A stretch of 62,114 nucleotides of DNA from Chrysophaeum taylorii (Eukaryota; Sar; Pelagophyceae; Pelagomonadales; Pelagomonadaceae), in the NCBI GenBank assembly GCA_029834535.1, contig JAQMWT010000651.1:1-62114 (forward strand), in the 5' to 3' direction. Shown one piece after another: positions 1 through 62,114 of this stretch. The notes beneath the pieces are model-generated. The model saw only the letters and a program-made list of their open reading frames with translations, did no database searches and was not told the DNA's origin. A program made the position numbers and the translations under genes. Each line of letters starts with the position of its first letter. The stretch's first letter is position 1.

Positions 1-1120
1 GAGTTATGTATTGCCTCAGTATGACTCAATGGGGAGAATATAAACTTGGTATACACCTTTGTGGAGTTGAATTTAAAGGACAATCATCTATCCAGAGTAA
101 AATGGATGATAATGTCAAGATTATTATTTGTGCGACTCTTGGTAGTAAAGTCGCCTCAAGTCTATTACGGGCATCAACCGTTAGTTGATGGGAAGAGTTG
201 ACGCCAAGTCTTTAAATGTTCGGGCAGGGCATCTTCATCAGGTAAGTTTAAATCGTTAACTTGTTCAGCTTTCCATTGAGCAAGATGATATCAACTTCTT
301 GTTCAAGGATTTGATTATATTCCGAGCATTCCGGGTGTAAGCTTCATATCAATCAAAGCAGAATAACGCGTCCACATATGGACTTGTCATATGCCTGCGA
401 AGCGTTTCAATTTGCAAGCTCACCTTAGTTGAATTATCTTGGAAACTCAATCCAGCGTTAATCTTATCAACGTCGACGAGGATTTGTTCTGTTTGTAGAT
501 ATCAGCGGTAGATATTGTTTTTGTTTTGATATGATTGTGACCTATTAAGGGATAGGTTAGAGGATTGATAGACAGATTCGACACATACGAGCTCGACGAG
601 GCGGAATGCCGTCAACAAAAACAGGGGCGAGCTGTGAGCGCGGCGAGGCCGATTGCTACGAGCTGGAGCGTGGGGCCGCTGAGGGCGACGAGCAAGAAGA
701 CGACGAGATTCTCGGCGGCGAGACATGGCGAGGAGGACGGCGAGCGGCGAATGGAATCTATTCTGGAAGGTGCCGCGCGTCGCTCCGGCGAACGAGAACA
801 GCGTCTTGCACGTGTTGTAGGGGAGGTGGTCGGCGGGGTTGGCGCAGTCGTCGAGTGAGACATATTAAGCAACTACTGCGCTTCCACCACGCAGTGAGCC
901 CTGTTCGAGTACGACTCGTACGAGGCTTTACGAGGTCCGCCCTGACTATGAAGTCAAGCGCATAGGATTCTCGACTGGTATTCCTGGGCCTGGCAACACG
1001 CCAGAGTGGAGGAATTCCACCTCCTAGATGTTGAAGATCTGCCTCCTGAATAAAAGCTGGCACTTCACATCTGAGGCGCTCTTAACTTACTTGACCGTGA
1101 AGTAGCACAGTTGGCCACTG
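1..1120. other. AT-rich gene-free stretch with a GC-rich island
   Basis: I see no gene I can name here. The stretch is AT-rich with stops in all frames, except for a GC-rich island at about 590-965. On the minus strand the island could encode a short hydrophobic segment near 640-720, which may be a displaced fragment of host coding DNA. The right edge is the start of the Helitron-like element at 1121. Confidence 0.5.
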
Positions 1121-1239
1121 TCCTTACTACTAATCGACAGATGTTTGTCTGTCTGTTTGTCTGTCTGTTTGTCCCTCGATTTAGGGTAAGGATCAGGTAG
1201 GCGCGAGAGTAAGGATCAGGTAGGCGCGAGAGCCAGACA

Positions 1240-1745
1240 GTGATCCTCGCCGTCTACGGCGACCTCGCAGACTATTTCCACGACCCGCGGCGGCTCTTTC
1301 AGCGCGCCATTCTCACGCCCCGTCGAAACGATGTTGTCGATGCTGACAACGCGCGCATGACCGCGGCCTTTTTTCCCGGAGACGAGGCGTCGGAGTTCTT
1401 TTCGGCTGACTAGGTTGGTCGGAAGACGACGCCTCGCTCTTTACAGTCGAGTTTCAACTCCTGACAACCAACGGCATGCTGACTTTGATCGCGAGCTTAA
1501 AGTCTTCGCAACCTCGACCCGTCGCACGGCCACTGCAACGGTACCAGATACATGATCGATCGTGTCGTTGTCACCGAGGCTCCTCCAACCTGTATCCCTT
1601 AAGGCCCGCCGACGCCAAACGATCAACAAGAGCCAGGGCCAGACGCCCCGCGAGGTCGGCGTCCTCTGCCCAAGCCCGTCTTCTGCCACGTCCAGCTCTA
1701 CATGGCTCTCTGTCGATCGGCAACCCCGAGGATATGCTCTTCTGA
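1240..1745 (+). pseudogene. Helitron PIF1-like helicase C-terminal fragment (decayed, copy 1)
   Basis: Frameshifted remnant of the C-terminal part of a PIF1/Pif1-like superfamily 1 helicase as found in Helitrons. The order of recognisable blocks is right: the block preceding 'ILTP', the 'PGE…S D' block, a 'NLDP..G.CNGT' block around 1510-1545, and the 'TINKSQGQT' block around 1617-1645. A 'FCHVQLYVALCR'-like block, the late helicase motif, lies at about 1680-1715. The same block order appears inverted in copies 2 and 3. Stops and frame changes rule out a functional protein. Confidence 0.7.
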
Positions 1746-1818
1746 GTCGACGACTCCACCCTACCCCCACGTGCTGCGCAATACCGATAAGCCCTCCCGG
1801 CGTCTACACGCGCACTGT

Positions 1819-2122
1819 AGGTGAACTTACTGGGACCAGGTGAACTTACTGGAACCAGGTGAACTTGGGAGGTTAGAGATTGGGACTAGGTGAACTTAGT
1901 GACCAGGTGAACTTACTGGGACCAAGGTGAACTTACTGGGCTTTTAGAGTAAACTCAAAGGTTAGCGGCGTGTGCGGATCAAAGCAGCTTAGATTGGCGG
2001 AGGTGACGGCGACGAGCTCGAAGGAAAGTGGATGTGAGCACGAGTGGGTTTACGCCGAATTTACTGGGGTTAGAGATTGGGACTAGGTGAACTTACTGGC
2101 GAACTTACTGGCCTGCACTTGT
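1819..2122. repeat. Minisatellite of AGGTGAACTTACTGG(GACC) units at the element end
   Basis: Imperfect tandem units of about 18-22 bp (AGGTGAACTTACTGGGACC and shorter forms). They are interrupted by one unique block at 1940-2060 that contains AGTAAACTCAAAGGTTAGCG and ATCAAAGCAGCTTAGATTGG. The same arrangement occurs inverted at 31814-32190 and 36426-36750, and part of the unique block recurs alone at about 39996-40057. The array is therefore a structural part of the element family, not random satellite growth. Confidence 0.85.
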
Positions 2123-4470
2123 TTGCTATAATAATGAGGTCAAAGCCCTTCGCCCAGAAATAAATAACTTGTTCTTAGACGCTGAACGGGAGCTCAATCG
2201 CGAGCATCCTCGTGAACTTGCCTTTGATGCAAGAATTAACGCTCCAGTGTCCACCTTTGCCCTTTCACATGCAAACCTACCAAGCTACCTATGCCACCTT
2301 TTTGTATTTTGTTTAGACTTAGTAACATGTTGCCAACTCTACCAATTTACTCGCTACAACAAGCAAAAGCGCGTAAAATGGAACTTCGCTCACTACAGTT
2401 CAGACTATGTGCTTTTAATGAACAACGCGAAATGCTCAAACTATATTCCACCCTCATCGAACGAGTAATTTACGTCCCATGGCTTAAAACCATCCTGGAG
2501 TCAATGCATTCGCAGCTGCCTTACATAGGCAAGCATTTCCCACCTCCTGTATGACGCAAGGTTACAACACGTTTGCTCCACACAGTAACTTCATCTCCTA
2601 GCCCACGAATACCTATAGTAACTTTACTTTGCTCTGGGATGTCCACTCCTGCATTCTTGGCTTGCGCTTCTAATGACTTGCAAATCAACATCAACGTTAA
2701 AGTTCTTGTTGAGAGCGACGACAATATCACGCACATGCTACGAAGACGATTTGTATTCCATCGAAGTTTTCCCATCCTTACCTAAGTTTTGACATATCTC
2801 CATCGAGCATCGGACGTTGAACGTGCACGATATTACACTGACATAGTGGAATTGACATCACCATGCACAAATCGCAACATAATCAATGGGAGATCCATTT
2901 CCACCTTCGAGCGATATGGATGATTCTTTGTTCCAAGTGCTCTAAGTGTACTTGAGCTTTTAAAGCCGCTCGTTCTCTTCATGGAAATGACTCCACCACA
3001 CTCCGCATCATACGAAGATCATATACGAGGTGCCAATCTCATCTTCTCAACGATGCACTATACGGTGGACATATGTGACCGATTTCCATGTTATTTATGT
3101 GGAGATTATCAAGCCAGAGAAAGATGGATCCTCGTCGCACGCAAATATAACACCGGCCCTCTTGATCTGCTTTCATGGCCTAATAAACGAGTCACTTCCT
3201 TTCTAGATATTGCAGACCACGCTAACTACATCAGTCGTTAATAGTCGACGAACCTTGGACGCAGGTCTTTCCTGACATACCATTTGTGTCCACACCTAAA
3301 ACCTACAATATTTTCAGTCGCACAGGATCCGTGCGCTTAACTGTGACTGAGCTTGAAACCTTAACTGTGCTGTTCCTTCGTCTGCACTCTAATAAAACAG
3401 TCGAACATCCCAGTCAAGATGAAATGGAGGGCATTTCTAACTTTCGCCTGGGATTCTTGATCAATTCAAGAAAACCACTGTTGCATGAGATCCTATTGAA
3501 CTCAAAGCTTTTGTGCTCCTCTATAATATTATGGGACGATTATTCCCTAAGTCCATCACATTACCTGTGTCCTTTCGTATTACAACTATCGAATCTAACC
3601 AACCATCTCACAGGTTATTCTTAATAACTCTCACCATCCATCATTTACATCACCGGTGGAAGATACAGGCGGAGACATGACAGTTTCTAACTCTTCTTCT
3701 AAATACCAGGCACATATAAATGCTTGGCGAAACCTACACCTCCTAACACACGATGCCGGAATCGATAAGACTGCTTCTCTCGAACCAGTTACCGGTTTTT
3801 TTGGCTTTGCCAAGCACACCATAATAATGAAAATCAAGACACGCGTCGTCTAGTACAAGCACTGGTTCCCTATACTCTCCTGTATTTCACGATTCTTTGT
3901 CTTCTACCCTCAGGAAAATCGTCTCGAGTTTATCGACAAAATGTTTGCTTTAAGTGACATGCATTTGTCCCAAAGCAGATATTTGGGCTTTATAACACAC
4001 AAATATATTCCCAACAGATACATCCTTAACATTACACCAGAGTTCCATTACTATGTTCTACATCTCCAATAAAAAACTCTTATGTTGTGATACTATCACT
4101 TCTAACCACGAACTTACTTCTTTTCATACTGATTCAGTAGCTCATGCTTTCCTCTCTAACATCTTATCCGCAGATATATCATCTCCTACTAAAGAAAAAC
4201 AACACCCTTTATAACGCCAAGACAGCTCCATGAGAATATGTGCCCTTCGATAAGAGTCCATGCCAGGGGCACCCTTGCATTTCGAGATGCGCAACAACGA
4301 GCTACCAATTTTCACAACATTCACCATTCCAGTGATTCTCAAGCCATAAAAGCTGTTCAGGTTATTGCCAGTCCTGGACACCACCCATCTGACGTACCCT
4401 ACCGTAAGTTCCTGTGTGGATTGTACGATTCATAAAAACGCTTCCTCATCCACACCACTTATCAAGCAAC
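2123..4470. other. Decayed AT-rich DNA, probable retroelement 5' region
   Basis: No intact gene. Short plus-strand ORFs up to about 110 codons occur, with stops throughout. The position upstream of a decayed Ty1/copia integrase suggests gag or 5' pol debris, but I could not recognise a gag or protease motif. The base composition matches the copia relic downstream and differs sharply from the GC-rich host genes. Confidence 0.4.
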
Positions 4471-4479
4471 CATCATTCG

Positions 4480-7400
4480 AAAAATTTTTCAACCTGGTGA
4501 AGCTTGGGCATGTGACGGTGGTTACGTCTCTGTGCTCCGGAATGGGGATCCTTTCGACATATCATTGTCTTCAAGTGTCTCATTTCTAAATTTCTTTTAG
4601 TGTACTTTTGTCGTAGCACTAACTCGAGCGAATTTTGTAACGCCTTGAGTTTGTTCGTAATTTTTTCTACTTATGTTCATGTACAACTAAAACAAATTAT
4701 TGTGACTTTAAACCCTATTTATCCCACAGTAATGTAAATGTAAAATACGTAACTGAACGAAGTACAATAGGGCGTGTGTCCGCGTTCCCCCTTACTTCGT
4801 GACTTAATCATGGTCGAAGCCGCTGTTGGTCACATAGCCACTGCCGCGTCTGACTCCGGCATATGTCGCGTCTCCAAGGTCACCCCTAATAGTCGGCACC
4901 ACAATACCCGTGGGCTGTTATGCATATTATCGTCATATAGTATCCTCCCTAACGTTTATCGAACGTGTATATAATAGTCCTAAGCGCCAGCAGGACGTTA
5001 GACCAATGTAATGTTTTAACGGACTACATAAGGCGGCAGGTTCTGTTTGTTATTGCATTTGGAACCTAACGAACCATAAATATGAACCCCGATGCCGTAC
5101 TAAATGCCTTATGCGGGCAGCTAACGTTGCAAACGGCGATAACACCCCATGTTAATCATTTGCCGATGTTGTCCTTAATCGAAAACGTTTGAAGTCCGTT
5201 TCCTCTAAACTGACTTTCCCCATCTTATTTAAAAATCTCCTCCTGATTATGAACAACATCCACCTCCCGCACCTTCACCCGACATTCCTTCTCTGTTCAC
5301 AGCACCCCAATGATGCGGCGCAGAGGGGGAATGCGCGCGACACTGACCATGAGAGGGGACTCCTTCTTCTCATCTCCATGCTCCCTCTCCCGCTCCCACA
5401 TGTTGCCGGCTGCTCGTGCACCGGCGCCTCCGCCACACGCATCTGGTACGACATCGCCACTTTACCATCTTATCGGTCTCAATTTACACACCATCCTTCA
5501 TCACCATGCACCAACGATTTGACAGTCCTTCTTCAGTTATGTGTGGAGCATACCACCATAGCCTGATGCTCCCCATGTCCACTCGACGACGTCAACCTTG
5601 CCGATTCACCTTCACCTCGAGCTCTCGTTCATTTAGTTTCTGAACATGCTGCGCCTTTCAAGTTCCTCCGCTTAATATGCTTATGCTTTGTTCACGTCCC
5701 ACTCCATTTTGGATCATAATGACGCTTCTTATGGTGCTTCGAACCTCTTTCTTCCGCCATCGAGACATAACCGTGCAATCACATTACATTGAAGCCCACC
5801 TTGGTGATGCTCCTCTACTAGTGTTCAACTCATCGAAGATCCCGACCACGCTCATCTGCTGATAATGTCGCTTCCTACACTTTTCATCTGACGACGACTA
5901 TGACCCCAGCACGGTTGGTTCGGACAGAATACAAGATTCAAACCAAAGATTTAAAAATTGATGAATATGAGTTGACCTGCCTCAAAGGTTCTCAGACGCT
6001 GATCGCAAAGCTTATGTTGCTGCCATCTCCAAAGAGTTTTTTGACATTGTTTAGTTTGGCTGCTTTAAACTAGCGCCCAATGGCCAACTCAAAGCCTATT
6101 GACACCCGTCTCGTCCTACGTATAAAACCAACGCTGCTGGTCAGTACATTAAACATAAAGCACGCCTGGTACTACGAGGATTCTTAACTCTGGGCACCGA
6201 TTTCTTCAACATTTCAGCCCTGTGGCTTACCGGCATCCGTTGTGTTTTGGCGCTAGCAGCTCATCTGCGACTTCCGTCTATCATGTGACGTCCCTAACGC
6301 TTGTTCAAGCTCCCATCGATTCGCATGTCTATGTTAAACTGCCAACACAAGGCATTTTACCTTCGATCCCAGATACAAATACCAAGGCCGCCGTCTCCCA
6401 AAGCTACTTAAATCTCTCGGATTGCGTCAGAGCCACGCCCTTTGGAATCAAACCACAAACAGCTTCTTTGATTCATAGGCTACTGATTTCGAACAGACAT
6501 GCATTTACGCTAAAGTCAAGCTGACGCTACATTAATTTGCACGCTCTTAGTAGACGACGTCGTCGTTGCGTACTTCGGAAACTCTACGTCGTGAGTTCCA
6601 GCAAGCCCTGAAAAAAGAATACCAGTCGACACCTGCAGAAGTCCATAATCACCTAGCGCATAACGCGTACAACAGATGGCTCTATATCACTGGATTGTCA
6701 GGCTAAACTTGACGCATTGTTCGAAGAGTACCATTTTAATGCAGTTACGTCCCACTTCTACACCGATGTCACCATCACCACGTATAAAACTGGAAATATT
6801 CTTCTGATATGGACAAGTTTATTCTTCATACCTTCTACCTACTTGGCAAACTTTTGTCCAATTAACGTCGCCCTGGTTTATCCAAAGCCTTAGTCGTTGC
6901 TCTCGAGGAATGCATAATCCAGCATTTCTGCATGTTCAAGTACTAACAGGAACGCTCCGCTACTTGCGCAAGCCCGAAAATTTTAATCTTCGCCTCTGGT
7001 ACTACTCTGGTTCTTCCGCTCTAATGGACCATCTTCGACTTCTTATCGGTAATCGTACTGATATGGCCACCATGTTGGACTACATTAAAGAACAAGTTAA
7101 TTCAGGTAATTTTGATCCACTGGTCGCATTCGTTGATGCCGATAATGCACCTTCTCATGAACAAGACCGCAAATCTACAACCGGCTACGCTATCTTTGTT
7201 TCTCTCATCGGTCAAGCTACAACATATAACAGCCACTACGCATGAGAGTGAACTTATCGCCCTCAATATGTGCCGATGATGTGGTTTGGTTACGCAAATT
7301 GCTAACGGAAATGGCATTCGTTATAAATCCTCCTTCTATCTCCACCAGCCTTCAGGGAAGATCTGAGCTAGATTATGATGCTCACGACAATCCCTTCCCA

Positions 7401-7670
7401 TCGGACAGTCGTTCATACGTAACGTCCTATACTTGGAGATTCGGCCTCTGCTATTCATCATCAAATAACCCCGACAGCGCGACTAAGGCTAAGCTATCAG
7501 CACACGCTGGTTCCGTATACGCGACTACGCACAGTTAAAACGAATACGCCTACATCATGTTTCCGGTACCCATAATATCGCCGATGGATTTACCAAACCC
7601 TTTGGAGCTCCACTCTAAAGCAGATTTCGCACGTTACTCGGCTCACAACAACCCATAGCTCAACAAGATG
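4480..7670 (+). mobile_element. Decayed Ty1/copia retrotransposon pol (integrase, reverse transcriptase, RNase H)
   Basis: Plus-strand remnants appear in the order expected for copia pol, spread over several frames. There is a weak integrase-like segment (about 4480-4620) and a weak late-integrase 'CFVHVP' segment (about 5680). Reverse transcriptase starts with KHKARLVLRGF (about 6150), then LTGIRCVLALAAHLRLP (about 6225), an 'APIDSHVYVKLP' segment (about 6310-6345), and LGLRQSHALWNQ with a following CIYAK (about 6415-6515). A 'LLVDDVVVAYF'-like segment follows (about 6545-6575). RNase H starts near 6910 (TLRYLR; VDADNAPSHEQDRKSTTGYAIFV at 7130-7200) and ends with HVSGTHNIADGFTKPFG and LLGSQQP (7555-7655). 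Multiple stops and frame changes make it non-functional. I could not find LTRs. It resembles a copia-like family by domain order and motifs. Confidence 0.85.
6910..7245 (+). pseudogene. copia RNase H domain fragment
   Basis: Longest open piece of the decayed pol. It carries the segment that links reverse transcriptase to RNase H (LTGTLRYLRKPENFNLRLWY) and the RNase H core with an Asp-x-Asp pair followed by the family hallmark RKSTTGYAIFV. The expected next motif, Glu of 'E(A/S)EY.A', is shifted to another frame after 7240 (HESELIALN in frame with the shift). The frame break shows that it no longer encodes an enzyme. Confidence 0.8.
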
Positions 7671-8740
7671 GTTAATCGTTACCCTCCATTATGTCCGAAA
7701 TGACTTTAAACTAACCCTGCTATGCAAAGGGATACTGGCTTCCTAAAATGTGAAATGCTACAAAAGATGTGATGCGGAGATTCCTCTCATGATGAATCTC
7801 ACTAAAAGCAAAGATGCTGCGAGCCGACGCCACTCTACCCTGAACCGTGGTCGCGGTGGTGCACTGTCACTATCCCCACCTAATGCTCTAACTCCAAGCG
7901 TTGCACCGACTAGTTCCCCTAATCGGAAACATCAAACCTATTTGTCGGTGGCTCAAGGACATCAATCTACGCCCGTGACGCCCAAGGCGCCCAAGGCAAC
8001 TGTCCAACAACAGTCTAAATCGCAAGCAGCAAAGTCTGAGTATTTCCTGCTCAAACACTGTAAATTTGACGCATTAGCGATGATGTCCGGGAACGTCACT
8101 GCTCTTGGTTCATCATCACCCAACTTTCTTATTCCACAACACAAGGACCCCCTTTAAGTCTTGCAGCAGCTGCAGGAAGCACATCAGACAGAGTTTGTAG
8201 ACAATGTACAATATCTCAGTTCATTGTTGTGCGTCAAAACTAAGCGTATCCGAAACGCCCCTGCTATATCTCCTAACGAGGGAATACGTCTTCATCGCTT
8301 CACCATTAGGGGTTGAAAAGTGCGTGACACAGTTACAATAAAACTTATATGCCGGGCACACCCGTCGTGCTCATCATCTGTAATGAAGATGAACTTAAAA
8401 CTGACAGTATTCGCCAAATTATTGAGGATCATCTCGCGTCTGAGCAACACATACACTGCTTTGACGTACCGCGACCTTTCTTTTGTTGATTTGGCGCTGT
8501 GCGATCGGTCACACAAGGGATAGCCTTTATTCGCAACAGTCAGCAGCCATTCCAACCGTGTTTTTAATGATCCGGCTGCTCACACTAGAGCTATAATCCT
8601 CCGCCTTGGAAAGTCAATTGCTATTAATGAGCAGCTCAAAGAGGCAATCATGCAGACTGCGACATCCCTTAAACTTGATACCTCTAAAATCATTGTTAAC
8701 CTTGACGATAGCACAATGCTTTTACTTCAGCTGCCCTTTA

Positions 8741-8879
8741 ACTAACTAACTAACTTCGGACCTCTCCCGGGCATGGGAGCCAGGCTGGGCCGGCAGTGGC
8801 CGGTCCAGGATCACAGAGCAAAAATCACACAGTTGGGGTAGAGGCGAGGGATGAAAGTGCGAGGATGGCGGACAGACAC
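8741..8879 (-). mobile_element. SINE/truncated LINE copy A with 31-bp target-site duplication
   Basis: The insertion is bounded by identical 31-bp direct repeats at 8710-8740 and 8880-8910, a textbook target-site duplication from target-primed reverse transcription. Read on the minus strand it ends with hairpins CCATGCCCGGGAG… and then a (TTAG)n tail, which abuts the left repeat. Its first part (ATCACAGAGCAAAAATCAC region) is shared with copy D (12570-12700). The short length suggests a SINE or a heavily 5'-truncated LINE. Confidence 0.85.
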
Positions 8880-9493
8880 AGCACAATGCTTTTACTTCAG
8901 CTGCCCTTTATCTCGAGTATAAATCTTGAGATTCTTGTAGCAGCTTGGTCTTTGTTACATTCTGTTGAAGAAACAGTATGTGTAGTAACCAACCCGGATG
9001 AGCTGCTTAACGTGCTTGTAGAACGCTTCGTTAATGATGTTTCCCACCAATTTAACGCAATCTCCTCCGAGACGTTACCGCCAATGCTTAATTATTTTCG
9101 TCAACTATCACCTGTACAGCAAACTGCCTTTAAAAATGTGCTAATCCAGGTTGGCTACCCTTCGGACATAATTGATGTCTTTTCAGATGATACATCTTCT
9201 GAAGATGTTTCACCAGCGCCGATCGACAATCCACCCGCAAAACCCACGCTAGATAAAGCTAACGACAATATGGATGAGTCGTTACATCAATTAAAAGAAG
9301 AGGTTCGGTCTTTATCCTTCCGTCTCACTAATACCGAACAGCAGTTGATGGCGCGAGATCGACAACTATCGCTTGCATTAACATCCCTCACACAGACGCA
9401 AGAGACTTACGAAAATTTAATTACTCAAGTGATTGAGAACATCAAGCATGTGTCTCTATTAGACAACATCTTGTCAAGTCTTCAAATGCATCA

Positions 9494-9741
9494 ACTAACT
9501 AACTAACTTCAGACCTCTCCCGAGCATGGGAGCCAGGCCGGACCGACAGGTGCCAGTCCGGAATCACGGGCCTGTAGACGAGGAGCGCCGAAAGGTCGGT
9601 CGGCGGAGAGTGACCATCAAGCTTGTCGTCATGCGACGAGGAGACCGCGATGTGACTGACAACCAACTCGTCGATAACCTTCCGTCTTCGCCCCCCGGCC
9701 ATACCCCGTCCCACTGCGAACGTTCCGGCTGCCAACCGGCA
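9494..9741 (-). mobile_element. Retroposed copy B (5'-truncated) with (TTAG)n tail
   Basis: Minus-strand copy that shares about 240 bp with copy C (10644-10894) in opposite orientation. It ends in the conserved hairpin pair, then GAAGTTAGTTAGTTAG. The 5' junction is where similarity to copy C stops (about 9741). A short TGATGC motif occurs at both junctions, which could be a small target duplication. It interrupts the decayed ORF on this stretch. Confidence 0.75.
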
Positions 9742-10329
9742 TCAGGACACCATAATCCCGTCCTCTGCTGTATTTGTCCACATCATTTCTCGGTCGCTTA
9801 TCTCATCTATTGGAAAGCTCCCTCCAGATACGTATAATGAGGCACAGCAAGTCCAAATCGACGCAGCAGCTCATCACCTCCACACAGCTATGTCTGATGC
9901 AAATGATCGTGTTATTCCTGCATTGGATGTACACGCTCTTACACCCGATGCTGCTATGTCTTTCCTTTCGTCTGTCATATCACCCTTGGTCACCTTGAGT
10001 GATGCAATGCTTGGCACTAACACTACTAACGACCTACCTCGGATGTTCATAATTCGTCTTCTCCAGAGTTAAAGGAACTGGACGATAATAGCGAAGATTA
10101 ATTGGACCATACATCTGATGCGGATACTGATGCAGCTTCTTTGCGTAACATTACAACACGCTCGACATCACAATTAATTTGCCCTGTTCTGTTGTTGTCT
10201 ATGGGACCTAACGTCCTTGAGGAGTTAGGGCCTAAATCCCTACCTTGTGTAGTAGCATGTGACAAACGGAATGGTCTGTACACGCCTAAGACTGCACGCA
10301 GTCTCTACCATGAGAGGGTCAAATCACTC

Positions 10330-10894
10330 CACACCTCATCATGATCCAGGCTCCCCGAAGCCTGGTTATGAGCACCTTTATTTTAGTTCATATCACCCTA
10401 GCGCTTTTCGCCACGAATACGGGTGGAAAGGTAGGTCGAGATCCGATCTCGACCTGTCGGCCTGAAAAACAGGATCTTCCTTCTTTTTCCTTCCCTCCTC
10501 AAGACCATATAGCTCGTAGTGCGATAGTATCAGAGCCGGTGGTGTACTGCGGTTGCGATGGAGGACGGTGCCTCATGAATCCTGAGCCTTGCGAGGGCAT
10601 CCGCCCTCCCGGCGGAGGTTGGCACCTATTCGCCTCCCGGGCGGGCCGGTTGGCAGCCGGAACGTTCGCAGTGGGGCGGGGTATGGCCGGGGGGCGAAGG
10701 CGGAAGGTTATCGACGAATGGTTGTCAGTCACATCGCGGTCTCCTCGTCGCATGGCGACAAGCTTGATGGTCACTCACCGCCGACCGACCTTTCGGCGCT
10801 CCTCGTCTACAGGCCCGTGATTCCGGACTGGCACCTGTCGGTCCGGCCTGGCTCCCATGCTCGGGAGAGGTCTGAAGTTAGTTAGTTAAGTTAG
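10330..10894 (+). mobile_element. Retroposed copy C with hairpin-rich upstream part
   Basis: Plus-strand copy. The part 10644-10894 matches copy B base by base for most of its length and ends in the conserved hairpins and a TTAGTTAGTTAAGTTAG tail. The preceding 10330-10640 is not seen in the other copies. It contains two perfect hairpins, at 10346-10365 (CCAGGCT/AGCCTGG) and 10434-10454 (GGTCGAGAT/ATCTCGACC). Whether this upstream part belongs to the element is uncertain. Confidence 0.65.
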
Positions 10895-11294
10895 GTGTGC
10901 TCAGATGCCCCCCCGCAAACAGGGTCGGATAAGAAAGTTCGTACGAGCCGTGCTGTTTCAGTTGGCAAACGCGCTCAACGGATCGCTGAGCTATGTTCAT
11001 TTGTACTCAAGCAGTATGTGCCGCCACGCCGCGAGATCGTCGCGATGGAACTAGTCCCCATAGTGAAGTCGGCATCCTTTCGTCCCCTCACGCAAAAAAA
11101 GGAAAAAGCCCACGCGTTGTAGGACCCGTCGTTGCGGCGCGGGTTAGTCTCGTTTTCTTATCCGACCCCCAAGGTTTGGGGGGAGTGTTAGGGGATACTG
11201 TGAATGACGTCATCCATCCTCGGACCCTACCGGCGCAAATCACAGCGCTCCTGGTGCGGGTAAGCATGCTGTGCTGTCCTCGACGCTACTCAAA
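10895..11294 (+). other. Gene-free leader before the SET-domain gene
   Basis: A 75-codon open segment at 10895-11122 has no recognisable motif, and I do not call it a gene. The rest may be promoter and 5' UTR of the downstream SET gene. The run of A at 11094-11104 and CCCCCAAGGTTTGGGGGG (11165-11181) are the only local features. Confidence 0.4.
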
Positions 11295-12512
11295 ATGGAC
11301 GCAGTTCGAACAGCTATCGAGCAAACTATTGACGAGTATCCATGGCTCCCAGCGGCCGCCCGGTTGATTCGAGATGACTCCTTAGCATGCAGGAACACAG
11401 AGATTTCCGCGACCCCTGTCGCCCAGCCTCCTGATACCAACACTCGCGTGATAGCCGACCCACGACGGGGTGGGCTGACAACGGTTGCGCGGCGGCGCCT
11501 TCAAGCCCTCGAGCCTATTTTCGAAGAGCACTCGTTGTTATCGTTTCCTGCTCCTGGCGCCGACGCGCAGCACGAAGAAGTGGTGCGAGCTTTGGGATCG
11601 GAGTGGAATGTCATCTTTGGTGCCAAAAGCGCCGGACTAATAGCCTCGCAGCTCGTTGCGTTCGCTCGTGCTGACACGTGGACGCGGCGAACAGTTCTTC
11701 GATTGTATGCGCCACCGCTTGATGACGTGAAGCACACAGATTTGCTCCGCCGTGTCAGCAACCACGTTGCCGAGATCTTAGCTCGGGTTGATGCCGAGGA
11801 TCTGTGTCGATTTTTGTGCATTGCGGACATCAATTGCACGGGATCGCACATTTTCGAGCGGTTGTCTCGCCTCCAACACTCGTGCGATCCCAACACCGTA
11901 TTCCGCTGTGAAGTCGATCCGTCGTGCAACAAGGAGCGCGTCACTCTTTATGCGCTGCGTCCTATCATGGAGAATGAGGAACTCAGCTTTGCTTATCAAG
12001 GAAACTCAACGATTCTCATGCTGCCGGTATCGCTGCGCCGAGCTGCACTCTCAGTCTTGGGCTTCACGTGTACGTGTGCTCGCTGCTTGGCCGAAGAACA
12101 GAATGACGAGCACGATTGCCCATGTTCGCTCACTAGTCTCTTGCTAGATGTGATTGAACTTTGCGTTGTTGACAGCGCGCTTCCGCCTCGAGGCAGTCTC
12201 GACGTGAACGCGGCTTGGAGACTCTTCCAAGAATGCCGAACCGAATATGGCCCTGGCCACTGGGCGTCTGGGTTGCTGTGCTTCGCACTGCTCGACGCGT
12301 TCGCTGTGCTGGTCTCCGCGTCGAGCCAGCGAGTGCAGGTGACTCCTGCGGAACGGGCATCTTCACGACCTAAACCCCTCGTACTGGCGGCGTTGTCTTA
12401 TGATGTTCTTCTTTGGTTCCATACGTCTCGGTGGCCGGCATCCGTGCTCCACGCGCGCGCCCTCTACATAGTCAGCTATCTTTACAATAGAAAGGAATTC
12501 GAGTTGTCATAG
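11295..12512 (+). CDS. SET-domain protein, SMYD-like
   Basis: Predicted 405-residue lysine methyltransferase of the SMYD type, which would use S-adenosylmethionine to methylate protein lysines. The visible motifs are in the expected order. A degenerate SET start (GLTTVARRRLQALEPIFEEH, about residues 60-80) is followed by RLSRLQHSCDPNT (the NHSCxPN cofactor motif, about residues 195-207) and PIMENEELSFAYQ (the ELxxSY active-site block). A post-SET cysteine cluster GFTCTCARC comes next. There is no MYND zinc finger. The first ATG of the frame (11295) was chosen; the open frame begins slightly upstream without ATG. The gene lies between retroposed copies C and D, and its codon use is less GC-biased than genes further right. 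It looks intact and has no visible intron. Confidence 0.75.
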   Translation: MDAVRTAIEQTIDEYPWLPAAARLIRDDSLACRNTEISATPVAQPPDTNTRVIADPRRGGLTTVARRRLQALEPIFEEHSLLSFPAPGADAQHEEVVRALGSEWNVIFGAKSAGLIASQLVAFARADTWTRRTVLRLYAPPLDDVKHTDLLRRVSNHVAEILARVDAEDLCRFLCIADINCTGSHIFERLSRLQHSCDPNTVFRCEVDPSCNKERVTLYALRPIMENEELSFAYQGNSTILMLPVSLRRAALSVLGFTCTCARCLAEEQNDEHDCPCSLTSLLLDVIELCVVDSALPPRGSLDVNAAWRLFQECRTEYGPGHWASGLLCFALLDAFAVLVSASSQRVQVTPAERASSRPKPLVLAALSYDVLLWFHTSRWPASVLHARALYIVSYLYNRKEFELS

Positions 12513-12565
12513 TATTATCGGCAGCTCTCAAGGCGAATGTGTTTTTCTACCCAACTCTCCTTACT

Positions 12566-12705
12566 AAATAACTAACTAACTTCAGACCTCTCCCGAGCAT
12601 GGGAGCCAGGCCGGACCGGCAGGAGCCGGTACGGAATCACAGAGGAAAATCACGCAGCTGGGGCAGAGCGACGGACGAGGACGGACTTGTTGATAGTGGA
12701 CCGCC
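12566..12705 (-). mobile_element. Retroposed copy D with (TTAG)n tail
   Basis: Shares with copy A both the hairpin block (CCCGAGCATGGGAG and the longer hairpin after it) and the next 30 bp (ATCACAGAGGAAAATCACGC region). The tail reads TTAGTTAGTTA on the minus strand. It lies 55 bp beyond the SET gene's stop codon. The 5' limit is approximate. Confidence 0.7.
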
Positions 12706-13465
12706 ACTGCGCGCGGTCTTGTGCGAGGTCGTGCAAAAGCGTCGCAGGCCGCGGACGAGTTGGTTCAACAATAAACCCCCCCGTATAACTGAGTGCAAAT
12801 CCGCCTGGCTTTCCCGCCGTGAGATGAATTCGAGGAGGCTTGAGTTCCTGCCCGCCCCCTTCGACGCTCCTTCCCCTCTCATCCACTCTTTCTTGCAAGT
12901 GAAGTGCATCGAGCGCGGGTTGTTCTCCCCACCCTCATTGTCCCCAAAGTTGCATTTCCCCACCGGGACGATAGGCGTCTCGCTCCCATCATAAGTACGC
13001 CTATTTCGCGGAAGCCGCTTCCTCCGCGCCGCGTTCGATAAGGGCTGTCGCGCAGGTAGAAAAGCGCTTTCATTTTGACAAATTGGAAGTTGCGTATCCT
13101 GCCCATGGGACACAACGGACCTGGTGGACGATTTTTTAGCTGCGGGGTCTCAGACGGCAAGAGTGAGGACCGCGGCAGGTGACCACCTCTCACACCTCCC
13201 CCAAGATTTTTTGGGACCTTCAACAAAAAGCAGTCCGTTAAATGTCGAAATGATAGCGCTTTTCGCAACCCGTGTCGCTTGCGCGTAGGATTAGTAGAAG
13301 CGGGGGGTTGTTTTGGTTTTGGTTTTGGTTTTGGTTTTGGTTTGCTCTGCCAGTAGTTGTGAGGCTCAAACCTCACTGCTGTTAATCCAGCCAAAGGCTT
13401 GTTAATCCAGCCAAACAGAGTTGGCGTGCTATCAGCCAGTCCAAGTGCGATCCAAGGTCGGGGGT
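12706..13465. other. Gene-free stretch with GGTTTT microsatellite
   Basis: Contains open minus-strand segments (for example 12637-13113 and 12879-13394) without recognisable domains, which I do not call genes. A short (GGTTTT)n array at 13311-13341 reads as Lys-Pro repeats on the minus strand. GTTAATCCAGCCAAA is directly repeated at 13381 and 13400. Confidence 0.4.
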
Positions 13466-14092
13466 CTACTCCGCCTTGGCTCCCAGTGTGGGACGCTCCT
13501 GCGGGTTGACGTCGGAGGCATCTGGCGAGGTGCCCAGGGGCGTCCCATCTGAGGCATCTGGCAAGGGGTCCAAGGGCGTCCCAGTGGGGTCGGAGGAGGG
13601 AGTGCGCTGCCCGTTGCCGTTGGCTGACGGGGACGGTGGCGCTGTAGAGCCCGAGGAATTGGCTGTGTAGTCGGGAGCGCCAAACACAGTCGGGCTCACG
13701 CCCAACTGGACGAGAACAAGCTTCACGTTGGTGAGCTCGTACTCGACCTTGTCGAAACGGTTGTCGACCTTGTCGAAACGGTCGTCGACCTTGTCGAAAC
13801 GCGTCTCGAGACCAGCCTTCAGGTCCTCGATACCAGCCTTCATGTCTTGCTTCAAGTCCAACCTCGTTTGATCGAGTTTCTTCTCGAGGAGCGTGTAAGC
13901 GCCGAACAAACCGGCAGCACTACTTATGATTAATGCCAGAGCTTGCGGGTGGTCGGATACTACGACAGCCTCACGTTTCATGAGAGACGGACGCGCTGGC
14001 GCGGACGTCGACGACAGCTGGAGCCTGCAGTCCTGTTTCACAAAGCCTCGAACAACGAGGAGCATTGTGGTCGCGCGGAGGATGAAACGCAT
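13466..14092 (-). CDS. Small membrane-anchored coiled-coil protein with DRFDKVD repeats
   Basis: 208 residues, function unknown. The N-terminus (about 1-45) is basic and Ser-rich, like an organelle-targeting peptide. A hydrophobic segment, ALALIISSAAGLFGAYTLL (about 51-69), could be a membrane anchor. It is followed by an amphipathic coiled coil with heptad-like repeats (LDQTRLDLKQDMKAGIEDL, then RFDKVDDRFDKVDNRFDKVE, about 72-125). The C-terminal 70 residues are low-complexity Ser/Thr/Pro/Gly with a repeated DASDGTPLG/DASDVNPQE pattern. Proteins with similar repeats occur in many genomes, including phage and bacterial ones, where they are often called DUF1640-like. I infer only a membrane-tethered coiled coil. 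The ATG at 14092 is the first of the frame. Confidence 0.6.
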   Translation of the reverse strand: MRFILRATTMLLVVRGFVKQDCRLQLSSTSAPARPSLMKREAVVVSDHPQALALIISSAAGLFGAYTLLEKKLDQTRLDLKQDMKAGIEDLKAGLETRFDKVDDRFDKVDNRFDKVEYELTNVKLVLVQLGVSPTVFGAPDYTANSSGSTAPPSPSANGNGQRTPSSDPTGTPLDPLPDASDGTPLGTSPDASDVNPQERPTLGAKAE

Positions 14093-14273
14093 TGTCGTCT
14101 ACTGACCATCCCTCTCAACTACCGAACGTGAGAAACGGACGTTATCGGACACCCCGTGACGTAAAAAATGTTCCGGCGCGCGCCGAGTAGTCCGTAAGAG
14201 CCCGCGGTCCCAGGCGAAGATCGAAGATCCGAGCGAAATGCTTACGACGACAGGTGGTGGTCCCTAAAAAGTT

Positions 14274-15566
14274 ATGGGTGTTGGTCGCGTCCTACAAGAG
14301 CGCGTCGTGAGCGGCACCTTAAAGTCAAGCATGGCTCAAGCCAAAGCCGCCAAGGTGCTCGACCGCACGCTCCGTGGATGCATCTTGAGGAAGGGCCGGC
14401 CGTGGGTTGGCTGGAGCCAAAGATTATTGGGCGAAGCGCGGGGCGTCTATCTGAGTGGAGCCGTGGGTTCCGGCAAGACTTTGCTGATGGACACACTGCA
14501 CGTCGAGGCGAGGGCGGAGAATGTTGCGACGTTGCGAGTTCACTGGCACGAATGGATTGGGTCGGTGCATCGCGCTTTGCACGAGGCGCGGAACGCGTAC
14601 GCGAGCCAAACGCGCAAGCTACGGGCCCTCGGGGATGCGCTCGCCCACGACACGCAGCTCGTTTGCTTCGACGAACTCGCGGTGCACGACGTCGCCGACG
14701 CGTTGATGCTCCGGGAGATATTTGCGCGCGTTCTGGAGCGCGGCGCGGCGATCGTCGCGACGTCGAACCGCGACCCGCGCGACCTCTACGAGAACGGCAT
14801 CAACCGCGAGCTCTTCCTCCCATTTATCGCGTTGCTCGAGCGGCACCTCGTGCACTGTGACCTCGACACCCTCGCCAACGAGTCTGGCGAGGCCCTCGTC
14901 GACTACCGTCGAGACGCGGCATCCGACGGACTTTCGTTGTACGTTACGAACGGAAGCGCGCGCGACGTCTGCGCCGCGGTGGTTGGCCGACCCCTGCGGT
15001 GGACGAAGAGAAGGGTGCCCGTGTCCTACGGTCGAAGTATCGAGATCGCCGACGATGAGGTCGTGGCGACCGCCCATTTCGAAGACTTGTGTGCGCGCCC
15101 GCTCTCCGCGGCCGACTACGCGAGCCTCGCGGACCGTTACGACGCGCTCGTGTTGACGCGCGTCCCGCAGTTGTCGATGCAGCAGCACGACCAGGTGCGA
15201 AGGCTCCTCTGGCTCGTCGATATTTTGTATGACGCTAGAATGCTGCTCGTTATCGAGGCCGACGTTCCGGTCGACGATCTCCTCGACTCCGGCGGCTTTT
15301 CGCGGGAGGAGGAGGCGAACACCGTCCTAGTCCGCAACCATGGTGGCTCGTCAGGCCGTCTGACGACCATTGTCGGTGGTGGTGGTGGTACCGAGTGGTC
15401 GGCGACAGGGAGGATTGGCGCATCGCTCGGAAGTGTCGCGGGAGTCACGGACGCGCGATTCGCCTGGAGTCGCTTGACCTCGAGGCTCGTCGAGATGACG
15501 AGATCAACAGCCTATTTGGCCGCGTGGAGGCAAAGGTGCCATGGGCGAATTCACTATGGAGCATAG
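14274..15566 (+). CDS. AFG1: AFG1-family mitochondrial AAA ATPase (LACE1-like)
   Basis: 430-residue AFG1/LACE1 P-loop ATPase; family members act at the mitochondrial inner membrane in turnover of respiratory-chain subunits. The Walker A motif GAVGSGKT (about residues 63-70) is followed by the family sequence 'LLMDTLHVEA'. Walker B is QLVCFDELAVHDVADALML (about 128-146), close to the family's 'CFDEFQVTDIADAMIL'. Then come the sensor block AAIVATSNRDPRDLYENGINRELFLPFI and a DYR segment. The C-terminal half carries FEDLCARPLSAADYASLADRYDALVLTRVP, which is diagnostic of the family. The ATG at 14274 gives a normal-length protein with an Arg-rich N-terminus. It converges with the golgin-like gene that ends at 15965. 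Confidence 0.9.
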   Translation: MGVGRVLQERVVSGTLKSSMAQAKAAKVLDRTLRGCILRKGRPWVGWSQRLLGEARGVYLSGAVGSGKTLLMDTLHVEARAENVATLRVHWHEWIGSVHRALHEARNAYASQTRKLRALGDALAHDTQLVCFDELAVHDVADALMLREIFARVLERGAAIVATSNRDPRDLYENGINRELFLPFIALLERHLVHCDLDTLANESGEALVDYRRDAASDGLSLYVTNGSARDVCAAVVGRPLRWTKRRVPVSYGRSIEIADDEVVATAHFEDLCARPLSAADYASLADRYDALVLTRVPQLSMQQHDQVRRLLWLVDILYDARMLLVIEADVPVDDLLDSGGFSREEEANTVLVRNHGGSSGRLTTIVGGGGGTEWSATGRIGASLGSVAGVTDARFAWSRLTSRLVEMTRSTAYLAAWRQRCHGRIHYGA

Positions 15567-15964
15567 TAAGCCCAAACGAGTGGCGCCCGCGACCGACCTG
15601 ACCAGACCACACCTCCCTTCCTTTCCTCCGAACATCGCGCGCGCGACACGAGCTCGTGGCTTTTGAGGGAAAACCAACCAACAACGACTTACTTCTAACA
15701 AGGTAGAGGAAGGACGCCGTGGGCGTCCGTCGCGGGAATGCACTTCCGAGCTGAGCGCAGAGGGTCTCTCGGTTTTCGGTGCGGGGTGTGTGCTTGGTAG
15801 TTCGAAGCGAAGAAAACGACCGACCGAGGACAAAATCCCTCTCGAGCCTCGTCGCGATCAACGGCGCGAGCGTTTTTTCGGCGCTCGTGCGATATAAGAA
15901 ATTTAAAGAAAGGAATCTCCACGCGCGAGATTGAAGACGCCACCAGGCGGCGCCAAACCAAAGG

Positions 15965-18573
15965 TCACAAGGCGGCTTTGTGGATATCGGAGAGCGCCTA
16001 GAATAGGGCGCGCGCGTTTTCAAAACAAGAGAAACGAGGAGGCGCGTCACCTCGACGAATTCGGGTGCCGAGCCGGTTGCGATGAGCGCGTCGAGATTCC
16101 GGGTCACCACGTTGTGCGGGAGCTTGAGAATCTCGCGCACCACCTGAAGCAAGGAAGGAAGGAAGGAATGAATGAAGGGCTCCAGAAAAATAAATAAAAA
16201 ACTCACGGGCAAGAGGCGGTTATAGGAAGGGCCGTTGACCTTGGCTTCGCGGAGTATGCGGAGGACGCAGAGCCTCGCGTGTTCGGCCTCGGGCGACGAT
16301 TCGGCGGGCGTAGTTTTGTCCGCTTTCATCGCGTTGATTGTCCTTTCGGCGCGCACGGTCTGCTCGGCGGCCGCGTCTAGTCGGCGTTGCATGTCTCTCA
16401 TCTGGAGGGTCGCGTCCTGGACGCGGCGACGGGCTTCTCGGTCGGCCTCGTCGAGCGCGACGCGCGAGGCGTCGGCGCGGTGCTCGGCGTCGTGGATGCG
16501 TCGGCGGGCGTCGGTCACCTGCGCATCGGCATCCGCGCGGATGCGCGCGAGGTCGCGCGCCGTGGACGCGGCCGTCTCGGCGACGCGTCTGTCGCACGCG
16601 ACGGCGGCGGTTTCGCTCGCCGCGGTCGCTGCCTTCTCGCAGTGGGCTCTCGCCGTCTCGAGGGCGTCGAGAATGAGTTCCATCGCGGCGCGGCAGGCAA
16701 CGGCGAATTGGGTGTTGCTACGCACGAGGTCGAGCCAAATGGAGACGGGGTTGTGCGGGCATCCGAGCAGCTCGCGGACGACGGGGGCGACGGCCGACTT
16801 GGCCGACGGACAGTCGTCGTCGGCGACGCGCAGCATGGAAGTCGCGAAGTACTCGCATCGGACGCGCGCGTCGAATTCCTCCTCCTCGGGCGCGGTGCCG
16901 TTATTGCGCGGCGGCGGCGGCGGCGGCGCTCTTGGAGGCGGTGGTTTGGAGGGCGCGCCGTCCTCGGCCGAGCGGTCGTCGTCTTCTCCGGTCATTTGGC
17001 GGAGGACGTCGTTCGCTCGCTCGAGTCGCCGGAGCTCGCGGCGGAGTTGTCCCGAGAAGAAAAAGGCCTTTTGGCCGCGCTTGCGGTCGAGGTCTTCCTT
17101 GCAGGCCTGGAGCTGGTCGTTGGCGTCGCGGAGGCGTCGCTGTATCGCCGCGACGTCGGCGTCCCTGACGGCCGCGGCGGCGGCGTTGCGCGCGTCGCAA
17201 GCGTCGAGGGCCCGGTCGAGCGCGACGACCTGGCGGCGCGCGGCCTCGGCGCGCGCTTCCGCGAGCCGGAGCCGATCCGATTCGACGCGTCCCGTCAGCG
17301 ACGCCCGCGCCGCGTCGCGCTCGCGCCGCGCGTCGCCGATATCGCGCCGCGCGGCCGCGAGCTCGTCGCCGAGCGCCGTCGCTCGCCGCTCGGCCGCGTC
17401 GGCCGCGCCGACGGCCGCGTCGCGCTCGGCTGCTGTCTTGGCGTACCTCGCGTCTTCGACGCCAAGCAGCCGCTTGAGGTCGGCCACCTGACGCTCGGCG
17501 TCTCGGCGCGCGTCTTCCGAGCGGAGCGCGGCCGACCGAGCCTCGGCGACCTCGGCCCGAGCCCGCTCGAGCCGATCGTCCGCGCGTTCGTCGGCGGCGG
17601 GCGGGGGTTCGCGCGGAGTCGTCGCGCGCGGCTCGGCGAGGCGCTCTCGGAGCACGGCGACGCGCTCGCGCAGCGTCTCGACCTCGGTTTCGGCCGAGCG
17701 CGCGCGCCGCGTCGCCGCCTCGGCCGCTCTCGCCGCCTCGGCCGTCTCCCGCACGTAGCGCGCGATCTCGCGCTCGCTGCGGGCCGCGCGGCCTTGCGCT
17801 TCGATGGCCTGCCGCTCGCGCTGCCGGACGAGGGCTTCGATGTCCTCGCGACCCCCGCGCAGCGCGTCGGCCGCCGACGCGAGCCGCGAAACCTCCGCCT
17901 CGGCGCGCGCGCGAGAATCGGCCGCCGCGGCCGCCTCCGCGCGCGCGGCTGCCGCCGCCTCGCGCTCGCGCGAAATCTCGGCCTGCGCCCAACCCGACGC
18001 GGTCGCCACGCGCTGCGCCTGCGCTTTCGCCTGATCCGCCTCCGCCCGGTACCGATCGGCCGCTGCGACCGCGTCCTTCTTATCCGACTCGGCGAGCGCG
18101 GCCTCGCGACGCAGGCGAGAGACCTCACCCGTCGCCTCGGCGAGTCGCGCCCGCAATTCGCGCGTCTCGCCCGCCGCCCGCGCCTCGACGGCCCGCGCCT
18201 CGCGGAGCGCGGCCTCCTTCGCCCTGCGGACCTCGGCCGCCCGCCCGCCGTCCTCTGCGTCGCCGCTGCCCGTCGTCGCCGCGTCGCCGCTGCCCGTCGT
18301 CGGCCCGTCGTCGCGACCGACCATGTACGGGTCTTTGTCCTGGAGCGCGTCGAGCGAAAAATTCTTCACGTTCGACGAAAAGTGCTTCGCTGCCGCGATC
18401 CCCCGGGTCGCGCGCGTGCGAAGCTCCTCGATCCCGGGCTTCAACTGCGCGCCGCGAATCAACCCACCGAGCTGCTTGCGCAGGTCGAATCCTCCGTGCT
18501 CCTCCTCATCCACCTCCTCGGGGTCCCGGTCGCCGCCGGGGACCACCAAGTCGATGGGCGGATCGATTTCCAT
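15965..18573 (-). CDS. Golgin-like coiled-coil protein with two GRIP/GRAB-like segments
   Basis: Predicted 830 residues from three exons: 18573-16207, 16143-16051 and 15997-15965. The introns are 16206-16144 (GTGAGT…CAG, 63 nt, in frame and stop-free) and 16050-15998 (GTGACG…TAG, 53 nt). Splicing gives the end EFVEALSDIHKAAL-stop. Residues about 110-560 are an Ala/Arg/Glu-rich coiled coil, followed by a Pro-rich linker. Two related segments follow: APVVRELLGCPHNPVSIWLD (about 595-615) and LPVVREILKLPHNVVTRNLD (about 788-807). Each is preceded by a 'Y/L…LR(V/I)…' helix, and a second coiled coil lies between them. The pattern (helix, then LLP-V-x-x-(I/L)-L) resembles GRIP or GRAB domains of golgins, which bind Arl1/Arf1 at the trans-Golgi. 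This assignment is inference. MEIDPP at 18573 is the preferred start; an upstream in-frame extension looks non-coding. Confidence 0.65.
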
Positions 18574-18753
18574 ACTCTTACACGGACTACTATAATTCCA
18601 ACGGACGATCACAACGGACCACGACATTGTATGATGTCGTCTAGCGTGTCTCGATGCACACGCACTCCACAAGGTGCGCCCTCCTATCTCTTTAGAGCGA
18701 ATCTACCATCCTCCCGCGCGAACGCGAGCCTATGATATGATCTCGGGGCCGGA

Positions 18754-18819
<66 letters not shown>

Positions 18820-20109
18820 GCGTCAGGATAGGCCCTTGCTTTTTGGCGGTGCTTTGCGGGCGCTGCAGTGAGTGGTGGGAATGCATTAGCAAAAGAGTCA
18901 CGCACGGCAAGGCCATTTACGAGCCTCGAGCGTATCATCACCAGTAGTCCAGCGCTCGAAAAGCTCATCAGCACGAAGAACCGCCGCCGCCGCCGCCGCC
19001 GCCGCAATCTTCTTCTGTTTCAGGGATTTTGGAACGCGGCATGAGCACAAAAAAGAATCGTGAGCAGAATCAGCGCGCCGGCTATGGTAGTAGGGGACGC
19101 ATCATGCGGAGTCGAGATGGTCTCAATCCCGTCGTGATCCTTAATTGGTGGTGGTGGTGACGGCGGTGGAAGAGGCGCGTGCCTGAGGATGGGCTCATTG
19201 ACCTAAAAAGCACACGGATCTGTTCTGGCGAACCCGGAATGGGTAGGCGAACCCGGCAGATAAAGCGGAGGGTCGAACTCGACGGGGGTATAAGTAGTTC
19301 AGCTTGAGCTCTCGGTGAATGGATGAATGGATGGATGGAAGCTGCGAGAGAGTGGTATGCGTCGAATGTCGAGCCAAAACAAACTTATTAAATATTGGTG
19401 GCCGCTTTGCCGCCGGTCTCACAGGGAGACACACACGCGAATAACAACAACAAATTTCGGACGTTATTATTGTCGTTAGCGGCAGCGGGTATTAGATAGA
19501 TTATGTGCCTGTCGTAGGTAGTCTAAAGTGAGGTGCGTCAGTGGAGAGGCGTTGACTCTGCGAGATGATGGGCCAGCACAACAAAGAGCAGGGCGCTGTT
19601 GTTTAGTTTTGTTGATGTTGTTGTTCGAGCGTGATGCGGAGTGCTCTTATGTGCTTTCTTCGGTGAGATGGTGATGACGACGAGGGCGACCATCGCGATA
19701 TAGTAGTTAGTGGCTGCATATGTACAAAGTATTAACCGGACACTGGCGACGTTGACGACGGATGATGAGAAAAAGAAATGTCGATCGAAAAAGCGGTGAG
19801 AGGGGTTGCCCGGCCGAAGGAAGGAAGGAAGATTCGCCGGCTCGTCGAGTCGAGCTCGAACGGCAACAAAAAGTGCGTGAAATATCGTTTCCAAGCGGAT
19901 GATGATGATGATGATGATGATGCGCGGCCCGCGCAATGTGTGTCATGTGTGTTGTCGCTCCCCCCAAGTCAGGCGGCCTCAAGCTTGTCTCTCGAGACAG
20001 AGCGCGTCGATATCGAAACGAATCCAATAGAAAACGAGTCTCGCTCTTCGACGGTAATCCGAGGTGGATTGGATTGGATTGGATTGGATGCGCGAAAATA
20101 AAAAGGTTA
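18574..20109. other. 1.5-kb gene-free stretch with microsatellites
   Basis: I see no convincing coding region. It holds a (TGAT)n microsatellite at 18755-18818, a GCC run at 18983-19003, a GAT run at 19898-19922 and a GATTG run at 20065-20090. The left end should contain the promoter of the golgin-like gene, and the right end the 3' UTR of the trehalose-phosphatase-like gene. TATA-like or other defined promoter motifs are not evident. Confidence 0.5.
18755..18818. repeat. (TGAT)n microsatellite
   Basis: About sixteen uninterrupted tetranucleotide units lie directly upstream of the golgin-like gene. They read as Asn-Gln-Ser-Ile on the minus strand in spurious ORFs. A length polymorphism is likely. 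Confidence 0.95.
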
Positions 20110-21498
20110 TCACTCCTGCGCGAGGAAGTTGAGGAAGGTTTCGACGTCCTCGACCCCTCGGAGGACGTGGGTCGCCTTGGTGAATTGTGGTCTCTGGGTT
20201 TCGTCGGTTCGAGCGACGTTGAGGACGCAGACGCCGCCTAGAGGCTTGAGAGCGCCAAACGCGTCCTCGTCGGTCGTGTCGTCGCCAATATAGACTGGAA
20301 GAATCGACTTGTACCAGTTTTGTTTTGCCGACTCCTCCTCCTCGTTTTCTCCTTTGGTGCGGCGGAGGAGCTCGAGGAGATAGAGCACGGCCTCGCCCTT
20401 GTCCCATCGCACGTTGGGCCGAAGCTCGTAGACGCATTTTCCGTAGCTCTTCCGGAGGGCGCCGACGTAGGGCGGGAGAGAGAGGACCTCGTCGACGATG
20501 TTCTCGACGCGGACTCTAGCCTCGGCGTTGCTCACGTTCCGCCAATGCACCGAGATGGCGAAGCGGTTGTCCTCGAGCGAGACGCCGTCGATGTCCTTGA
20601 GGCGTTCGTTGAGCGCGACCGCCGTCGCCGACAAGAGCGGGATGATGTCGGTGGACACGGCGTGCCGCAGGCCGCCGGGGCCGTCGATGTCGAACCCGTG
20701 GGACCCGGCGTAATACAATTCGGCGAGGTCCACGAACTCGTGGATTTTCTCGCGCGCTCGGCCGCTCACGACGGCGACGGGCGCGCGCGCCGCGAGTCGT
20801 CGCACCGCGTCCCGCATCGTCGAGCTCAACCGCGCCGTCGCGGGATCGGACACGATGGGGGTCAGGGTCCCGTCGTAGTCCAAAAACACGACGAGCTGCC
20901 GCTGCGGCGGTCTTTCGAGCGTCAACGCGCTCGGCAGCGTACGCCAAGAGATGTCCCGCCTCGCCGCGTCTTCGTCCTCCTCCTCGTCGTCGCTTCGCCT
21001 CTTGTGCTGGAGGGTCTCCGACGCGCTGCCTTCACTGCGATAGCTCAGAGACTCGTAGCTGCTCTGCGTCAGCTGCTCGACGACGTCCTCGGCGCGTTCG
21101 ACCGAAGGAACCGCGCCCGCCAAATCTACTCCGTCGCCCGCCGCGGTCCCCTCGGACGGTGAAGGCGGCGTCGCCGGCACGGTGGTCTCGCTGCTACTGT
21201 GCGTAAGCGGCATGCTCGACAAGGTGCCGCTCGATCTGCGGTCGACGTCCTCCGCGAGCGCGCTGAGCGCTCGTTGCGACGCCTCTCGACTCGGCGCGTC
21301 GTCGACCTCGTTCGTGCCCGGCTCGCCGCGCTCCAACCACGAAGATTCCTCTTCCTCTTGCAACTGGTGCCTGAACCGCTCCAGGCACTCAAAACCGTCC
21401 TCGTCCTCACGACCCAGTTGGCGATGAGGACTACTGCTTGGCGCCGCTGCCGACAGCGAGCTCATGATTTCCTCTCGAGTCCCCTCCGCGTTCAACAT
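20110..21498 (-). CDS. Trehalose-6-phosphate phosphatase-type HAD enzyme with long disordered N-terminus
   Basis: 462 residues from the first in-frame ATG (21498); the open frame continues upstream without ATG, so an upstream exon is possible. The C-terminal 260 residues form the trehalose-phosphatase HAD fold. Motif I is FLDYDGTLTPIV (about residues 204-215), followed by VAVVSGRAREKIHEFV and YYAGSHGFDIDGPGG. The acid/base helper segment is WDKGEAVLYLL, and motif IV is YIGDDTTDEDAF (about 402-413). It should convert trehalose 6-phosphate to trehalose. No trehalose-phosphate synthase domain is fused, unlike many eukaryotic TPS-TPP proteins. The first 190 residues are Ser/Glu-rich, with many SP/TP sites, and probably disordered. 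It ends 1.86 kb before the kinesin gene's stop region on the same strand. Confidence 0.85.
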   Translation of the reverse strand: MLNAEGTREEIMSSLSAAAPSSSPHRQLGREDEDGFECLERFRHQLQEEEESSWLERGEPGTNEVDDAPSREASQRALSALAEDVDRRSSGTLSSMPLTHSSSETTVPATPPSPSEGTAAGDGVDLAGAVPSVERAEDVVEQLTQSSYESLSYRSEGSASETLQHKRRSDDEEEDEDAARRDISWRTLPSALTLERPPQRQLVVFLDYDGTLTPIVSDPATARLSSTMRDAVRRLAARAPVAVVSGRAREKIHEFVDLAELYYAGSHGFDIDGPGGLRHAVSTDIIPLLSATAVALNERLKDIDGVSLEDNRFAISVHWRNVSNAEARVRVENIVDEVLSLPPYVGALRKSYGKCVYELRPNVRWDKGEAVLYLLELLRRTKGENEEEESAKQNWYKSILPVYIGDDTTDEDAFGALKPLGGVCVLNVARTDETQRPQFTKATHVLRGVEDVETFLNFLAQE

Positions 21499-21970
21499 TC
21501 GCCCTTGCGCCTCCGCGCTCAAAAGCGTGCTGTCATCCCCAGCTGACGCGCTGTCGCCTGGAGCACACTCCACCGCGACGACGGCGCATCACAGGCTGTT
21601 GGGACACAGTCGGTGAGACAGCGGCGTCTTTGTCTCTCCCCCTTAAAGTTTCTACTACTGCAGTAAGGGGGCACCGACACGACTGACGCAGTACGGACGT
21701 TCAACGAATCTATATGTGCCGCAAAGAATTTCTTCTTCCGGTTTGTTGTCGGGACTTCTTTTACTGACTCTTACCCTATTCACATCGTCGTCGCCCGACC
21801 GACCTCCTATATGACGTGGCAGATGGGGTCTCTGATGTGGCAGCGGAACGAAGAAGAAGGACAACACGATATCTTCGTAATTATATCCCGCAGTCCGTAA
21901 AGAACGAACGCCGAAAAATCGACGAAAATCTAAATCGTCGCGCCCGGCAAAAGAAAAACACCGGCCGGTT

Positions 21971-24707
21971 TCAATTCCGTCGCCTGCCTGCTGTCCTCGG
22001 CCTGGCCGACTTGGACCCAGAACGTGACTTCGCCGCGCCGGAGAAGGTGCGGCGCTCCTGGTCTCGTCCCCTAGACAACGACTGTGCCGTAGAGAGATCG
22101 GCGTACGTGTCGGCACGAGGGGCGTCATCCGATGCCTGATGCCCAATATATACGCCGGCTGTGCTGGGCCTGGTGACCTCGAGGGGGTCGGCGGCACCGC
22201 CGGCGAAGGTAACCTCGGGATCCTCCTGGTCGATCGGGGTCTGGAGGATGTGTGCGACGTTGGAACGCATGGCGGGTCCGTCGTAGTCTTGCGTCGTGCG
22301 CTCGGGCTGCTCGAGGTCGAGGACGGCGATGTTGTCCGACTTGTATCGCGGATTGGGATCGTATTGCTTCCGGTGGCGCGCGTACTCGGACTCGGGACGA
22401 CGGAGATTTGGCGCCGAGACGGGCCGTTTCTCGAGGGCCGGATCGAGCTTTAGGGGGTCGAGGGTCCACGAGTCGTTCTCCTCGCTCCACTTTGTCCGGG
22501 CCTCCATCGATTTGACGCGGTCGACCGGCACGAAGAGCTCGAGGACCATCTCCTTGAGCTTTATTTGACGCGCCAGTTGCCGTATCGTGTCGAGCATGTC
22601 CTCGCGCTCGCGCTGGAACTCGCTTTGGAGGTCGGCGACCTCCGCCTCGGCCTCGTTGAGCTTCTTGATGAGCTTCTCGAGCTTGCGGGTCTTCTTGTCC
22701 ACCTCTTCGTCGATGCTGTTGTACTTTTCGCCCCAGTCCTCCCGCGTTGCCTCCTGCGACGCGAGCTCCTGAGCGAGCGCGCGCTCCTGCGACTCCTTCT
22801 CCCGAAGCGTCTGCTGCGCGCGTCGCAATTCGGCCTCGTGCTTGGCCGCGATATCGAGCATCTGGCCACCCTTGAGCAACTTGGCTTCCATACCTTTGAG
22901 CTTTTGGACCAGCGCATTCTTGCGTTCGGACGCGCGCTTGCGTTCCGTCTCCTGGCGAACGATGTCCGCTTTGAGCTTCTCGCGCGCCTCGTCCGTTTCG
23001 GCCTGCTCCTCGAGGAGCCGCGCGAGCTGTCGATCCGCCTCTCCGCGGATCCTTGCCTTCTCCGCCTCGGCCTCAGACTGGATTCGTTCGAGTTCCTTTT
23101 CTGACACGCCGACCTGTACCTCGCGAAGCACCTCTTTTTCGATAATCTTCTCGACCTCGACGATCTCGGTCGTCGTCGTCGTCGTATTCCCGCTTCCGAA
23201 CGTCCCGTCCAGCGACTGACCCGCTGGCGACATTGCGCCGCCCGCCGCGAGCTGCGCCTTGAGCTTGGCGATCTCTTCGGTAAACTCGCGCAACATCGCG
23301 TCCTTTGGATCCTCGTTGATTCGCGGCTTGTTTTTGATGTTCTTGGCGCGATTCGCGTACCGCAACGTCGAGACCGTCTCGTCGTAGTTGTAGCCCGCGG
23401 GCCCGCAGTTGGCGCACATGACCGTCTTTGTATTGCCGCCCAGACTATCTTGCAGCAGTCGTGTCAACTTCGAGTCGCGATAAGGAATATGCTGCGACTT
23501 GCCGTCGACGAGTGCCGAAATGACGTTCCCGAGCGCCGACAGCGACAAGTTGATCTTGGTTGCCTCCTTCAATCTATCGCCGGTCGCGCCCGTCTTGGAC
23601 TGGCGCTCCGATCCCGCCAGGTCCACCAAATTCAGCTTGCCGACCGTTATGTGTTCGCCGCGCGCCGCGTCGCTCTCGCAACACTCGACGATGATGGTGA
23701 AAATCGCGTGCGAGCGACTCGATCCCTGATTCATCAGGGTCGCGCCTACGTGAGGGAATCACGAGGTGCTGTAATGGAAGAAAGCAGCACGGTCTCTACC
23801 AAGACGACGCACCCACGCTGCGATTTTTCTTGCCCGCTTGCATGACCTGGTCGATCTCGTGGGAGGATTTGACGATGAAGCTCGTCAAATCGCGGACGTA
23901 GACCCCCGAATCGACGTTCTCCTTGAGCTCGAGCTTGTTCTTGGGGTCGCGCGACAGCAAGTCCCGGATTTCTTCGTTGTATATTTCCAGGTATGACGAC
24001 CGCACGAGAAACTGCTGCGAGCCCTCCGCGAGGGCAACCTTGTCGAAGATTTGCTGGAAGGCGTTCGGGATGATTCCGCGCAGTTCGGGTGGATCCTGCG
24101 CCCCTTCCATCGTGAAGCTGCGACGAGCGTCGTCGTCGCAACATCGTCCGCATAGAAGCGACGCACGTTTTTCCAGCGCCAGTTTGACCGTACGCGAAGA
24201 TCGTTCCATTGAACCTGGGCGAGAGTGTGTCGAGAAGAAGCGAGAAAACAACAAAGTGCGACGCACCCCGAGAGCACCGCCTCGACAACTGGGGCCGAAC
24301 ACGTGTCGTAGAGCTTGCGTTGCGTGACGTTCGGATCGAAGACGGCATCGAAGGTGAAGCTTTTTGGAGGGTCGCCTATGCAGCAGCATATGCGGTGTCC
24401 AAGGAGTCCAAGGCGAGCGGGATCTCACACCTTCGTCTCCCTTCGGGTTCACGACCGTGATGATCCCTCTTGATTCGTCCGCCTGGGTCTCACGAGTTAT
24501 TTTTCATCGTCTACACGACGTCACCGTTGTGCAGGCTTCGTGGCCATCTTGAATTTCTTTTTTTGACAGCGGCCGAACGCGCACGACGACCTAGCGAAGA
24601 CGACGCAGCTCGTTGGAGCAAAAGCAAACTAAGGCTCGACAATAGAGAAACACGAACAAACAACTCTGGGCGGAAGGGAGCCTTGCCTTGACACACTCGT
24701 CCGGCAT
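21971..24707 (-). CDS. Kinesin-2 motor subunit (KIF3/FLA10-like)
   Basis: Predicted 791 residues from seven exons: 24707-24687, 24590-24525, 24482-24431, 24375-24267, 24214-24167, 24117-23813 and 23745-21971. Splicing gives [16 protein letters not shown]…, [30 protein letters not shown] (P-loop), [33 protein letters not shown] (switch I), [11 protein letters not shown] (switch II), and [19 protein letters not shown] (neck). This neck and the GIITV…PPKSFTFD sequence are typical of heterotrimeric kinesin-2, the anterograde intraflagellar transport motor. A coiled coil follows, then a basic Ser/Arg-rich tail. The first intron has a GC donor (GCAAGG…TAG); the other five use GT. The start was chosen because it restores the usual N-terminal beta strand. 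Every splice junction is inferred from frame and family alignment. Confidence 0.9.
24591..24686 (-). other. GC-AG intron 1 of the kinesin-2 gene
   Basis: The only spliceable boundary that joins MPDECVK to VVVRVRPLS in frame uses a GCAAGG donor at 24686 and a GCTAG acceptor at 24592-24591. It is 96 nt, the longest intron I resolved in the window. Confidence 0.75.
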
Positions 24708-24934
24708 CTTAGCGACCGTTCGCCAGCCAAGTTTCAAGTTGTTACGCCATCATCACTCACGATCAAAAGCTCGTCGTCGTCGCTTTTTCGCTTGTGCGCG
24801 CACCTGAAATAGAATAGGGAACACAAATACTACTTACTACCCGGGGTAATGAATGAGGATCACTCAAAACTTCGTGACGTCACCACCGGCGACCCCTTCT
24901 AATTAATTCACTTCCCCTAATAACAATAATTTAT
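24708..24934. promoter_or_regulatory. Divergent intergenic region between kinesin-2 and U2AF65
   Basis: This 227-bp space separates two start codons on opposite strands and must hold both promoters. I see no TATA box; AATTAATTCA at 24901-24910 and TTACTACCCGGGGTAATGA at 24834-24852 are the only notable local sequences. A shared bidirectional promoter is an inference from spacing. Confidence 0.5.
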
Positions 24935-26591
24935 ATGGGCTCTTCTTCTCGAAGGCGTCGGTCGCGGTCGCGCGAGCGGTCGCGGCGGGACCGGTCTGAG
25001 TCTCGCGATCGATCGCGGCGTCGGCGGGAGCGATCGCCGTCGTCGCGCAGTCGGTGCGTCGTCTTGTGTTGTCGTGGTGAACCAGGAAGAAGAGCGCAGG
25101 CGTCGACGACGCGAGGAGGATCATAATAATGATGATTCGGGAGCGTCGAGGCCGTCGAAGAAGAAGGATGATGATCCGGAGGAGGAACCCGGGGGGTTGA
25201 GCTTGACGTCGGTGATGAAGGAGAACCCGTCGTTGAGCGTGCCGGAGGCGCTCGCCAAGTTGCAGATCATGAAGCAGACGTCGGGGATGCCGGCGGGGAA
25301 CCAGGTGGCGGCGGCGGGGGGGACGCCGCTCGGGGGTATCGCGAGCGCCCTGGGCGCGACTCCCGCGGCGATCGCGGCGGCGAGCATGCCGGCGTCGCTG
25401 CAGCAGAGCAAATCGCAGCGGGAGGTGTACGTATCGGGCCTGCCCGTCGGGGTCACGTCCTCGCAGCTCCAGGAGTTTCTGACGACGGCGCTCAAGGAGG
25501 TGACGTCTCGGGACGTCAAGTCGGCGCCGGTGGTGAACACCTGGCTGAGCGGCGACGGGAAGGTCGGGTTTTGCGAGGCGCGGACGGTCGACGACGCCGC
25601 CGAGCTGATCGAGTACTGCGACGGGCTGGACTTTTCGGGCGCGAGGCTTCAGATCGGGAAACCGCGGGCGGCGTCCGATCCTGTCGCGACCGACCCGGCG
25701 CTCATGGCGCAGGCTCCGCTCGTCGTCTCGAGCAACGTCGTCATGCTTCTGAACGTGCCGACTCATCTCTCCGAGACGGAGATTCTGGATTTCCTCGTCT
25801 CGCCTTTCGGCGACGTCCAGGACTTCAACGTGCTGCGCGACGTCGCGGGCGAGTCCAAGGGCTCGGTGGTATTTCGCTACGCCAACGACAAGGTCACATC
25901 GGCCGCGGTCGCGGCGCTCGCGGGACTCAGACTAGGCGACGAGACCCTCGACGTCCAGCGCGTGCCCCCTTCGATGATCAACACGCTCCTCAAGCCCATC
26001 AAGCCCGGCGAGCTCGCGCCCGCGGCGCCCCACGACCCCTCCCAGCCGTCCCCCATCATTTGCTTCCGCAACGTCGTGGACGACGACGACCTCGCCGACG
26101 ACCAGGCATACGCCGAGCTCGCGGACGATATCCTCGAGGAATGCGCTCGATACGCGACCGTCGCCAACGTCGTCGTCCCCCGACCCTCGACGCCGACGCC
26201 CCCCGTCATCACGAGAAAAAACAAGAGACGCTGCTCGGGCCTCGGCCTTATCCTGGTCGAGTTCGAATCCTCCGAGGACGCCGAAAAGGCCCTCAACGCC
26301 CTCCGCTCCCGAGCCGTCGACGACAAGCCGGTCGACGTCGCGTTCTACCCCCGCGATCTTTACAAGCAAAAGATATATCACAGCGCCCCTCTCCCCACAA
26401 TTTCTTTCCCGCCAGCAACCGCCGCCCCCGACGCCTCCGCCGGGCCGCCGCTTCCCGTCCTTGGACTCCCGCTCGCCGACGCCGCAGTCGCCGCGCCCTC
26501 GGCGGCCCCTATTCTTTTGGCGCCCCCGCCACCACCTCCCCCCTTCCAACCTGACAAAATCGCGGGGGTCGTCAACGAAGATGTCGACTAG
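24935..26591 (+). CDS. U2AF2: U2AF large subunit (U2AF65) splicing factor
   Basis: About 536 residues. Exon 1 (24935-25053) encodes an RS domain, MGSSSRRRRSRSRERSRRD onward. A 46-nt intron (25054-25099, GTGCGT…CAG) fits the frame, and exon 2 runs to 26591. After a charged linker with a ULM-like Pro region come RRM1 (REVYVSGLPVGVTSSQLQEF, about 146-225), RRM2 (SNVVMLLNVPTHLSETEILD with GSVVFRY, about 248-325) and the UHM (IICFRNVVDDDDLADDQAYAELADDILEECARY, about 359-470). In the family this protein binds the polypyrimidine tract and recruits U2 snRNP. Beyond the UHM there is an extra Pro/Ala-rich tail of about 65 residues, which is unusual. The very short introns in this window make the polypyrimidine-recognition factor of special interest. 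Confidence 0.92.
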
Positions 26592-26865
26592 TCTATTCTC
26601 CTTCGGCACCGGTAGGTAGGATGTGACTTTGCTCAACTGGAGGTGGGGCGAGGAGAGTCCCGCCCGTCCGTCTACAAAAATTGACGACGACGACGACGAC
26701 GACGACGACGTTTGGTTAGAATGAATAATAGGCCGCCACCACCACCAACACCACAAGGTGGCGAGATGTTTTGGTTCGTTACGTCCCAGGCCTGTGTCTG
26801 TGAACCAAGAGAAGAAGACTGGTCGCGTTACGGTTGGTGCACAAACACCCAAAAACAGACCGACA
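26592..26865. other. Short convergent intergenic region with (GAC)n
   Basis: 3' UTRs of the U2AF65 and SET genes. A (GAC)9 run lies at about 26682-26710 and CCACC repeats at 26733-26752. No other feature seen. Confidence 0.5.
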
Positions 26866-29800
26866 TCAACGGCGGCGCCTCCTCTTATTGGTCGTCGCTT
26901 CGGGTCGGCGGCCCTTGGCGGCCCTTTGCGCCGTCGCGTTCACCGCAGAGTAGGTGCGGTGCGGCGCGAGGCGAAAGGCATCTCTGGGCATGTGGAACCA
27001 TTCGTCGAACTTGGCCGCCCAGCGAGTGAAGTGGACGCGCAGCTTGCGGCCCGGCTCCCCCTGAGGTGTCTTCCGCCTCTTGGTCGGAGGCGAGTCGAAG
27101 GTCTCATCGACGATCTTGGCGTCGAACCAGACGTTGGTCTTGACGCACAAGGCGTCGCACTTGGTGCCGACGGTAGCGTCGAGATCGATTTTCGAGTTGT
27201 CGACGACGACGTCGTCCTCGCCCCAAGAGGGCTCGGGGGTATCGCAGTTCGCCTCGTCGGGTGGGACGCCCCAGGCCTCTTGGTCCTCGCAGAAAAATGG
27301 CGCGTTCTCGTCAAAGCCCCTCGCCGCCGTCCATGGGACGACTCGCCATTTGTCGCAGCGGTCGCACGCGACCCATCGGCTCGGGGGGCGGTCGGGGAGC
27401 GCGTCGGCGAGCGCGTGGACGGTCGCCTCCGCGCTGCTGGTGCTGGTTCGAAGCGATGACGCGTCCGAGGATCCCAGCGCTCTCACGACCGCGTCGATTC
27501 CCCCAAAGTCCCCGAGCAGCGCGTCGAGCGCGGGACTTCCGAGGAAATCGACGGTCTCTGTCGACCACAAACGACGAGGCTTCGTTCGGTGATGCTTCCA
27601 GCAGCACGAGGTCGCCTCTTGGTGGTGGTCGTCGTCGCGCAACCCGGGAAAGAAGGCGGCGCGCAAAACGCCCGACCACGGCCGCGCGCGGGCCGCCGGG
27701 TCGGACGCCAGACGCGCGAGCGCTAGCCGGCCCTCCGGTTCGTAGGGTATTGTTTCGCCAGAAACAAGGAGGTTTTCGTCGTCCCGCGCGTCGGCGAGGC
27801 GGGCGAGGACGGCGGCTGGATCGGGCAAGAGCCCACATCCGACGAGCTTCGCGCGCGCGATCTCGCCGTCGCCGAGGCCGGGCTCGGCGAGGAGGTCGAG
27901 GTCGTGCCAGCCGAGGAGCGCCTCGAGCTCGGCAAACGGGCCGTAGCGTCGCGCGGGCGAGGCGACGACGTCGTCGGGGTCGGTCGCCTTACGGAGACGC
28001 GCGAGCGTTGGGTTGGTGAAATCCTCGTCGGCGAGATCCGCGCCGGCGCCGCCGCCGATATCGCGGGCTCGGACCGGTATAGTCGGCGACGCAACGACCG
28101 GCCGCCTTTCGTCGACCCGGGGGCGCACAAGGGTGTTTGTGTGCGCGACGAGGAGCACGGCGTCGGCGCACGCGCTCGCGCAGCCCAAGATCTCGTCTTC
28201 GACGCGCCGCCGTTTCGTGTTGGGTCTCCTCTTCTTCTTCTTCTTCTTCTTCTTCTTCTCCTCGGGGGGGAGGACTTCTTCTTCTTCTTCTTCTTCTTTG
28301 GGGGGAAGAGGTGCTCGGCGTTCCTCGACGAACGCGAGCAACTCTGTTCGCAAGTCGAGGAGCGCGGCGCGGCAGCGCGCTTTGGTGCCGCGGGCGGTCG
28401 GCGTCGCGGCAACCACTGCGGCGAGGTCGACGAGCAAGGTCCGGGCCCGCTCCGGGTCGGCGGCAAACTTGCGGCGCATCGCGGGAGTGAATTTGGAGAG
28501 GCGTCGCGCCACGTCCCCGAGTCTGTCGAGCACCGAGCGGAGCGCGGCGATTGCGGGCTCCGCGGCAAGCACGGCGGCCAGGGGCGGCGGTTGGGTGGGC
28601 GCCTCCGCTCTTCGAGAGAGTTCCTCCAAAGAAGAAGAAGAAGAAGAAGAAGAACGGAGGCGGGAGACGACCGTCGTAACCGAGACGGCGCACGTGAGGG
28701 CCTGGATGCGCTGCTCGAGGACGAGGCGGGCGCGGAGCGCAGCCCGCGCCCTCGTCTGGGGGTCGTCGGTTTCCGCCGCGCGGAGGAGCGCGAACGGGAG
28801 CTGGCCGCGCTCGAACTCGATAAATTCGACGAGGGCGGCGACGTATTTCTCGAGCCATAGGGGGGTGGTCGTCGCTTGAATATCGTCGTCGTCCCTGTCG
28901 AAGAAGGCGTCGCCGAGGCCGTGTCTCGCGAGGACCGCGCGTTCTTCAACTCCCTCTCCGGTCGTCGAGGAGGCGCGGAGGAGCATGGCGAAGGCGTCGA
29001 GCGCGCCGTGGCCGCGCGCGAGGCACTGCTGGAGCTCGTCGAGGTTGACGAGCTCGACGTACGAGCCGCGACACGCGGGCGCGCCGCAGAGGCAGACGGC
29101 CTGGCGCCACTCGGCCTCGCTACTCGTGCAGGCCGAGTAGTCGAAGGCGAGCTCCTCGCCCTTGGCGACGCGTCGCGTCGTGTGCAGGGCCACCGAGAGC
29201 CGGCCGTCAGCCTTGACCAAGGTCGAGGACGCGACGTTGCCGTCGCACGAGTGAGAGAGCGAGCTGGCGAAGTTGGCGCGCGAGCCGCCGGCGTCGACGA
29301 AAAACATGGCGTAGCCCCGCGGATCGCTCGCGGGACGTTCGAGCGCGATGTTGTGGAAGGCCTCGGGGGGCGTGGTCGCGTCGGCGCGGCGAGCGCCGAA
29401 AGCGCGACGGCGCGCCGCGGTCGTCGCGGCGAGCTTTTCGAGCCACCGCGCGGGCGGGTACACCTCGCCGAGGTAGTCGCACACGTACTCGTGCGCTTCG
29501 AGGTCGCGAAGCGCGATCACACCCGCGCCCTTGGGCCTCGCTCGAAACGGCGCCTCGCTCTGGAGCCAGCGCGCCATCGAGACGACGGCCGCGCACGCCG
29601 AGCGTTCGCTCCTAGTCGCGTTCGGGCTCGCGGCTAGATCTAGAGCCGCCGCGACGACCGAGGACGGCTTCTTTTTACGGCCCCCCGCATCTTTCTCCTC
29701 GGCGACGAAGAAGAGACGCGGCACGAGCTTGGCGCGCGCAAAGTCCGCTTTCGGGAGCGGCAACCCCGCGTACTCGACCGAAATCTCGACCGCGCGCCGC

Positions 29801-30648
29801 GTGAAGGGGTCGCACCCAAAAACGGCGACTTCCTCGACGTCGACGCCGAGCGCGAGGGGGGTCTGGCTCCTGCAGGCCCTCGCGAACACGTCGTCGCAGA
29901 GCCTGTCGAGGACGGCGTGGACGTGCGTGCGCGCCCCGCAGCTCGCGACGCCAAACCGCGCGCGGAAGCGTTCGCCAAACGCTTCGTCGTCCACGTCGTA
30001 CGATGCCCGCACGATGCCCGCCGGCACGCCCTGAACCCTCAGAGCCCGCGCGACCCGCGCCGCCTCGCCGGGTTCGGCGCCCTCGCGCGTCACGTAGTCA
30101 TCGATCGTGCGATATCGCCGCGGCTCGGCCGTCGGCTTCCGCGCTCCGCGGTGCGCGAACGGCTCGCGGTTTTCGGCCATGACGCGCTGGGCGGCCGCCT
30201 TGGTTGCGGTGAAACCCGCCGACACCCAGCACCGCTCGGCGCACCGCCGCACCGGATCCATGGCGCCTTCCGGTCCGTAGCTCGCGTCGACGACGGCTCG
30301 CGCGTCGCGCAAAATGTCGTCCCACCGTAACCGCGACACCCGCCGGCCCATCGCGAGACGCGCCTCGTCGTCGTAGGGCATGCCGACGTCCTCCGCCCGC
30401 GCCGCGCACGCTTCCCGAAACCCCAGACGCGCCCCTTCAACCAACTCGGCTTCATCGCGGCAATACCCGCCGTCCTGCGCTAACCTCGACACCTCGGCCA
30501 GGCTCCGCGGTCCATTCTTCCAAGGGAGGACCGGGGACGGCGCCCCGCCAATCGCGCTCGCGACATCCTTCAAAGCGCGCGCCAGCGCGCGAATCTCCGG
30601 ATCCGTCTCCTTGCCTCGCGACGACGACGACGACGACGACGACGCCAT
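26866..30648 (-). CDS. ATXR3/SDG2-like histone H3K4 methyltransferase with CW zinc finger
   Basis: 1,260 residues, one exon, from the ATG at 30648. The SET region (about 365-530) reads GVIALRDLEAHEYVCDYLGEVYP, then FHNIALERPASDPRGYAMFFVDA, then SLSHSCDGNV (cofactor motif) and KGEELAFDYSACTSSEAEW. A post-SET VCLCGAPACRGSYVEL follows. The 'N-I-ALERP-GYA' insertion and the wording around post-SET match plant ATXR3 (SDG2) rather than trithorax or SET1. C-terminally there is a CW zinc finger (WVACDRCDKWRVVPW, about 1090-1140) and then a chromo/Tudor-like module ending RVHFTRWAAKFDEWFHMP (about 1200-1225). CW domains read H3K4 methylation, so one chain may combine writing and reading. A poly-Glu and poly-Lys stretch (about 780-815) comes from GAA/AAG repeats. 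Confidence 0.88.
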   Translation of the reverse strand: MASSSSSSSSRGKETDPEIRALARALKDVASAIGGAPSPVLPWKNGPRSLAEVSRLAQDGGYCRDEAELVEGARLGFREACAARAEDVGMPYDDEARLAMGRRVSRLRWDDILRDARAVVDASYGPEGAMDPVRRCAERCWVSAGFTATKAAAQRVMAENREPFAHRGARKPTAEPRRYRTIDDYVTREGAEPGEAARVARALRVQGVPAGIVRASYDVDDEAFGERFRARFGVASCGARTHVHAVLDRLCDDVFARACRSQTPLALGVDVEEVAVFGCDPFTRRAVEISVEYAGLPLPKADFARAKLVPRLFFVAEEKDAGGRKKKPSSVVAAALDLAASPNATRSERSACAAVVSMARWLQSEAPFRARPKGAGVIALRDLEAHEYVCDYLGEVYPPARWLEKLAATTAARRRAFGARRADATTPPEAFHNIALERPASDPRGYAMFFVDAGGSRANFASSLSHSCDGNVASSTLVKADGRLSVALHTTRRVAKGEELAFDYSACTSSEAEWRQAVCLCGAPACRGSYVELVNLDELQQCLARGHGALDAFAMLLRASSTTGEGVEERAVLARHGLGDAFFDRDDDDIQATTTPLWLEKYVAALVEFIEFERGQLPFALLRAAETDDPQTRARAALRARLVLEQRIQALTCAVSVTTVVSRLRSSSSSSSSLEELSRRAEAPTQPPPLAAVLAAEPAIAALRSVLDRLGDVARRLSKFTPAMRRKFAADPERARTLLVDLAAVVAATPTARGTKARCRAALLDLRTELLAFVEERRAPLPPKEEEEEEEVLPPEEKKKKKKKKKRRPNTKRRRVEDEILGCASACADAVLLVAHTNTLVRPRVDERRPVVASPTIPVRARDIGGGAGADLADEDFTNPTLARLRKATDPDDVVASPARRYGPFAELEALLGWHDLDLLAEPGLGDGEIARAKLVGCGLLPDPAAVLARLADARDDENLLVSGETIPYEPEGRLALARLASDPAARARPWSGVLRAAFFPGLRDDDHHQEATSCCWKHHRTKPRRLWSTETVDFLGSPALDALLGDFGGIDAVVRALGSSDASSLRTSTSSAEATVHALADALPDRPPSRWVACDRCDKWRVVPWTAARGFDENAPFFCEDQEAWGVPPDEANCDTPEPSWGEDDVVVDNSKIDLDATVGTKCDALCVKTNVWFDAKIVDETFDSPPTKRRKTPQGEPGRKLRVHFTRWAAKFDEWFHMPRDAFRLAPHRTYSAVNATAQRAAKGRRPEATTNKRRRRR
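28222..28312. repeat. CTT/TCT trinucleotide runs in the SET gene
   Basis: Two pure pyrimidine trinucleotide runs (28227-28258 and 28275-28303) encode the poly-Lys and poly-Glu tracts on the minus strand. They sit between folded domains and are likely to vary in length. Confidence 0.9.
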
Positions 30649-31101
30649 CACGCGTTTTTTGCTTTCGAATTATCAAATCACGAGGCCACAACCGCCTACG
30701 TTCCGTTTTTGTTTTCGTTGCGCAGCGAATAATAATATTATGGGAGGGGGAGGTGACAGTAATACTGTCAGTATTTTGTTTTTGAACGGCGTGCGTCCTC
30801 GCCCATGTCTTTTATTTTTGGCCAGAGGCCACAGAGTGAGTACAAAGGGTGCGATAATAGTGTACGCGACGTGCCTGCCTGCCCAAAGACGAGAGAAACG
30901 CCCTGCTTGCTACTATCTTGCTCGCGCGTCGCAGGATGATATAATAGTTTGGTGCCCAGGTCTGTGATGCAAGCCGAGCGCATCATTCTACTTTCTGGAG
31001 ACACCAGGAAGAAAATGGAGAAAACAAATGTAGGGGTTTGCAGCCTGCGAGAGAGTGAGCTTCGCTGGGGGCTGGAGGCGGCGGAGGAGCCCTTCGCTCG
31101 C
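30649..31101. other. Intergenic region upstream of the SET gene
   Basis: Holds the SET gene promoter and the 3' UTR of the His-rich gene. Apart from ACAGTAATACTGTCAGTATT, an imperfect inverted repeat at 30756-30775, I see nothing distinctive. Confidence 0.45.
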
Positions 31102-31452
31102 TTAATGGCCATGGCCGTGGCCGTGGCCGTGGCCGTCGTCGTGGCCGTTATTGTTCGACTTTTCCCCCTCGTGCTTGTGCTTGTGGTCGTGGGACTCCCC
31201 GCAGCACTTATCGCTATGGTGGTTGTGGTCGTGCCCTTTGTGATCGTGCCCTTTGTCGTGGTCGTGCCCTTTGTCGTGGTCGTGCCCTTTGTGGTCGTGG
31301 TCGTGCCCTTTGTGGTCGTGGTCGTGCTCTTTGGAGTGCTCGTGCCCATGACCGTGTTCGTGCGAGTGATCGGCGGTGCATTCGGGGTCTCCACACTTCG
31401 TGTCGGCATCCATCTTCTGCTTCGCCGCGATAGAATCCTCCAATGAACTCAT
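31102..31452 (-). CDS. Histidine-rich metal-binding-like small protein
   Basis: 116 residues, of unknown family. After a short polar N-terminus with a Cys pair (CGDPEC), almost the whole protein is built of His, Asp, Lys and Gly. It has tandem HDHDHKG and HDHDKG units, a central CCGESHDHKHKHEG, and ends in alternating Gly-His. Such composition in known proteins binds Zn, Ni, Cu or Co as a store or chaperone. There are no transmembrane segments or GTPase motifs, so it is not a complete transporter or CobW/HypB protein. Repeat units at the DNA level (GTGGTCGTGCCCTTT, 31225-31330) show that the protein grew by unit duplication. Function is inferred from composition only. Confidence 0.6.
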   Translation of the reverse strand: MSSLEDSIAAKQKMDADTKCGDPECTADHSHEHGHGHEHSKEHDHDHKGHDHDHKGHDHDKGHDHDKGHDHKGHDHNHHSDKCCGESHDHKHKHEGEKSNNNGHDDGHGHGHGHGH

Positions 31453-31813
31453 CGGCTGTGTCTCGGGGACGGCTTTTCCCTGGGTTTAAGCTTCATGTGA
31501 GGATCCGTCGACGAAAGCGACATCGCACCATGGATCGCAGCAAGCTTGCGGCCTGCGCGAGCGAGGTCACGACAGCTAGGCTCGCTACTCACATCACCAG
31601 AGAACATGAGAGGCGGCGAGTCCGACATGTCTGCTGCGAATTCCACAAAATAATCAAAATCGCCAAACCCTTGCGCCGACACCTAGACTTACGCAAATCG
31701 CGTAACCCTAACCCATAAGACTTATGGAGTTCTTTTCCTACTTACCACAGTTAATAATAACCCCCCCAAAGACTGTTGTTGCTGCTCGCGGCAATAAAAT
31801 AAAAATAAAAGCA
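31453..31813. other. Upstream region of the His-rich gene
   Basis: 361 bp up to the Helitron-like copy 2. CGTAACCCTAACCCATAAG at 31700-31718 resembles two telomere-type units but is too short to mean anything. The AT-rich end (31790-31813) is the insertion flank of the element. Confidence 0.45.
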
Positions 31814-32905
31814 ACAAGTGCAGGCCAGTAAGTTCACCTAGTCCCAATCTCTAACCCCAGAAAGTTCACCTGGACCCAGTAAGCTGGTCAGCAAGTTCAC
31901 CTAGTCCCAATCAGCAATCTCTGACCCCAGTACATTCGGCTTAAAACCCACTCGTTTGTGCTCACATCCACTCACCCCACTCACCTTTGAACTCGTCGCT
32001 CTCACCCCCGCCAATCGAAGCTGCTTTGATCCGCACACGCCGCTAACCTGTGAGTTTACTCTAAAAATCCCAGTAAGTTCACTTGGTCCCAGTAAGATCG
32101 CCTGGTCACTAAGTTCACCTAGTACCAATCTCTAAACCCAGTAAGTTCACCTGGTTCCAGTAAGTTCACCTGGTCCCAGTAAGTTCACCTACAGTGCGCG
32201 TGTAGACGCCGGGAGGGGGCTTATCGGTATTGCGCAGCACGTGTGGGGTAGGGTGGAGTCGTCGACCCAGAAGAGGATATCCTCGGGGTTGCCGATCGAC
32301 AGAGAGCCACGTAGAGCTGGACGTGGCAGAAGACGGGCTTGGGAAAGAGGACGCCCACCTCGCGGGGCGTCTGGCCCTGGCCCTTGTTGATCGTTTCGCG
32401 TAGGCGCGCCTTGAGGGATACAGGTTGGAGGAGCCTCGGTGACAACGACACGATCGATCATGTATCTGGTACCGTTGCAGTGGCCGTGCGACGGGTCGAG
32501 GTTGCGAAGACCTTAAGCTCGCGCTCAAAGTCAGCATGCCGTTGGTTGTCAAGGAGTTCAAAACTCTACTATAAAGAGCGAGGCGTCGTCTTCCGACCCA
32601 ACCTAGTCTGCCGAAAAGAACTCCGACGCCTCGTCTCCGGGAAAGGCCGCGGTCATGCGCGCGTTGTCAGCATCGACAACATCGTTTTCGACGGGGCGTG
32701 GGAATGGCGCGCTGAAAGAGCCGACGCGGGTCGTGGAAATAGTCCGTGAGGTCGCCGCAGGCGGCTTGGAGGATCAATGTTTGGGTCGTGCGCCTACCTG
32801 ACCCTTACCCTGATTCGGGGAACAACCAATGATGACCCCGACTAGGTCCCGCATACTTATCTACGCCCGTCAGGCACATCCCTCCTCCCCCCCACAATGT
32901 CCACC
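31814..32905 (-). mobile_element. Helitron-like element, copy 2 (internally deleted)
   Basis: Inverted relative to copy 1. The left end ACAAGTGCAGGCC is the complement of the shared 3' terminus. Then come the minisatellite (31820-32190) with the AGTAAACTC/AGCAGCTT block, the helicase remnant (about 32190-32790) and a short right piece (about 32826-32905). The right piece matches only the last part of the antisense nuclease ORF in copy 3 (GATGACCCCGACTAGGTCCC compare 38091-38110). The middle of that ORF is missing, so copy 2 is deleted between about 32815 and 32826 relative to copy 3. Its right part overlaps the 3' coding end of the rhodanese-type gene. Confidence 0.8.
32190..32790 (-). pseudogene. 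Helitron PIF1-like helicase fragment (copy 2)
   Basis: On the minus strand this copy keeps longer open segments than copy 1. TINKGQGQTPREVGVLFPKPVF and CHVQLYVALCRSATPRI are readable in one frame (32221-32451), and the NGTRY and RLRETINKGQ blocks are readable in sequence. A 'GNPEDILFWVDDS' segment is in the next frame. Frame breaks show decay. Confidence 0.75.
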
Positions 32906-34145
32906 CCGATGTTCTTGTTCCACCGGGGGCACAGAGCTCGCAGGCGAGCGTGGTGCGCCGATCATGGCCTGAATCGACACACCTGTCGCAGACGAGGACG
33001 AGGGTATTGCACGTGCCGCACCGACGTTTGCCGCGGTAGGTGTCCCAGGCAATATCGCATACGAGACAGCGGCCGAGGACGTCGGGCGTCGCGGCGGGGT
33101 GCGGCCTCGCATTGGCGCGTCGGTCAAAGATGTAGTTCTTCCCTTTGAACAGGGAGGTGTCCTCGTCGAAGTTCTGGACATATCGAACGATGCCGCCATC
33201 GAGGTGGAAGACGCGGTCGGAGTCGAGGCGCGATTTGACGAGGGCCGAGGCTCGTTCGCAGCGGACGCCGCCGGTGCAAAAGAGGAAGACGTCCTTGGCG
33301 CGGAGTCGATCGAGGTTGTCGTCGAGCCACGGGCGGAAGTCGGAGAAGTGGCGAGTCTGGGGGTCGAGGTGCTCGACGCGGCCGACGGGGCTCGAAAAGG
33401 TCCCGATGCGCGTCTCGTAGGCGTTCCGCACGTCGATCAGCACGGCCGGGGGACCGTCGGGGCGCGAGAGGGCGGCGTGAAACGCGGCGGGCGCTAGGCG
33501 CGTGCCGGGGCCCACGTCGTCGAGGTTTTGTTGCGTGACAACGTCACACCCCAGCCCGCAGAGCTCGTCTGCCGCCCAGACCTGCAGCGCGCGCCAGGCG
33601 CCGGCGCGGCCGCACGGCTCAACCTTGAAGTCGACGTCGCGCCACGCGCGATCGGCAGCGCACAAAGCGCCGATAAAGTCAGCGACGCGCGTGGCGTCGC
33701 CGCTCAACGTCACGTTGACGCCCTCGCACGCGACGCGCACGCGACCGCGCAGGCGGAAGGAGGTCGCTAGGGCGCGCTTCCAGGCGACGGTCGCGTCGCG
33801 CGCCTGCTCGGTCCACCGCGGTCGACAGTAATGGTAGTAGCCCACAACCACAGCGTCGGAGTCGTCGTCGTCGGAGACGACTGACATGTCATCGAGACTC
33901 CGCACAAAGAGCGCGCCGCTCGCAAGGCGCTCGCCGTCGGGTCCTCGTCGCGATGCCACCCTTTCGAGCTTCCAGGCTTGACTCTGCTCCCCTTTGGCGA
34001 GCAGGGCTCCGAGCTTACGGTACCCAAGCCCTCGGTAGTCGAGCGGCTCGTCGAACGCGGCCAAGTACCGCTCGGCCAGGACGTTCGCGTTGAGCCGGCC
34101 CTGCACCAAGGAGGCGATGCGCTCGACCACTCGCGCCTCATCCAT
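32805..34145 (-). CDS. LOTUS-like plus TrhO/UPF0176-type rhodanese protein
   Basis: 446 residues from the ATG at 34145. Residues 1-60 (LNANVLAERYLAAFDEPLDY then RGLGYRKLGALLA) resemble a LOTUS/OST-HTH RNA-binding domain. Next is the TrhO-type N-terminal domain (VVVGYYHYCRPRW; GRVRVACEGVNVTLSGD). A rhodanese domain follows (AVLIDVRNAYETRIGTF), with its active-site loop CTGGVRCERAS (about 288-298; two Cys) and HLDGGIVRYVQNF. A Cys-rich zinc-binding tail (CLVCDIAW, CGTCNTLVLVCDRCVDSGH) completes it. TrhO proteins hydroxylate tRNA uridine 34, and the human relative is TSTD2. The last 25-35 residues (MCLTGVDKYAG onward) and the stop are encoded by Helitron-like copy 2, so the native C-terminus is replaced. 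The start was chosen at the ATG just before the LOTUS-like region. Confidence 0.82.
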   Translation of the reverse strand: MDEARVVERIASLVQGRLNANVLAERYLAAFDEPLDYRGLGYRKLGALLAKGEQSQAWKLERVASRRGPDGERLASGALFVRSLDDMSVVSDDDDSDAVVVGYYHYCRPRWTEQARDATVAWKRALATSFRLRGRVRVACEGVNVTLSGDATRVADFIGALCAADRAWRDVDFKVEPCGRAGAWRALQVWAADELCGLGCDVVTQQNLDDVGPGTRLAPAAFHAALSRPDGPPAVLIDVRNAYETRIGTFSSPVGRVEHLDPQTRHFSDFRPWLDDNLDRLRAKDVFLFCTGGVRCERASALVKSRLDSDRVFHLDGGIVRYVQNFDEDTSLFKGKNYIFDRRANARPHPAATPDVLGRCLVCDIAWDTYRGKRRCGTCNTLVLVCDRCVDSGHDRRTTLACELCAPGGTRTSGWTLWGGGGMCLTGVDKYAGPSRGHHWLFPESG

Positions 34146-34202
34146 ATTATACCCTAGGTTTGTTGTGGTGTTTTCTATGGGGGTCATCGCGCGGCGGCGT
34201 TG

Positions 34203-35298
34203 ATGCAGGGGCGCTGCGGCAAGTCCTTGACGGGCGAGGCGAAGATCCTCGTCGTGACCGTTGCGCTTTTCGGCGTCATCACCGTTGTGCAATTCTTCGT
34301 GAGTGCGGACGCACCATCGTCACGCGAGGAGGGGTGTCCGTCCGCAGGCCGCGAGCATTTCCCGCAGCACCGCGCTCCTGGTGGACTGCGCGTCGATGCT
34401 GGTGGACGCGTTGACGTACGCCGCGAATCTGTGGGCCGTGTGCGCCGCCGCCGAGAGCGACACGGACGCGCGCGCGCGGTACTCGCTGTGCTCGTCCGGG
34501 CTTTCGCTCGCCGTGCTGTACGGTATCACGGCGTGGGGTCTCGCCGACGCCATCGTGGACCTCTTCACGCACAAGGACATCGAAGACGACCTCGACGCCT
34601 GGGTGGTGCTGGGGTTCGGGATCGGTGGCCTCGTCTTCGACGGCCTCGCGCTCGCCGCGTTCAAAGCGTGGGGCCTACCGAATACTTACGTCGAATACGT
34701 GCAGACGCAGACCACGGACGGCTCCGATGGATGCATCGAAGACGAGCCGAGCAGTCCGCGCACACAGCGCGACGCGGATGACGCGTCCCTGGTCAACATG
34801 TTCTCTGCGCTCACGCACGTCGTCGCCGACTCGGTTCGCTCCGTAACGTCGATCGTCTTGGGCGCGCTCGTGCTTCTCGACCCAAAGCTCAACGGCAGCC
34901 AGTGCGACGACTACGCGACGCTTGTTGTTGCCGCGACGATTTTGTTAGGGAGCGCGCCGCTCTTGCTCGAGTGGCTCAGGCTCACGCGGGTTCGTCGCGA
35001 CGACGACCGGCGACGAAGACGCCAAGAGGGGCCACCGCCTGCTCTCGAAAAAAATAAGCTCGAGGCGGGCATAGAGCTGTTGACAAAGCGACGGCTCGTT
35101 CGGAACAACAGCCAGGAGAACGGCGTCGTCCAAGGTCCCTTGCACTCTCCCGCCTCTCTGCGCGCCACCGGGTCGTCGTCGTCGTCGCCGCGCGACGTCG
35201 AGAACGGCGATACACACCACCACCACCACAACAACCCGGTGTCTGTTCGCGCTTCAGAAGAAAGAGGAAGAAACGGCACGTCCATATTACACATATAA
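34203..35298 (+). CDS. CDF-like cation transporter
   Basis: Predicted 348 residues from two exons, 34203-34298 and 34348-35298, around a 49-nt intron (GTGAGT…CAG). The junction reads VVQFF|AASISRSTALLVDCASMLVD. The first transmembrane segments (ILVVTVALFGVITVVQFF, STALLVDCASMLVDALTYAA) match the start of cation diffusion facilitators. TM5 is near LTHVVADSVRSVTSIVLGALVL and supplies an HxxxD pair (HVVAD), as in Zn/Mn transporters of this family. SMLVD replaces the usual HxxxD of TM2, so one site lacks its histidine. About six membrane segments are visible. The long polar C-terminus has a short poly-His run (about residues 325-329). It diverges from the rhodanese-type gene 57 bp away. Confidence 0.72.
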
Positions 35299-35342
35299 CC
35301 CCATTCAGGATAATAACAACACCGATCATCAGAATCCGACTA

Positions 35343-36395
35343 CTACGATTCGGCGGGAGCAGAGTCATCATCGACGAAGGCAGCAGCAGCAGCATACTCC
35401 AGAGCCTCCCGGCGCTTGATGAGGTCGGGCGGGACGTCGCTTGGAAAGCCCAGGACGGAGGCTTCCTCCTTTTTTATTGCCACCGCCCCCGGAGGGGCTC
35501 TGGGCGGCTTCCAAACGTGTTTCGGAAGCGCCCGGGCGACGACGGCCTTGCGCTCGTCGCGCAGGTCCGAGTAAAAAACCGCGAGATTTGCGGCGAACTG
35601 GACGTCCTCGTCGGGCGCATCAGCGACTTTGCTCTTGGAGAGCTGCAGCACGACGTGGGCTCCGGCTGCGCCGCGGGCGTGGAACCAGACGTCGGGGTCC
35701 TTGGCGACGACGCAGCTCAGGTAGTCGTTCTCCCGCCGATTTCTGCCGACGAGGACCGGCACGCCGGATTTAGGCGCGACGAAGGTCCGTCCGGTCCATT
35801 TTCGCCGCGTCGGCCGCGAGAAGGGTTTATTCTTCTTCGACGGCCCGGCGGCCTCGATCCCGAGGTCGCTCGCGGACAGATCGTCGCCGTCGAGAGCGCG
35901 CTCCAGGTCGCCAAGCCGCCGCTCGCTCGCCGCCAGCAGCTCGGCGACGACCTTGGCGCCGCGCCGCAATCTCCGCGCACGAGCGAAGGCGGCTTCCGAG
36001 TCCTCGCGGGGTGACTTTGTGAACGTCAACGTCACCTTCTCGCCCGTCTCCCAGTCGTCGACTTCGACGCTCTTCGTCAAATCTGAAAGCTGGTACATGT
36101 TGGCGACCACCAGCTGCGCCCATCGTCCGAGCTTCTCGGCCTTCTCGGCCTCCTCCGCCTCCTTGCGGAGCGACGCCGCCTTCCGCCGTTCCTGCTCGAG
36201 GGCCTTCTCCAGCGCTAACCGGACCGGACCCATCGAGTCCTCCTCTTCCTCGTCCGGGATTCTCGACTCCTCCACGTTTCCCGCCCCACTCATCACCACA
36301 ACCGGTGCCAGCTGTTGCCTTCGCAGGGAAACGAAGCAACGTTGTTGTTGGTGTCGCCCGACAACGATGGCCGTCGTCCTCACCAAGAGCAACAT
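35343..36395 (-). CDS. NFACT-R domain protein (RqcH/NEMF C-terminal-like)
   Basis: 350 residues from the ATG at 36395, or 316 from MSGAG at 36293. The N-terminus of the longer form is basic with hydroxylated residues (TTAIVVGRHQQQRCFVSLRR), which suits organelle targeting. A charged coiled coil (about 70-160) comes before the NFACT-R core: VPVLVGRNRRENDYLSCVVA then DVWFHARGAAGAHVVLQLSK (about 218-260). In complete RqcH/Rqc2/NEMF proteins, NFACT-R together with NFACT-N binds stalled 60S or 50S subunits and adds C-terminal alanine tails. Here the NFACT-N and HhH parts are absent, so it is a shortened relative or a split gene. The Helitron-like copy 3 ends at 36426, only 31 bp upstream of the longer start. 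Confidence 0.78.
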   Translation of the reverse strand: MLLLVRTTAIVVGRHQQQRCFVSLRRQQLAPVVVMSGAGNVEESRIPDEEEEDSMGPVRLALEKALEQERRKAASLRKEAEEAEKAEKLGRWAQLVVANMYQLSDLTKSVEVDDWETGEKVTLTFTKSPREDSEAAFARARRLRRGAKVVAELLAASERRLGDLERALDGDDLSASDLGIEAAGPSKKNKPFSRPTRRKWTGRTFVAPKSGVPVLVGRNRRENDYLSCVVAKDPDVWFHARGAAGAHVVLQLSKSKVADAPDEDVQFAANLAVFYSDLRDERKAVVARALPKHVWKPPRAPPGAVAIKKEEASVLGFPSDVPPDLIKRREALEYAAAAAFVDDDSAPAES

Positions 36396-36749
36396 CCTCG
36401 TGTTTAAAACAGCTTGTTTATTATTACAAGTGCAGGCCAGTAAGTTCACCTAGTCCCAATCTCTAACCCCAGTAAGTTCACCTGGTCCCAGTAAGTTTCA
36501 TATGAGTTCACCTGGTCAGTAAGTTCACCTAGCTCACACCAACTAATTTGAGATCGTCGCTCCCCCCTCCGCGCCAATCTAAGCTGCTTTGATCCGCACG
36601 CGCCGCCAACCTTTGAGTTTACTCTAAAAACCCTTTACTCTAAAAACCCCAGTATGTTCACCTGGTCCCAGTTTCACCTGGTCACTCAGCTCACCTAGTC
36701 CCAATCTCCAACCCCAGTAAGTTCACCTGGTCCCAGTAAGTTCACCTAC

Positions 36750-37380
36750 AGTGCGCGTGTAGACGCCGGGAGGGGGCCTATCGGTATTGCGCAGCGCGTG
36801 TGGGGTAGGGTGGAGTCGTCGACCCAGATGAGTATATCCTCGGGGATGCCGATCGACAGAGAGCCACGTAGAGCTGGACGTGGCAGAAGACGGGCTTGGG
36901 AAAGAGGACGCCCACCTCGCGGGGCGTCTGACCCTGGCTCTTGTTGATAGTTTGGCGTAGGCGGGCCTTAAGCGATACAGGTTGGAGGAGCCTCGGTGAC
37001 AACGACACGATCGATCATGTATCTGGTACCGTTGCAGGGGCCGTGCGACGGGTCGAGGTTGCGAAGATATTAAGCTCGCGATCAAAGTCAGCATGCCGTT
37101 GGTTGTCAGGGAGTTGAAAACTCTACTGTAAAGAGCGAGGCGTCGTCTTCCGACCCAACCTAGTCAGCCGAAAAGAACTCCGACGCCTCGTCTCCGGGAA
37201 AAAAAGGCCGCGGTCATGCGCGCGTTGTCAGCATCGACAACATCGTTTCGACGGGGCGTGAGAATGGCGCGCTGAAAGAGCCGCCGCGGGTCGTGGAAAT
37301 AGTCTACGAGGTCGCCGTAGACGGCTTGGAGGATCACTGTCTGGCTCTCACGCCTACCTGATCCTTACCCTAAATCGAGG
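36750..37380 (-). pseudogene. Helitron PIF1-like helicase fragment (copy 3)
   Basis: Minus-strand copy of the same helicase C-terminus, with RQTINKSQGQTPREVGVLFPK and CHVQLYVALCR in one frame (36778-37008). The upstream blocks, complementary to 'RLFQRAILTPR' and the 'PGDEASEFFSAD' segment, fall at about 37180-37300. Frameshifts separate the blocks; a run of seven A at 37199-37205 has extended one of them. Decayed but close to copies 1 and 2, which suggests recent spread. Confidence 0.75.
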
Positions 37381-37390
37381 GACAGACAGT

Positions 37391-38215
37391 TTTCGGCATC
37401 TTTGCTGACGTCGTCGCCCCTACCATTCGCACGCGCCTCTACGGCCGGTACCGAGGCAATCTCGCCCGACGTCAAGTCGTCCCAGACATCCTCACCACGC
37501 TCGACAACAAGGAGCAACTCTACGACATCAAAACCCTCGCTTGGGGTTCGTTGTACACCGCACACTCCCTCCATCCCTCCCACCCGTCGCCTGTCGATCG
37601 GCGCGCAGCGCAAGTCCACTCCGAATACCTCGCTCACGCCCGCGGCATCGACGCCATCGTCCCCCAGCCGGGTACAGCACCACCGCCTGGCTTCTTGGGC
37701 CCTGTCGAACAGCGGCTACGTAGCTACGGCACCGTCGCCGGCCTCGTCTTTGGTGCCTTCGGTGAGGCCAGCGCGGCGTGCCACGCTCTCGCCCAAACAT
37801 GCGCAGAGCGCATCGCTGTGCGAACCTGGGTGACAAGCGGCTGCGCCAACTTCACAGAGGCAAAGGCGGCCCAAACTCGCCGCATCTACCGTGAGTGGGG
37901 GATCGCCAACGCATTAGGCCGGGCTCGCTGTGCCCTCACCGCCCTCACCCATGTCGCCGCCGCGGGGAACCCCACCCAGGCCGCCCGATCCCAGCAGGAC
38001 GTCACCCTTCGTCGCACATACGTCCGGCGGCAGCATGCGTACGACCTACGGGCGGGGCCCGTCCTCTCTTCGCCTGCCCCACGCCTCGGCGATGACCCCG
38101 ACAAGGTCCCGCGTACTTATCTCTGCTCGTCAGGCACATCCATCATACCCCACAACCCCACCCACATCTTCCATGCTCCCCACACACACCCCCCTCTTAG
38201 CAGTCGACATTTAAA
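37391..38215 (+). CDS. PD-(D/E)XK-like nuclease ORF inside Helitron-like copy 3
   Basis: One open frame runs through this segment, antisense to the helicase; it has no clear ATG at its start. The segment VVPDILTTL…QLYDIKTLAWGSLY has the spacing of a PD-(D/E)XK catalytic core (PD, then D-x-K). A region follows with VDRRAAQVHSEYLAHARGID, then GPVEQRLRSYGTVAGLVFGA and FGEASAACHAL. A second, diverged copy of this latter region lies at 40483-40911. Blocks like this are seen in ORFs of mobile elements in protists, but I cannot name a family with certainty. It is uninterrupted for over 250 codons, which is unusual in an otherwise decayed element. Alternative: a C-terminal domain of another retroelement captured by the Helitron. 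Confidence 0.55.
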
Positions 38216-38250
38216 GACAGACAGACAAACAAACATCTGTCGATTAGTAG

Positions 38251-39936
38251 TTAGGATCTCGCACAAGTTACCGCCCCCACGACCTGGAGGGTCGGCGCGC
38301 TCCTCGAGGCGTGCAATGCGGCGAGCGACCGGAACGCCTTGACCTGTGCGGCAGCCAAGGACGCAGGCGCGCCAAGATGCAGTTTTGTCGCGTTGGTTGT
38401 TAAGGCAGGAAAAGGTCTGGCGAAGCGCGGGGGATGTCGTCGTGTTTTTGTCGTCGCCGCGGGTGTGGACGACTTTGTAGTCGGGTGGCGTTTGAGGGCG
38501 TCGGCGGTCGCCGCCGCGTCGGAGGAGGATATCGTGAGATTCGGGAGCGAGAAGGTGGAGCTGTGCGCGTCGGCTCGTTCGAGGGCGGTCGTTTTCGCCG
38601 ACAACGCATCGTTGAGCGATGGCGCGGGTCGTCGCTTTGAGGCCGCGCACCTCTCGGGCGGCTTGTGGTGGTGGTGGTGGTGGTGCATATCCGGGCCACA
38701 GAGATCCTGGGCCGCCCACGTTTGGATCGTCAGCTGAATGGCGGCGACGGATTGCGAAACGGTGGCGGTCGTCGACGCGTCGTCGGCGTCGGCGCGATGA
38801 CGCGACGGACGATCGTCGATTTCCAACGCGGCCATGGCGCGGACGGCGTTGTCGAGGAGCACGGCGAGTCGGGTCGGGTCGGCTCTGACGTCCGATGCGA
38901 GGCGGCGGAGCGTCGCCGTTCGGCGGTCCCAGAGCTGGTCGGCGTCGCGCGTCGACTCGACCTGGGTCTCGAGGTCCGCGAGCTTGCGTTCGAGCTGCCA
39001 GAGGCCGCGCCGGATCATGCTGGTCCGATCGGCGTCGGTCATTTCGTCGGCGGTGAGCGCCGCGTCGTCGCCGAGCGAGAAGAACGTCGACGACTTGAGC
39101 GACGCGATCGAGTCGGAAACGCAGTCGCGGCGCTCGCGCTCGAACCGACGCAGCGTCTGGACGAGACGTTCCGAAATCGAGTGCGCCGCATCGCGGCGAT
39201 GGCGCGTTTTGGCCGCCTCGACGGCGCGCGAAGCCTGCTCCTCGCGCAGCTCGGAAATCACCGCGTCGAGCGCGCGAAGCTGCTCCGACTCGAGCTTGTT
39301 CCGGCGCGCGACGGCGTGCATGCCCATGAGCTGGAGCGACGCTTCCTCCCGCAGCTGCGCGTGCCGCACCAAAGCCTCCTTGTCCGCGACGTCGAGGCTA
39401 GCGAAGGCCGTCTCGTAATGGACGCGAATCTTCGACCCGAGCGCGCGTTCGAACGCCGAGACCAGTTGCTGCCGCAGGTGCACGAGATCGGATTCCAAGC
39501 CGTGGAGCCGCTCGGCATGCCGCCGCCCTAACTCGGTGCGCGTTTTCGTCGTCTCTTGTATCTTGGCCTGCAAGCTCGAGTTCTCGCTCTCGAGCCGCGC
39601 GATCTCCTCGCGTTGGTACCTGAGCCGCTGCACCGTACACTCGAGCATCTGCGCCTCGTGCTCGAGCTCGGCCACCTTGGCCCTCACGACCTCGCTCTCG
39701 CACACCACCTCGTGCTCGTGCCGTTCGGCCTCGCGCCTCAGCACGCGCTGGAAATTCGACAGTTCGGCCTCCCGCTGCTGCGCCTCGACGGTCAGGCCCT
39801 CGACGATCTTCTTCTCCGCCTCGTACGCCGTCGACGTCTCGCGCACCTTTGCTTGCAGCGTCGCGAGGCGACGCGCCCACGGTGTGCCGCTCGTCGTCGC
39901 CGTCGACGAGTCGTCATCCTCTTCGCCCATCGTCAT
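38251..39936 (-). CDS. Coiled-coil protein of unknown function
   Basis: 561 residues. Residues about 20-380 are coiled coil, with Leu/Arg/Glu-rich heptads and a break near 165-185 (KIRVHYETAFASLDVADKEAL). A short linker with seven His (about 420-426) follows, then 130 residues of Ser/Thr/Pro-rich low complexity. It resembles ciliary or centrosomal coiled-coil proteins in general appearance only; I cannot name it. The stop codon (38253-38251) and the last bases lie within the terminal repeat of Helitron-like copy 3, so the present C-terminus is at least partly element-derived. The start ATG at 39936 opens the acidic MTMGEEDDDSST sequence. Confidence 0.65.
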   Translation of the reverse strand: MTMGEEDDDSSTATTSGTPWARRLATLQAKVRETSTAYEAEKKIVEGLTVEAQQREAELSNFQRVLRREAERHEHEVVCESEVVRAKVAELEHEAQMLECTVQRLRYQREEIARLESENSSLQAKIQETTKTRTELGRRHAERLHGLESDLVHLRQQLVSAFERALGSKIRVHYETAFASLDVADKEALVRHAQLREEASLQLMGMHAVARRNKLESEQLRALDAVISELREEQASRAVEAAKTRHRRDAAHSISERLVQTLRRFERERRDCVSDSIASLKSSTFFSLGDDAALTADEMTDADRTSMIRRGLWQLERKLADLETQVESTRDADQLWDRRTATLRRLASDVRADPTRLAVLLDNAVRAMAALEIDDRPSRHRADADDASTTATVSQSVAAIQLTIQTWAAQDLCGPDMHHHHHHHKPPERCAASKRRPAPSLNDALSAKTTALERADAHSSTFSLPNLTISSSDAAATADALKRHPTTKSSTPAATTKTRRHPPRFARPFPALTTNATKLHLGAPASLAAAQVKAFRSLAALHASRSAPTLQVVGAVTCARS

Positions 39937-39980
39937 ACCGTATCTTTGGTGCTGGTTGGATACGTCGATGACGTCGTCCG

Positions 39981-40470
39981 AACACCCACCAGGGGTTTAG
40001 GAGTAAACTCAAAGGTTATTATTAAAGAGCGTGCGGTGATCAAAGCAGCTTAGATTCTTGTTACTGAGACCACTGTAGTGGTTTTTCTCAGATACCCGCC
40101 CCTCTTAGCCAGGCCAGAGGCCTCAACACCCCTTTCTCCCAACCCGAACCGCGGGTGAAACCACCACGCGCCCGATCTCAGCGTAAACACTCACGCCATC
40201 ACGAAAATCGGACAATCAAATGAGGGTAATAGCAAGAAGACAGCAAAGAAAGCAATACAAGTGCTTGGTACATAGGGTTCAGTGGAAGCGCAGGTGAGGA
40301 TGTCAAGATGACACCCCCCCCCTTAATTGTAAGGTCAGTACCAGAGCAACAATCAGGGGAAGTCAGGTGGCAGGCAGGCAAATGGGGGGGAATGGGCGTT
40401 GCTGCCACAAGCGTCGAGCGGGGGTGAGTGGAAGGAAGGACGTTGACGACGCAAGCCGATCATCATAGGG
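39981..40470. other. Gene-free stretch with Helitron-like fragment and hairpin
   Basis: Starts with CCCACCAGGGGTTTAG, which recurs at 40908-40923. Then comes a 60-bp piece of the Helitron-like internal block (39996-40057: AGTAAACTCAAAGG and AAAGCAGCTTAGATT). A hairpin lies at 40064-40091 (CTGAGACCACT/AGTGG…TCTCAG). No gene is seen, but the segment is probably a mosaic of element pieces. Confidence 0.55.
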
Positions 40471-40935
40471 GACGGCCAAACGCTAGCCTAACCGTCCGGG
40501 TGCCGCCAGGGAACCGGCGGCCGAGAGACAGGCGTAGGGGCCGTTGGCGTTTCTGTAAGCGTCTTGGCGCTCCCTGAAGAAGTGAGCCTGCGCGTAATGC
40601 CGTTGCTGGGGGTGGGCGGGGGCTGCACCGCCTTGGAGATACTTGAGGCCCGCTAGAAGGAGACGGGCACGCTCACGGCGCACCGTGATGGAGAGACGCC
40701 GGTAGAGGCGCGTTGTCTGAGCCGCCGTGGCTGCCGCGAGGGTACTGTAGGAGCAACCAGTGTTGATACCGATTTGCCGGGCAACACGGTGCAGAAGGCC
40801 GTGTAGGTTGTCACTACCATCCGCGAAACTACCAACAACAACCCCAGCACCGGCCCAAACTCCGCGAGGCGGTCCCGGAACGGGCCCCGCAAGGCTGCCG
40901 GGTCGACCCACCAGGGGTTAGTTAGTTAGTTAGTA
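40470..40935 (-). mobile_element. Second copy of the nuclease-associated ORF with TTAG tail
   Basis: Minus-strand ORF (40911-40483, 142 codons). Its sequence GVVVGSFADGSDNLHGLLHR, then AAQTTRLYRRLSITVRRERA, then RERQDAYRNANGPYA aligns with GLVFGAFGEASAACHALAQT, AAQTRRIYREWGIANALGRA and RRQHAYDLRAGPV of copy 3 (37740-38070). The catalytic PD-D-x-K part is absent. The right edge reads CCACCAGGGGTTAGTTAGTTAGTTAG on the plus strand; the TTAG repeats match the tail of the retroposed copies at 8.7-12.7 kb. Confidence 0.65.
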
Positions 40936-40954
40936 GTAGCAGTCACGATCATCA

Positions 40955-41454
40955 TCATCGTCGCCGCTTGGTGTCTCGCTCGTCGGAGATCTCGACCTCG
41001 GACTGGAGCGAATCGAGGAAATCGGCGAGGAATGCGTGGCCTTCTTCCCGCGCGACGTTGGCCTGCGTGCGAGGATACGTAGATATGTAGGCGAGTTCTG
41101 CGAGGCAACAATAGTCGGCGCACGACGACGCACCGGCGTGAAGCCAAGGCTGTTCAATGCGGCGTGCTCGGCCCCGGCCTCGAGGAGTCGCTTCGCCGTG
41201 AGGATGTCCTCGCACACGTGAAGGGGGGTGTCGCCGTCGGCGTCGCGCACGTTGACATCAACATCCGGCCGCGCGAGCAGGAATTCGATGAGGTCGCGGT
41301 GGCCGTAGCTCGAGGCCGCGTGCAGGCACGTGTAGCCCATCTCGTCGGCGTCGTTCGTGGCGTGTCCAGCGTCGAAAAGCTGACTGACGCGATCGAGGTC
41401 GCCGTCGCTCGCGGCCGTCCAGAGGTTGGACATGAGAATGATGATCCCCACCAA
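40955..41454 (-). CDS. Small ankyrin-repeat protein
   Basis: Two exons, 41454-41134 and 41062-40955, with a 71-nt intron (GTGCGT…CAG). Product about 142 residues from 41454, or 135 from MSNLW at 41433. Three ankyrin repeats are visible: LWTAASDGDLDRVSQLFDAG, GYTCLHAASSYGHRDLIEFL and GDTPLHVCEDILTAKRLLEAG. The last reads AALNSLGFTPANVAREEGH across the splice. The C-terminus is acidic and ends DERDTKRRR. Small free-standing ankyrin proteins of this size are common in algae and fungi; the partner is unknown. Without splicing the frame runs on into non-coding sequence near the (TTAG)n edge. Confidence 0.8.
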
Positions 41455-41549
41455 ACCCTATACATAAAAGAGCGAGGGTTTTTGTTTTCGGCTTTGTTTC
41501 ACTCATTCATTCTCCGAGCGAGAGCGATGATGAGGCCTCTTGAACATCG

Positions 41550-43355
41550 ATGATGATGATGCGGCGAGCGTTGTGGTCGGTGCCCGTCGGCGCGTTCGCT
41601 TGGTCGCGGGCGCGGGCCGAGGAGGCATCCGAGGGGACGCCCCAGCCGCCCCAGAAGCCCGGGATCTACAAGAGTGCGGGGTTCGATCCGACGGCGATCG
41701 AGAAGGTGGCCGAGCTGTTGCGGGGAAACTCGCGCGCGAAGATGGCGCAGAAGCGGGCCGAGCTGATCGCACAGCAGGCCGAGGAGAAGGCCAAGGCGGC
41801 GCGGTACCGCGCGGCTGCGAACGATCTGTCGAAGGAAGCGCGGAGCGAGATGCGGCAGCAAGACGCGACGACGCGAAACCAGCGTCGGCGCGAGGAGGAG
41901 GTGCGGAGTCGGTACAGGGCGCAGCTCGCGGCCGAGCGGGAAGCGGCGGCGCGACGGCTCGACGAAGCGTTGAAGGATGGCGAGGAGGGCCGGCGCATCG
42001 AGCACGAGAAGCGGCTCGAGGACGTCAAGCGGGAGACGGCCGAGTTCGAGGCCAAGCTGCGCCGCGAGACGGACGCAAAATACCTCGAGGCCAAGGCGAC
42101 GTATACGGCGCGCGCCCAGAGGCAGCTCCAGGACCTGCGGCTGAACGTACTCCGAGAGCGAGGGATCGCGGCGCGCGACGCTGCGCTCGAGGCGCTCCGG
42201 ACGTCGCTCGAGTCGGTCGGTGCGGGCGTGCGGGCACTTCTCGGCGACCAGCGTCGCGCGCTGTCGCTCGCGGCCGTGGTCGCGGGGCTGACGCTGGGGG
42301 TGTCCACAGCTCGCCATACGGCGCGCATCGTCGGAAACTTCGTGGAGGCGCGCATCAAGAAGCCCACGTTGGTGCGCGAGACGAGCCGGGGCTACGCGCT
42401 CGCGTCGTCGGGCGTCGTGCCGGCGGTCGTGAGTCGTGCCGCGTCGCGGTTGTCGCCGCGGCCCGACGACGGCGCCTTTTCCGAGGCGGTCCTCGCTGGT
42501 GCCGCGTTCCGTCCCGACCTCGAGCAGACGCTTCTCAGCTTCGCCGAGGGCGCGGCCAACACGCGCAAGCACGCGGCGCCGTTCCGGCACGCGCTGCTCC
42601 ACGGCCCGCCGGGAACGGGCAAGACCATGTTCGCCAAGCGGCTCGCGACCAACGCGGGCATGGACTACGCCATCCTATCGGGGGGCGACGTCCTCCCGCT
42701 CGGCCGCGACGCCGTCACCGAGATCCACAAGCTCTTCGACTGGGCCAAGAATTCTCCGCGCGGCCTCCTCCTCCTGGTCGACGAGGCCGACGCCTTCTGC
42801 CGCGCGAGGTCGTCAAAGATGTCGGAGGACGCTCGCAACGCGCTCAACGCATTCCTCTACCGCACCGGCACGCCCTCGCGCGACGTCATAGTTATCTTCG
42901 CGACCAACGCCCCCCAGCTCTTCGACCCGGCGATCTTGGACCGCGTCGACGACGTCATCCGCTTCGACAACCCCGAGCAGGACGAGCGCGTCAAAATCCT
43001 CCAACTTGGCCTCCAGGAGTTTGCCGCCGAGGAGCAGGACCTCGAGGTTCCGTCGTCCTTCGCGCGCCGCGCTTACGCCCGCCTCTTCGGTTCGCCCGAG
43101 AAACGGGTCGTCCTCGAAAAGATCTCGCCCGACGACATCCTCGCGGCAGCGCGGAAGACCGAGGGCTTCTCGGCACGCGAGGTCTCCAAGCTCGCCATCG
43201 CCTGGCGCGCTGCGGCCGTCTCCGCGAGTCCTACGCGCCCCGTTTTGTCGGGGGACCTCATGACTTCCGTGACGGACACGCAGATCGACACCACCAGACA
43301 AAAACAGTTTTGGTACCGCACGCATGCCCAACAACAGCAATACAAGTCTTTATAA
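41550..43355 (+). CDS. ATAD3: ATAD3 mitochondrial AAA+ ATPase
   Basis: 601 residues, single exon. It begins with four Met codons. The N-terminal GIYKSAGFDPTAIEKVAELL matches the ATAD3 family 'GFDPTALERAAKA' segment. A long Arg/Ala/Glu coiled coil follows (about 60-220), then a hydrophobic segment (LAAVVAGLTLGVSTARHTA, about 240-258) that inserts in the inner membrane. The AAA+ core has Walker A LLHGPPGTGKTMFAKRLA (about 350-367), Walker B LLLLVDEADAFC (about 404-415) and sensor-1 VIFATNAPQLFDPAILDRVDD with arginines. ATAD3 links the mitochondrial inner and outer membranes and organises nucleoids and cristae. An overlapping frame of equal length (41540-43360) is a shadow. Confidence 0.93.
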   Translation: MMMMRRALWSVPVGAFAWSRARAEEASEGTPQPPQKPGIYKSAGFDPTAIEKVAELLRGNSRAKMAQKRAELIAQQAEEKAKAARYRAAANDLSKEARSEMRQQDATTRNQRRREEEVRSRYRAQLAAEREAAARRLDEALKDGEEGRRIEHEKRLEDVKRETAEFEAKLRRETDAKYLEAKATYTARAQRQLQDLRLNVLRERGIAARDAALEALRTSLESVGAGVRALLGDQRRALSLAAVVAGLTLGVSTARHTARIVGNFVEARIKKPTLVRETSRGYALASSGVVPAVVSRAASRLSPRPDDGAFSEAVLAGAAFRPDLEQTLLSFAEGAANTRKHAAPFRHALLHGPPGTGKTMFAKRLATNAGMDYAILSGGDVLPLGRDAVTEIHKLFDWAKNSPRGLLLLVDEADAFCRARSSKMSEDARNALNAFLYRTGTPSRDVIVIFATNAPQLFDPAILDRVDDVIRFDNPEQDERVKILQLGLQEFAAEEQDLEVPSSFARRAYARLFGSPEKRVVLEKISPDDILAAARKTEGFSAREVSKLAIAWRAAAVSASPTRPVLSGDLMTSVTDTQIDTTRQKQFWYRTHAQQQQYKSL

Positions 43356-43409
43356 AGTAGTATATCCCGCTAGCTAGTTTTTGGGGTATCCATCCAACGC
43401 CGCGTAGCT

Positions 43410-45082
43410 ATGGCTGCGGTCCTCCTCCTCCTCATCCTCTTCCTCAGCGTTTCGTGGGGAGAGGAGGCCGTCGTGGTGGTCGCGTCGATCGACGATGGGA
43501 CGATCCCCCTTCGACTGGGGATGGACACGCTCCACGACGAGGCGAGGCTTGCCGTCGAACGGCACCGGCTGTCGCGGCGGGCGGTCGCCCATTGTCGCCA
43601 AGGTAACGCGTCGTGCGTGGCGGACCTGGTGGCGAGGGAAGCTGCCGTCGAGCGGCCCTCGAAGACCTCCTGCGAGCTGCGCATCACCCAGCCGCGCGAC
43701 AACGAGGTGCTCGTGTTGGGAGACCTCGAGATGTTTGTGGTATCGAGGCGCGGATCGACGAGCGCGGCCTTCGTCGGCAGGCTCTTCGTGGACGCGTGGT
43801 CCCCCGCGCCGGGCGGCGCGCTGGGCGCGCCGATCGCCTCGTGGGTGGACGTCCAAGCCGGGAGAGTTTCGGTGCGATTGGAGCCGCCGTTCCGGCGCGC
43901 CGGCGGCGGCGGCTCGTCGATGTTTCCGGTGCGCGGCGAGCTCCGGGTTGCCGTGGCGGCGCCCGTCGACTGCGACGGCCCAACCTGGCTCCACGCCGGT
44001 CTACGGGTCGTGTATCGTGCGTCTCGTGGGGTGCGCGATTCGTGACCGACCGCGCGTAGGACCCTTCGCCGAACCCGACCCGCCCCGGCCTCCTCTGGGG
44101 CGCGGCGAGCTCCTCGCGACGACAAGACACCGCGCGAAGAGGAACTGCGCGTACGCGACGCTTCTGTACGACGATCGCGGCGGCTACGCGCGCGGCGCCG
44201 TCGCGTTGTTCGCGTCCTTGCGCGCTTCGGGCGCGAAGCACGCCTTCGCCGCGTTGCTCGGCGCCGGCGTCGGCGAGGCGACGCGCGCGGCCCTGCGTGC
44301 TCTGGGGGTCGAGGACCTGCGCGACGTCGACGTGAAACGCTCGAGTGGTCATGGCGACCCCGAACCGTCCTCCGCCCTGCCCGCGCTCGGCACCGGGCAG
44401 TGGCTCAAGCTCCAGCTCTGGGACCTGCCCTACGTGCGTTGTTGTCTTTTTTTTTCTCCACACAAAACGCGCGCGCCCGGGCAAGAGAGAGAGAGTGGCA
44501 TAGGACCGCGTCCTCTACCTCGACGCCGATGCTCTGGTCCTCCGGAACATCGACGAGCTCCTCGAGACGGCGGCGATCGACGCCCCGCTAGCTGCAGTCA
44601 ACGACTACTTTGCCGGCGCCGTCCTCCTGGTGACGCCAAACCCCGCGACGGCCGCTGCTTTTCGGGCGACGCTGGCACAAGACGCCGGGCGCTACGTGTA
44701 CGGCGAGCAGGACTTCCTCAACGTCCACTTCGCCGGCACCCACGCGCTCCTCGCCGGCGAATATCACTGCCTCGCCGAAGCAACGGCAATCGGGTTGGCG
44801 ACGAAGCAAAATCATAGCACAGGCGACTTTGCTGCTCAACTGGTACGACAGTGCGCGGTGCTCGAATTCTCCAGCTGCTCGCACGACGGCGGCGTGAGCC
44901 CCGCCTGGAAGCCCTGGCACGGACGCGGAACCCTGCTTCCGGAGCGTCGCGTTTGCCTGTTCCCACCGGGCCCCGAGTTCCACGCCCTCGCCTCCCTCTG
45001 GACCGAGGCCTATGCTCGCGGCATGGCCACTCTCGAGGCCCTGACTGTCAGTTTCAGAACCGTTTTAGCCGTTTGGAACTGA
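43410..45082 (+). CDS. Secreted/Golgi GT8-like glycosyltransferase
   Basis: Predicted 519 residues from three exons: 43410-44016, 44060-44433 and 44504-45082. The introns are 43 nt (GTGCGT…TAG) and 70 nt (GTGCGT…TAG). The N-terminus MAAVLLLLILFLSVSWGEEA is a signal peptide. An N-terminal beta-rich domain of about 190 residues (VLVLGDLEMFVVSRRGSTSA) has no assignment. The GT8 (glycogenin-like) domain begins at NCAYATLLYDDRGGYARGAV. After LKLQLWDLPY the splice gives DRVLYLDADALVLRNIDELL, in which DAD (about 334-336) is the metal-binding DxD. AVNDYFAGAVLLVTPN and EQDFLNVHF follow, both family motifs. The donor sugar is unknown. The C-terminal HGRGTLL region resembles late GT8 blocks. Confidence 0.85.
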
Positions 45083-45201
45083 AGTTCACCCCGAACCCCG
45101 CCGCCAATACACCCGCCGACACCCCCATTGCATATCATCACATCAGCGCCGCCGGCCCGGACAGATTCGGGGGCGCGACTCCGAACCCACGAGGTGGTGG
45201 T

Positions 45202-47538
45202 ATGGCGGAGATCTTGTCGTCGGGGCAGGAGGAGATGGAACCGGGGGACAACACCCTCCGTCTTGGCGCGAGCGATGAGTACGAGGACGCCATGGTGTGC
45301 GACGATGAAGGGCGAGGACTCGAGGAGAGCCGGGGGCACCTGTCGATGGTGTCCCTGAACACCGAGCCACGGCTGACGATGGTGCAGCGATGCAACAGCG
45401 CGCCGTCGGTGCTGAGTTCGTTGCGGGCGTCGCTCGCGCAGGAGATCCAGGCGCGAATCGAGACGGAGAAGGCGTACGAGTCGCGGCTCGAGCACGAGCG
45501 CCACGCGCGCGAGGAGGCCGAGCGGGCATTCGAGAAGAGCACCGTGATCGTGAACATGCTTTCGCCCTTTGAAAAGTTTTCGCTCGTGTTTGTCGGGCGG
45601 CTCATGGCGTTCGCGCGGTGTCCTCGGCCGCGGTGTTTTTGCTGCGGCGGGCCGTGCTTCTGGTTCTTCTTCGTGCCGCTGCTCCTGTGGCAGCTGTGGG
45701 CCGACGTCGCAGCGCCCCCGGTGTACGACGACTCGGAGCCGCACGAGCCGGCAAACGATGCTGCCGCCTTGTTCCAGCGATGGCGGCCAAAGCCGTCGCG
45801 CCGGCCGGCGTTCAAGTACGTCGAGCGCGCGAGGCTCGGTCTCCGCGACTGCGTCGAACACAGCCAGGCTCGTCGGTTTTCTTCCGCTTCCGAGGGGGGA
45901 AACAAGCCGGTGGTAATGCTTCCGGGCATGACGAGCACGGCGCTCGAAGTGTGGCAGGGAACGGGCTGCTACGACGACGCGACGCGCCAGCGCGTATGGT
46001 CGAGTCGGTCCTCGACGCAGACGTTCCTGCTGGACCCCGAGTGCCTCCAGCGGCACCTGATGCTCAACCTCTCGACCTGGGACGATCCCGAGCACGTGAG
46101 GGTGCGCGCGTCGACGGGCTTGTCGGCGGCGGACGCTTTCGGACCCCTCAACCTCTGGGGCGAACTGATCGTCAACCTCGCCGTTCTGGGATACGACGAG
46201 ACGTCCCTCGCGCTCATGGGCTTCGACTGGCGCCTCGACGCGACGCGCCTCGAGAGGCGCGACGCCTACTTCACGAGGCTCAAGCGCGTCGTCGAGACGC
46301 TCTCCGAGACGAACTGCGGCCGCCGAGTCGCTCTGCTCGCGCACTCCCTCGGCGCCAATCACGCGCTCTACTTTTTTTCGTGGGTCGAAAAGAGGACCCC
46401 CGGCTGGGTCGACCGCTACGTCGACTCCCTCACCACCATCGGCGGCGCCTTCCTCGGCGCCCCCAAATGTCTGCCCTACGTCGTCTCGGGCGAGATGACC
46501 GATGCGCTTCAGATGGGCCAGACCTTCGAGTGGCTCAGCGAGGCACACGGCGGCCTGAGCCGCGACGCGCTCGTCAACCTCACGCGCAGCTGGGGCTCGG
46601 TCGCCTCGCTCCTTCCCAAGGGCGGCGACGCGCTCTGGGGACGGACGCGTTCCCCCGACGACGAAGGCGAAAAGGACGACGACGATCGCCTCGTCGACCT
46701 CCTCGACAACGACGGCGACGACAACGGCGGCGGCGAGCTCCTCGCGTCCCTCGGCGGCGACGACACCCTCGACTTCCTGCGAGACCTCGCACCGACATAC
46801 ATGGCGCTCGTCGACCGCGAATATTCTCTCGGCACCGCCGCCGCCGCCGCCGGGACCAACGTTTCGAGAGACGACCCGCGCGCGTGGTCAAACCCCCTCC
46901 TCGCCCCGCTCCCCGACGCACCCTCCACAAAGATCTACTGCCTCCACGGCGTCGGCAAACCCACGCCCCGGAGGATCAGCTTCGCCCCGATTACACCCTT
47001 TGCCCCGGGCCAGCCCAACGAGCGCCTCTACCAAATCTCGCGAAAGGGCGGCGTCCACACGACCAACGGCGACGGCACCGTACCGCTCCTCTCCCTCGGA
47101 TTCATGTGCGCCCGCGGCTGGGCATCGACCTCCCTCAACCCCGCGCGCATGCGCGTCCTCACCAAGGAGTACGTGCACGAAGACCTCCCGGCTCGCGAGG
47201 CCATGAGCCGGCCCCTCGAGTTCGTCCAGGGCCTCGCCAACGAGAAGGACGCCGACCACATCACCATCCTCGGCAATCGCGAGCTCATCGCCGACGTCAT
47301 CGACATCGTCCTCGGGGGGCACACTACTCTGGTAAAGAGCCACGTCAGCTCGGACATCTGTGCCCTCGCCGCCCGCGTCCCCCTCGACTTGGACCTCAGA
47401 CGCGACGGCGCCGCCGATGCCTGCGACATTGACCCTTCTCCCAACGACGCCGATCATCATCGAGGGGTTGTTGCGCCGCCCGCGGATGACACTATCGAGG
47501 TCCTCCCGACGGCCGACCTCCGGCACCGCTCCTTGTAG
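45202..47538 (+). CDS. PDAT: Phospholipid:diacylglycerol acyltransferase (PDAT)
   Basis: 778 residues. The ATG at 45202 opens a cytosolic N-terminus with a coiled stretch (about 75-115). A transmembrane segment follows (CFWFFFVPLLLWQLWADVA, about 150-168), and a large lumenal LCAT-type domain. It has VVMLPGMTSTALEVW (oxyanion/lid region, about 237-250), FGPLNLWGELIVNLAVLGYD with GFDWRLD, and LLAHSLGANHALYFF with the catalytic Ser (about 381). TNGDGTVPLLSLG carries the Asp (about 622), and DHITILGN the His (about 686). PDAT moves the sn-2 acyl chain of a phospholipid to diacylglycerol and makes triacylglycerol in the ER. Two acidic Asp-rich inserts (about 490-520) are unusual. Confidence 0.93.
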   Translation: MAEILSSGQEEMEPGDNTLRLGASDEYEDAMVCDDEGRGLEESRGHLSMVSLNTEPRLTMVQRCNSAPSVLSSLRASLAQEIQARIETEKAYESRLEHERHAREEAERAFEKSTVIVNMLSPFEKFSLVFVGRLMAFARCPRPRCFCCGGPCFWFFFVPLLLWQLWADVAAPPVYDDSEPHEPANDAAALFQRWRPKPSRRPAFKYVERARLGLRDCVEHSQARRFSSASEGGNKPVVMLPGMTSTALEVWQGTGCYDDATRQRVWSSRSSTQTFLLDPECLQRHLMLNLSTWDDPEHVRVRASTGLSAADAFGPLNLWGELIVNLAVLGYDETSLALMGFDWRLDATRLERRDAYFTRLKRVVETLSETNCGRRVALLAHSLGANHALYFFSWVEKRTPGWVDRYVDSLTTIGGAFLGAPKCLPYVVSGEMTDALQMGQTFEWLSEAHGGLSRDALVNLTRSWGSVASLLPKGGDALWGRTRSPDDEGEKDDDDRLVDLLDNDGDDNGGGELLASLGGDDTLDFLRDLAPTYMALVDREYSLGTAAAAAGTNVSRDDPRAWSNPLLAPLPDAPSTKIYCLHGVGKPTPRRISFAPITPFAPGQPNERLYQISRKGGVHTTNGDGTVPLLSLGFMCARGWASTSLNPARMRVLTKEYVHEDLPAREAMSRPLEFVQGLANEKDADHITILGNRELIADVIDIVLGGHTTLVKSHVSSDICALAARVPLDLDLRRDGAADACDIDPSPNDADHHRGVVAPPADDTIEVLPTADLRHRSL

Positions 47539-47776
47539 CAGCATATTATTCATCACACAGCGAAGAAATAACGTCCAGTAGAGGTGATTGGGTTATGTAT
47601 GATGTTTAGTAGTAAACTTTTGTCCCGACGAGCGAGGGTTCGGAACGCGCAACGGTTCGCACAGAGTCGACGGACGGACGCTGAGCGAGCCCAACGTGGA
47701 ACCAGCGTGCCCCAAAGAAGATCGATAGCGCCCCAGCGCCTAAAGGAGAGTAGTCGGGCAACGAGGACCGAAGACC

Positions 47777-49216
47777 ATGGCCGACGAAGACGACGACGAC
47801 GAAGAGTACGTGCCGGACGAGAACGCTGAATACTTCAATGGCGGCGGCGAGGACGGGTTTTCGGCACAAGACGGGAAGGACAAAGACGAAGCGCCGGCGC
47901 CGCAACGTTCGGAAGAGATGTACGATCCGTTCGCGGCGGGTCCCGCAGGCACCTCTGAGGCCGAGGCCGCGGGGTACTGCTTCGACGACGAGGCGGACGA
48001 CGACGACGACGACGACGACAAGGCCGTACAGGCCGCGGCCGAGGCGATGAAGAAGCGCGACTTGCTGCTGTCGCTCGCCAAGCGCGAGGCGCAGATCGCG
48101 TCGGCCCTCGAGGAGCTTCCCAAGCCCGAGTCCAAAGAACCCGAAACGCGCGAGACGACCAACGAAACGCGAGGGTCGACCAACGGCGAAGCGCGACCGT
48201 CGCAATCGTCGTCCTCGTCGAGCAGACATCGGCCGTCGAGCTCCGTTTCGTCCAACCAGCTGCGCGACAACGGTCGACTCGAGCGTCGCAAAGAACCGCC
48301 ACGCCGACCGTGGCCGCGGCGCGAGGGACGGCCTCCGCCGAGGCACCGCGACGACGACCTTCCTTTTGTCGGGGACCCGCCGCCGCGCCGCCGCCGCCGC
48401 TTCGACGAGAAACCAGACGACGACGTACCCCGCTACTCCTATCAGGGTCCTAACCACTTGTCCTCGAGCGCCCGCCCGCCGCCTCGATCGCGAAACTTTG
48501 ACGAGAAGCGCTTCTCGTCGGATCGCCTGCCTCCGTCCGGACCGCGACGCGAGCTCCCACCCTTCCGGCGGCCGCGTAGCGAGCCGCTGCGCGACACGCG
48601 ACCCTCGCCCCGCGGACCTCCCCGCCACCCCTCCTACCACCCGTCGCGCGACGACCGCTCGCGCGACGACGGCCGTCCCGACGACCGCCCGCGCGACGAC
48701 GGCCGTCCCGACGACCGCCCGCGCGACCACCGCCCGCGCGACGACCGCTCGCGCGACGACGGCCGTCCCGATGACCGCCCGCGCGACCACCGCCCGCGCG
48801 ACGACGGCCGTCCCAATGACCGCCCGCGCGACCACCGCCCGCGCGATGACCGCCCGCGCGACCACCGCCCGCGCGATGACCGCCCGCGCGATGACCGCCC
48901 GCGCGATGACCGCCCGCGCGATGACCGCCGGCCCGACGACCGCCGGCCCGACGACCGGCGCCCCCCCGACGATCGCCGTCTTCCGCCCGAAGATCGCCGC
49001 CCGCCACTAGACGATCGCCGCCTGCCACGAGATGATCACCGCCACCCGTCCTACGACCACCAACGACGGGATCCATCCAACTATGCACCGCGCCACAATC
49101 GCCCCGTCATGCGAGGGAACGCAAAATCCTCCTCCTCCTCTTCCTTCCAGGCAGACTTCGTTCCAAGATCATCAGATTTCCCAGCCCGTCGCGGGGGAGG
49201 GCCGCCAAAATATTGA
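47777..49216 (+). CDS. Arg/Asp-repeat low-complexity protein
   Basis: 479 residues, not assigned to a family. The N-terminus (1-90) is acidic, with poly-Asp and a YVPDENAEYF segment. A short helical segment (AVQAAAEAMKKRDLLLSLAK, about 85-104) and a Ser/Glu linker follow. Residues about 285-400 are tandem copies of five- to seven-residue units such as DDRPRDD, DDGRPD and DHRPRD. The end is RRGGGPPKY, a motif frequent in RNA-binding proteins. Alternating R/D (RD) repeats resemble those of splicing and polyadenylation factors (for example RD-repeat proteins and FIP1-like tails). An RNA-processing role is inference. The DNA repeats (48650-48970) are 15-33 bp units. Confidence 0.7.
   Translation: MADEDDDDEEYVPDENAEYFNGGGEDGFSAQDGKDKDEAPAPQRSEEMYDPFAAGPAGTSEAEAAGYCFDDEADDDDDDDDKAVQAAAEAMKKRDLLLSLAKREAQIASALEELPKPESKEPETRETTNETRGSTNGEARPSQSSSSSSRHRPSSSVSSNQLRDNGRLERRKEPPRRPWPRREGRPPPRHRDDDLPFVGDPPPRRRRRFDEKPDDDVPRYSYQGPNHLSSSARPPPRSRNFDEKRFSSDRLPPSGPRRELPPFRRPRSEPLRDTRPSPRGPPRHPSYHPSRDDRSRDDGRPDDRPRDDGRPDDRPRDHRPRDDRSRDDGRPDDRPRDHRPRDDGRPNDRPRDHRPRDDRPRDHRPRDDRPRDDRPRDDRPRDDRRPDDRRPDDRRPPDDRRLPPEDRRPPLDDRRLPRDDHRHPSYDHQRRDPSNYAPRHNRPVMRGNAKSSSSSSFQADFVPRSSDFPARRGGGPPKY
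48650..48970 (+). repeat. Coding tandem repeat (CGCGCGACGACCGCC-type)
   Basis: About twenty imperfect 15-bp units (GACGACCGCCCGCGC and GACGACGGCCGTCCC) encode the RD repeats. Higher-order blocks of 66 bp (for example 48700-48765 compared with 48766-48831) show recent unequal exchange. Confidence 0.9.
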
Positions 49217-49388
49217 GAGGTCCTCCCTCTGTCCAACCATTCAACTGGGGCATCCGCGACCCGCACGCCCGATGTAGTAATACGGTCTGCCGCAAGCGGT
49301 GCGCGGGGGTAGGCGCTCGAGAGTGGGCATGGTTATTGGCGGGCCCAGTCATCAGATTCTGTCTGACACCAACCCTTTCTTTTCAAGG

Positions 49389-50553
49389 TGAGTCATTGCG
49401 ATGGAAGGTGCGGCGCGCATTACAACAACAGATCTCCATAGATTCCGCAGGAGGCTTGCTGTCGTGGAAACGGTTGCCGCCCGACAAGGTCAAGTACTGG
49501 GACCCGAAGGAGGCGTTGAAGCCTCTGCCGTCGCCACCTCCTGGTTGGGTGTGGGTGCGACTACCAAACGGAGTGTACGAGCTGATGGACGCGCGAAGTT
49601 CCCCCGACGCGGCAAACGAGGAGAAGGAGGAGGAGAAGAGTGTCCCGGAGATGGTGGAGCACGTGGTGGTGGCCTCCGACACGCTCGCAGGACTGCGGCT
49701 GCGGTACGGCGTGTCGGCGACGGAGCTGCGACGACACAACGCCTTCGAGGGCGAAAACTTTCGGATGTGCGAGGTGCTCCGGATTCCCCGTGGGAAAGGG
49801 AAACGGCGAAGGCCGCAAGAAGACACGCTCGAGGTCAAGCTCCAGCGGATTCGAAACGCGACGCGCCTCGGCGCGATCGAGGCGAGGTTCTACCTCGACC
49901 AGGCGGGCGGCGACGTCGCGGCGGCGATTCGGGCCGCGCAGGCCGACTGCGAGTTCGAGGCCGCGGCGCGCACCCCAATCGTCCTCCAGGCTCGACGCGC
50001 CGTCGTGGTTCACTTCGACTCGGCGACCGATCTCCGGGACGCGGGCCTCTTGGGCCCGATGGACGTCTACGCGGTCGCGGAGCTTTGGGCGGGCACTTCG
50101 CGCATTGCCGAGGGAACCTCCTGCGCCGTGCGCGGGGCCGCGGGCGCCTGGCGCTGGTGTCCGACGCAATCGGGGGCCAGCGTTGATCTTCCCTACGATG
50201 ATGCCCAAAATCTCGCGCTCGCTTTCGAAATCAAGAGCCCGAACGATCTCATGCCCGACACCCGCGTCGGCCGGACCAAGCGCCTCCCGCTCTCCCGTCT
50301 CGTCGATAGCGCCCTCCACGCCGTCACTGTCGACTCGGGCGGGGCCCTTCACCTCTCTCTCAAGGCGCCGCCGGACGTCGCGCGCGACGCCGTGCGCGCC
50401 GTCGCCTTGTTCCCCGACGACAACCCCTTCCTCCCTTATCCCGACTCACCCCCCCTCGTCACTGCGGTCGCCGTCCGCGTTGACGATCCCCCCATCAACG
50501 CCAACAACAACAACAACAACACCACCGCCACAAAGCCTCTCGTCCTCGTCTAG
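49389..50553 (+). CDS. LysM-domain protein with UBA-like helix bundle and C2-like tail
   Basis: The frame is open from 49213 but has no ATG before the conserved part, so a first exon is missing. An ATG at 49329 (another frame) followed by TTTTCAAG|GTGAGT is a candidate. From about 49460 the protein reads SWKRLPPDKVKYWDPKEALK and PGWVWVRLPNGVYELMD. A LysM domain follows (VEHVVVASDTLAGLRLRYGV then NAFEGENFRMCEVLRIPRG, 49655-49800). Then comes a three-helix UBA-like segment (AIEARFYLDQAGGDVAAAIR, about 49875-49940) and a domain starting ARRAVVVHFDSATDLRD, possibly C2-like. Intracellular eukaryotic LysM proteins of this shape have unknown roles. The C-terminus ends with poly-Asn. Confidence 0.7.
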
Positions 50554-50995
50554 CGCGCAAAAAATTCTCTCGTGAGTGATATTTACAGACCAAACCATCT
50601 AAAGATCCTGCACGGCTCGGAGGAGAGAAGGTGTCGTGTGTACAAAACACACGAAAAAAAGTTCGCCTCGGGGAAGGAAGGGGGGGTGTTTGCGTGGTCG
50701 CGGGTAGTATGGGAGGACGTGTCGAGAACGACAAAGTCGGATGTATGACGATGGAAGAGCGCGCTCTCACCACAATGCCACATCCGATATGACGTGAAAT
50801 CCGATGCCGCCGCCGCCGCCTTCTTGCGGCCTTCACATGGTAGATTCCGTCCTCCTCGCCCGGATATAGGAGGTATATATATATTCATTCCAAGAGCACG
50901 CGGCGAAGGCAGGCCTTGTTGTGTCGCGGTAATAAAAAAGAGAAGCAAACGGTGGTGTGGAGAGCACCGTCATGCAGAGAACCTGCAGAGCACCG
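50554..50995. other. Convergent intergenic region
   Basis: 3' regions of the LysM and TLC genes. A TATATATATA run lies at 50874-50884, and AGAGCACCGTCATGCA is directly repeated at 50961 and 50986, the second copy running into the TLC stop. No gene seen. Confidence 0.5.
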
Positions 50996-51787
50996 TCATG
51001 CAACCTTCTTCTTGTTCGGCGGCGGTTGAAGGAGGGCCTTGATGAGGCCGGAGGTAATGAGTCCGAACCAGTAGAGCGAAAGGATGAATATGGTTAAGGT
51101 GCTGGCCGGGTACAAAACGAGCTGAACTTTGGAGACGGAGGAGACGTCGTGGGAAGCGACGTCAGAGAAGAATATCCAAAACCACATGGGGAACAATAAT
51201 ATGCGAACGACAAGGTATGAGAGCCACAAGAGAAGGCCATTGAGAACGGAGAGATTCCGCTGGAGCTTGGTCTTCTCGCCGGTGAAGAGCTTGACCGCCA
51301 TGAGGCCGTTGAGAAAAAGTGTGCTGACCTCCGAGACGATGGCGAGGCAGCCAAAGAAGTGGCAGACGCCCGCGTGAAGGCCGTGCGCGATGCAAAAGGC
51401 CGAGACCGCGTGGTGCGCGATCATTTCGACGCGTTTCGCGCCGGGCTTCCCGAGCGTCGCGAGCTGCGCGAAGAGGTCGACAAATGTTTTCGTGACATAG
51501 AGGACGAGGCACCATCTCGCGACGACCGAGGACTCGAACCACCGCTCCTCGAAGGACCCCCACGCCGGTCCCGCCGACGCCCGAACGGCGAGCCAGCTGA
51601 CGACGACCAGATATGGAAACAGCACGAGCCGGTCTACCGCTTCGAGCCGTTGCGTCGTCGTCGCCTCGCCGGCGGGGACAACCTTCCCCGAGAGGTGCAG
51701 CGGCCATGTCGCAGTCACGTAGTAGGCGAGGCCGGTCGTCGCGCCGACACCGCCAAGGCACCATGCGATCATGGCACCAAGGTCCAT
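50996..51787 (-). CDS. TLC-domain membrane protein (TLCD4/TMEM56-like)
   Basis: 263 residues from the ATG at 51787 (MDLGAMIAWCLGG). About seven hydrophobic segments are visible. The TLC signature includes WCLVLYVTKTFVDLFAQLAT, VEMIAHHAVSAFCIAHGLHA (conserved HH) and CLAIVSEVSTLFLNG (E and F/L conserved). The C-terminus is PPPNKKKVA, a di-lysine-type ER retrieval signal. TLC proteins include ceramide synthases and lipid-sensing or membrane-composition regulators. The lack of the ceramide synthase Lag1 motif argues for the TLCD branch. It diverges from the neighbouring membrane-protein gene (start 51956) with 168 bp between. Confidence 0.85.
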   Translation of the reverse strand: MDLGAMIAWCLGGVGATTGLAYYVTATWPLHLSGKVVPAGEATTTQRLEAVDRLVLFPYLVVVSWLAVRASAGPAWGSFEERWFESSVVARWCLVLYVTKTFVDLFAQLATLGKPGAKRVEMIAHHAVSAFCIAHGLHAGVCHFFGCLAIVSEVSTLFLNGLMAVKLFTGEKTKLQRNLSVLNGLLLWLSYLVVRILLFPMWFWIFFSDVASHDVSSVSKVQLVLYPASTLTIFILSLYWFGLITSGLIKALLQPPPNKKKVA

Positions 51788-51955
51788 TACGCGCCAAGAC
51801 TTTGTAGGGTTTAGGGAGTGTAAACAACTCCTCAAAAAGGGCAGCGGCGCGGTAAGGGTCAGACGCCACAATATTTCGAGCGGTTAGGGTCGCAACGACA
51901 GCCAACAAAAACCCGACGACGCGTGAAGAAGAAAGAAAGAAACAAACAAACAACA

Positions 51956-53069
51956 ATGCCGACGGAGATTGTGGTGTCGCCAGGCGAAGCGGCGGGCGCG
52001 GCGGTTGCGGTGCTTGCGAAGAAGGTGGCGAGCACGGCCAAGGAAAACCCGAAGATCACGGGGCTCTGGGGCACTGGGCTGCTGTTGACGCTGTTCGCGA
52101 CAGGCTTTCGCGTTTCCCAGGAGGTGGCGGCGACCTACGAGACCGACATGGCGCGCGCCGACATGTCCGACGAGATCAGGAGGGCCGCGCGTCGATTCAC
52201 GCAGCTCGATGAGGAGTACTACTATTCGAGAGGGTGGTTCTCCTGCGACAAGCAATGCCAGCGGTTGAAAGTCGCGGTCGAAGATGCTCGGTGCGCGCCG
52301 CTTAACTCTCGCCACGACCCGCGCGCAGGCGCCATCTCGAATTCGTTCAGCGCGAGGAGGCCGCCAAAATGTCGGACGTCAAAGCGACGGTCGGAATCTT
52401 CTCGGAGTGAGGGCTATTACGATTGCCTACGACAACCAACGACGCGAACGACTCTAGGTTTGGAGTCGCCGAGACGCGGGAGCAGTTCTGGTCTTCCTTC
52501 GCCGGCGGTCAGTCCTTCGCCAAGCGCCAGTCGATGTGGGACCTCCTATTCATCGGCCTCAGCAGCACGTGCGCATCTATCCTCGACGAGATTATTCAAC
52601 CTGATTCCGTCAGGTCGCGCGACGAGAACACCATCAGCATCCTGCTGCGGTGGCTCGTTCAATTACTCTTCAACTTCACGATCGGCCTCGTGGGCGCGCT
52701 CATTGCATTCGCCTGGAAGTTGTGGTCGCTCGTAGCTTCGTGCGTCGCGTCGTTTACCGACCGCGACTCGCCGCTCCCAGGTACCAACCCGATCCCGCGA
52801 CGGCAATCACGTTCGCCGTCTGCGCGCTTCTCGCTGCAACATCCATGGTCGCTACCTACCTCTTCGCGCTTTATTTCTGCGCCGCCTCGGGCGTTGCCGC
52901 CGTGTCGGCCGCCGCGATGGCGCAAGCGAGAATCGAAGGTTCGACGTTCTCGTCTCTGATTGCCGAGGTGTCACTCCACCCCATCTCTTTAGGCGACAGG
53001 GCGAGAGATCCGCGCTACAGGGTGCAGCAGGGCTACCCGCGCCAGCAATACCGCCGTCGCTACGACTAA
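51956..53069 (+). CDS. Intron-rich membrane protein of unknown function
   Basis: Predicted 327 residues from four exons: 51956-52290, 52329-52406, 52458-52739 and 52781-53069. The three introns are 38, 51 and 41 nt, with GTGCGC, GTGAGG and GTGCGT donors and CAG or TAG acceptors; all junctions keep the frame. Features: an N-terminal hydrophobic stretch (GTGLLLTLFATGFRVS), a helical segment with EEYYYSRGWFSCDKQCQRLK, and FGVAETREQFWSSFAGGQSF. Membrane segments follow (LLFIGLSSTCASILDE, LLFNFTIGLVGALIAFAWKL, ITFAVCALLAATSMVATYLF). The C-terminus is Arg/Gln/Tyr-rich. I recognise no family. Confidence 0.72.
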
Positions 53070-53892
53070 GTTTACCGTACGTCTCTTTGCCACGGCGCTG
53101 CGTTCTCGAAACCTCGTGCCGTTTTTCGTGATCACCACGGTTTTTGTGGAACAACAGCCGTTGAGATCCGGGGTGGGTACCCAAGTACCGCATCTCTCGG
53201 CTCGCGCGCGCGTTCATCCGAGGGCTCGGCCTTTGCTTCTTAGTGTAACCGACTTCTAATAACGCCTACTCCTGGGCGCACGCTTGCTTGATCCACGAAG
53301 GCAGGGGCTCGGCCGCGTTTGTGGTGCACACTCGCGCCAGGTAGGACGGCTGGGCGGCAAGGAGAAAGGAGCGCCTCAGCAGCAGCAGCAGCAGCAGCAG
53401 CAGGCATCACGCCCCAGGTTCCCCTCGGCGCCGTATGTTATGCGCAGTGCGGCAGCCAATCGCGATTGCAAGAAAAAGCACAAAAAGATTCGTCGTCGCA
53501 CGGGGGCCTGTATGAGCCGCAGAGGGTCGACAGTGGCAGCACACATAATACGCACGCATCCTTTATTTCGGCCCTCCCACCTGGTGCAGGTCGCCGATTA
53601 AGATACCCTTCGTTGTGCGTCCAACGGGCAGAGCCCTCTCCCCCCTTCGCCTGCCCCGCGGCTCGGCGACCAAGCTGCGCAGGCCCTCCTGGGGCGCGCA
53701 CCCATGACGCCTTCCGGATCCCTGTTGCCCTGCCCCCCAGCCACTCGCCATTTAACCCTCTATGCCCTGCTCGCCGTATCCCGTCCCTGCGATTATTGGC
53801 AGTCGGGATGTGCGCCTCTTCTCCTTGCAGCAGGTGGGGAATTTTGATAGACTGCAGATGTGCCACAGCACACCGACGGTCAAGACGAGATG
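53070..53892. other. Gene-free stretch with remnant of the nuclease-type element
   Basis: Holds a (CAG)n run (53377-53403). A segment at about 53610-53680 (GCCCTCTCCCCCCTTCGCCTG, then CCCCGCGGCTCGGCGAC) resembles 38050-38095 of Helitron-like copy 3. The open frame 53319-53930 is low complexity and I do not call it. The right end is the 3' side of the LRR gene. Confidence 0.45.
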
Positions 53893-54993
53893 TTACACGT
53901 AGATTTGAAGTTCGGGGTTGGCCTTTTTGATCTGGTCGACGGTAGTGAGGGAGATATTATCGCACCCAATGACGCTGATCGTGAGGAGCCACGGACAAGC
54001 GGTGATAATGCGTTTTAGGTCATCGTCGTCGAGCCCTTTGCAGCCAGACAAAACTAGGTTCTGGAGACGCGAGTCCCCGGCGTCACCGGCTGTGACGATG
54101 GCGAGGACGTCCACGTGGGACACGGCGGTGCAGCCCGCGAGCATGAGCTCGCGAAGATGAGAGCACTTCCTGGTGACTTGGACGAGAGCCGAGCCAGAAA
54201 CGCGAGAGCAAAAGCTGAGGTTAAGGGAGACAAGATCTCGGAGGCTGTTCGCAAGGGCGAACACGGTGCAGTCGGTGACGGCACTACCGGCGAGGACGAG
54301 AGTGTCGAGTGCGACGCAATGGGAAGCGAGCGCGGTGCCGGCGTGGTCTGCCACGCGACGGCACTCGCAGACGTCGAGCCATTCGAGGCGGACGCACCTT
54401 TTGGCGAGGTACTGGACGGCGTGGTCGCTGATGGAGGCACAGTGAGCGAGGCAAAGCAATCGGAGGGCGTGACATGAGTGTGCGATCGCGCGGACGGCGC
54501 GGTCCGTGAGGCGAGCGCAGCGCTGGAGGTTGAGCTGCGTAAGACCGGCGCGGCGCGCCTCCGCTACGGCAACGACGCCGCAGTCGCCGACGGCCTCGCA
54601 GGCGCTGAGATCAAGCGAGGCGAGGCTGGGGCAAGATCGGGCGACAGCAGCGATCGCGTCGTCGGTCAAGTTGACGCAGCGCGCGAGCGCGACAAACTCG
54701 AGGTTCCGGAACTCGCGGCGAATCGCGGGCCGCCGGAGCTCGCAGTTGTACGACAGGTCGATTTTTGTCATCGACTCGGCCCGCCTCGCCGGCGTCCGTT
54801 CGGCCAGGGCGTCAACCACGTCATCGGACAGTGCCGAGTCGCTCAAGTCAAGCTCGACGTTCACCTCGTCCCCAGTCTTCACCTCTAGAGCGAGCCGCGT
54901 CGGATCGCCCAGCCGTCCCACCCATTCACCGAGGCTGTTCGTGTCCTCCTCGATCACCGGAAGGAACCCACTCTCGGAAGCTGCGACGCCCAT
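53893..54993 (-). CDS. Cysteine-type leucine-rich repeat protein (FBXL/AMN1-like)
   Basis: 366 residues from MGVAASESGF (54993), chosen because Gly2 with Ser/Ala at 5-6 is an N-myristoylation context. At least nine LRR-CC repeats are visible, for example EFVALARCVNLTDDAIAAVA, LASLDLSACEAVGDCGVVAV, LTQLNLQRCARLTDRAVRAI and LRLLCLAHCASISDHAVQYL. They continue to LLTISVIGCDNISLTTVDQI. These Cys-containing repeats are typical of F-box proteins FBXL2/20 and of AMN1, which present substrates to SCF ubiquitin ligases. No F-box is evident in the first 80 residues, so AMN1-like or a free LRR adaptor is equally likely. Confidence 0.82.
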   Translation of the reverse strand: MGVAASESGFLPVIEEDTNSLGEWVGRLGDPTRLALEVKTGDEVNVELDLSDSALSDDVVDALAERTPARRAESMTKIDLSYNCELRRPAIRREFRNLEFVALARCVNLTDDAIAAVARSCPSLASLDLSACEAVGDCGVVAVAEARRAGLTQLNLQRCARLTDRAVRAIAHSCHALRLLCLAHCASISDHAVQYLAKRCVRLEWLDVCECRRVADHAGTALASHCVALDTLVLAGSAVTDCTVFALANSLRDLVSLNLSFCSRVSGSALVQVTRKCSHLRELMLAGCTAVSHVDVLAIVTAGDAGDSRLQNLVLSGCKGLDDDDLKRIITACPWLLTISVIGCDNISLTTVDQIKKANPELQIYV

Positions 54994-55053
54994 CGTCGAT
55001 AGTCGTACAGGTGGTGCACATCTAACGCCGAGTCCGTTAGTTGAAACGGACGC

Positions 55054-55203
55054 ATGGACGAGGGCGCGCACACCGATAAGGAGCTCTACCAGGAGACGCT
55101 CGCCGAGCTGCGCAAGACGGCCGCCAGCCTCGACGAGACTCGGTGGCTCAACGAGGACATGCCCGTCGACCCGGACAGGCTCATGGCGAGCGCTGGTCTC
55201 TGA
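55054..55203 (+). CDS. 49-residue predicted small protein
   Basis: ATG at 55054 and TGA at 55201-55203. The product begins MDEGAHTDKELYQETLAELR and ends MPVDPDRLMASAGL. It is highly acidic, amphipathic and without low complexity. The codon use is GC-rich at third positions, as in neighbouring genes. It starts 60 bp from the LRR gene's ATG on the opposite strand. The WLNEDMPVDPDRLM segment looks like a conserved short linear motif, but I cannot name a family. A complete tiny protein or a first exon are both possible; GGTCTCTGA at its end offers no GT donor in frame. Confidence 0.45.
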   Translation: MDEGAHTDKELYQETLAELRKTAASLDETRWLNEDMPVDPDRLMASAGL

Positions 55204-55289
55204 GCGCGGGCCTGTGTTGTGTAAACCTTCCTCCTAGAAGAAAAAAAGAACTACGAGTAGTTTTAGACGTCGTCGTCGTCGTCGTCGCG

Positions 55290-56674
55290 TTATTGAAGGG
55301 CACGCGGGAAAAAGCGGCGGATCGCGCTCAAAGAGGGAACCGTTTGAAGCGCCGTGGTCCCTCGTACAACGACAACTGGAACGCAGCGGGGGTCGTCGCC
55401 CGCCCGCGAGGCGGCCTCCTCGTCGTCTGTGACGTAAAGCAGGCGGCCTCCGCTGGCGGGGAGCGCGGCGAGGGCGTTGGCGAACCTAAGCAAGATAGGA
55501 GGTCATTAAATGCGACAGCAAAAAAATCTCGCGGATGGGGCACGCACGCGGCAACGTCTGGTGAGCTGTGATCGTCTGGTGCGTCGTCGACGAAGGTGGA
55601 AGGGACGTTCCGCGCATCTAGCCATCCTAGCAGCTCGCTCAAGCCCTCAGAAGATTTTGCTCCGCGGAGGCGAAACGCGACCAAAACAACGTCGTGGTTG
55701 AAGTTGGCGCGGACGGCCGGAAAGCGCGGCGCGCTGTTCTTTTTTTCAAGGAGGGGTGGGTGCTCGATGATGGTCTTCGAGCCAATGATATCGAGCTCGG
55801 GCGGGACGACGAGGTCGCCATAGACGCGCTCCGCTACGTTTTTGGTCGTGGCCTCGAGCACGCCGTAGACCGTCGCGGCCGTCTTCTCGAGCGCGAGCGG
55901 GAGATCGTCCTTGTGCTCGTGCATCCAGGCGAGCAAGAGCGCCGACGTGAGGTCGCCCGAGCCGGTGAAGCTCGCCTGGAGGAGGGGAATCTCGACGAGG
56001 TGCTGGTTCGATCGCTCGGAAAGCATCATGAGGACGACGCCGCGATCGCGTGCGTAGTCGAGCGTCGTGACGACGACCACGGGGACGCCGAGCGCATGGA
56101 GGGCCTCGCAGGCTCTCGCCGCGTCGGCTTCGGATTCTATCTTCACGCCCGTCAGTATCTCGATCTCGAACTGGTTTGGCGTCGCGACGGACGCCATCGG
56201 CAGCACCTCGGACCGGTAGATTTCGACGAGTTCGGGTGGCACATACAGCTTGCCGTTGTCGCCCAGGACCGGATCGCACACGTACCACAATCCCTCGCCC
56301 TGCTCGCGCAGCTTGCTCAGGAGCCGCAGAACGCTCCGCAAGAACGTCGACGATCCTATGTACCCCGTCAGAAGGTGCGAGTACGTCGTGCGCGACCCGC
56401 GGCCCAGAAGCTCGTTCGCCTCGAGTCCGTCGACGAGCTCGTCGAGCTGCGGCCCGCCAAGCACTGTCCCGCTGAATCTCGGATACCCCGTGTGGCAGCA
56501 GAACTGCACCGAGTTGATCGCGTCCACCTCGTACCCGAGCAGCTGCAGTGGAAACACGGCGCACTTGTTCCCGACGTAGCCGTGGACCACGTGCGACTGC
56601 ACCGACAACACCCGCTTCATCGCGAGCGACCGCTTCCACTTCCGCACGATCTGTATCTTACGCCACCACGACAT
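55290..56674 (-). CDS. PDXK: Pyridoxal kinase with unusual C-terminal extension
   Basis: Predicted 440 residues. Exon 1 is 56674-55548 and exon 2 is 55485-55290, with a 62-nt intron (GTGCGT…TAG). Start MSWWRK (56674); MKRVLS at 56620 is an alternative. Recognised PdxK features: VLSVQSHVVHGYVGNKCAVF, INSVQFCCHTGYPRFSG, VCDPVLGDNGKLYVPPELVE, TPNQFEIEILTG and FTGSGDLTSALLLAW (catalytic GTGD-type motif, with Ser for Thr). The enzyme makes pyridoxal 5'-phosphate. After about residue 315 there is a further 110-125-residue part (DVVLVAFRLRGAKSSEGLSE onward, LLYVTDDEEAASRAGDDP) absent from usual kinases. It could be a degenerate HAD-like fold, but lacks the DxD. A TATA-like TATATTG lies at 56731-56737. 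Confidence 0.85.
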
Positions 56675-56790
56675 GACGCTACCCCAGGTTGAAGTCAGTC
56701 CACAACCCCGGCGGCGGGGGTATATTGTAGAAAGCGGCCCACAAAAAAGTTCTCCTCCCAAGCCCGGGGCTCAAAAATGCACCGCCGGGC

Positions 56791-58389
56791 CTACTCGGGG
56801 TCGCCATCGACGTCGACGTCGGCCTCTCTAGTTATGAGCTCGGCGAGTTCGACGAGGACAGACTCTTTGAATGTTGTGAGCTCAAGCACGCGATTTCGGT
56901 TTCGGGTGTGCTCTTCGTTTCTGTATGTTTTGATCTTCGACTTGCAGTTGACCTCTTCGTTGTTTTTGGCCTCGTCCTCGACCTTGAAGAGCCTCCCGAC
57001 GTGGATGTCATGGGAGCCCGTGACGGTATTCATGCACGTATCGCGGTCGGCGAGGAGAAGGGCCGCCTCGTCGTTGAGTTCGGCCGTCAGCTCGTCCTTG
57101 GCTGCCTTGTCGAGAAGTTCGTTGACGAGCTGCATGAGGTCCCGCGTGTAATTGTTCTCGTGCTCCTCGAGCTGTCGGAAGTAGCCCTGCTGACCCTCGA
57201 GGCACGCCTGCTTGAATTCCAAGTATTTGTTCTCAAATTGATTCGCGAGATTTTCAAACTGTTCGATCTGCTTCATCTCGATGTCCATGCACGAGTTGTA
57301 GAGCTCGTCGAGCGACGCGCGGAGCGGGTCGAGATCGGAAGCCTCGATGTTCTGTCGAACGGACAGATCGCGGAGCGTATGCTTCTTTTTGCGGCAAAAA
57401 TCCTCGATCTTTGCGATTGACTCTTCGGTGCCCTTGACGCGCCCGGCGAGCAACGTCTCCTCGAACGTCTTGACCTCATCTTGCTTCTGTTTGTGTTTGG
57501 CCAACCCAGTCTGCATAAATGTGTCCGACGCCGACTCGACCTCGCTTTGAAACGCGTTATAGATTTCGGTTATCCCGGGGAGGTGCCGCAGCTTTGCGTT
57601 CTCCGCATCGTCTGCGAACATGTCCTCGAATATGGTCTCGACAAACACGAGGTTCGCCGCCCGCAGCTCGGCCGTGTGATTGGCCGCGGCGAGCTCCCGC
57701 GCCAACTTTTCTTCCTCGAACGCTTCCTTGTCCTCGACGTCCAAGAGCTCGGTATGGTACTGTTCCTTGGCAGCGTCGCTCTCCGACTTCATAACCATCG
57801 AGTAGTCGAGGTACGTGAGATACTTGAGATACGCGAGCACGTACATCCGATACTCGCTCTCTTTGGAGACGGGGTTCCCCTCGAGGTTGAGCAACTGCAG
57901 CTTTTTGAAGCAGCGCAGCTTGTTGATGCTCTCGGTCAACGCGGTAATGTTGTTGTTCCCAAGCGACAAGCACTGCAACTCCTTGCAACTCTCGAGCCCG
58001 TCGACCTCGGAAATTTGGTTGTTGAACAACGACAAGTCGGTGAGCTGTATCAACTTCTCCAACCCAGTTATCTTCGAAATGTTGTTGAACGACAGGTCGA
58101 GCCATCGGAGGTGTATTAGGTGATCCAAATTGCGGATCTCTTCGATCACATTGTTGTCCAGACACAGCTTCATGAGAGCGTGGAACCCTTGCAGGTTGTC
58201 GAGTTTCAAGATGTTCTTAAACGAAAGCCGAAGCTCAGGCGCGTCGAGCACCATATCTGCCAAGTTCGCTTGACCGAGATCGACCCCGCCCGACGCTTCC
58301 TTTGCCCCGGGCGTCCCATCGCTCTCACGGAGCGCCGCAAAGATGAGCTCGTCGTCGATCACCTGGATCTCGTCGTTGTCGATGCTCAT
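56791..58389 (-). CDS. DRC3: Dynein regulatory complex subunit 3 (LRRC48)
   Basis: 532 residues from MSIDNDEIQVIDDE (58389); the frame is open upstream but has no ATG. LRRs of the SDS22 type fill about 55-185 (LRLSFKNILKLDNLQGFHAL, MKLCLDNNVIEEIRNLDHLI, LRWLDLSFNNISKITGLEKL). An LRR cap follows (LLNLEGNPVSKESEYRMYVL, YLKYLTYLDYSMV). The rest is coiled coil to the C-terminus, as in the family. DRC3 is part of the nexin-dynein regulatory complex of motile cilia, so this organism must have a motile 9+2 axoneme. The length matches Chlamydomonas FAP134-type proteins. It diverges from the EF-hand gene. Confidence 0.93.
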   Translation of the reverse strand: MSIDNDEIQVIDDELIFAALRESDGTPGAKEASGGVDLGQANLADMVLDAPELRLSFKNILKLDNLQGFHALMKLCLDNNVIEEIRNLDHLIHLRWLDLSFNNISKITGLEKLIQLTDLSLFNNQISEVDGLESCKELQCLSLGNNNITALTESINKLRCFKKLQLLNLEGNPVSKESEYRMYVLAYLKYLTYLDYSMVMKSESDAAKEQYHTELLDVEDKEAFEEEKLARELAAANHTAELRAANLVFVETIFEDMFADDAENAKLRHLPGITEIYNAFQSEVESASDTFMQTGLAKHKQKQDEVKTFEETLLAGRVKGTEESIAKIEDFCRKKKHTLRDLSVRQNIEASDLDPLRASLDELYNSCMDIEMKQIEQFENLANQFENKYLEFKQACLEGQQGYFRQLEEHENNYTRDLMQLVNELLDKAAKDELTAELNDEAALLLADRDTCMNTVTGSHDIHVGRLFKVEDEAKNNEEVNCKSKIKTYRNEEHTRNRNRVLELTTFKESVLVELAELITREADVDVDGDPE

Positions 58390-58683
58390 GTTCTTGATGG
58401 CGGAGGCTCTTTCCACCACCAAGCCGGAGACGACCGTTAGCGGGCGACGCGGGCGACCTTATTATTATTACTACGCACGTGTAGTAGTATCTAGGATACA
58501 CGTAAACTGACTCAGTGCCGCAAGGATAGGGGCTATGTTCTTGTTGCTGGTGTCTCTTCGACACAGATCCACGGTCAGGCCGTGGTAGTGCTCGCAGCAG
58601 AAGCTCGCGGCCAGACTCGGCCGCCAAAGCTGCTGCTACAACTTCGCGTTTGGTTTTACCGCCACGCTCAGACTCCTCCTCGA
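58390..58683. promoter_or_regulatory. Divergent region between DRC3 and the EF-hand gene
   Basis: 294 bp separating the two chosen starts. ATTATTATTACTACGCACGTGTAGTAGTATC at 58460-58489 includes an imperfect inverted repeat around CACGTG (ACTACGCACGTGTAGTAG). An E-box-like CACGTG between two divergent genes could be regulatory. This is inference from position. Confidence 0.45.
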
Positions 58684-60231
58684 ATGCAGCGTTACTTGTC
58701 TCACAGCAGCCCGCTTCCTGATTTGTCTCGGCGAGACTACGCCCGTATTGGCCGTACTTTAGTGTGTAGTCCTTCGCTACCGACATTCTCACGCGGTGAA
58801 GAGAACGCCGTTAGTTCCGCGGCGCCCGAATGCTTTCGCACTTCGGTTGGTCACGTTCGGGATGTCTGCGATGCGGGTAAAACAAAACAACGGAGGCACT
58901 ACGATCCACCAGAGAATGAGCACGCCACGCTCGCTGCGGAGGGCAAAAGACGCATTCAACCCCACTATTCTCTCAGAGAGCACAAATTACGAAATGTTGC
59001 GGAGGCTAAGTTGATGGAGCAAAGAACAACATCGGAATCCCCAGCGCGTCGGCTCAGACGGAATTGCGACTCGATCGCGCAGTGGCAGCAGGTTGACTGG
59101 GATATTTGCAATCCGCTTGGCCTCGACGGAGGCCTCAAAGGTGACGACGGCACGGCGTCGAATCGGAGGCCTGTCACCGAGCTGCCTGCCGAAAATTTGC
59201 GAGATCAGCTCTTGGCGGCATCCTTCGGGGGTGGCGCCGGGACCTCGATGGGGCTGCTCCGTCAAATATTTAAGCGATTTGACTATGATGGCGATGGGTG
59301 CATTAGCCGAGCCGAGCTCGCGCACGGCCTACGAGCACACAATGTCCCGATCAACGAAAAAAGCCTTGAGGGCCTGTATAAGAGCCTTGACAGAGACAAC
59401 GACGGCATGGTCAATCTGCAAGAGCTCGCACACGCAATTAATGGCAATGGCGACCAGTCGCCAACCGTGCCGCTCCCCGAGCAGGCTTCGCCGATTGCAA
59501 GTGCGCCGCCAAGCGACTTCCACGAGCGACCCAGACCACGAAAGAAAAACGGCATTGCCCATTGGCAACAGGTGGGATACAACATTCTCGCCCACGCCGA
59601 CGACAGTCGTTCGCAAGACGACACCAAGGCAAAGCCTCAGCAAATACACCACCAATCAACGACGCCTCTTGGTCGAGTGCGAGAGCAGTTGCGAGCCGCG
59701 TGCAACGGCGCGGGAGCAGGGGCTTCAATGGGACTGTTGCGTTCAATATTCAAGCACTTTGACAGAGATGGCGACGGCGAAATCACCCGTGACGAGCTAT
59801 TAAACGGTTTGCTTGCGTTTGGTGTCCATGTCGACGAAGAGGACATGACTAGAGTACTACACGAGCTCGATCTGAACGCGGACGGGTCTATCAGCCTTGC
59901 CGAGTTTGCGAGTGGCATCACAGGCGGCTTTCAAACGGAGGAGCAAAAATCCCCTCTCTTCCGCCAAAATTCTGCGCCGCGAGCGATGACCATAGAGGAT
60001 GTTCGCAAAAAAATCTCGTTGTCAACTTCTTTGGCTCTTCTTCGTTCACTTCTTAGGCGGCTATGTCCGAATCCACAAACGACGGTTGGCCTCGACAAAC
60101 TCGCCTCCGAATTGAGCCGAAGTTTGCTCGTTGATGTCACCGAAGACGAACTAGCCATCCTCGTTCCTGGTCGTCGCGTAATTCCGCAGGACTTCTTGCG
60201 GCTGGTTTTTGATTATCGGACAGCTTCTTAG
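58684..60231 (+). CDS. EF-hand calcium-binding protein with internal duplication
   Basis: 515 residues from the ATG at 58684. Two tandem modules each begin with a WQQV segment (IAQWQQVDWDICNPLG about 132; IAHWQQVGYNILAHADD about 290), then LRDQLLAA/VREQLRAA and SMGLLRQIFKRFD/SMGLLRSIFKHFD. Each module has two EF-hands: DYDGDGCISRAE (about 200-211) and DRDNDGMVNLQE, and DRDGDGEITRDE (about 360-371) and DLNADGSISLAE. All four loops keep the calcium-binding positions 1, 3, 5 and 12. The N-terminal 120 residues and the C-terminal 90 have no assigned domain. A calmodulin-like or ciliary role next to DRC3 is inference only. Confidence 0.85.
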   Translation: MQRYLSHSSPLPDLSRRDYARIGRTLVCSPSLPTFSRGEENAVSSAAPECFRTSVGHVRDVCDAGKTKQRRHYDPPENEHATLAAEGKRRIQPHYSLREHKLRNVAEAKLMEQRTTSESPARRLRRNCDSIAQWQQVDWDICNPLGLDGGLKGDDGTASNRRPVTELPAENLRDQLLAASFGGGAGTSMGLLRQIFKRFDYDGDGCISRAELAHGLRAHNVPINEKSLEGLYKSLDRDNDGMVNLQELAHAINGNGDQSPTVPLPEQASPIASAPPSDFHERPRPRKKNGIAHWQQVGYNILAHADDSRSQDDTKAKPQQIHHQSTTPLGRVREQLRAACNGAGAGASMGLLRSIFKHFDRDGDGEITRDELLNGLLAFGVHVDEEDMTRVLHELDLNADGSISLAEFASGITGGFQTEEQKSPLFRQNSAPRAMTIEDVRKKISLSTSLALLRSLLRRLCPNPQTTVGLDKLASELSRSLLVDVTEDELAILVPGRRVIPQDFLRLVFDYRTAS

Positions 60232-60656
60232 CGCCACTCGTGGTAAAATTTTTCGCCCCCTCTGTTTCAGGACATGAGCCGAGTAGAAGAAGAGGTATGT
60301 CTAATGGCGCGACGAGCGCGGCGGTTCGGGTTTTCGCACTGTTCTAGTCCGGCGCTACTCAAAAACAACACCGACGTCTCTGAACAAGCAGAAGAGCCCT
60401 GACGGAGCCGCCGGTAGTCCTCAAAGGACAGGTAGTTTAAGAATAAGTGTCGTGTCGTGCTCCGACTCGGGGTGTCAGCTATCGACGCGCGAGACAAAAA
60501 AAGCAGAAAATCACACCAAGAAGGAGCACGAGAAAAAATGACGCGGGAGCTCGAGCTGCGAGCTGCATGGCGCGGACAGCTAGAGTTGCAAGTAACTTTG
60601 CTGCAGAGACGGCGAGCTGGACGGCACGTCGAGGTCCAAGAACGGGAAGCAGCAGC
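60232..60656. other. Convergent intergenic region
   Basis: 425 bp containing the 3' sides of the EF-hand and AAA+ genes. I see no gene, repeat or structured element. Confidence 0.5.
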
Positions 60657-62114
60657 CTACGCGACGGATCGTCGTCTCGACGTGATATCGTCACGGATAT
60701 AAACGCACGCAACGGAAGCGATTGCGGCACAACACGTCGCCGCGACAGCAATCGGGGCGGCCGAGACAAATGCTAGCGTCACAATCACGCCTGCGTATCG
60801 TGGGTAAACGACGACTTGCGCGGCGGCGGCGGCGGTATCATCCATCCACTCACGAAGCGCGACGAGGAATACCATCGCGACGGAAAGGAGGACGACGGAC
60901 GAGACCACCAGCATTCGAGGCGAAACTTCTGCCGCGAGTTCAGGTGTTCGCGGATCAGATCGCAGCGCTGGAGCCAGCACGAGTTCTGGCGCATGCCCGT
61001 CGCCCTGCAGCAGCAAAAAAGGCGGTGGCTCGTCGCATCGCTGCCGTACCGCCGCCTTCTGGTCGTCGCCGTCGCGGCCCCAATCACGCGATCCCCGATC
61101 TTCTGCTGGTGCAGAAGAGGATTGTGGATCCAGGGTTTCTCGGCGGCCAGCCGGGCGCTGGCGATCGGCGGGAACCGATCGTCGCGACACGACAACTTGT
61201 TGTTGTTGTTGTTGTCGTTGGGTGGTCTCCTCGAGGAGGCGCGTCTCGTCGTAGGCAGGCGGCGCGGGCAACGCGTCGCGATCAATCCAGGCAATTGCAA
61301 GCGGAAGGTCGGTGAGGTCGAGTTCCCAGGGCGACGGCGGGTGCGGGATGTGCAGGATGCCGCGCTCGCCGGGCCGCGGCGGCGCGGCGAGGATCGCGCG
61401 GTCGAAATCGTCGTTGAGCCTGTCGACGCTGCGGGCGGTCATTCATTGATTCCCAGGCAAGCAAGGCTCACGTCGCACGCGCGTCGCCGGCGGCCGCCAG
61501 GGTTTCGGCGTACTTTGGCGCGACCTCCGGCGACCACGAGAGTTCGAAGGGCGTGGTCGCGTGGCGTCGCGCGTCGGTCGCGAGGCGGTCGAGTTCGACC
61601 TCGACGAGGCGCTCGAGCTCGGGTTCTGCGAGTGGCAAAAAAGGGAACTGTTTGGTTCGCGGGATGCGCGAGCGGAGCGAGCCGTCGTCAAAGGGGTTCG
61701 GTCGCGTTTCGGAGCACGGGAGGCGCGGGGCGTCGTTGACGAGGGGCGCGATTCGATCTCTGACGGCGTCGTAGCGCTCGGCGGGCGAGGCGTCGACGTA
61801 TTCTTCGGCCAGGCGCTTGACGTGGTCTTCAAAGCAGTTGGACGTAAAGACGAAAATGACCTCCGACAAATTAGCGACGCGCGATCGGTCGCGCTTGTGG
61901 CGCATGACGCCCTCCGACAGCGCAGAATGGAGTTTTTCGCGGAACATCGTCGGGTGCGCCTTCTCGATCTCGTCGAGGACGACGACGGCGCGCGGCGCCG
62001 CGATCAGCTCGTCGACCAAACAGAACCCCTGCCCATAGCCTGGCGGGGCGCCGAACAAGCGGTTCGCATCCTCCGCGGACGAGTAGGACTCCATCTCGAG
62101 CCGCAGGACCGGCC
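60657..62114 (-). CDS. ClpB/torsin-like AAA+ ATPase, 3' part, with C-terminal membrane segments (partial)
   Basis: Runs off the right edge; the 5' part and Walker A are outside. Exon a (62114-61472) begins PVLRLEMESYSSAEDANRLF and GAPPGYGQG. It contains AVVVLDEIEKAHPTMFREKL (Walker B, DE at the catalytic site), SEVIFVFTSNCFEDHV (sensor 1) and SRIPRTKQFPFLPLAEPELE, all in Hsp100/ClpA-B order. A 43-nt intron (61471-61429, GTGAGC…CAG) joins AT|VDRLNDDFDRAIL in frame. Exon b (61428-60657) adds the end of the small domain (RGILHI), a Gln-rich linker and two hydrophobic segments (MLVVSSVVLLSVAMVFLVAL and YAGVIVTLAFVSAAPIAVAA). A membrane-anchored ClpB-family protein is unusual; torsins are the closest known case but are anchored N-terminally. 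Confidence 0.8.

Follow-up and report, generated by a model that had tools for sequence, protein, structure and literature searches.

Compact Helitron-like Elements and Head-to-Tail Arrays in the Pelagophyte Chrysophaeum taylorii

Three Compact Copies in the Window

The window is the whole stretch of DNA that was analyzed (62,114 nt of C. taylorii contig JAQMWT010000651.1) and has an AT content of 40%. It carries three copies of a repeat family whose host DNA is probably the nuclear genome (70.8 Mb). Judged from their sequence, the three copies are short non-autonomous Helitrons that retain element ends and a decayed piece of the helicase of type A, a Helitron family of the same genome. Copy 1 (1121..2121, + strand) is a complete non-autonomous element that runs from TC to CACTTG and is followed by a host T at 2122. 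Its 5′ terminus, TCCTTACTACTAATCGACAG (1121..1140, +), is adjoined by a TGTTTGTCTGTC repeat (1142..1173, +) that is similar in other copies. The relic of the helicase C-terminus (1226..1814, +) shows 81% and 85% nucleotide identity to the helicase of a type A element (L061), and this relic, the only one of the three that was read, has stops in all three frames. It is followed by a 19-bp minisatellite, AGGTGAACTTACTGGGACC (1819..1940, +), and by the 3′ terminus AACTTACTGGCCTGCACTTG (2102..2121, +), which is common to autonomous type A elements and lacks a hairpin.

Copy 2 (31815..32894, −; host T at 31814) contains a minisatellite (32068..32190, −) and a helicase relic (32195..32770, −). Homology to the other copies starts near 32894 and the 5′ terminus is missing; copy 2 is therefore 5′-truncated, with a 5′ limit that can be placed to within about 10 bp (32894-32904). 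It abuts the 3′ end of a rhodanese/UPF0176-like gene, and the open reading frame at 32808-34319 reads into it.

Copy 3 (36427..38256, −; host T at 36426) keeps both termini and includes a minisatellite (36645..36735, −) and a helicase relic (36752..37353, −). Between its 5′ region and the relic lies an extra segment (37389..38147, −) with a 93% identical counterpart at another locus (L054). Most of this segment falls within an open frame (37374-38339, +) without a Pfam match. A second open frame without a Pfam match adjoins copy 3 (38254..39996, −). Insertion of copy 3 appears to have hit the stop codon of that frame (AGA^TAA), a reading that rests on the joined flanks, and the element start TCCTAA adds one codon and a new stop. 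The empty-site search suggested by the initial annotation was made for copy 3 within the same genome and found none; the joined flanks matched the two halves from which they had been built and, in part, one further place (three of three scored). Among the matches listed for 44 joined-flank candidates at other loci, where tandem copies dominated, no empty site was recovered. An introner origin (CTAAC...CAG start) was rejected, because each window copy is located between open frames or at the end of one.

The initial annotation had placed the three copies to within about 1 bp of these ends, apart from the 5′ limit of copy 2. Its common end, GGCCTGCACTTG followed by T and different flanks, was found in all three; a 5′ end was not present in copy 2. 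Copies 1 and 3 do start with TCCT(T/A)ACTACTAATCGACAG, preceded by G and A, respectively. The shared minisatellite is built on the same sequence in all three window copies, and the proposed piece of helicase C-terminus is real (about 80-85% nucleotide identity to the C-terminal part of the type A helicase).

Conserved Ends Across the Genome

A pattern search of the whole 70.8 Mb genome with the two ends, as the initial annotation had proposed, returned 2,584 exact matches to the 3′ end and 2,449 to the 5′ end. The reversed-pattern controls for both ends gave 0 matches genome-wide, and conservation of the ends is thus not due to chance. The 3′ terminus of type A and compact copies reads CTTG, without the CTRR of classical Helitrons. 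The four type A or compact ends that were folded formed no 3′ hairpin (z 0.25 to 1.95). The terminus that had been called atypical is indeed so, in the sharper sense that it lacks both CTRR and a 3′ hairpin.

A host T directly follows the CACTTG end in 2,526 of 2,584 cases genome-wide. Among 20 starts that do not abut a type A end, the left base was G in 9, A in 8, T in 3 and C in 0. Insertion is thus not confined to sites between A and T; the right T is common and the left base is G, A or T. By sequence, the T may be part of either the 5′ end or the target. The AT-rich 3′ flank seen in the window holds beyond it: in the 5-bp bins that follow the T, mean AT content over 28 right flanks was 67, 83, 63 and 61% in the first four and 46-58% in later ones. 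Left flanks were 44-58% AT (n = 21, including one false match at window-42405). Six of seven single copies tested had no target-site duplication; in the seventh, four bp match within a TTAG repeat, which makes a duplication ambiguous. Nine of 55 context-distinct 3′ ends (identical contexts merged in the count) ran into an internal 5′ part.

Type A Helitrons and the Probable Origin of the Compact Copies

Type A Helitrons encode HUH Rep and PIF1 helicase domains and have the same 3′ end as the compact copies. The Rep domain was recognized by Pfam (E 7.6e-59), and the protein carries GLPHAH and KYIHKY, which we take to be the HUH motif and the tyrosine pair of the Rep. The nearest solved relative of type A is the bat Helitron Helraiser (E 2.6e-151), with a match that spans about 1,000 residues. 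In the five type A 3′ regions examined, the last 20 bp of the 3′ end were exact in three (L061, L067 and L069; the first two are near-identical duplicates of one region), were present after a short duplication in L068, and had two differences in L070. The compact 5′ end was found in one of four type A 5′ regions examined (C105); in C268, C6 and C3 no exact match to it was found. C105 thus carries both ends together with Rep and PIF1, the kind of partner elsewhere in the genome that the initial annotation had called for. Its view of the copies as Helitron-like and non-autonomous was borne out by these same-ended relatives, the roughly 2,500 conserved ends and the single copies without target-site duplication.

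In six-frame translation with introns ignored, no type A copy was seen to be open in one frame from Rep through the helicase end. C268 has a 1,092-aa frame at both domain matches but meets a stop later in the helicase, C105 has a frame change inside PIF1, and C3 has a stop in Rep. A protein search with the type A Rep region gave 5,378 matches and one with the full-length type A query gave 1, probably due to search words drawn from the repetitive N-terminus.

The compact copies could instead be Helentrons or HINEs (Helitron2), whose marks include an endonuclease domain in the partner and insertion within TT, and not of the Helitron1 type. Their tandem repeats, T-rich insertion side and non-CTRR 3′ end recall HINEs (PMC4067079) and the Helitron2 elements of Fusarium, which end in CTCCTGT (PMC5148889). 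This assignment is improbable, given the type A match to Helraiser over about 1,000 residues, the absence of a Pfam endonuclease domain from the two type A pieces scanned (which did not include the helicase-end pieces), and the lack of a terminal inverted repeat by eye.

In the preferred reading, the compact copies would have arisen by internal deletion of a Helraiser-related type A Helitron of the same genome, and the type A Rep/helicase would have moved them in trans. Rep would nick at N^TC and CACTTG^T and one strand would be peeled off. Rolling-circle transposition would then join the freed strand to a target nicked at N^T.

The genome also contains a second Helitron family, type B, which likewise encodes a RepHel protein (Helraiser match E 2e-90). 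Both families start with TC and form head-to-tail arrays, but only type B has a CTAG end and a 3′ hairpin. This hairpin (z −2.4 and −2.8 at two ends) has a 7-bp stem and a 14-nt loop and lies 5 nt from the end. The textbook Helitron hairpin lies 10-12 nt from the 3′ end.

Head-to-Tail Arrays

About a quarter of the copies adjoin another copy nose-to-tail. Genome-wide, 649 head-to-tail junctions within 30 nt were observed, compared to 1.4 expected. Among the junctions listed, 98 distinct ones (100 minus two rows that repeat a 3′ end) were typed by hand: 69 were exact, 18 had a spacer and 11 had a clipped TC start. Many of those listed are single; runs reach eight units on C11 and six on C57. 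Misassembly could be the source of some junctions. At some junctions the 3′ end is exact and the 5′ end ragged, which recalls a LINE-like origin; this was rejected because the partner encodes a RepHel. As to the window, none of its three copies lies in a head-to-tail array, and joining is not visible there.

Exact junctions also unite the two families. In B-A order, six exact junctions were found (0.002 expected), and in A-B order, four junctions, three of them exact; a mixed array at L079 reads A|A|B|A. These mixed junctions bear on the possibility that each array stems from one rolling-circle event, in which failed termination copies tandem rounds or a joined-end circle is inserted. Perfect head-to-tail junctions are expected of a joined-end circle or concatemer, and type A ends lack the hairpin. 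According to two experimental studies, the hairpin of Helraiser is a terminator and joined-end circles form (PMC4778049; PMC5876387). Neighboring units are also slightly more alike: adjacent units differed by a median of 2.3% (22 pairs) and distant ones by 3.2% (1,905 pairs), a comparison that carries no significance test. In a smaller comparison, the values were 2.8% and 3.0%, and 1,582 of 5,000 random sets reached a value that low. Some local copying within arrays may take place. However, a single event would not readily account for exact A-B and B-A junctions, and the hairpin-bearing type B is often joined too (79 exact B-B junctions vs. 114 B ends, for which the search pattern differed slightly). 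Furthermore, none of 13 units in two arrays had its nearest relative in its own array. About one would be expected there by chance, so that the result speaks for a lack of local kinship and not for avoidance. The single-event origin is therefore considered unlikely.

Could the arrays be satellite DNA that grew out of a few initial dimers through unequal crossing-over? The long runs on C11 and C57 and the slight excess similarity between neighbors would fit. Spacers and clipped starts differ among the junctions of one array (L077), though, and neither the distant kin of the 13 units nor the many single junctions among those listed agree with this origin, which is highly improbable. Mobilization of whole arrays was rejected, as the units of an array have their nearest kin scattered over various other sites.

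Taken together, the exact mixed junctions and the lack of nearest kin within an array point to serial insertion targeted to Helitron ends. Such ends, type A's own and those of type B alike, would be favored targets, and repeated insertion at N^T beside an existing end would build head-to-tail arrays, including those of mixed family. It is very probable that the compact copies are non-autonomous Helitrons that derive from type A and were moved by it, with arrays formed through end-targeted serial insertion. The broader proposal is that Helitron termini serve as shared landing pads, where type A, without CTRR or hairpin, inserts to the exact nucleotide beside its own and type B ends, type B does likewise, and mixed arrays accrete; to this we give an even chance.

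Relation to Known Helitrons

Head-to-tail Helitrons are already known; what is new here is the scale and the mixing of families. In maize, adjacent Helitrons were described in which CTAG meets TC at a G/T junction; they were read as consecutive insertions, and bat cases of Pritham and Feschotte are reported in the same paper (PMC2267711). The maize pair resembles the present junctions in that two different Helitrons are joined exactly. One pair was described there, whereas here hundreds of junctions occur within a family and two families are joined exactly in both orders. No report of mixed-family Helitron arrays on such a scale was found in a literature search that left most subscription papers outside its reach, and none on pelagophyte Helitrons among papers judged by title.

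HINE/DINE-1 elements and Helentrons (PMC4067079) are likewise non-autonomous elements with tandem repeats and a partner elsewhere, and tandem clusters of rolling-circle elements are described. They differ in having subterminal inverted repeats and a palindrome, not seen here, and the partner here is Helraiser-like. Tandem arrays have been ascribed to bypassed termination (PMC4067079) or to consecutive insertion (PMC2267711). Helitron target choice and the causes of clustering are unsettled. With hundreds of exact junctions and two families joined in both orders, one of them without hairpin or CTRR, models of array formation become separable by sequence.

Helraiser (Helibat1; PDB 7LCC) shares with type A a RepHel with HUH Rep and PIF1-type helicase, the TC start and the 3′ host T. 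It differs in its fixed left A, where G, A or T is found here, and the elements here have a CACTTG 3′ end without a hairpin. The type A and compact family offers a natural example of precise Helitron termination in the absence of the hairpin that is considered the terminator. It also differs from Helraiser in its roughly 2,500 copies with common ends, the compact ones of which carry a minisatellite that resembles the 3′ terminal sequence.

Conserved ends and insertion site

The genome searched comprises 70.8 Mb in 697 contigs, with the window as contig C651. The initial annotation had pointed to conserved ends in the compact Helitrons, and these were recovered genome-wide: exact matches number 2,584 for a 15-mer of the 3' end and 2,449 for a 22-mer of the 5' end, with 0 matches genome-wide for reversed-pattern controls of both ends. 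At about 1 kb per copy, a length from which many copies will deviate, the family would occupy about 3.7% of the genome. Compact elements and type A Helitrons, which encode a HUH Rep and a PIF1 helicase, share the layout TC(C/T)TAACTACTAATCGACAG...AACTTACTGGCCTGCACTTG|T. The base following the 3' end is T in 2,526 of 2,584 cases. Among 20 starts with no type A end joined to them, the base on the left was G (9), A (8) or T (3), never C, as counted by eye in a sample that includes one type B end (CTAG) and one start within another copy. The DNA immediately 3' of the element is AT-rich, with a maximum of 83% at positions 6-10 past the T (28 flanks). Terminal duplication is absent in six of seven single copies; the seventh has a 4-bp match within a TTAG repeat.

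The textbook Helitron hairpin lies 10-12 nt from the end. Four type A or compact 3' ends gave no more stable a fold than shuffled DNA did (z 0.25 to 1.95), indicating no hairpin. Two ends of type B, a second Helitron family closing in CTAG, do fold (z -2.4 and -2.8), with the stem 5 nt from the end and thus closer than in the textbook case. The bat Helitron Helraiser is reported to move even with its hairpin deleted, at lower efficiency (PMC4778049).

A candidate autonomous partner

Domain searches of the genome gave 40 matches to Helitron_like_N and 45 to PIF1, some being fragments of one gene. DNA comparison of the Rep loci (best 90 pairs) separated at least three types. For the Rep part of type A, matches were obtained to Pfam Helitron_like_N (7.6e-59) and to Helraiser, the closest solved relative (PDB 7LCC; 2.6e-151). 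The 20-bp 3' terminus of the compact copies is exact in three of five type A 3' regions (L061, L067 and L069), of which L061 and L067 are near-identical duplicates; it follows a short duplication in L068 and has two differences in L070. Among four type A 5' regions, the compact 5' end is common to that of contig C105. The exact 5' terminus was not found in those of C268, C6 and C3, which keep the inner 5' sequence CCCTCGATTT..GGTAAGGATCA, plus TAAATGTCGACTGC in the upstream stretch; in C3 a damaged start follows a compact 3' end (L071). Compact copies retain fragments that align with the C-terminal part of the type A helicase at about 80-85% identity, a relic interrupted by stops as read in copy 1 (1121-2121, +). 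The proposed dependence on a partner elsewhere agrees with the presence of type A, with Rep, helicase and the same 3' end, in this genome. Every type A copy among the domain matches has a stop or split frames somewhere (introns ignored). Divergence between units is about 3%.

A third, divergent Helitron type was seen on C58, C496, C564 and C605 (L056-L059, L063), with a weaker Helitron_like_N match; one piece (L057) gave no phmmer match to Helraiser. At L046 (on C432), a compact element bounded by type A ends carries at 1099-1838 a 740 bp stretch of type B Rep gene, antisense and 97% identical. Judged by sequence, this is the gene of one Helitron family captured by another.

Head-to-tail junctions within and between families

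The pattern GGCCTGCACTTG, 0-30 nt, ACTACTAATCGACAG, in which one element's 3' end meets the next one's start, occurs 649 times genome-wide versus 1.4 expected for independent ends, a count in which a few ends appear twice where the start is doubled (2 of 100 rows listed). The junctions listed include 98 distinct cases: 69 exact (CACTTG immediately before a five-letter TCCTA-type sequence), 18 with a spacer and 11 with a clipped start. Spacers in this list are 71% AT over 76 nt. Junctions running into internal 5' sequence exist outside the 649. For type B, one pattern counts 114 ends, and a slightly shorter pattern finds 79 exact B-B junctions. Both families also join each other: type B leads into type A (CTAG|TCCTAACTAC) six times, and type A into type B (CACTTG to TCCACAATAATTAATT) four times, three of them exactly. 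One array (L079) joins four elements exactly, in the order A|A|B|A. At a mixed junction, either partner could have inserted beside the other. Tail-to-tail neighbours occur at L005, L021 and L069.

Earlier papers describe exact head-to-tail Helitrons in maize and bats (PMC2267711, PMC5876387) and tandem clusters in other systems (PMC4067079, PMC5148889). Within a limited coverage of subscription journals, no published report was found of mixed-family arrays at such scale or of this end structure (CACTTG|T, hairpin-less).

Spacers between joined copies often resemble repeats of the element's opening bases (TCT, TCTTA, TA), for example at C28:81912 and C44:305960. Doubled 5' ends, in which a 21-bp start runs straight into a second, full start, were seen at C1:12253, C29:3572 and L077 (149-170). 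At L013 (588-909), a compact copy stops within the helicase relic and continues directly into a complete 5' end, as if transposition had restarted.

Origin of the arrays

Kinship was compared among 63 units over the body region, a small sample with most loci picked for similarity to copy 1. If each array were the product of one event, neighbours should be closest kin, and arrays from local crossing-over predict the same. All 13 units of two arrays have their nearest relative outside their own array; since chance alone would place about one inside, the result shows no more than a lack of special kinship between neighbours. Adjacent pairs (22) diverge by a median of 2.3%, pairs within the two arrays (36) by 2.9% and pairs from separate loci (1,905) by 3.2%. 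An earlier unit set gave 2.8% for 12 adjacent pairs versus 3.0% for 1,116 others, and 1,582 of 5,000 random sets were equally close. Outside kinship, together with the mixed-family junctions, favours serial insertion at pre-existing ends over both alternatives. Modest local copying may have occurred alongside serial insertion.

Serial insertion could proceed as follows. Rep would cut its own element at N^TC on the 5' side and at CACTTG^T on the 3' side. Were these positions also cut or held open during copying, another transposition complex could target the exposed N^T. CTTG^T and CTAG^T have CTNG^T in common, which may account for cross-family insertion. AT-rich DNA just past the ends would broaden the favoured zone and yield short spacers.

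Copies and host genes in the window

The three copies initially annotated were found again in the window sequence, with copy 2 (31815-32894, -) lacking a 5' end. From the flanks, copy 3 (36427-38256, -) appears to interrupt an open frame precisely at AGA^TAA, and its start, TCC TAA, gives that frame a new stop. No empty site for copy 3 was found in this assembly. An open frame in its extra segment (37374-38339, +; GLVFGAFGEAS...) is without a Pfam family and was seen again beside Helitron sequence at L054 (396-1264) and L064. The predicted C-terminus of a rhodanese/UPF0176-like protein is partly transposon, since its frame (32808-34319, -) continues into the truncated copy 2. Among the matches listed for the window's ATAD3-like protein, the closest named organisms are Pelagophyceae sp. 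CCMP2097 (52%) and Aureococcus anophagefferens (49%), and metagenome proteins reach 66%; judged from this one protein, the host is probably a pelagophyte alga. Other repeats in the window are a 15-bp unit in about 21 copies inside an Arg- and Asp-rich open frame (48645-48957) and a (GATT)16 microsatellite (18754-18818).
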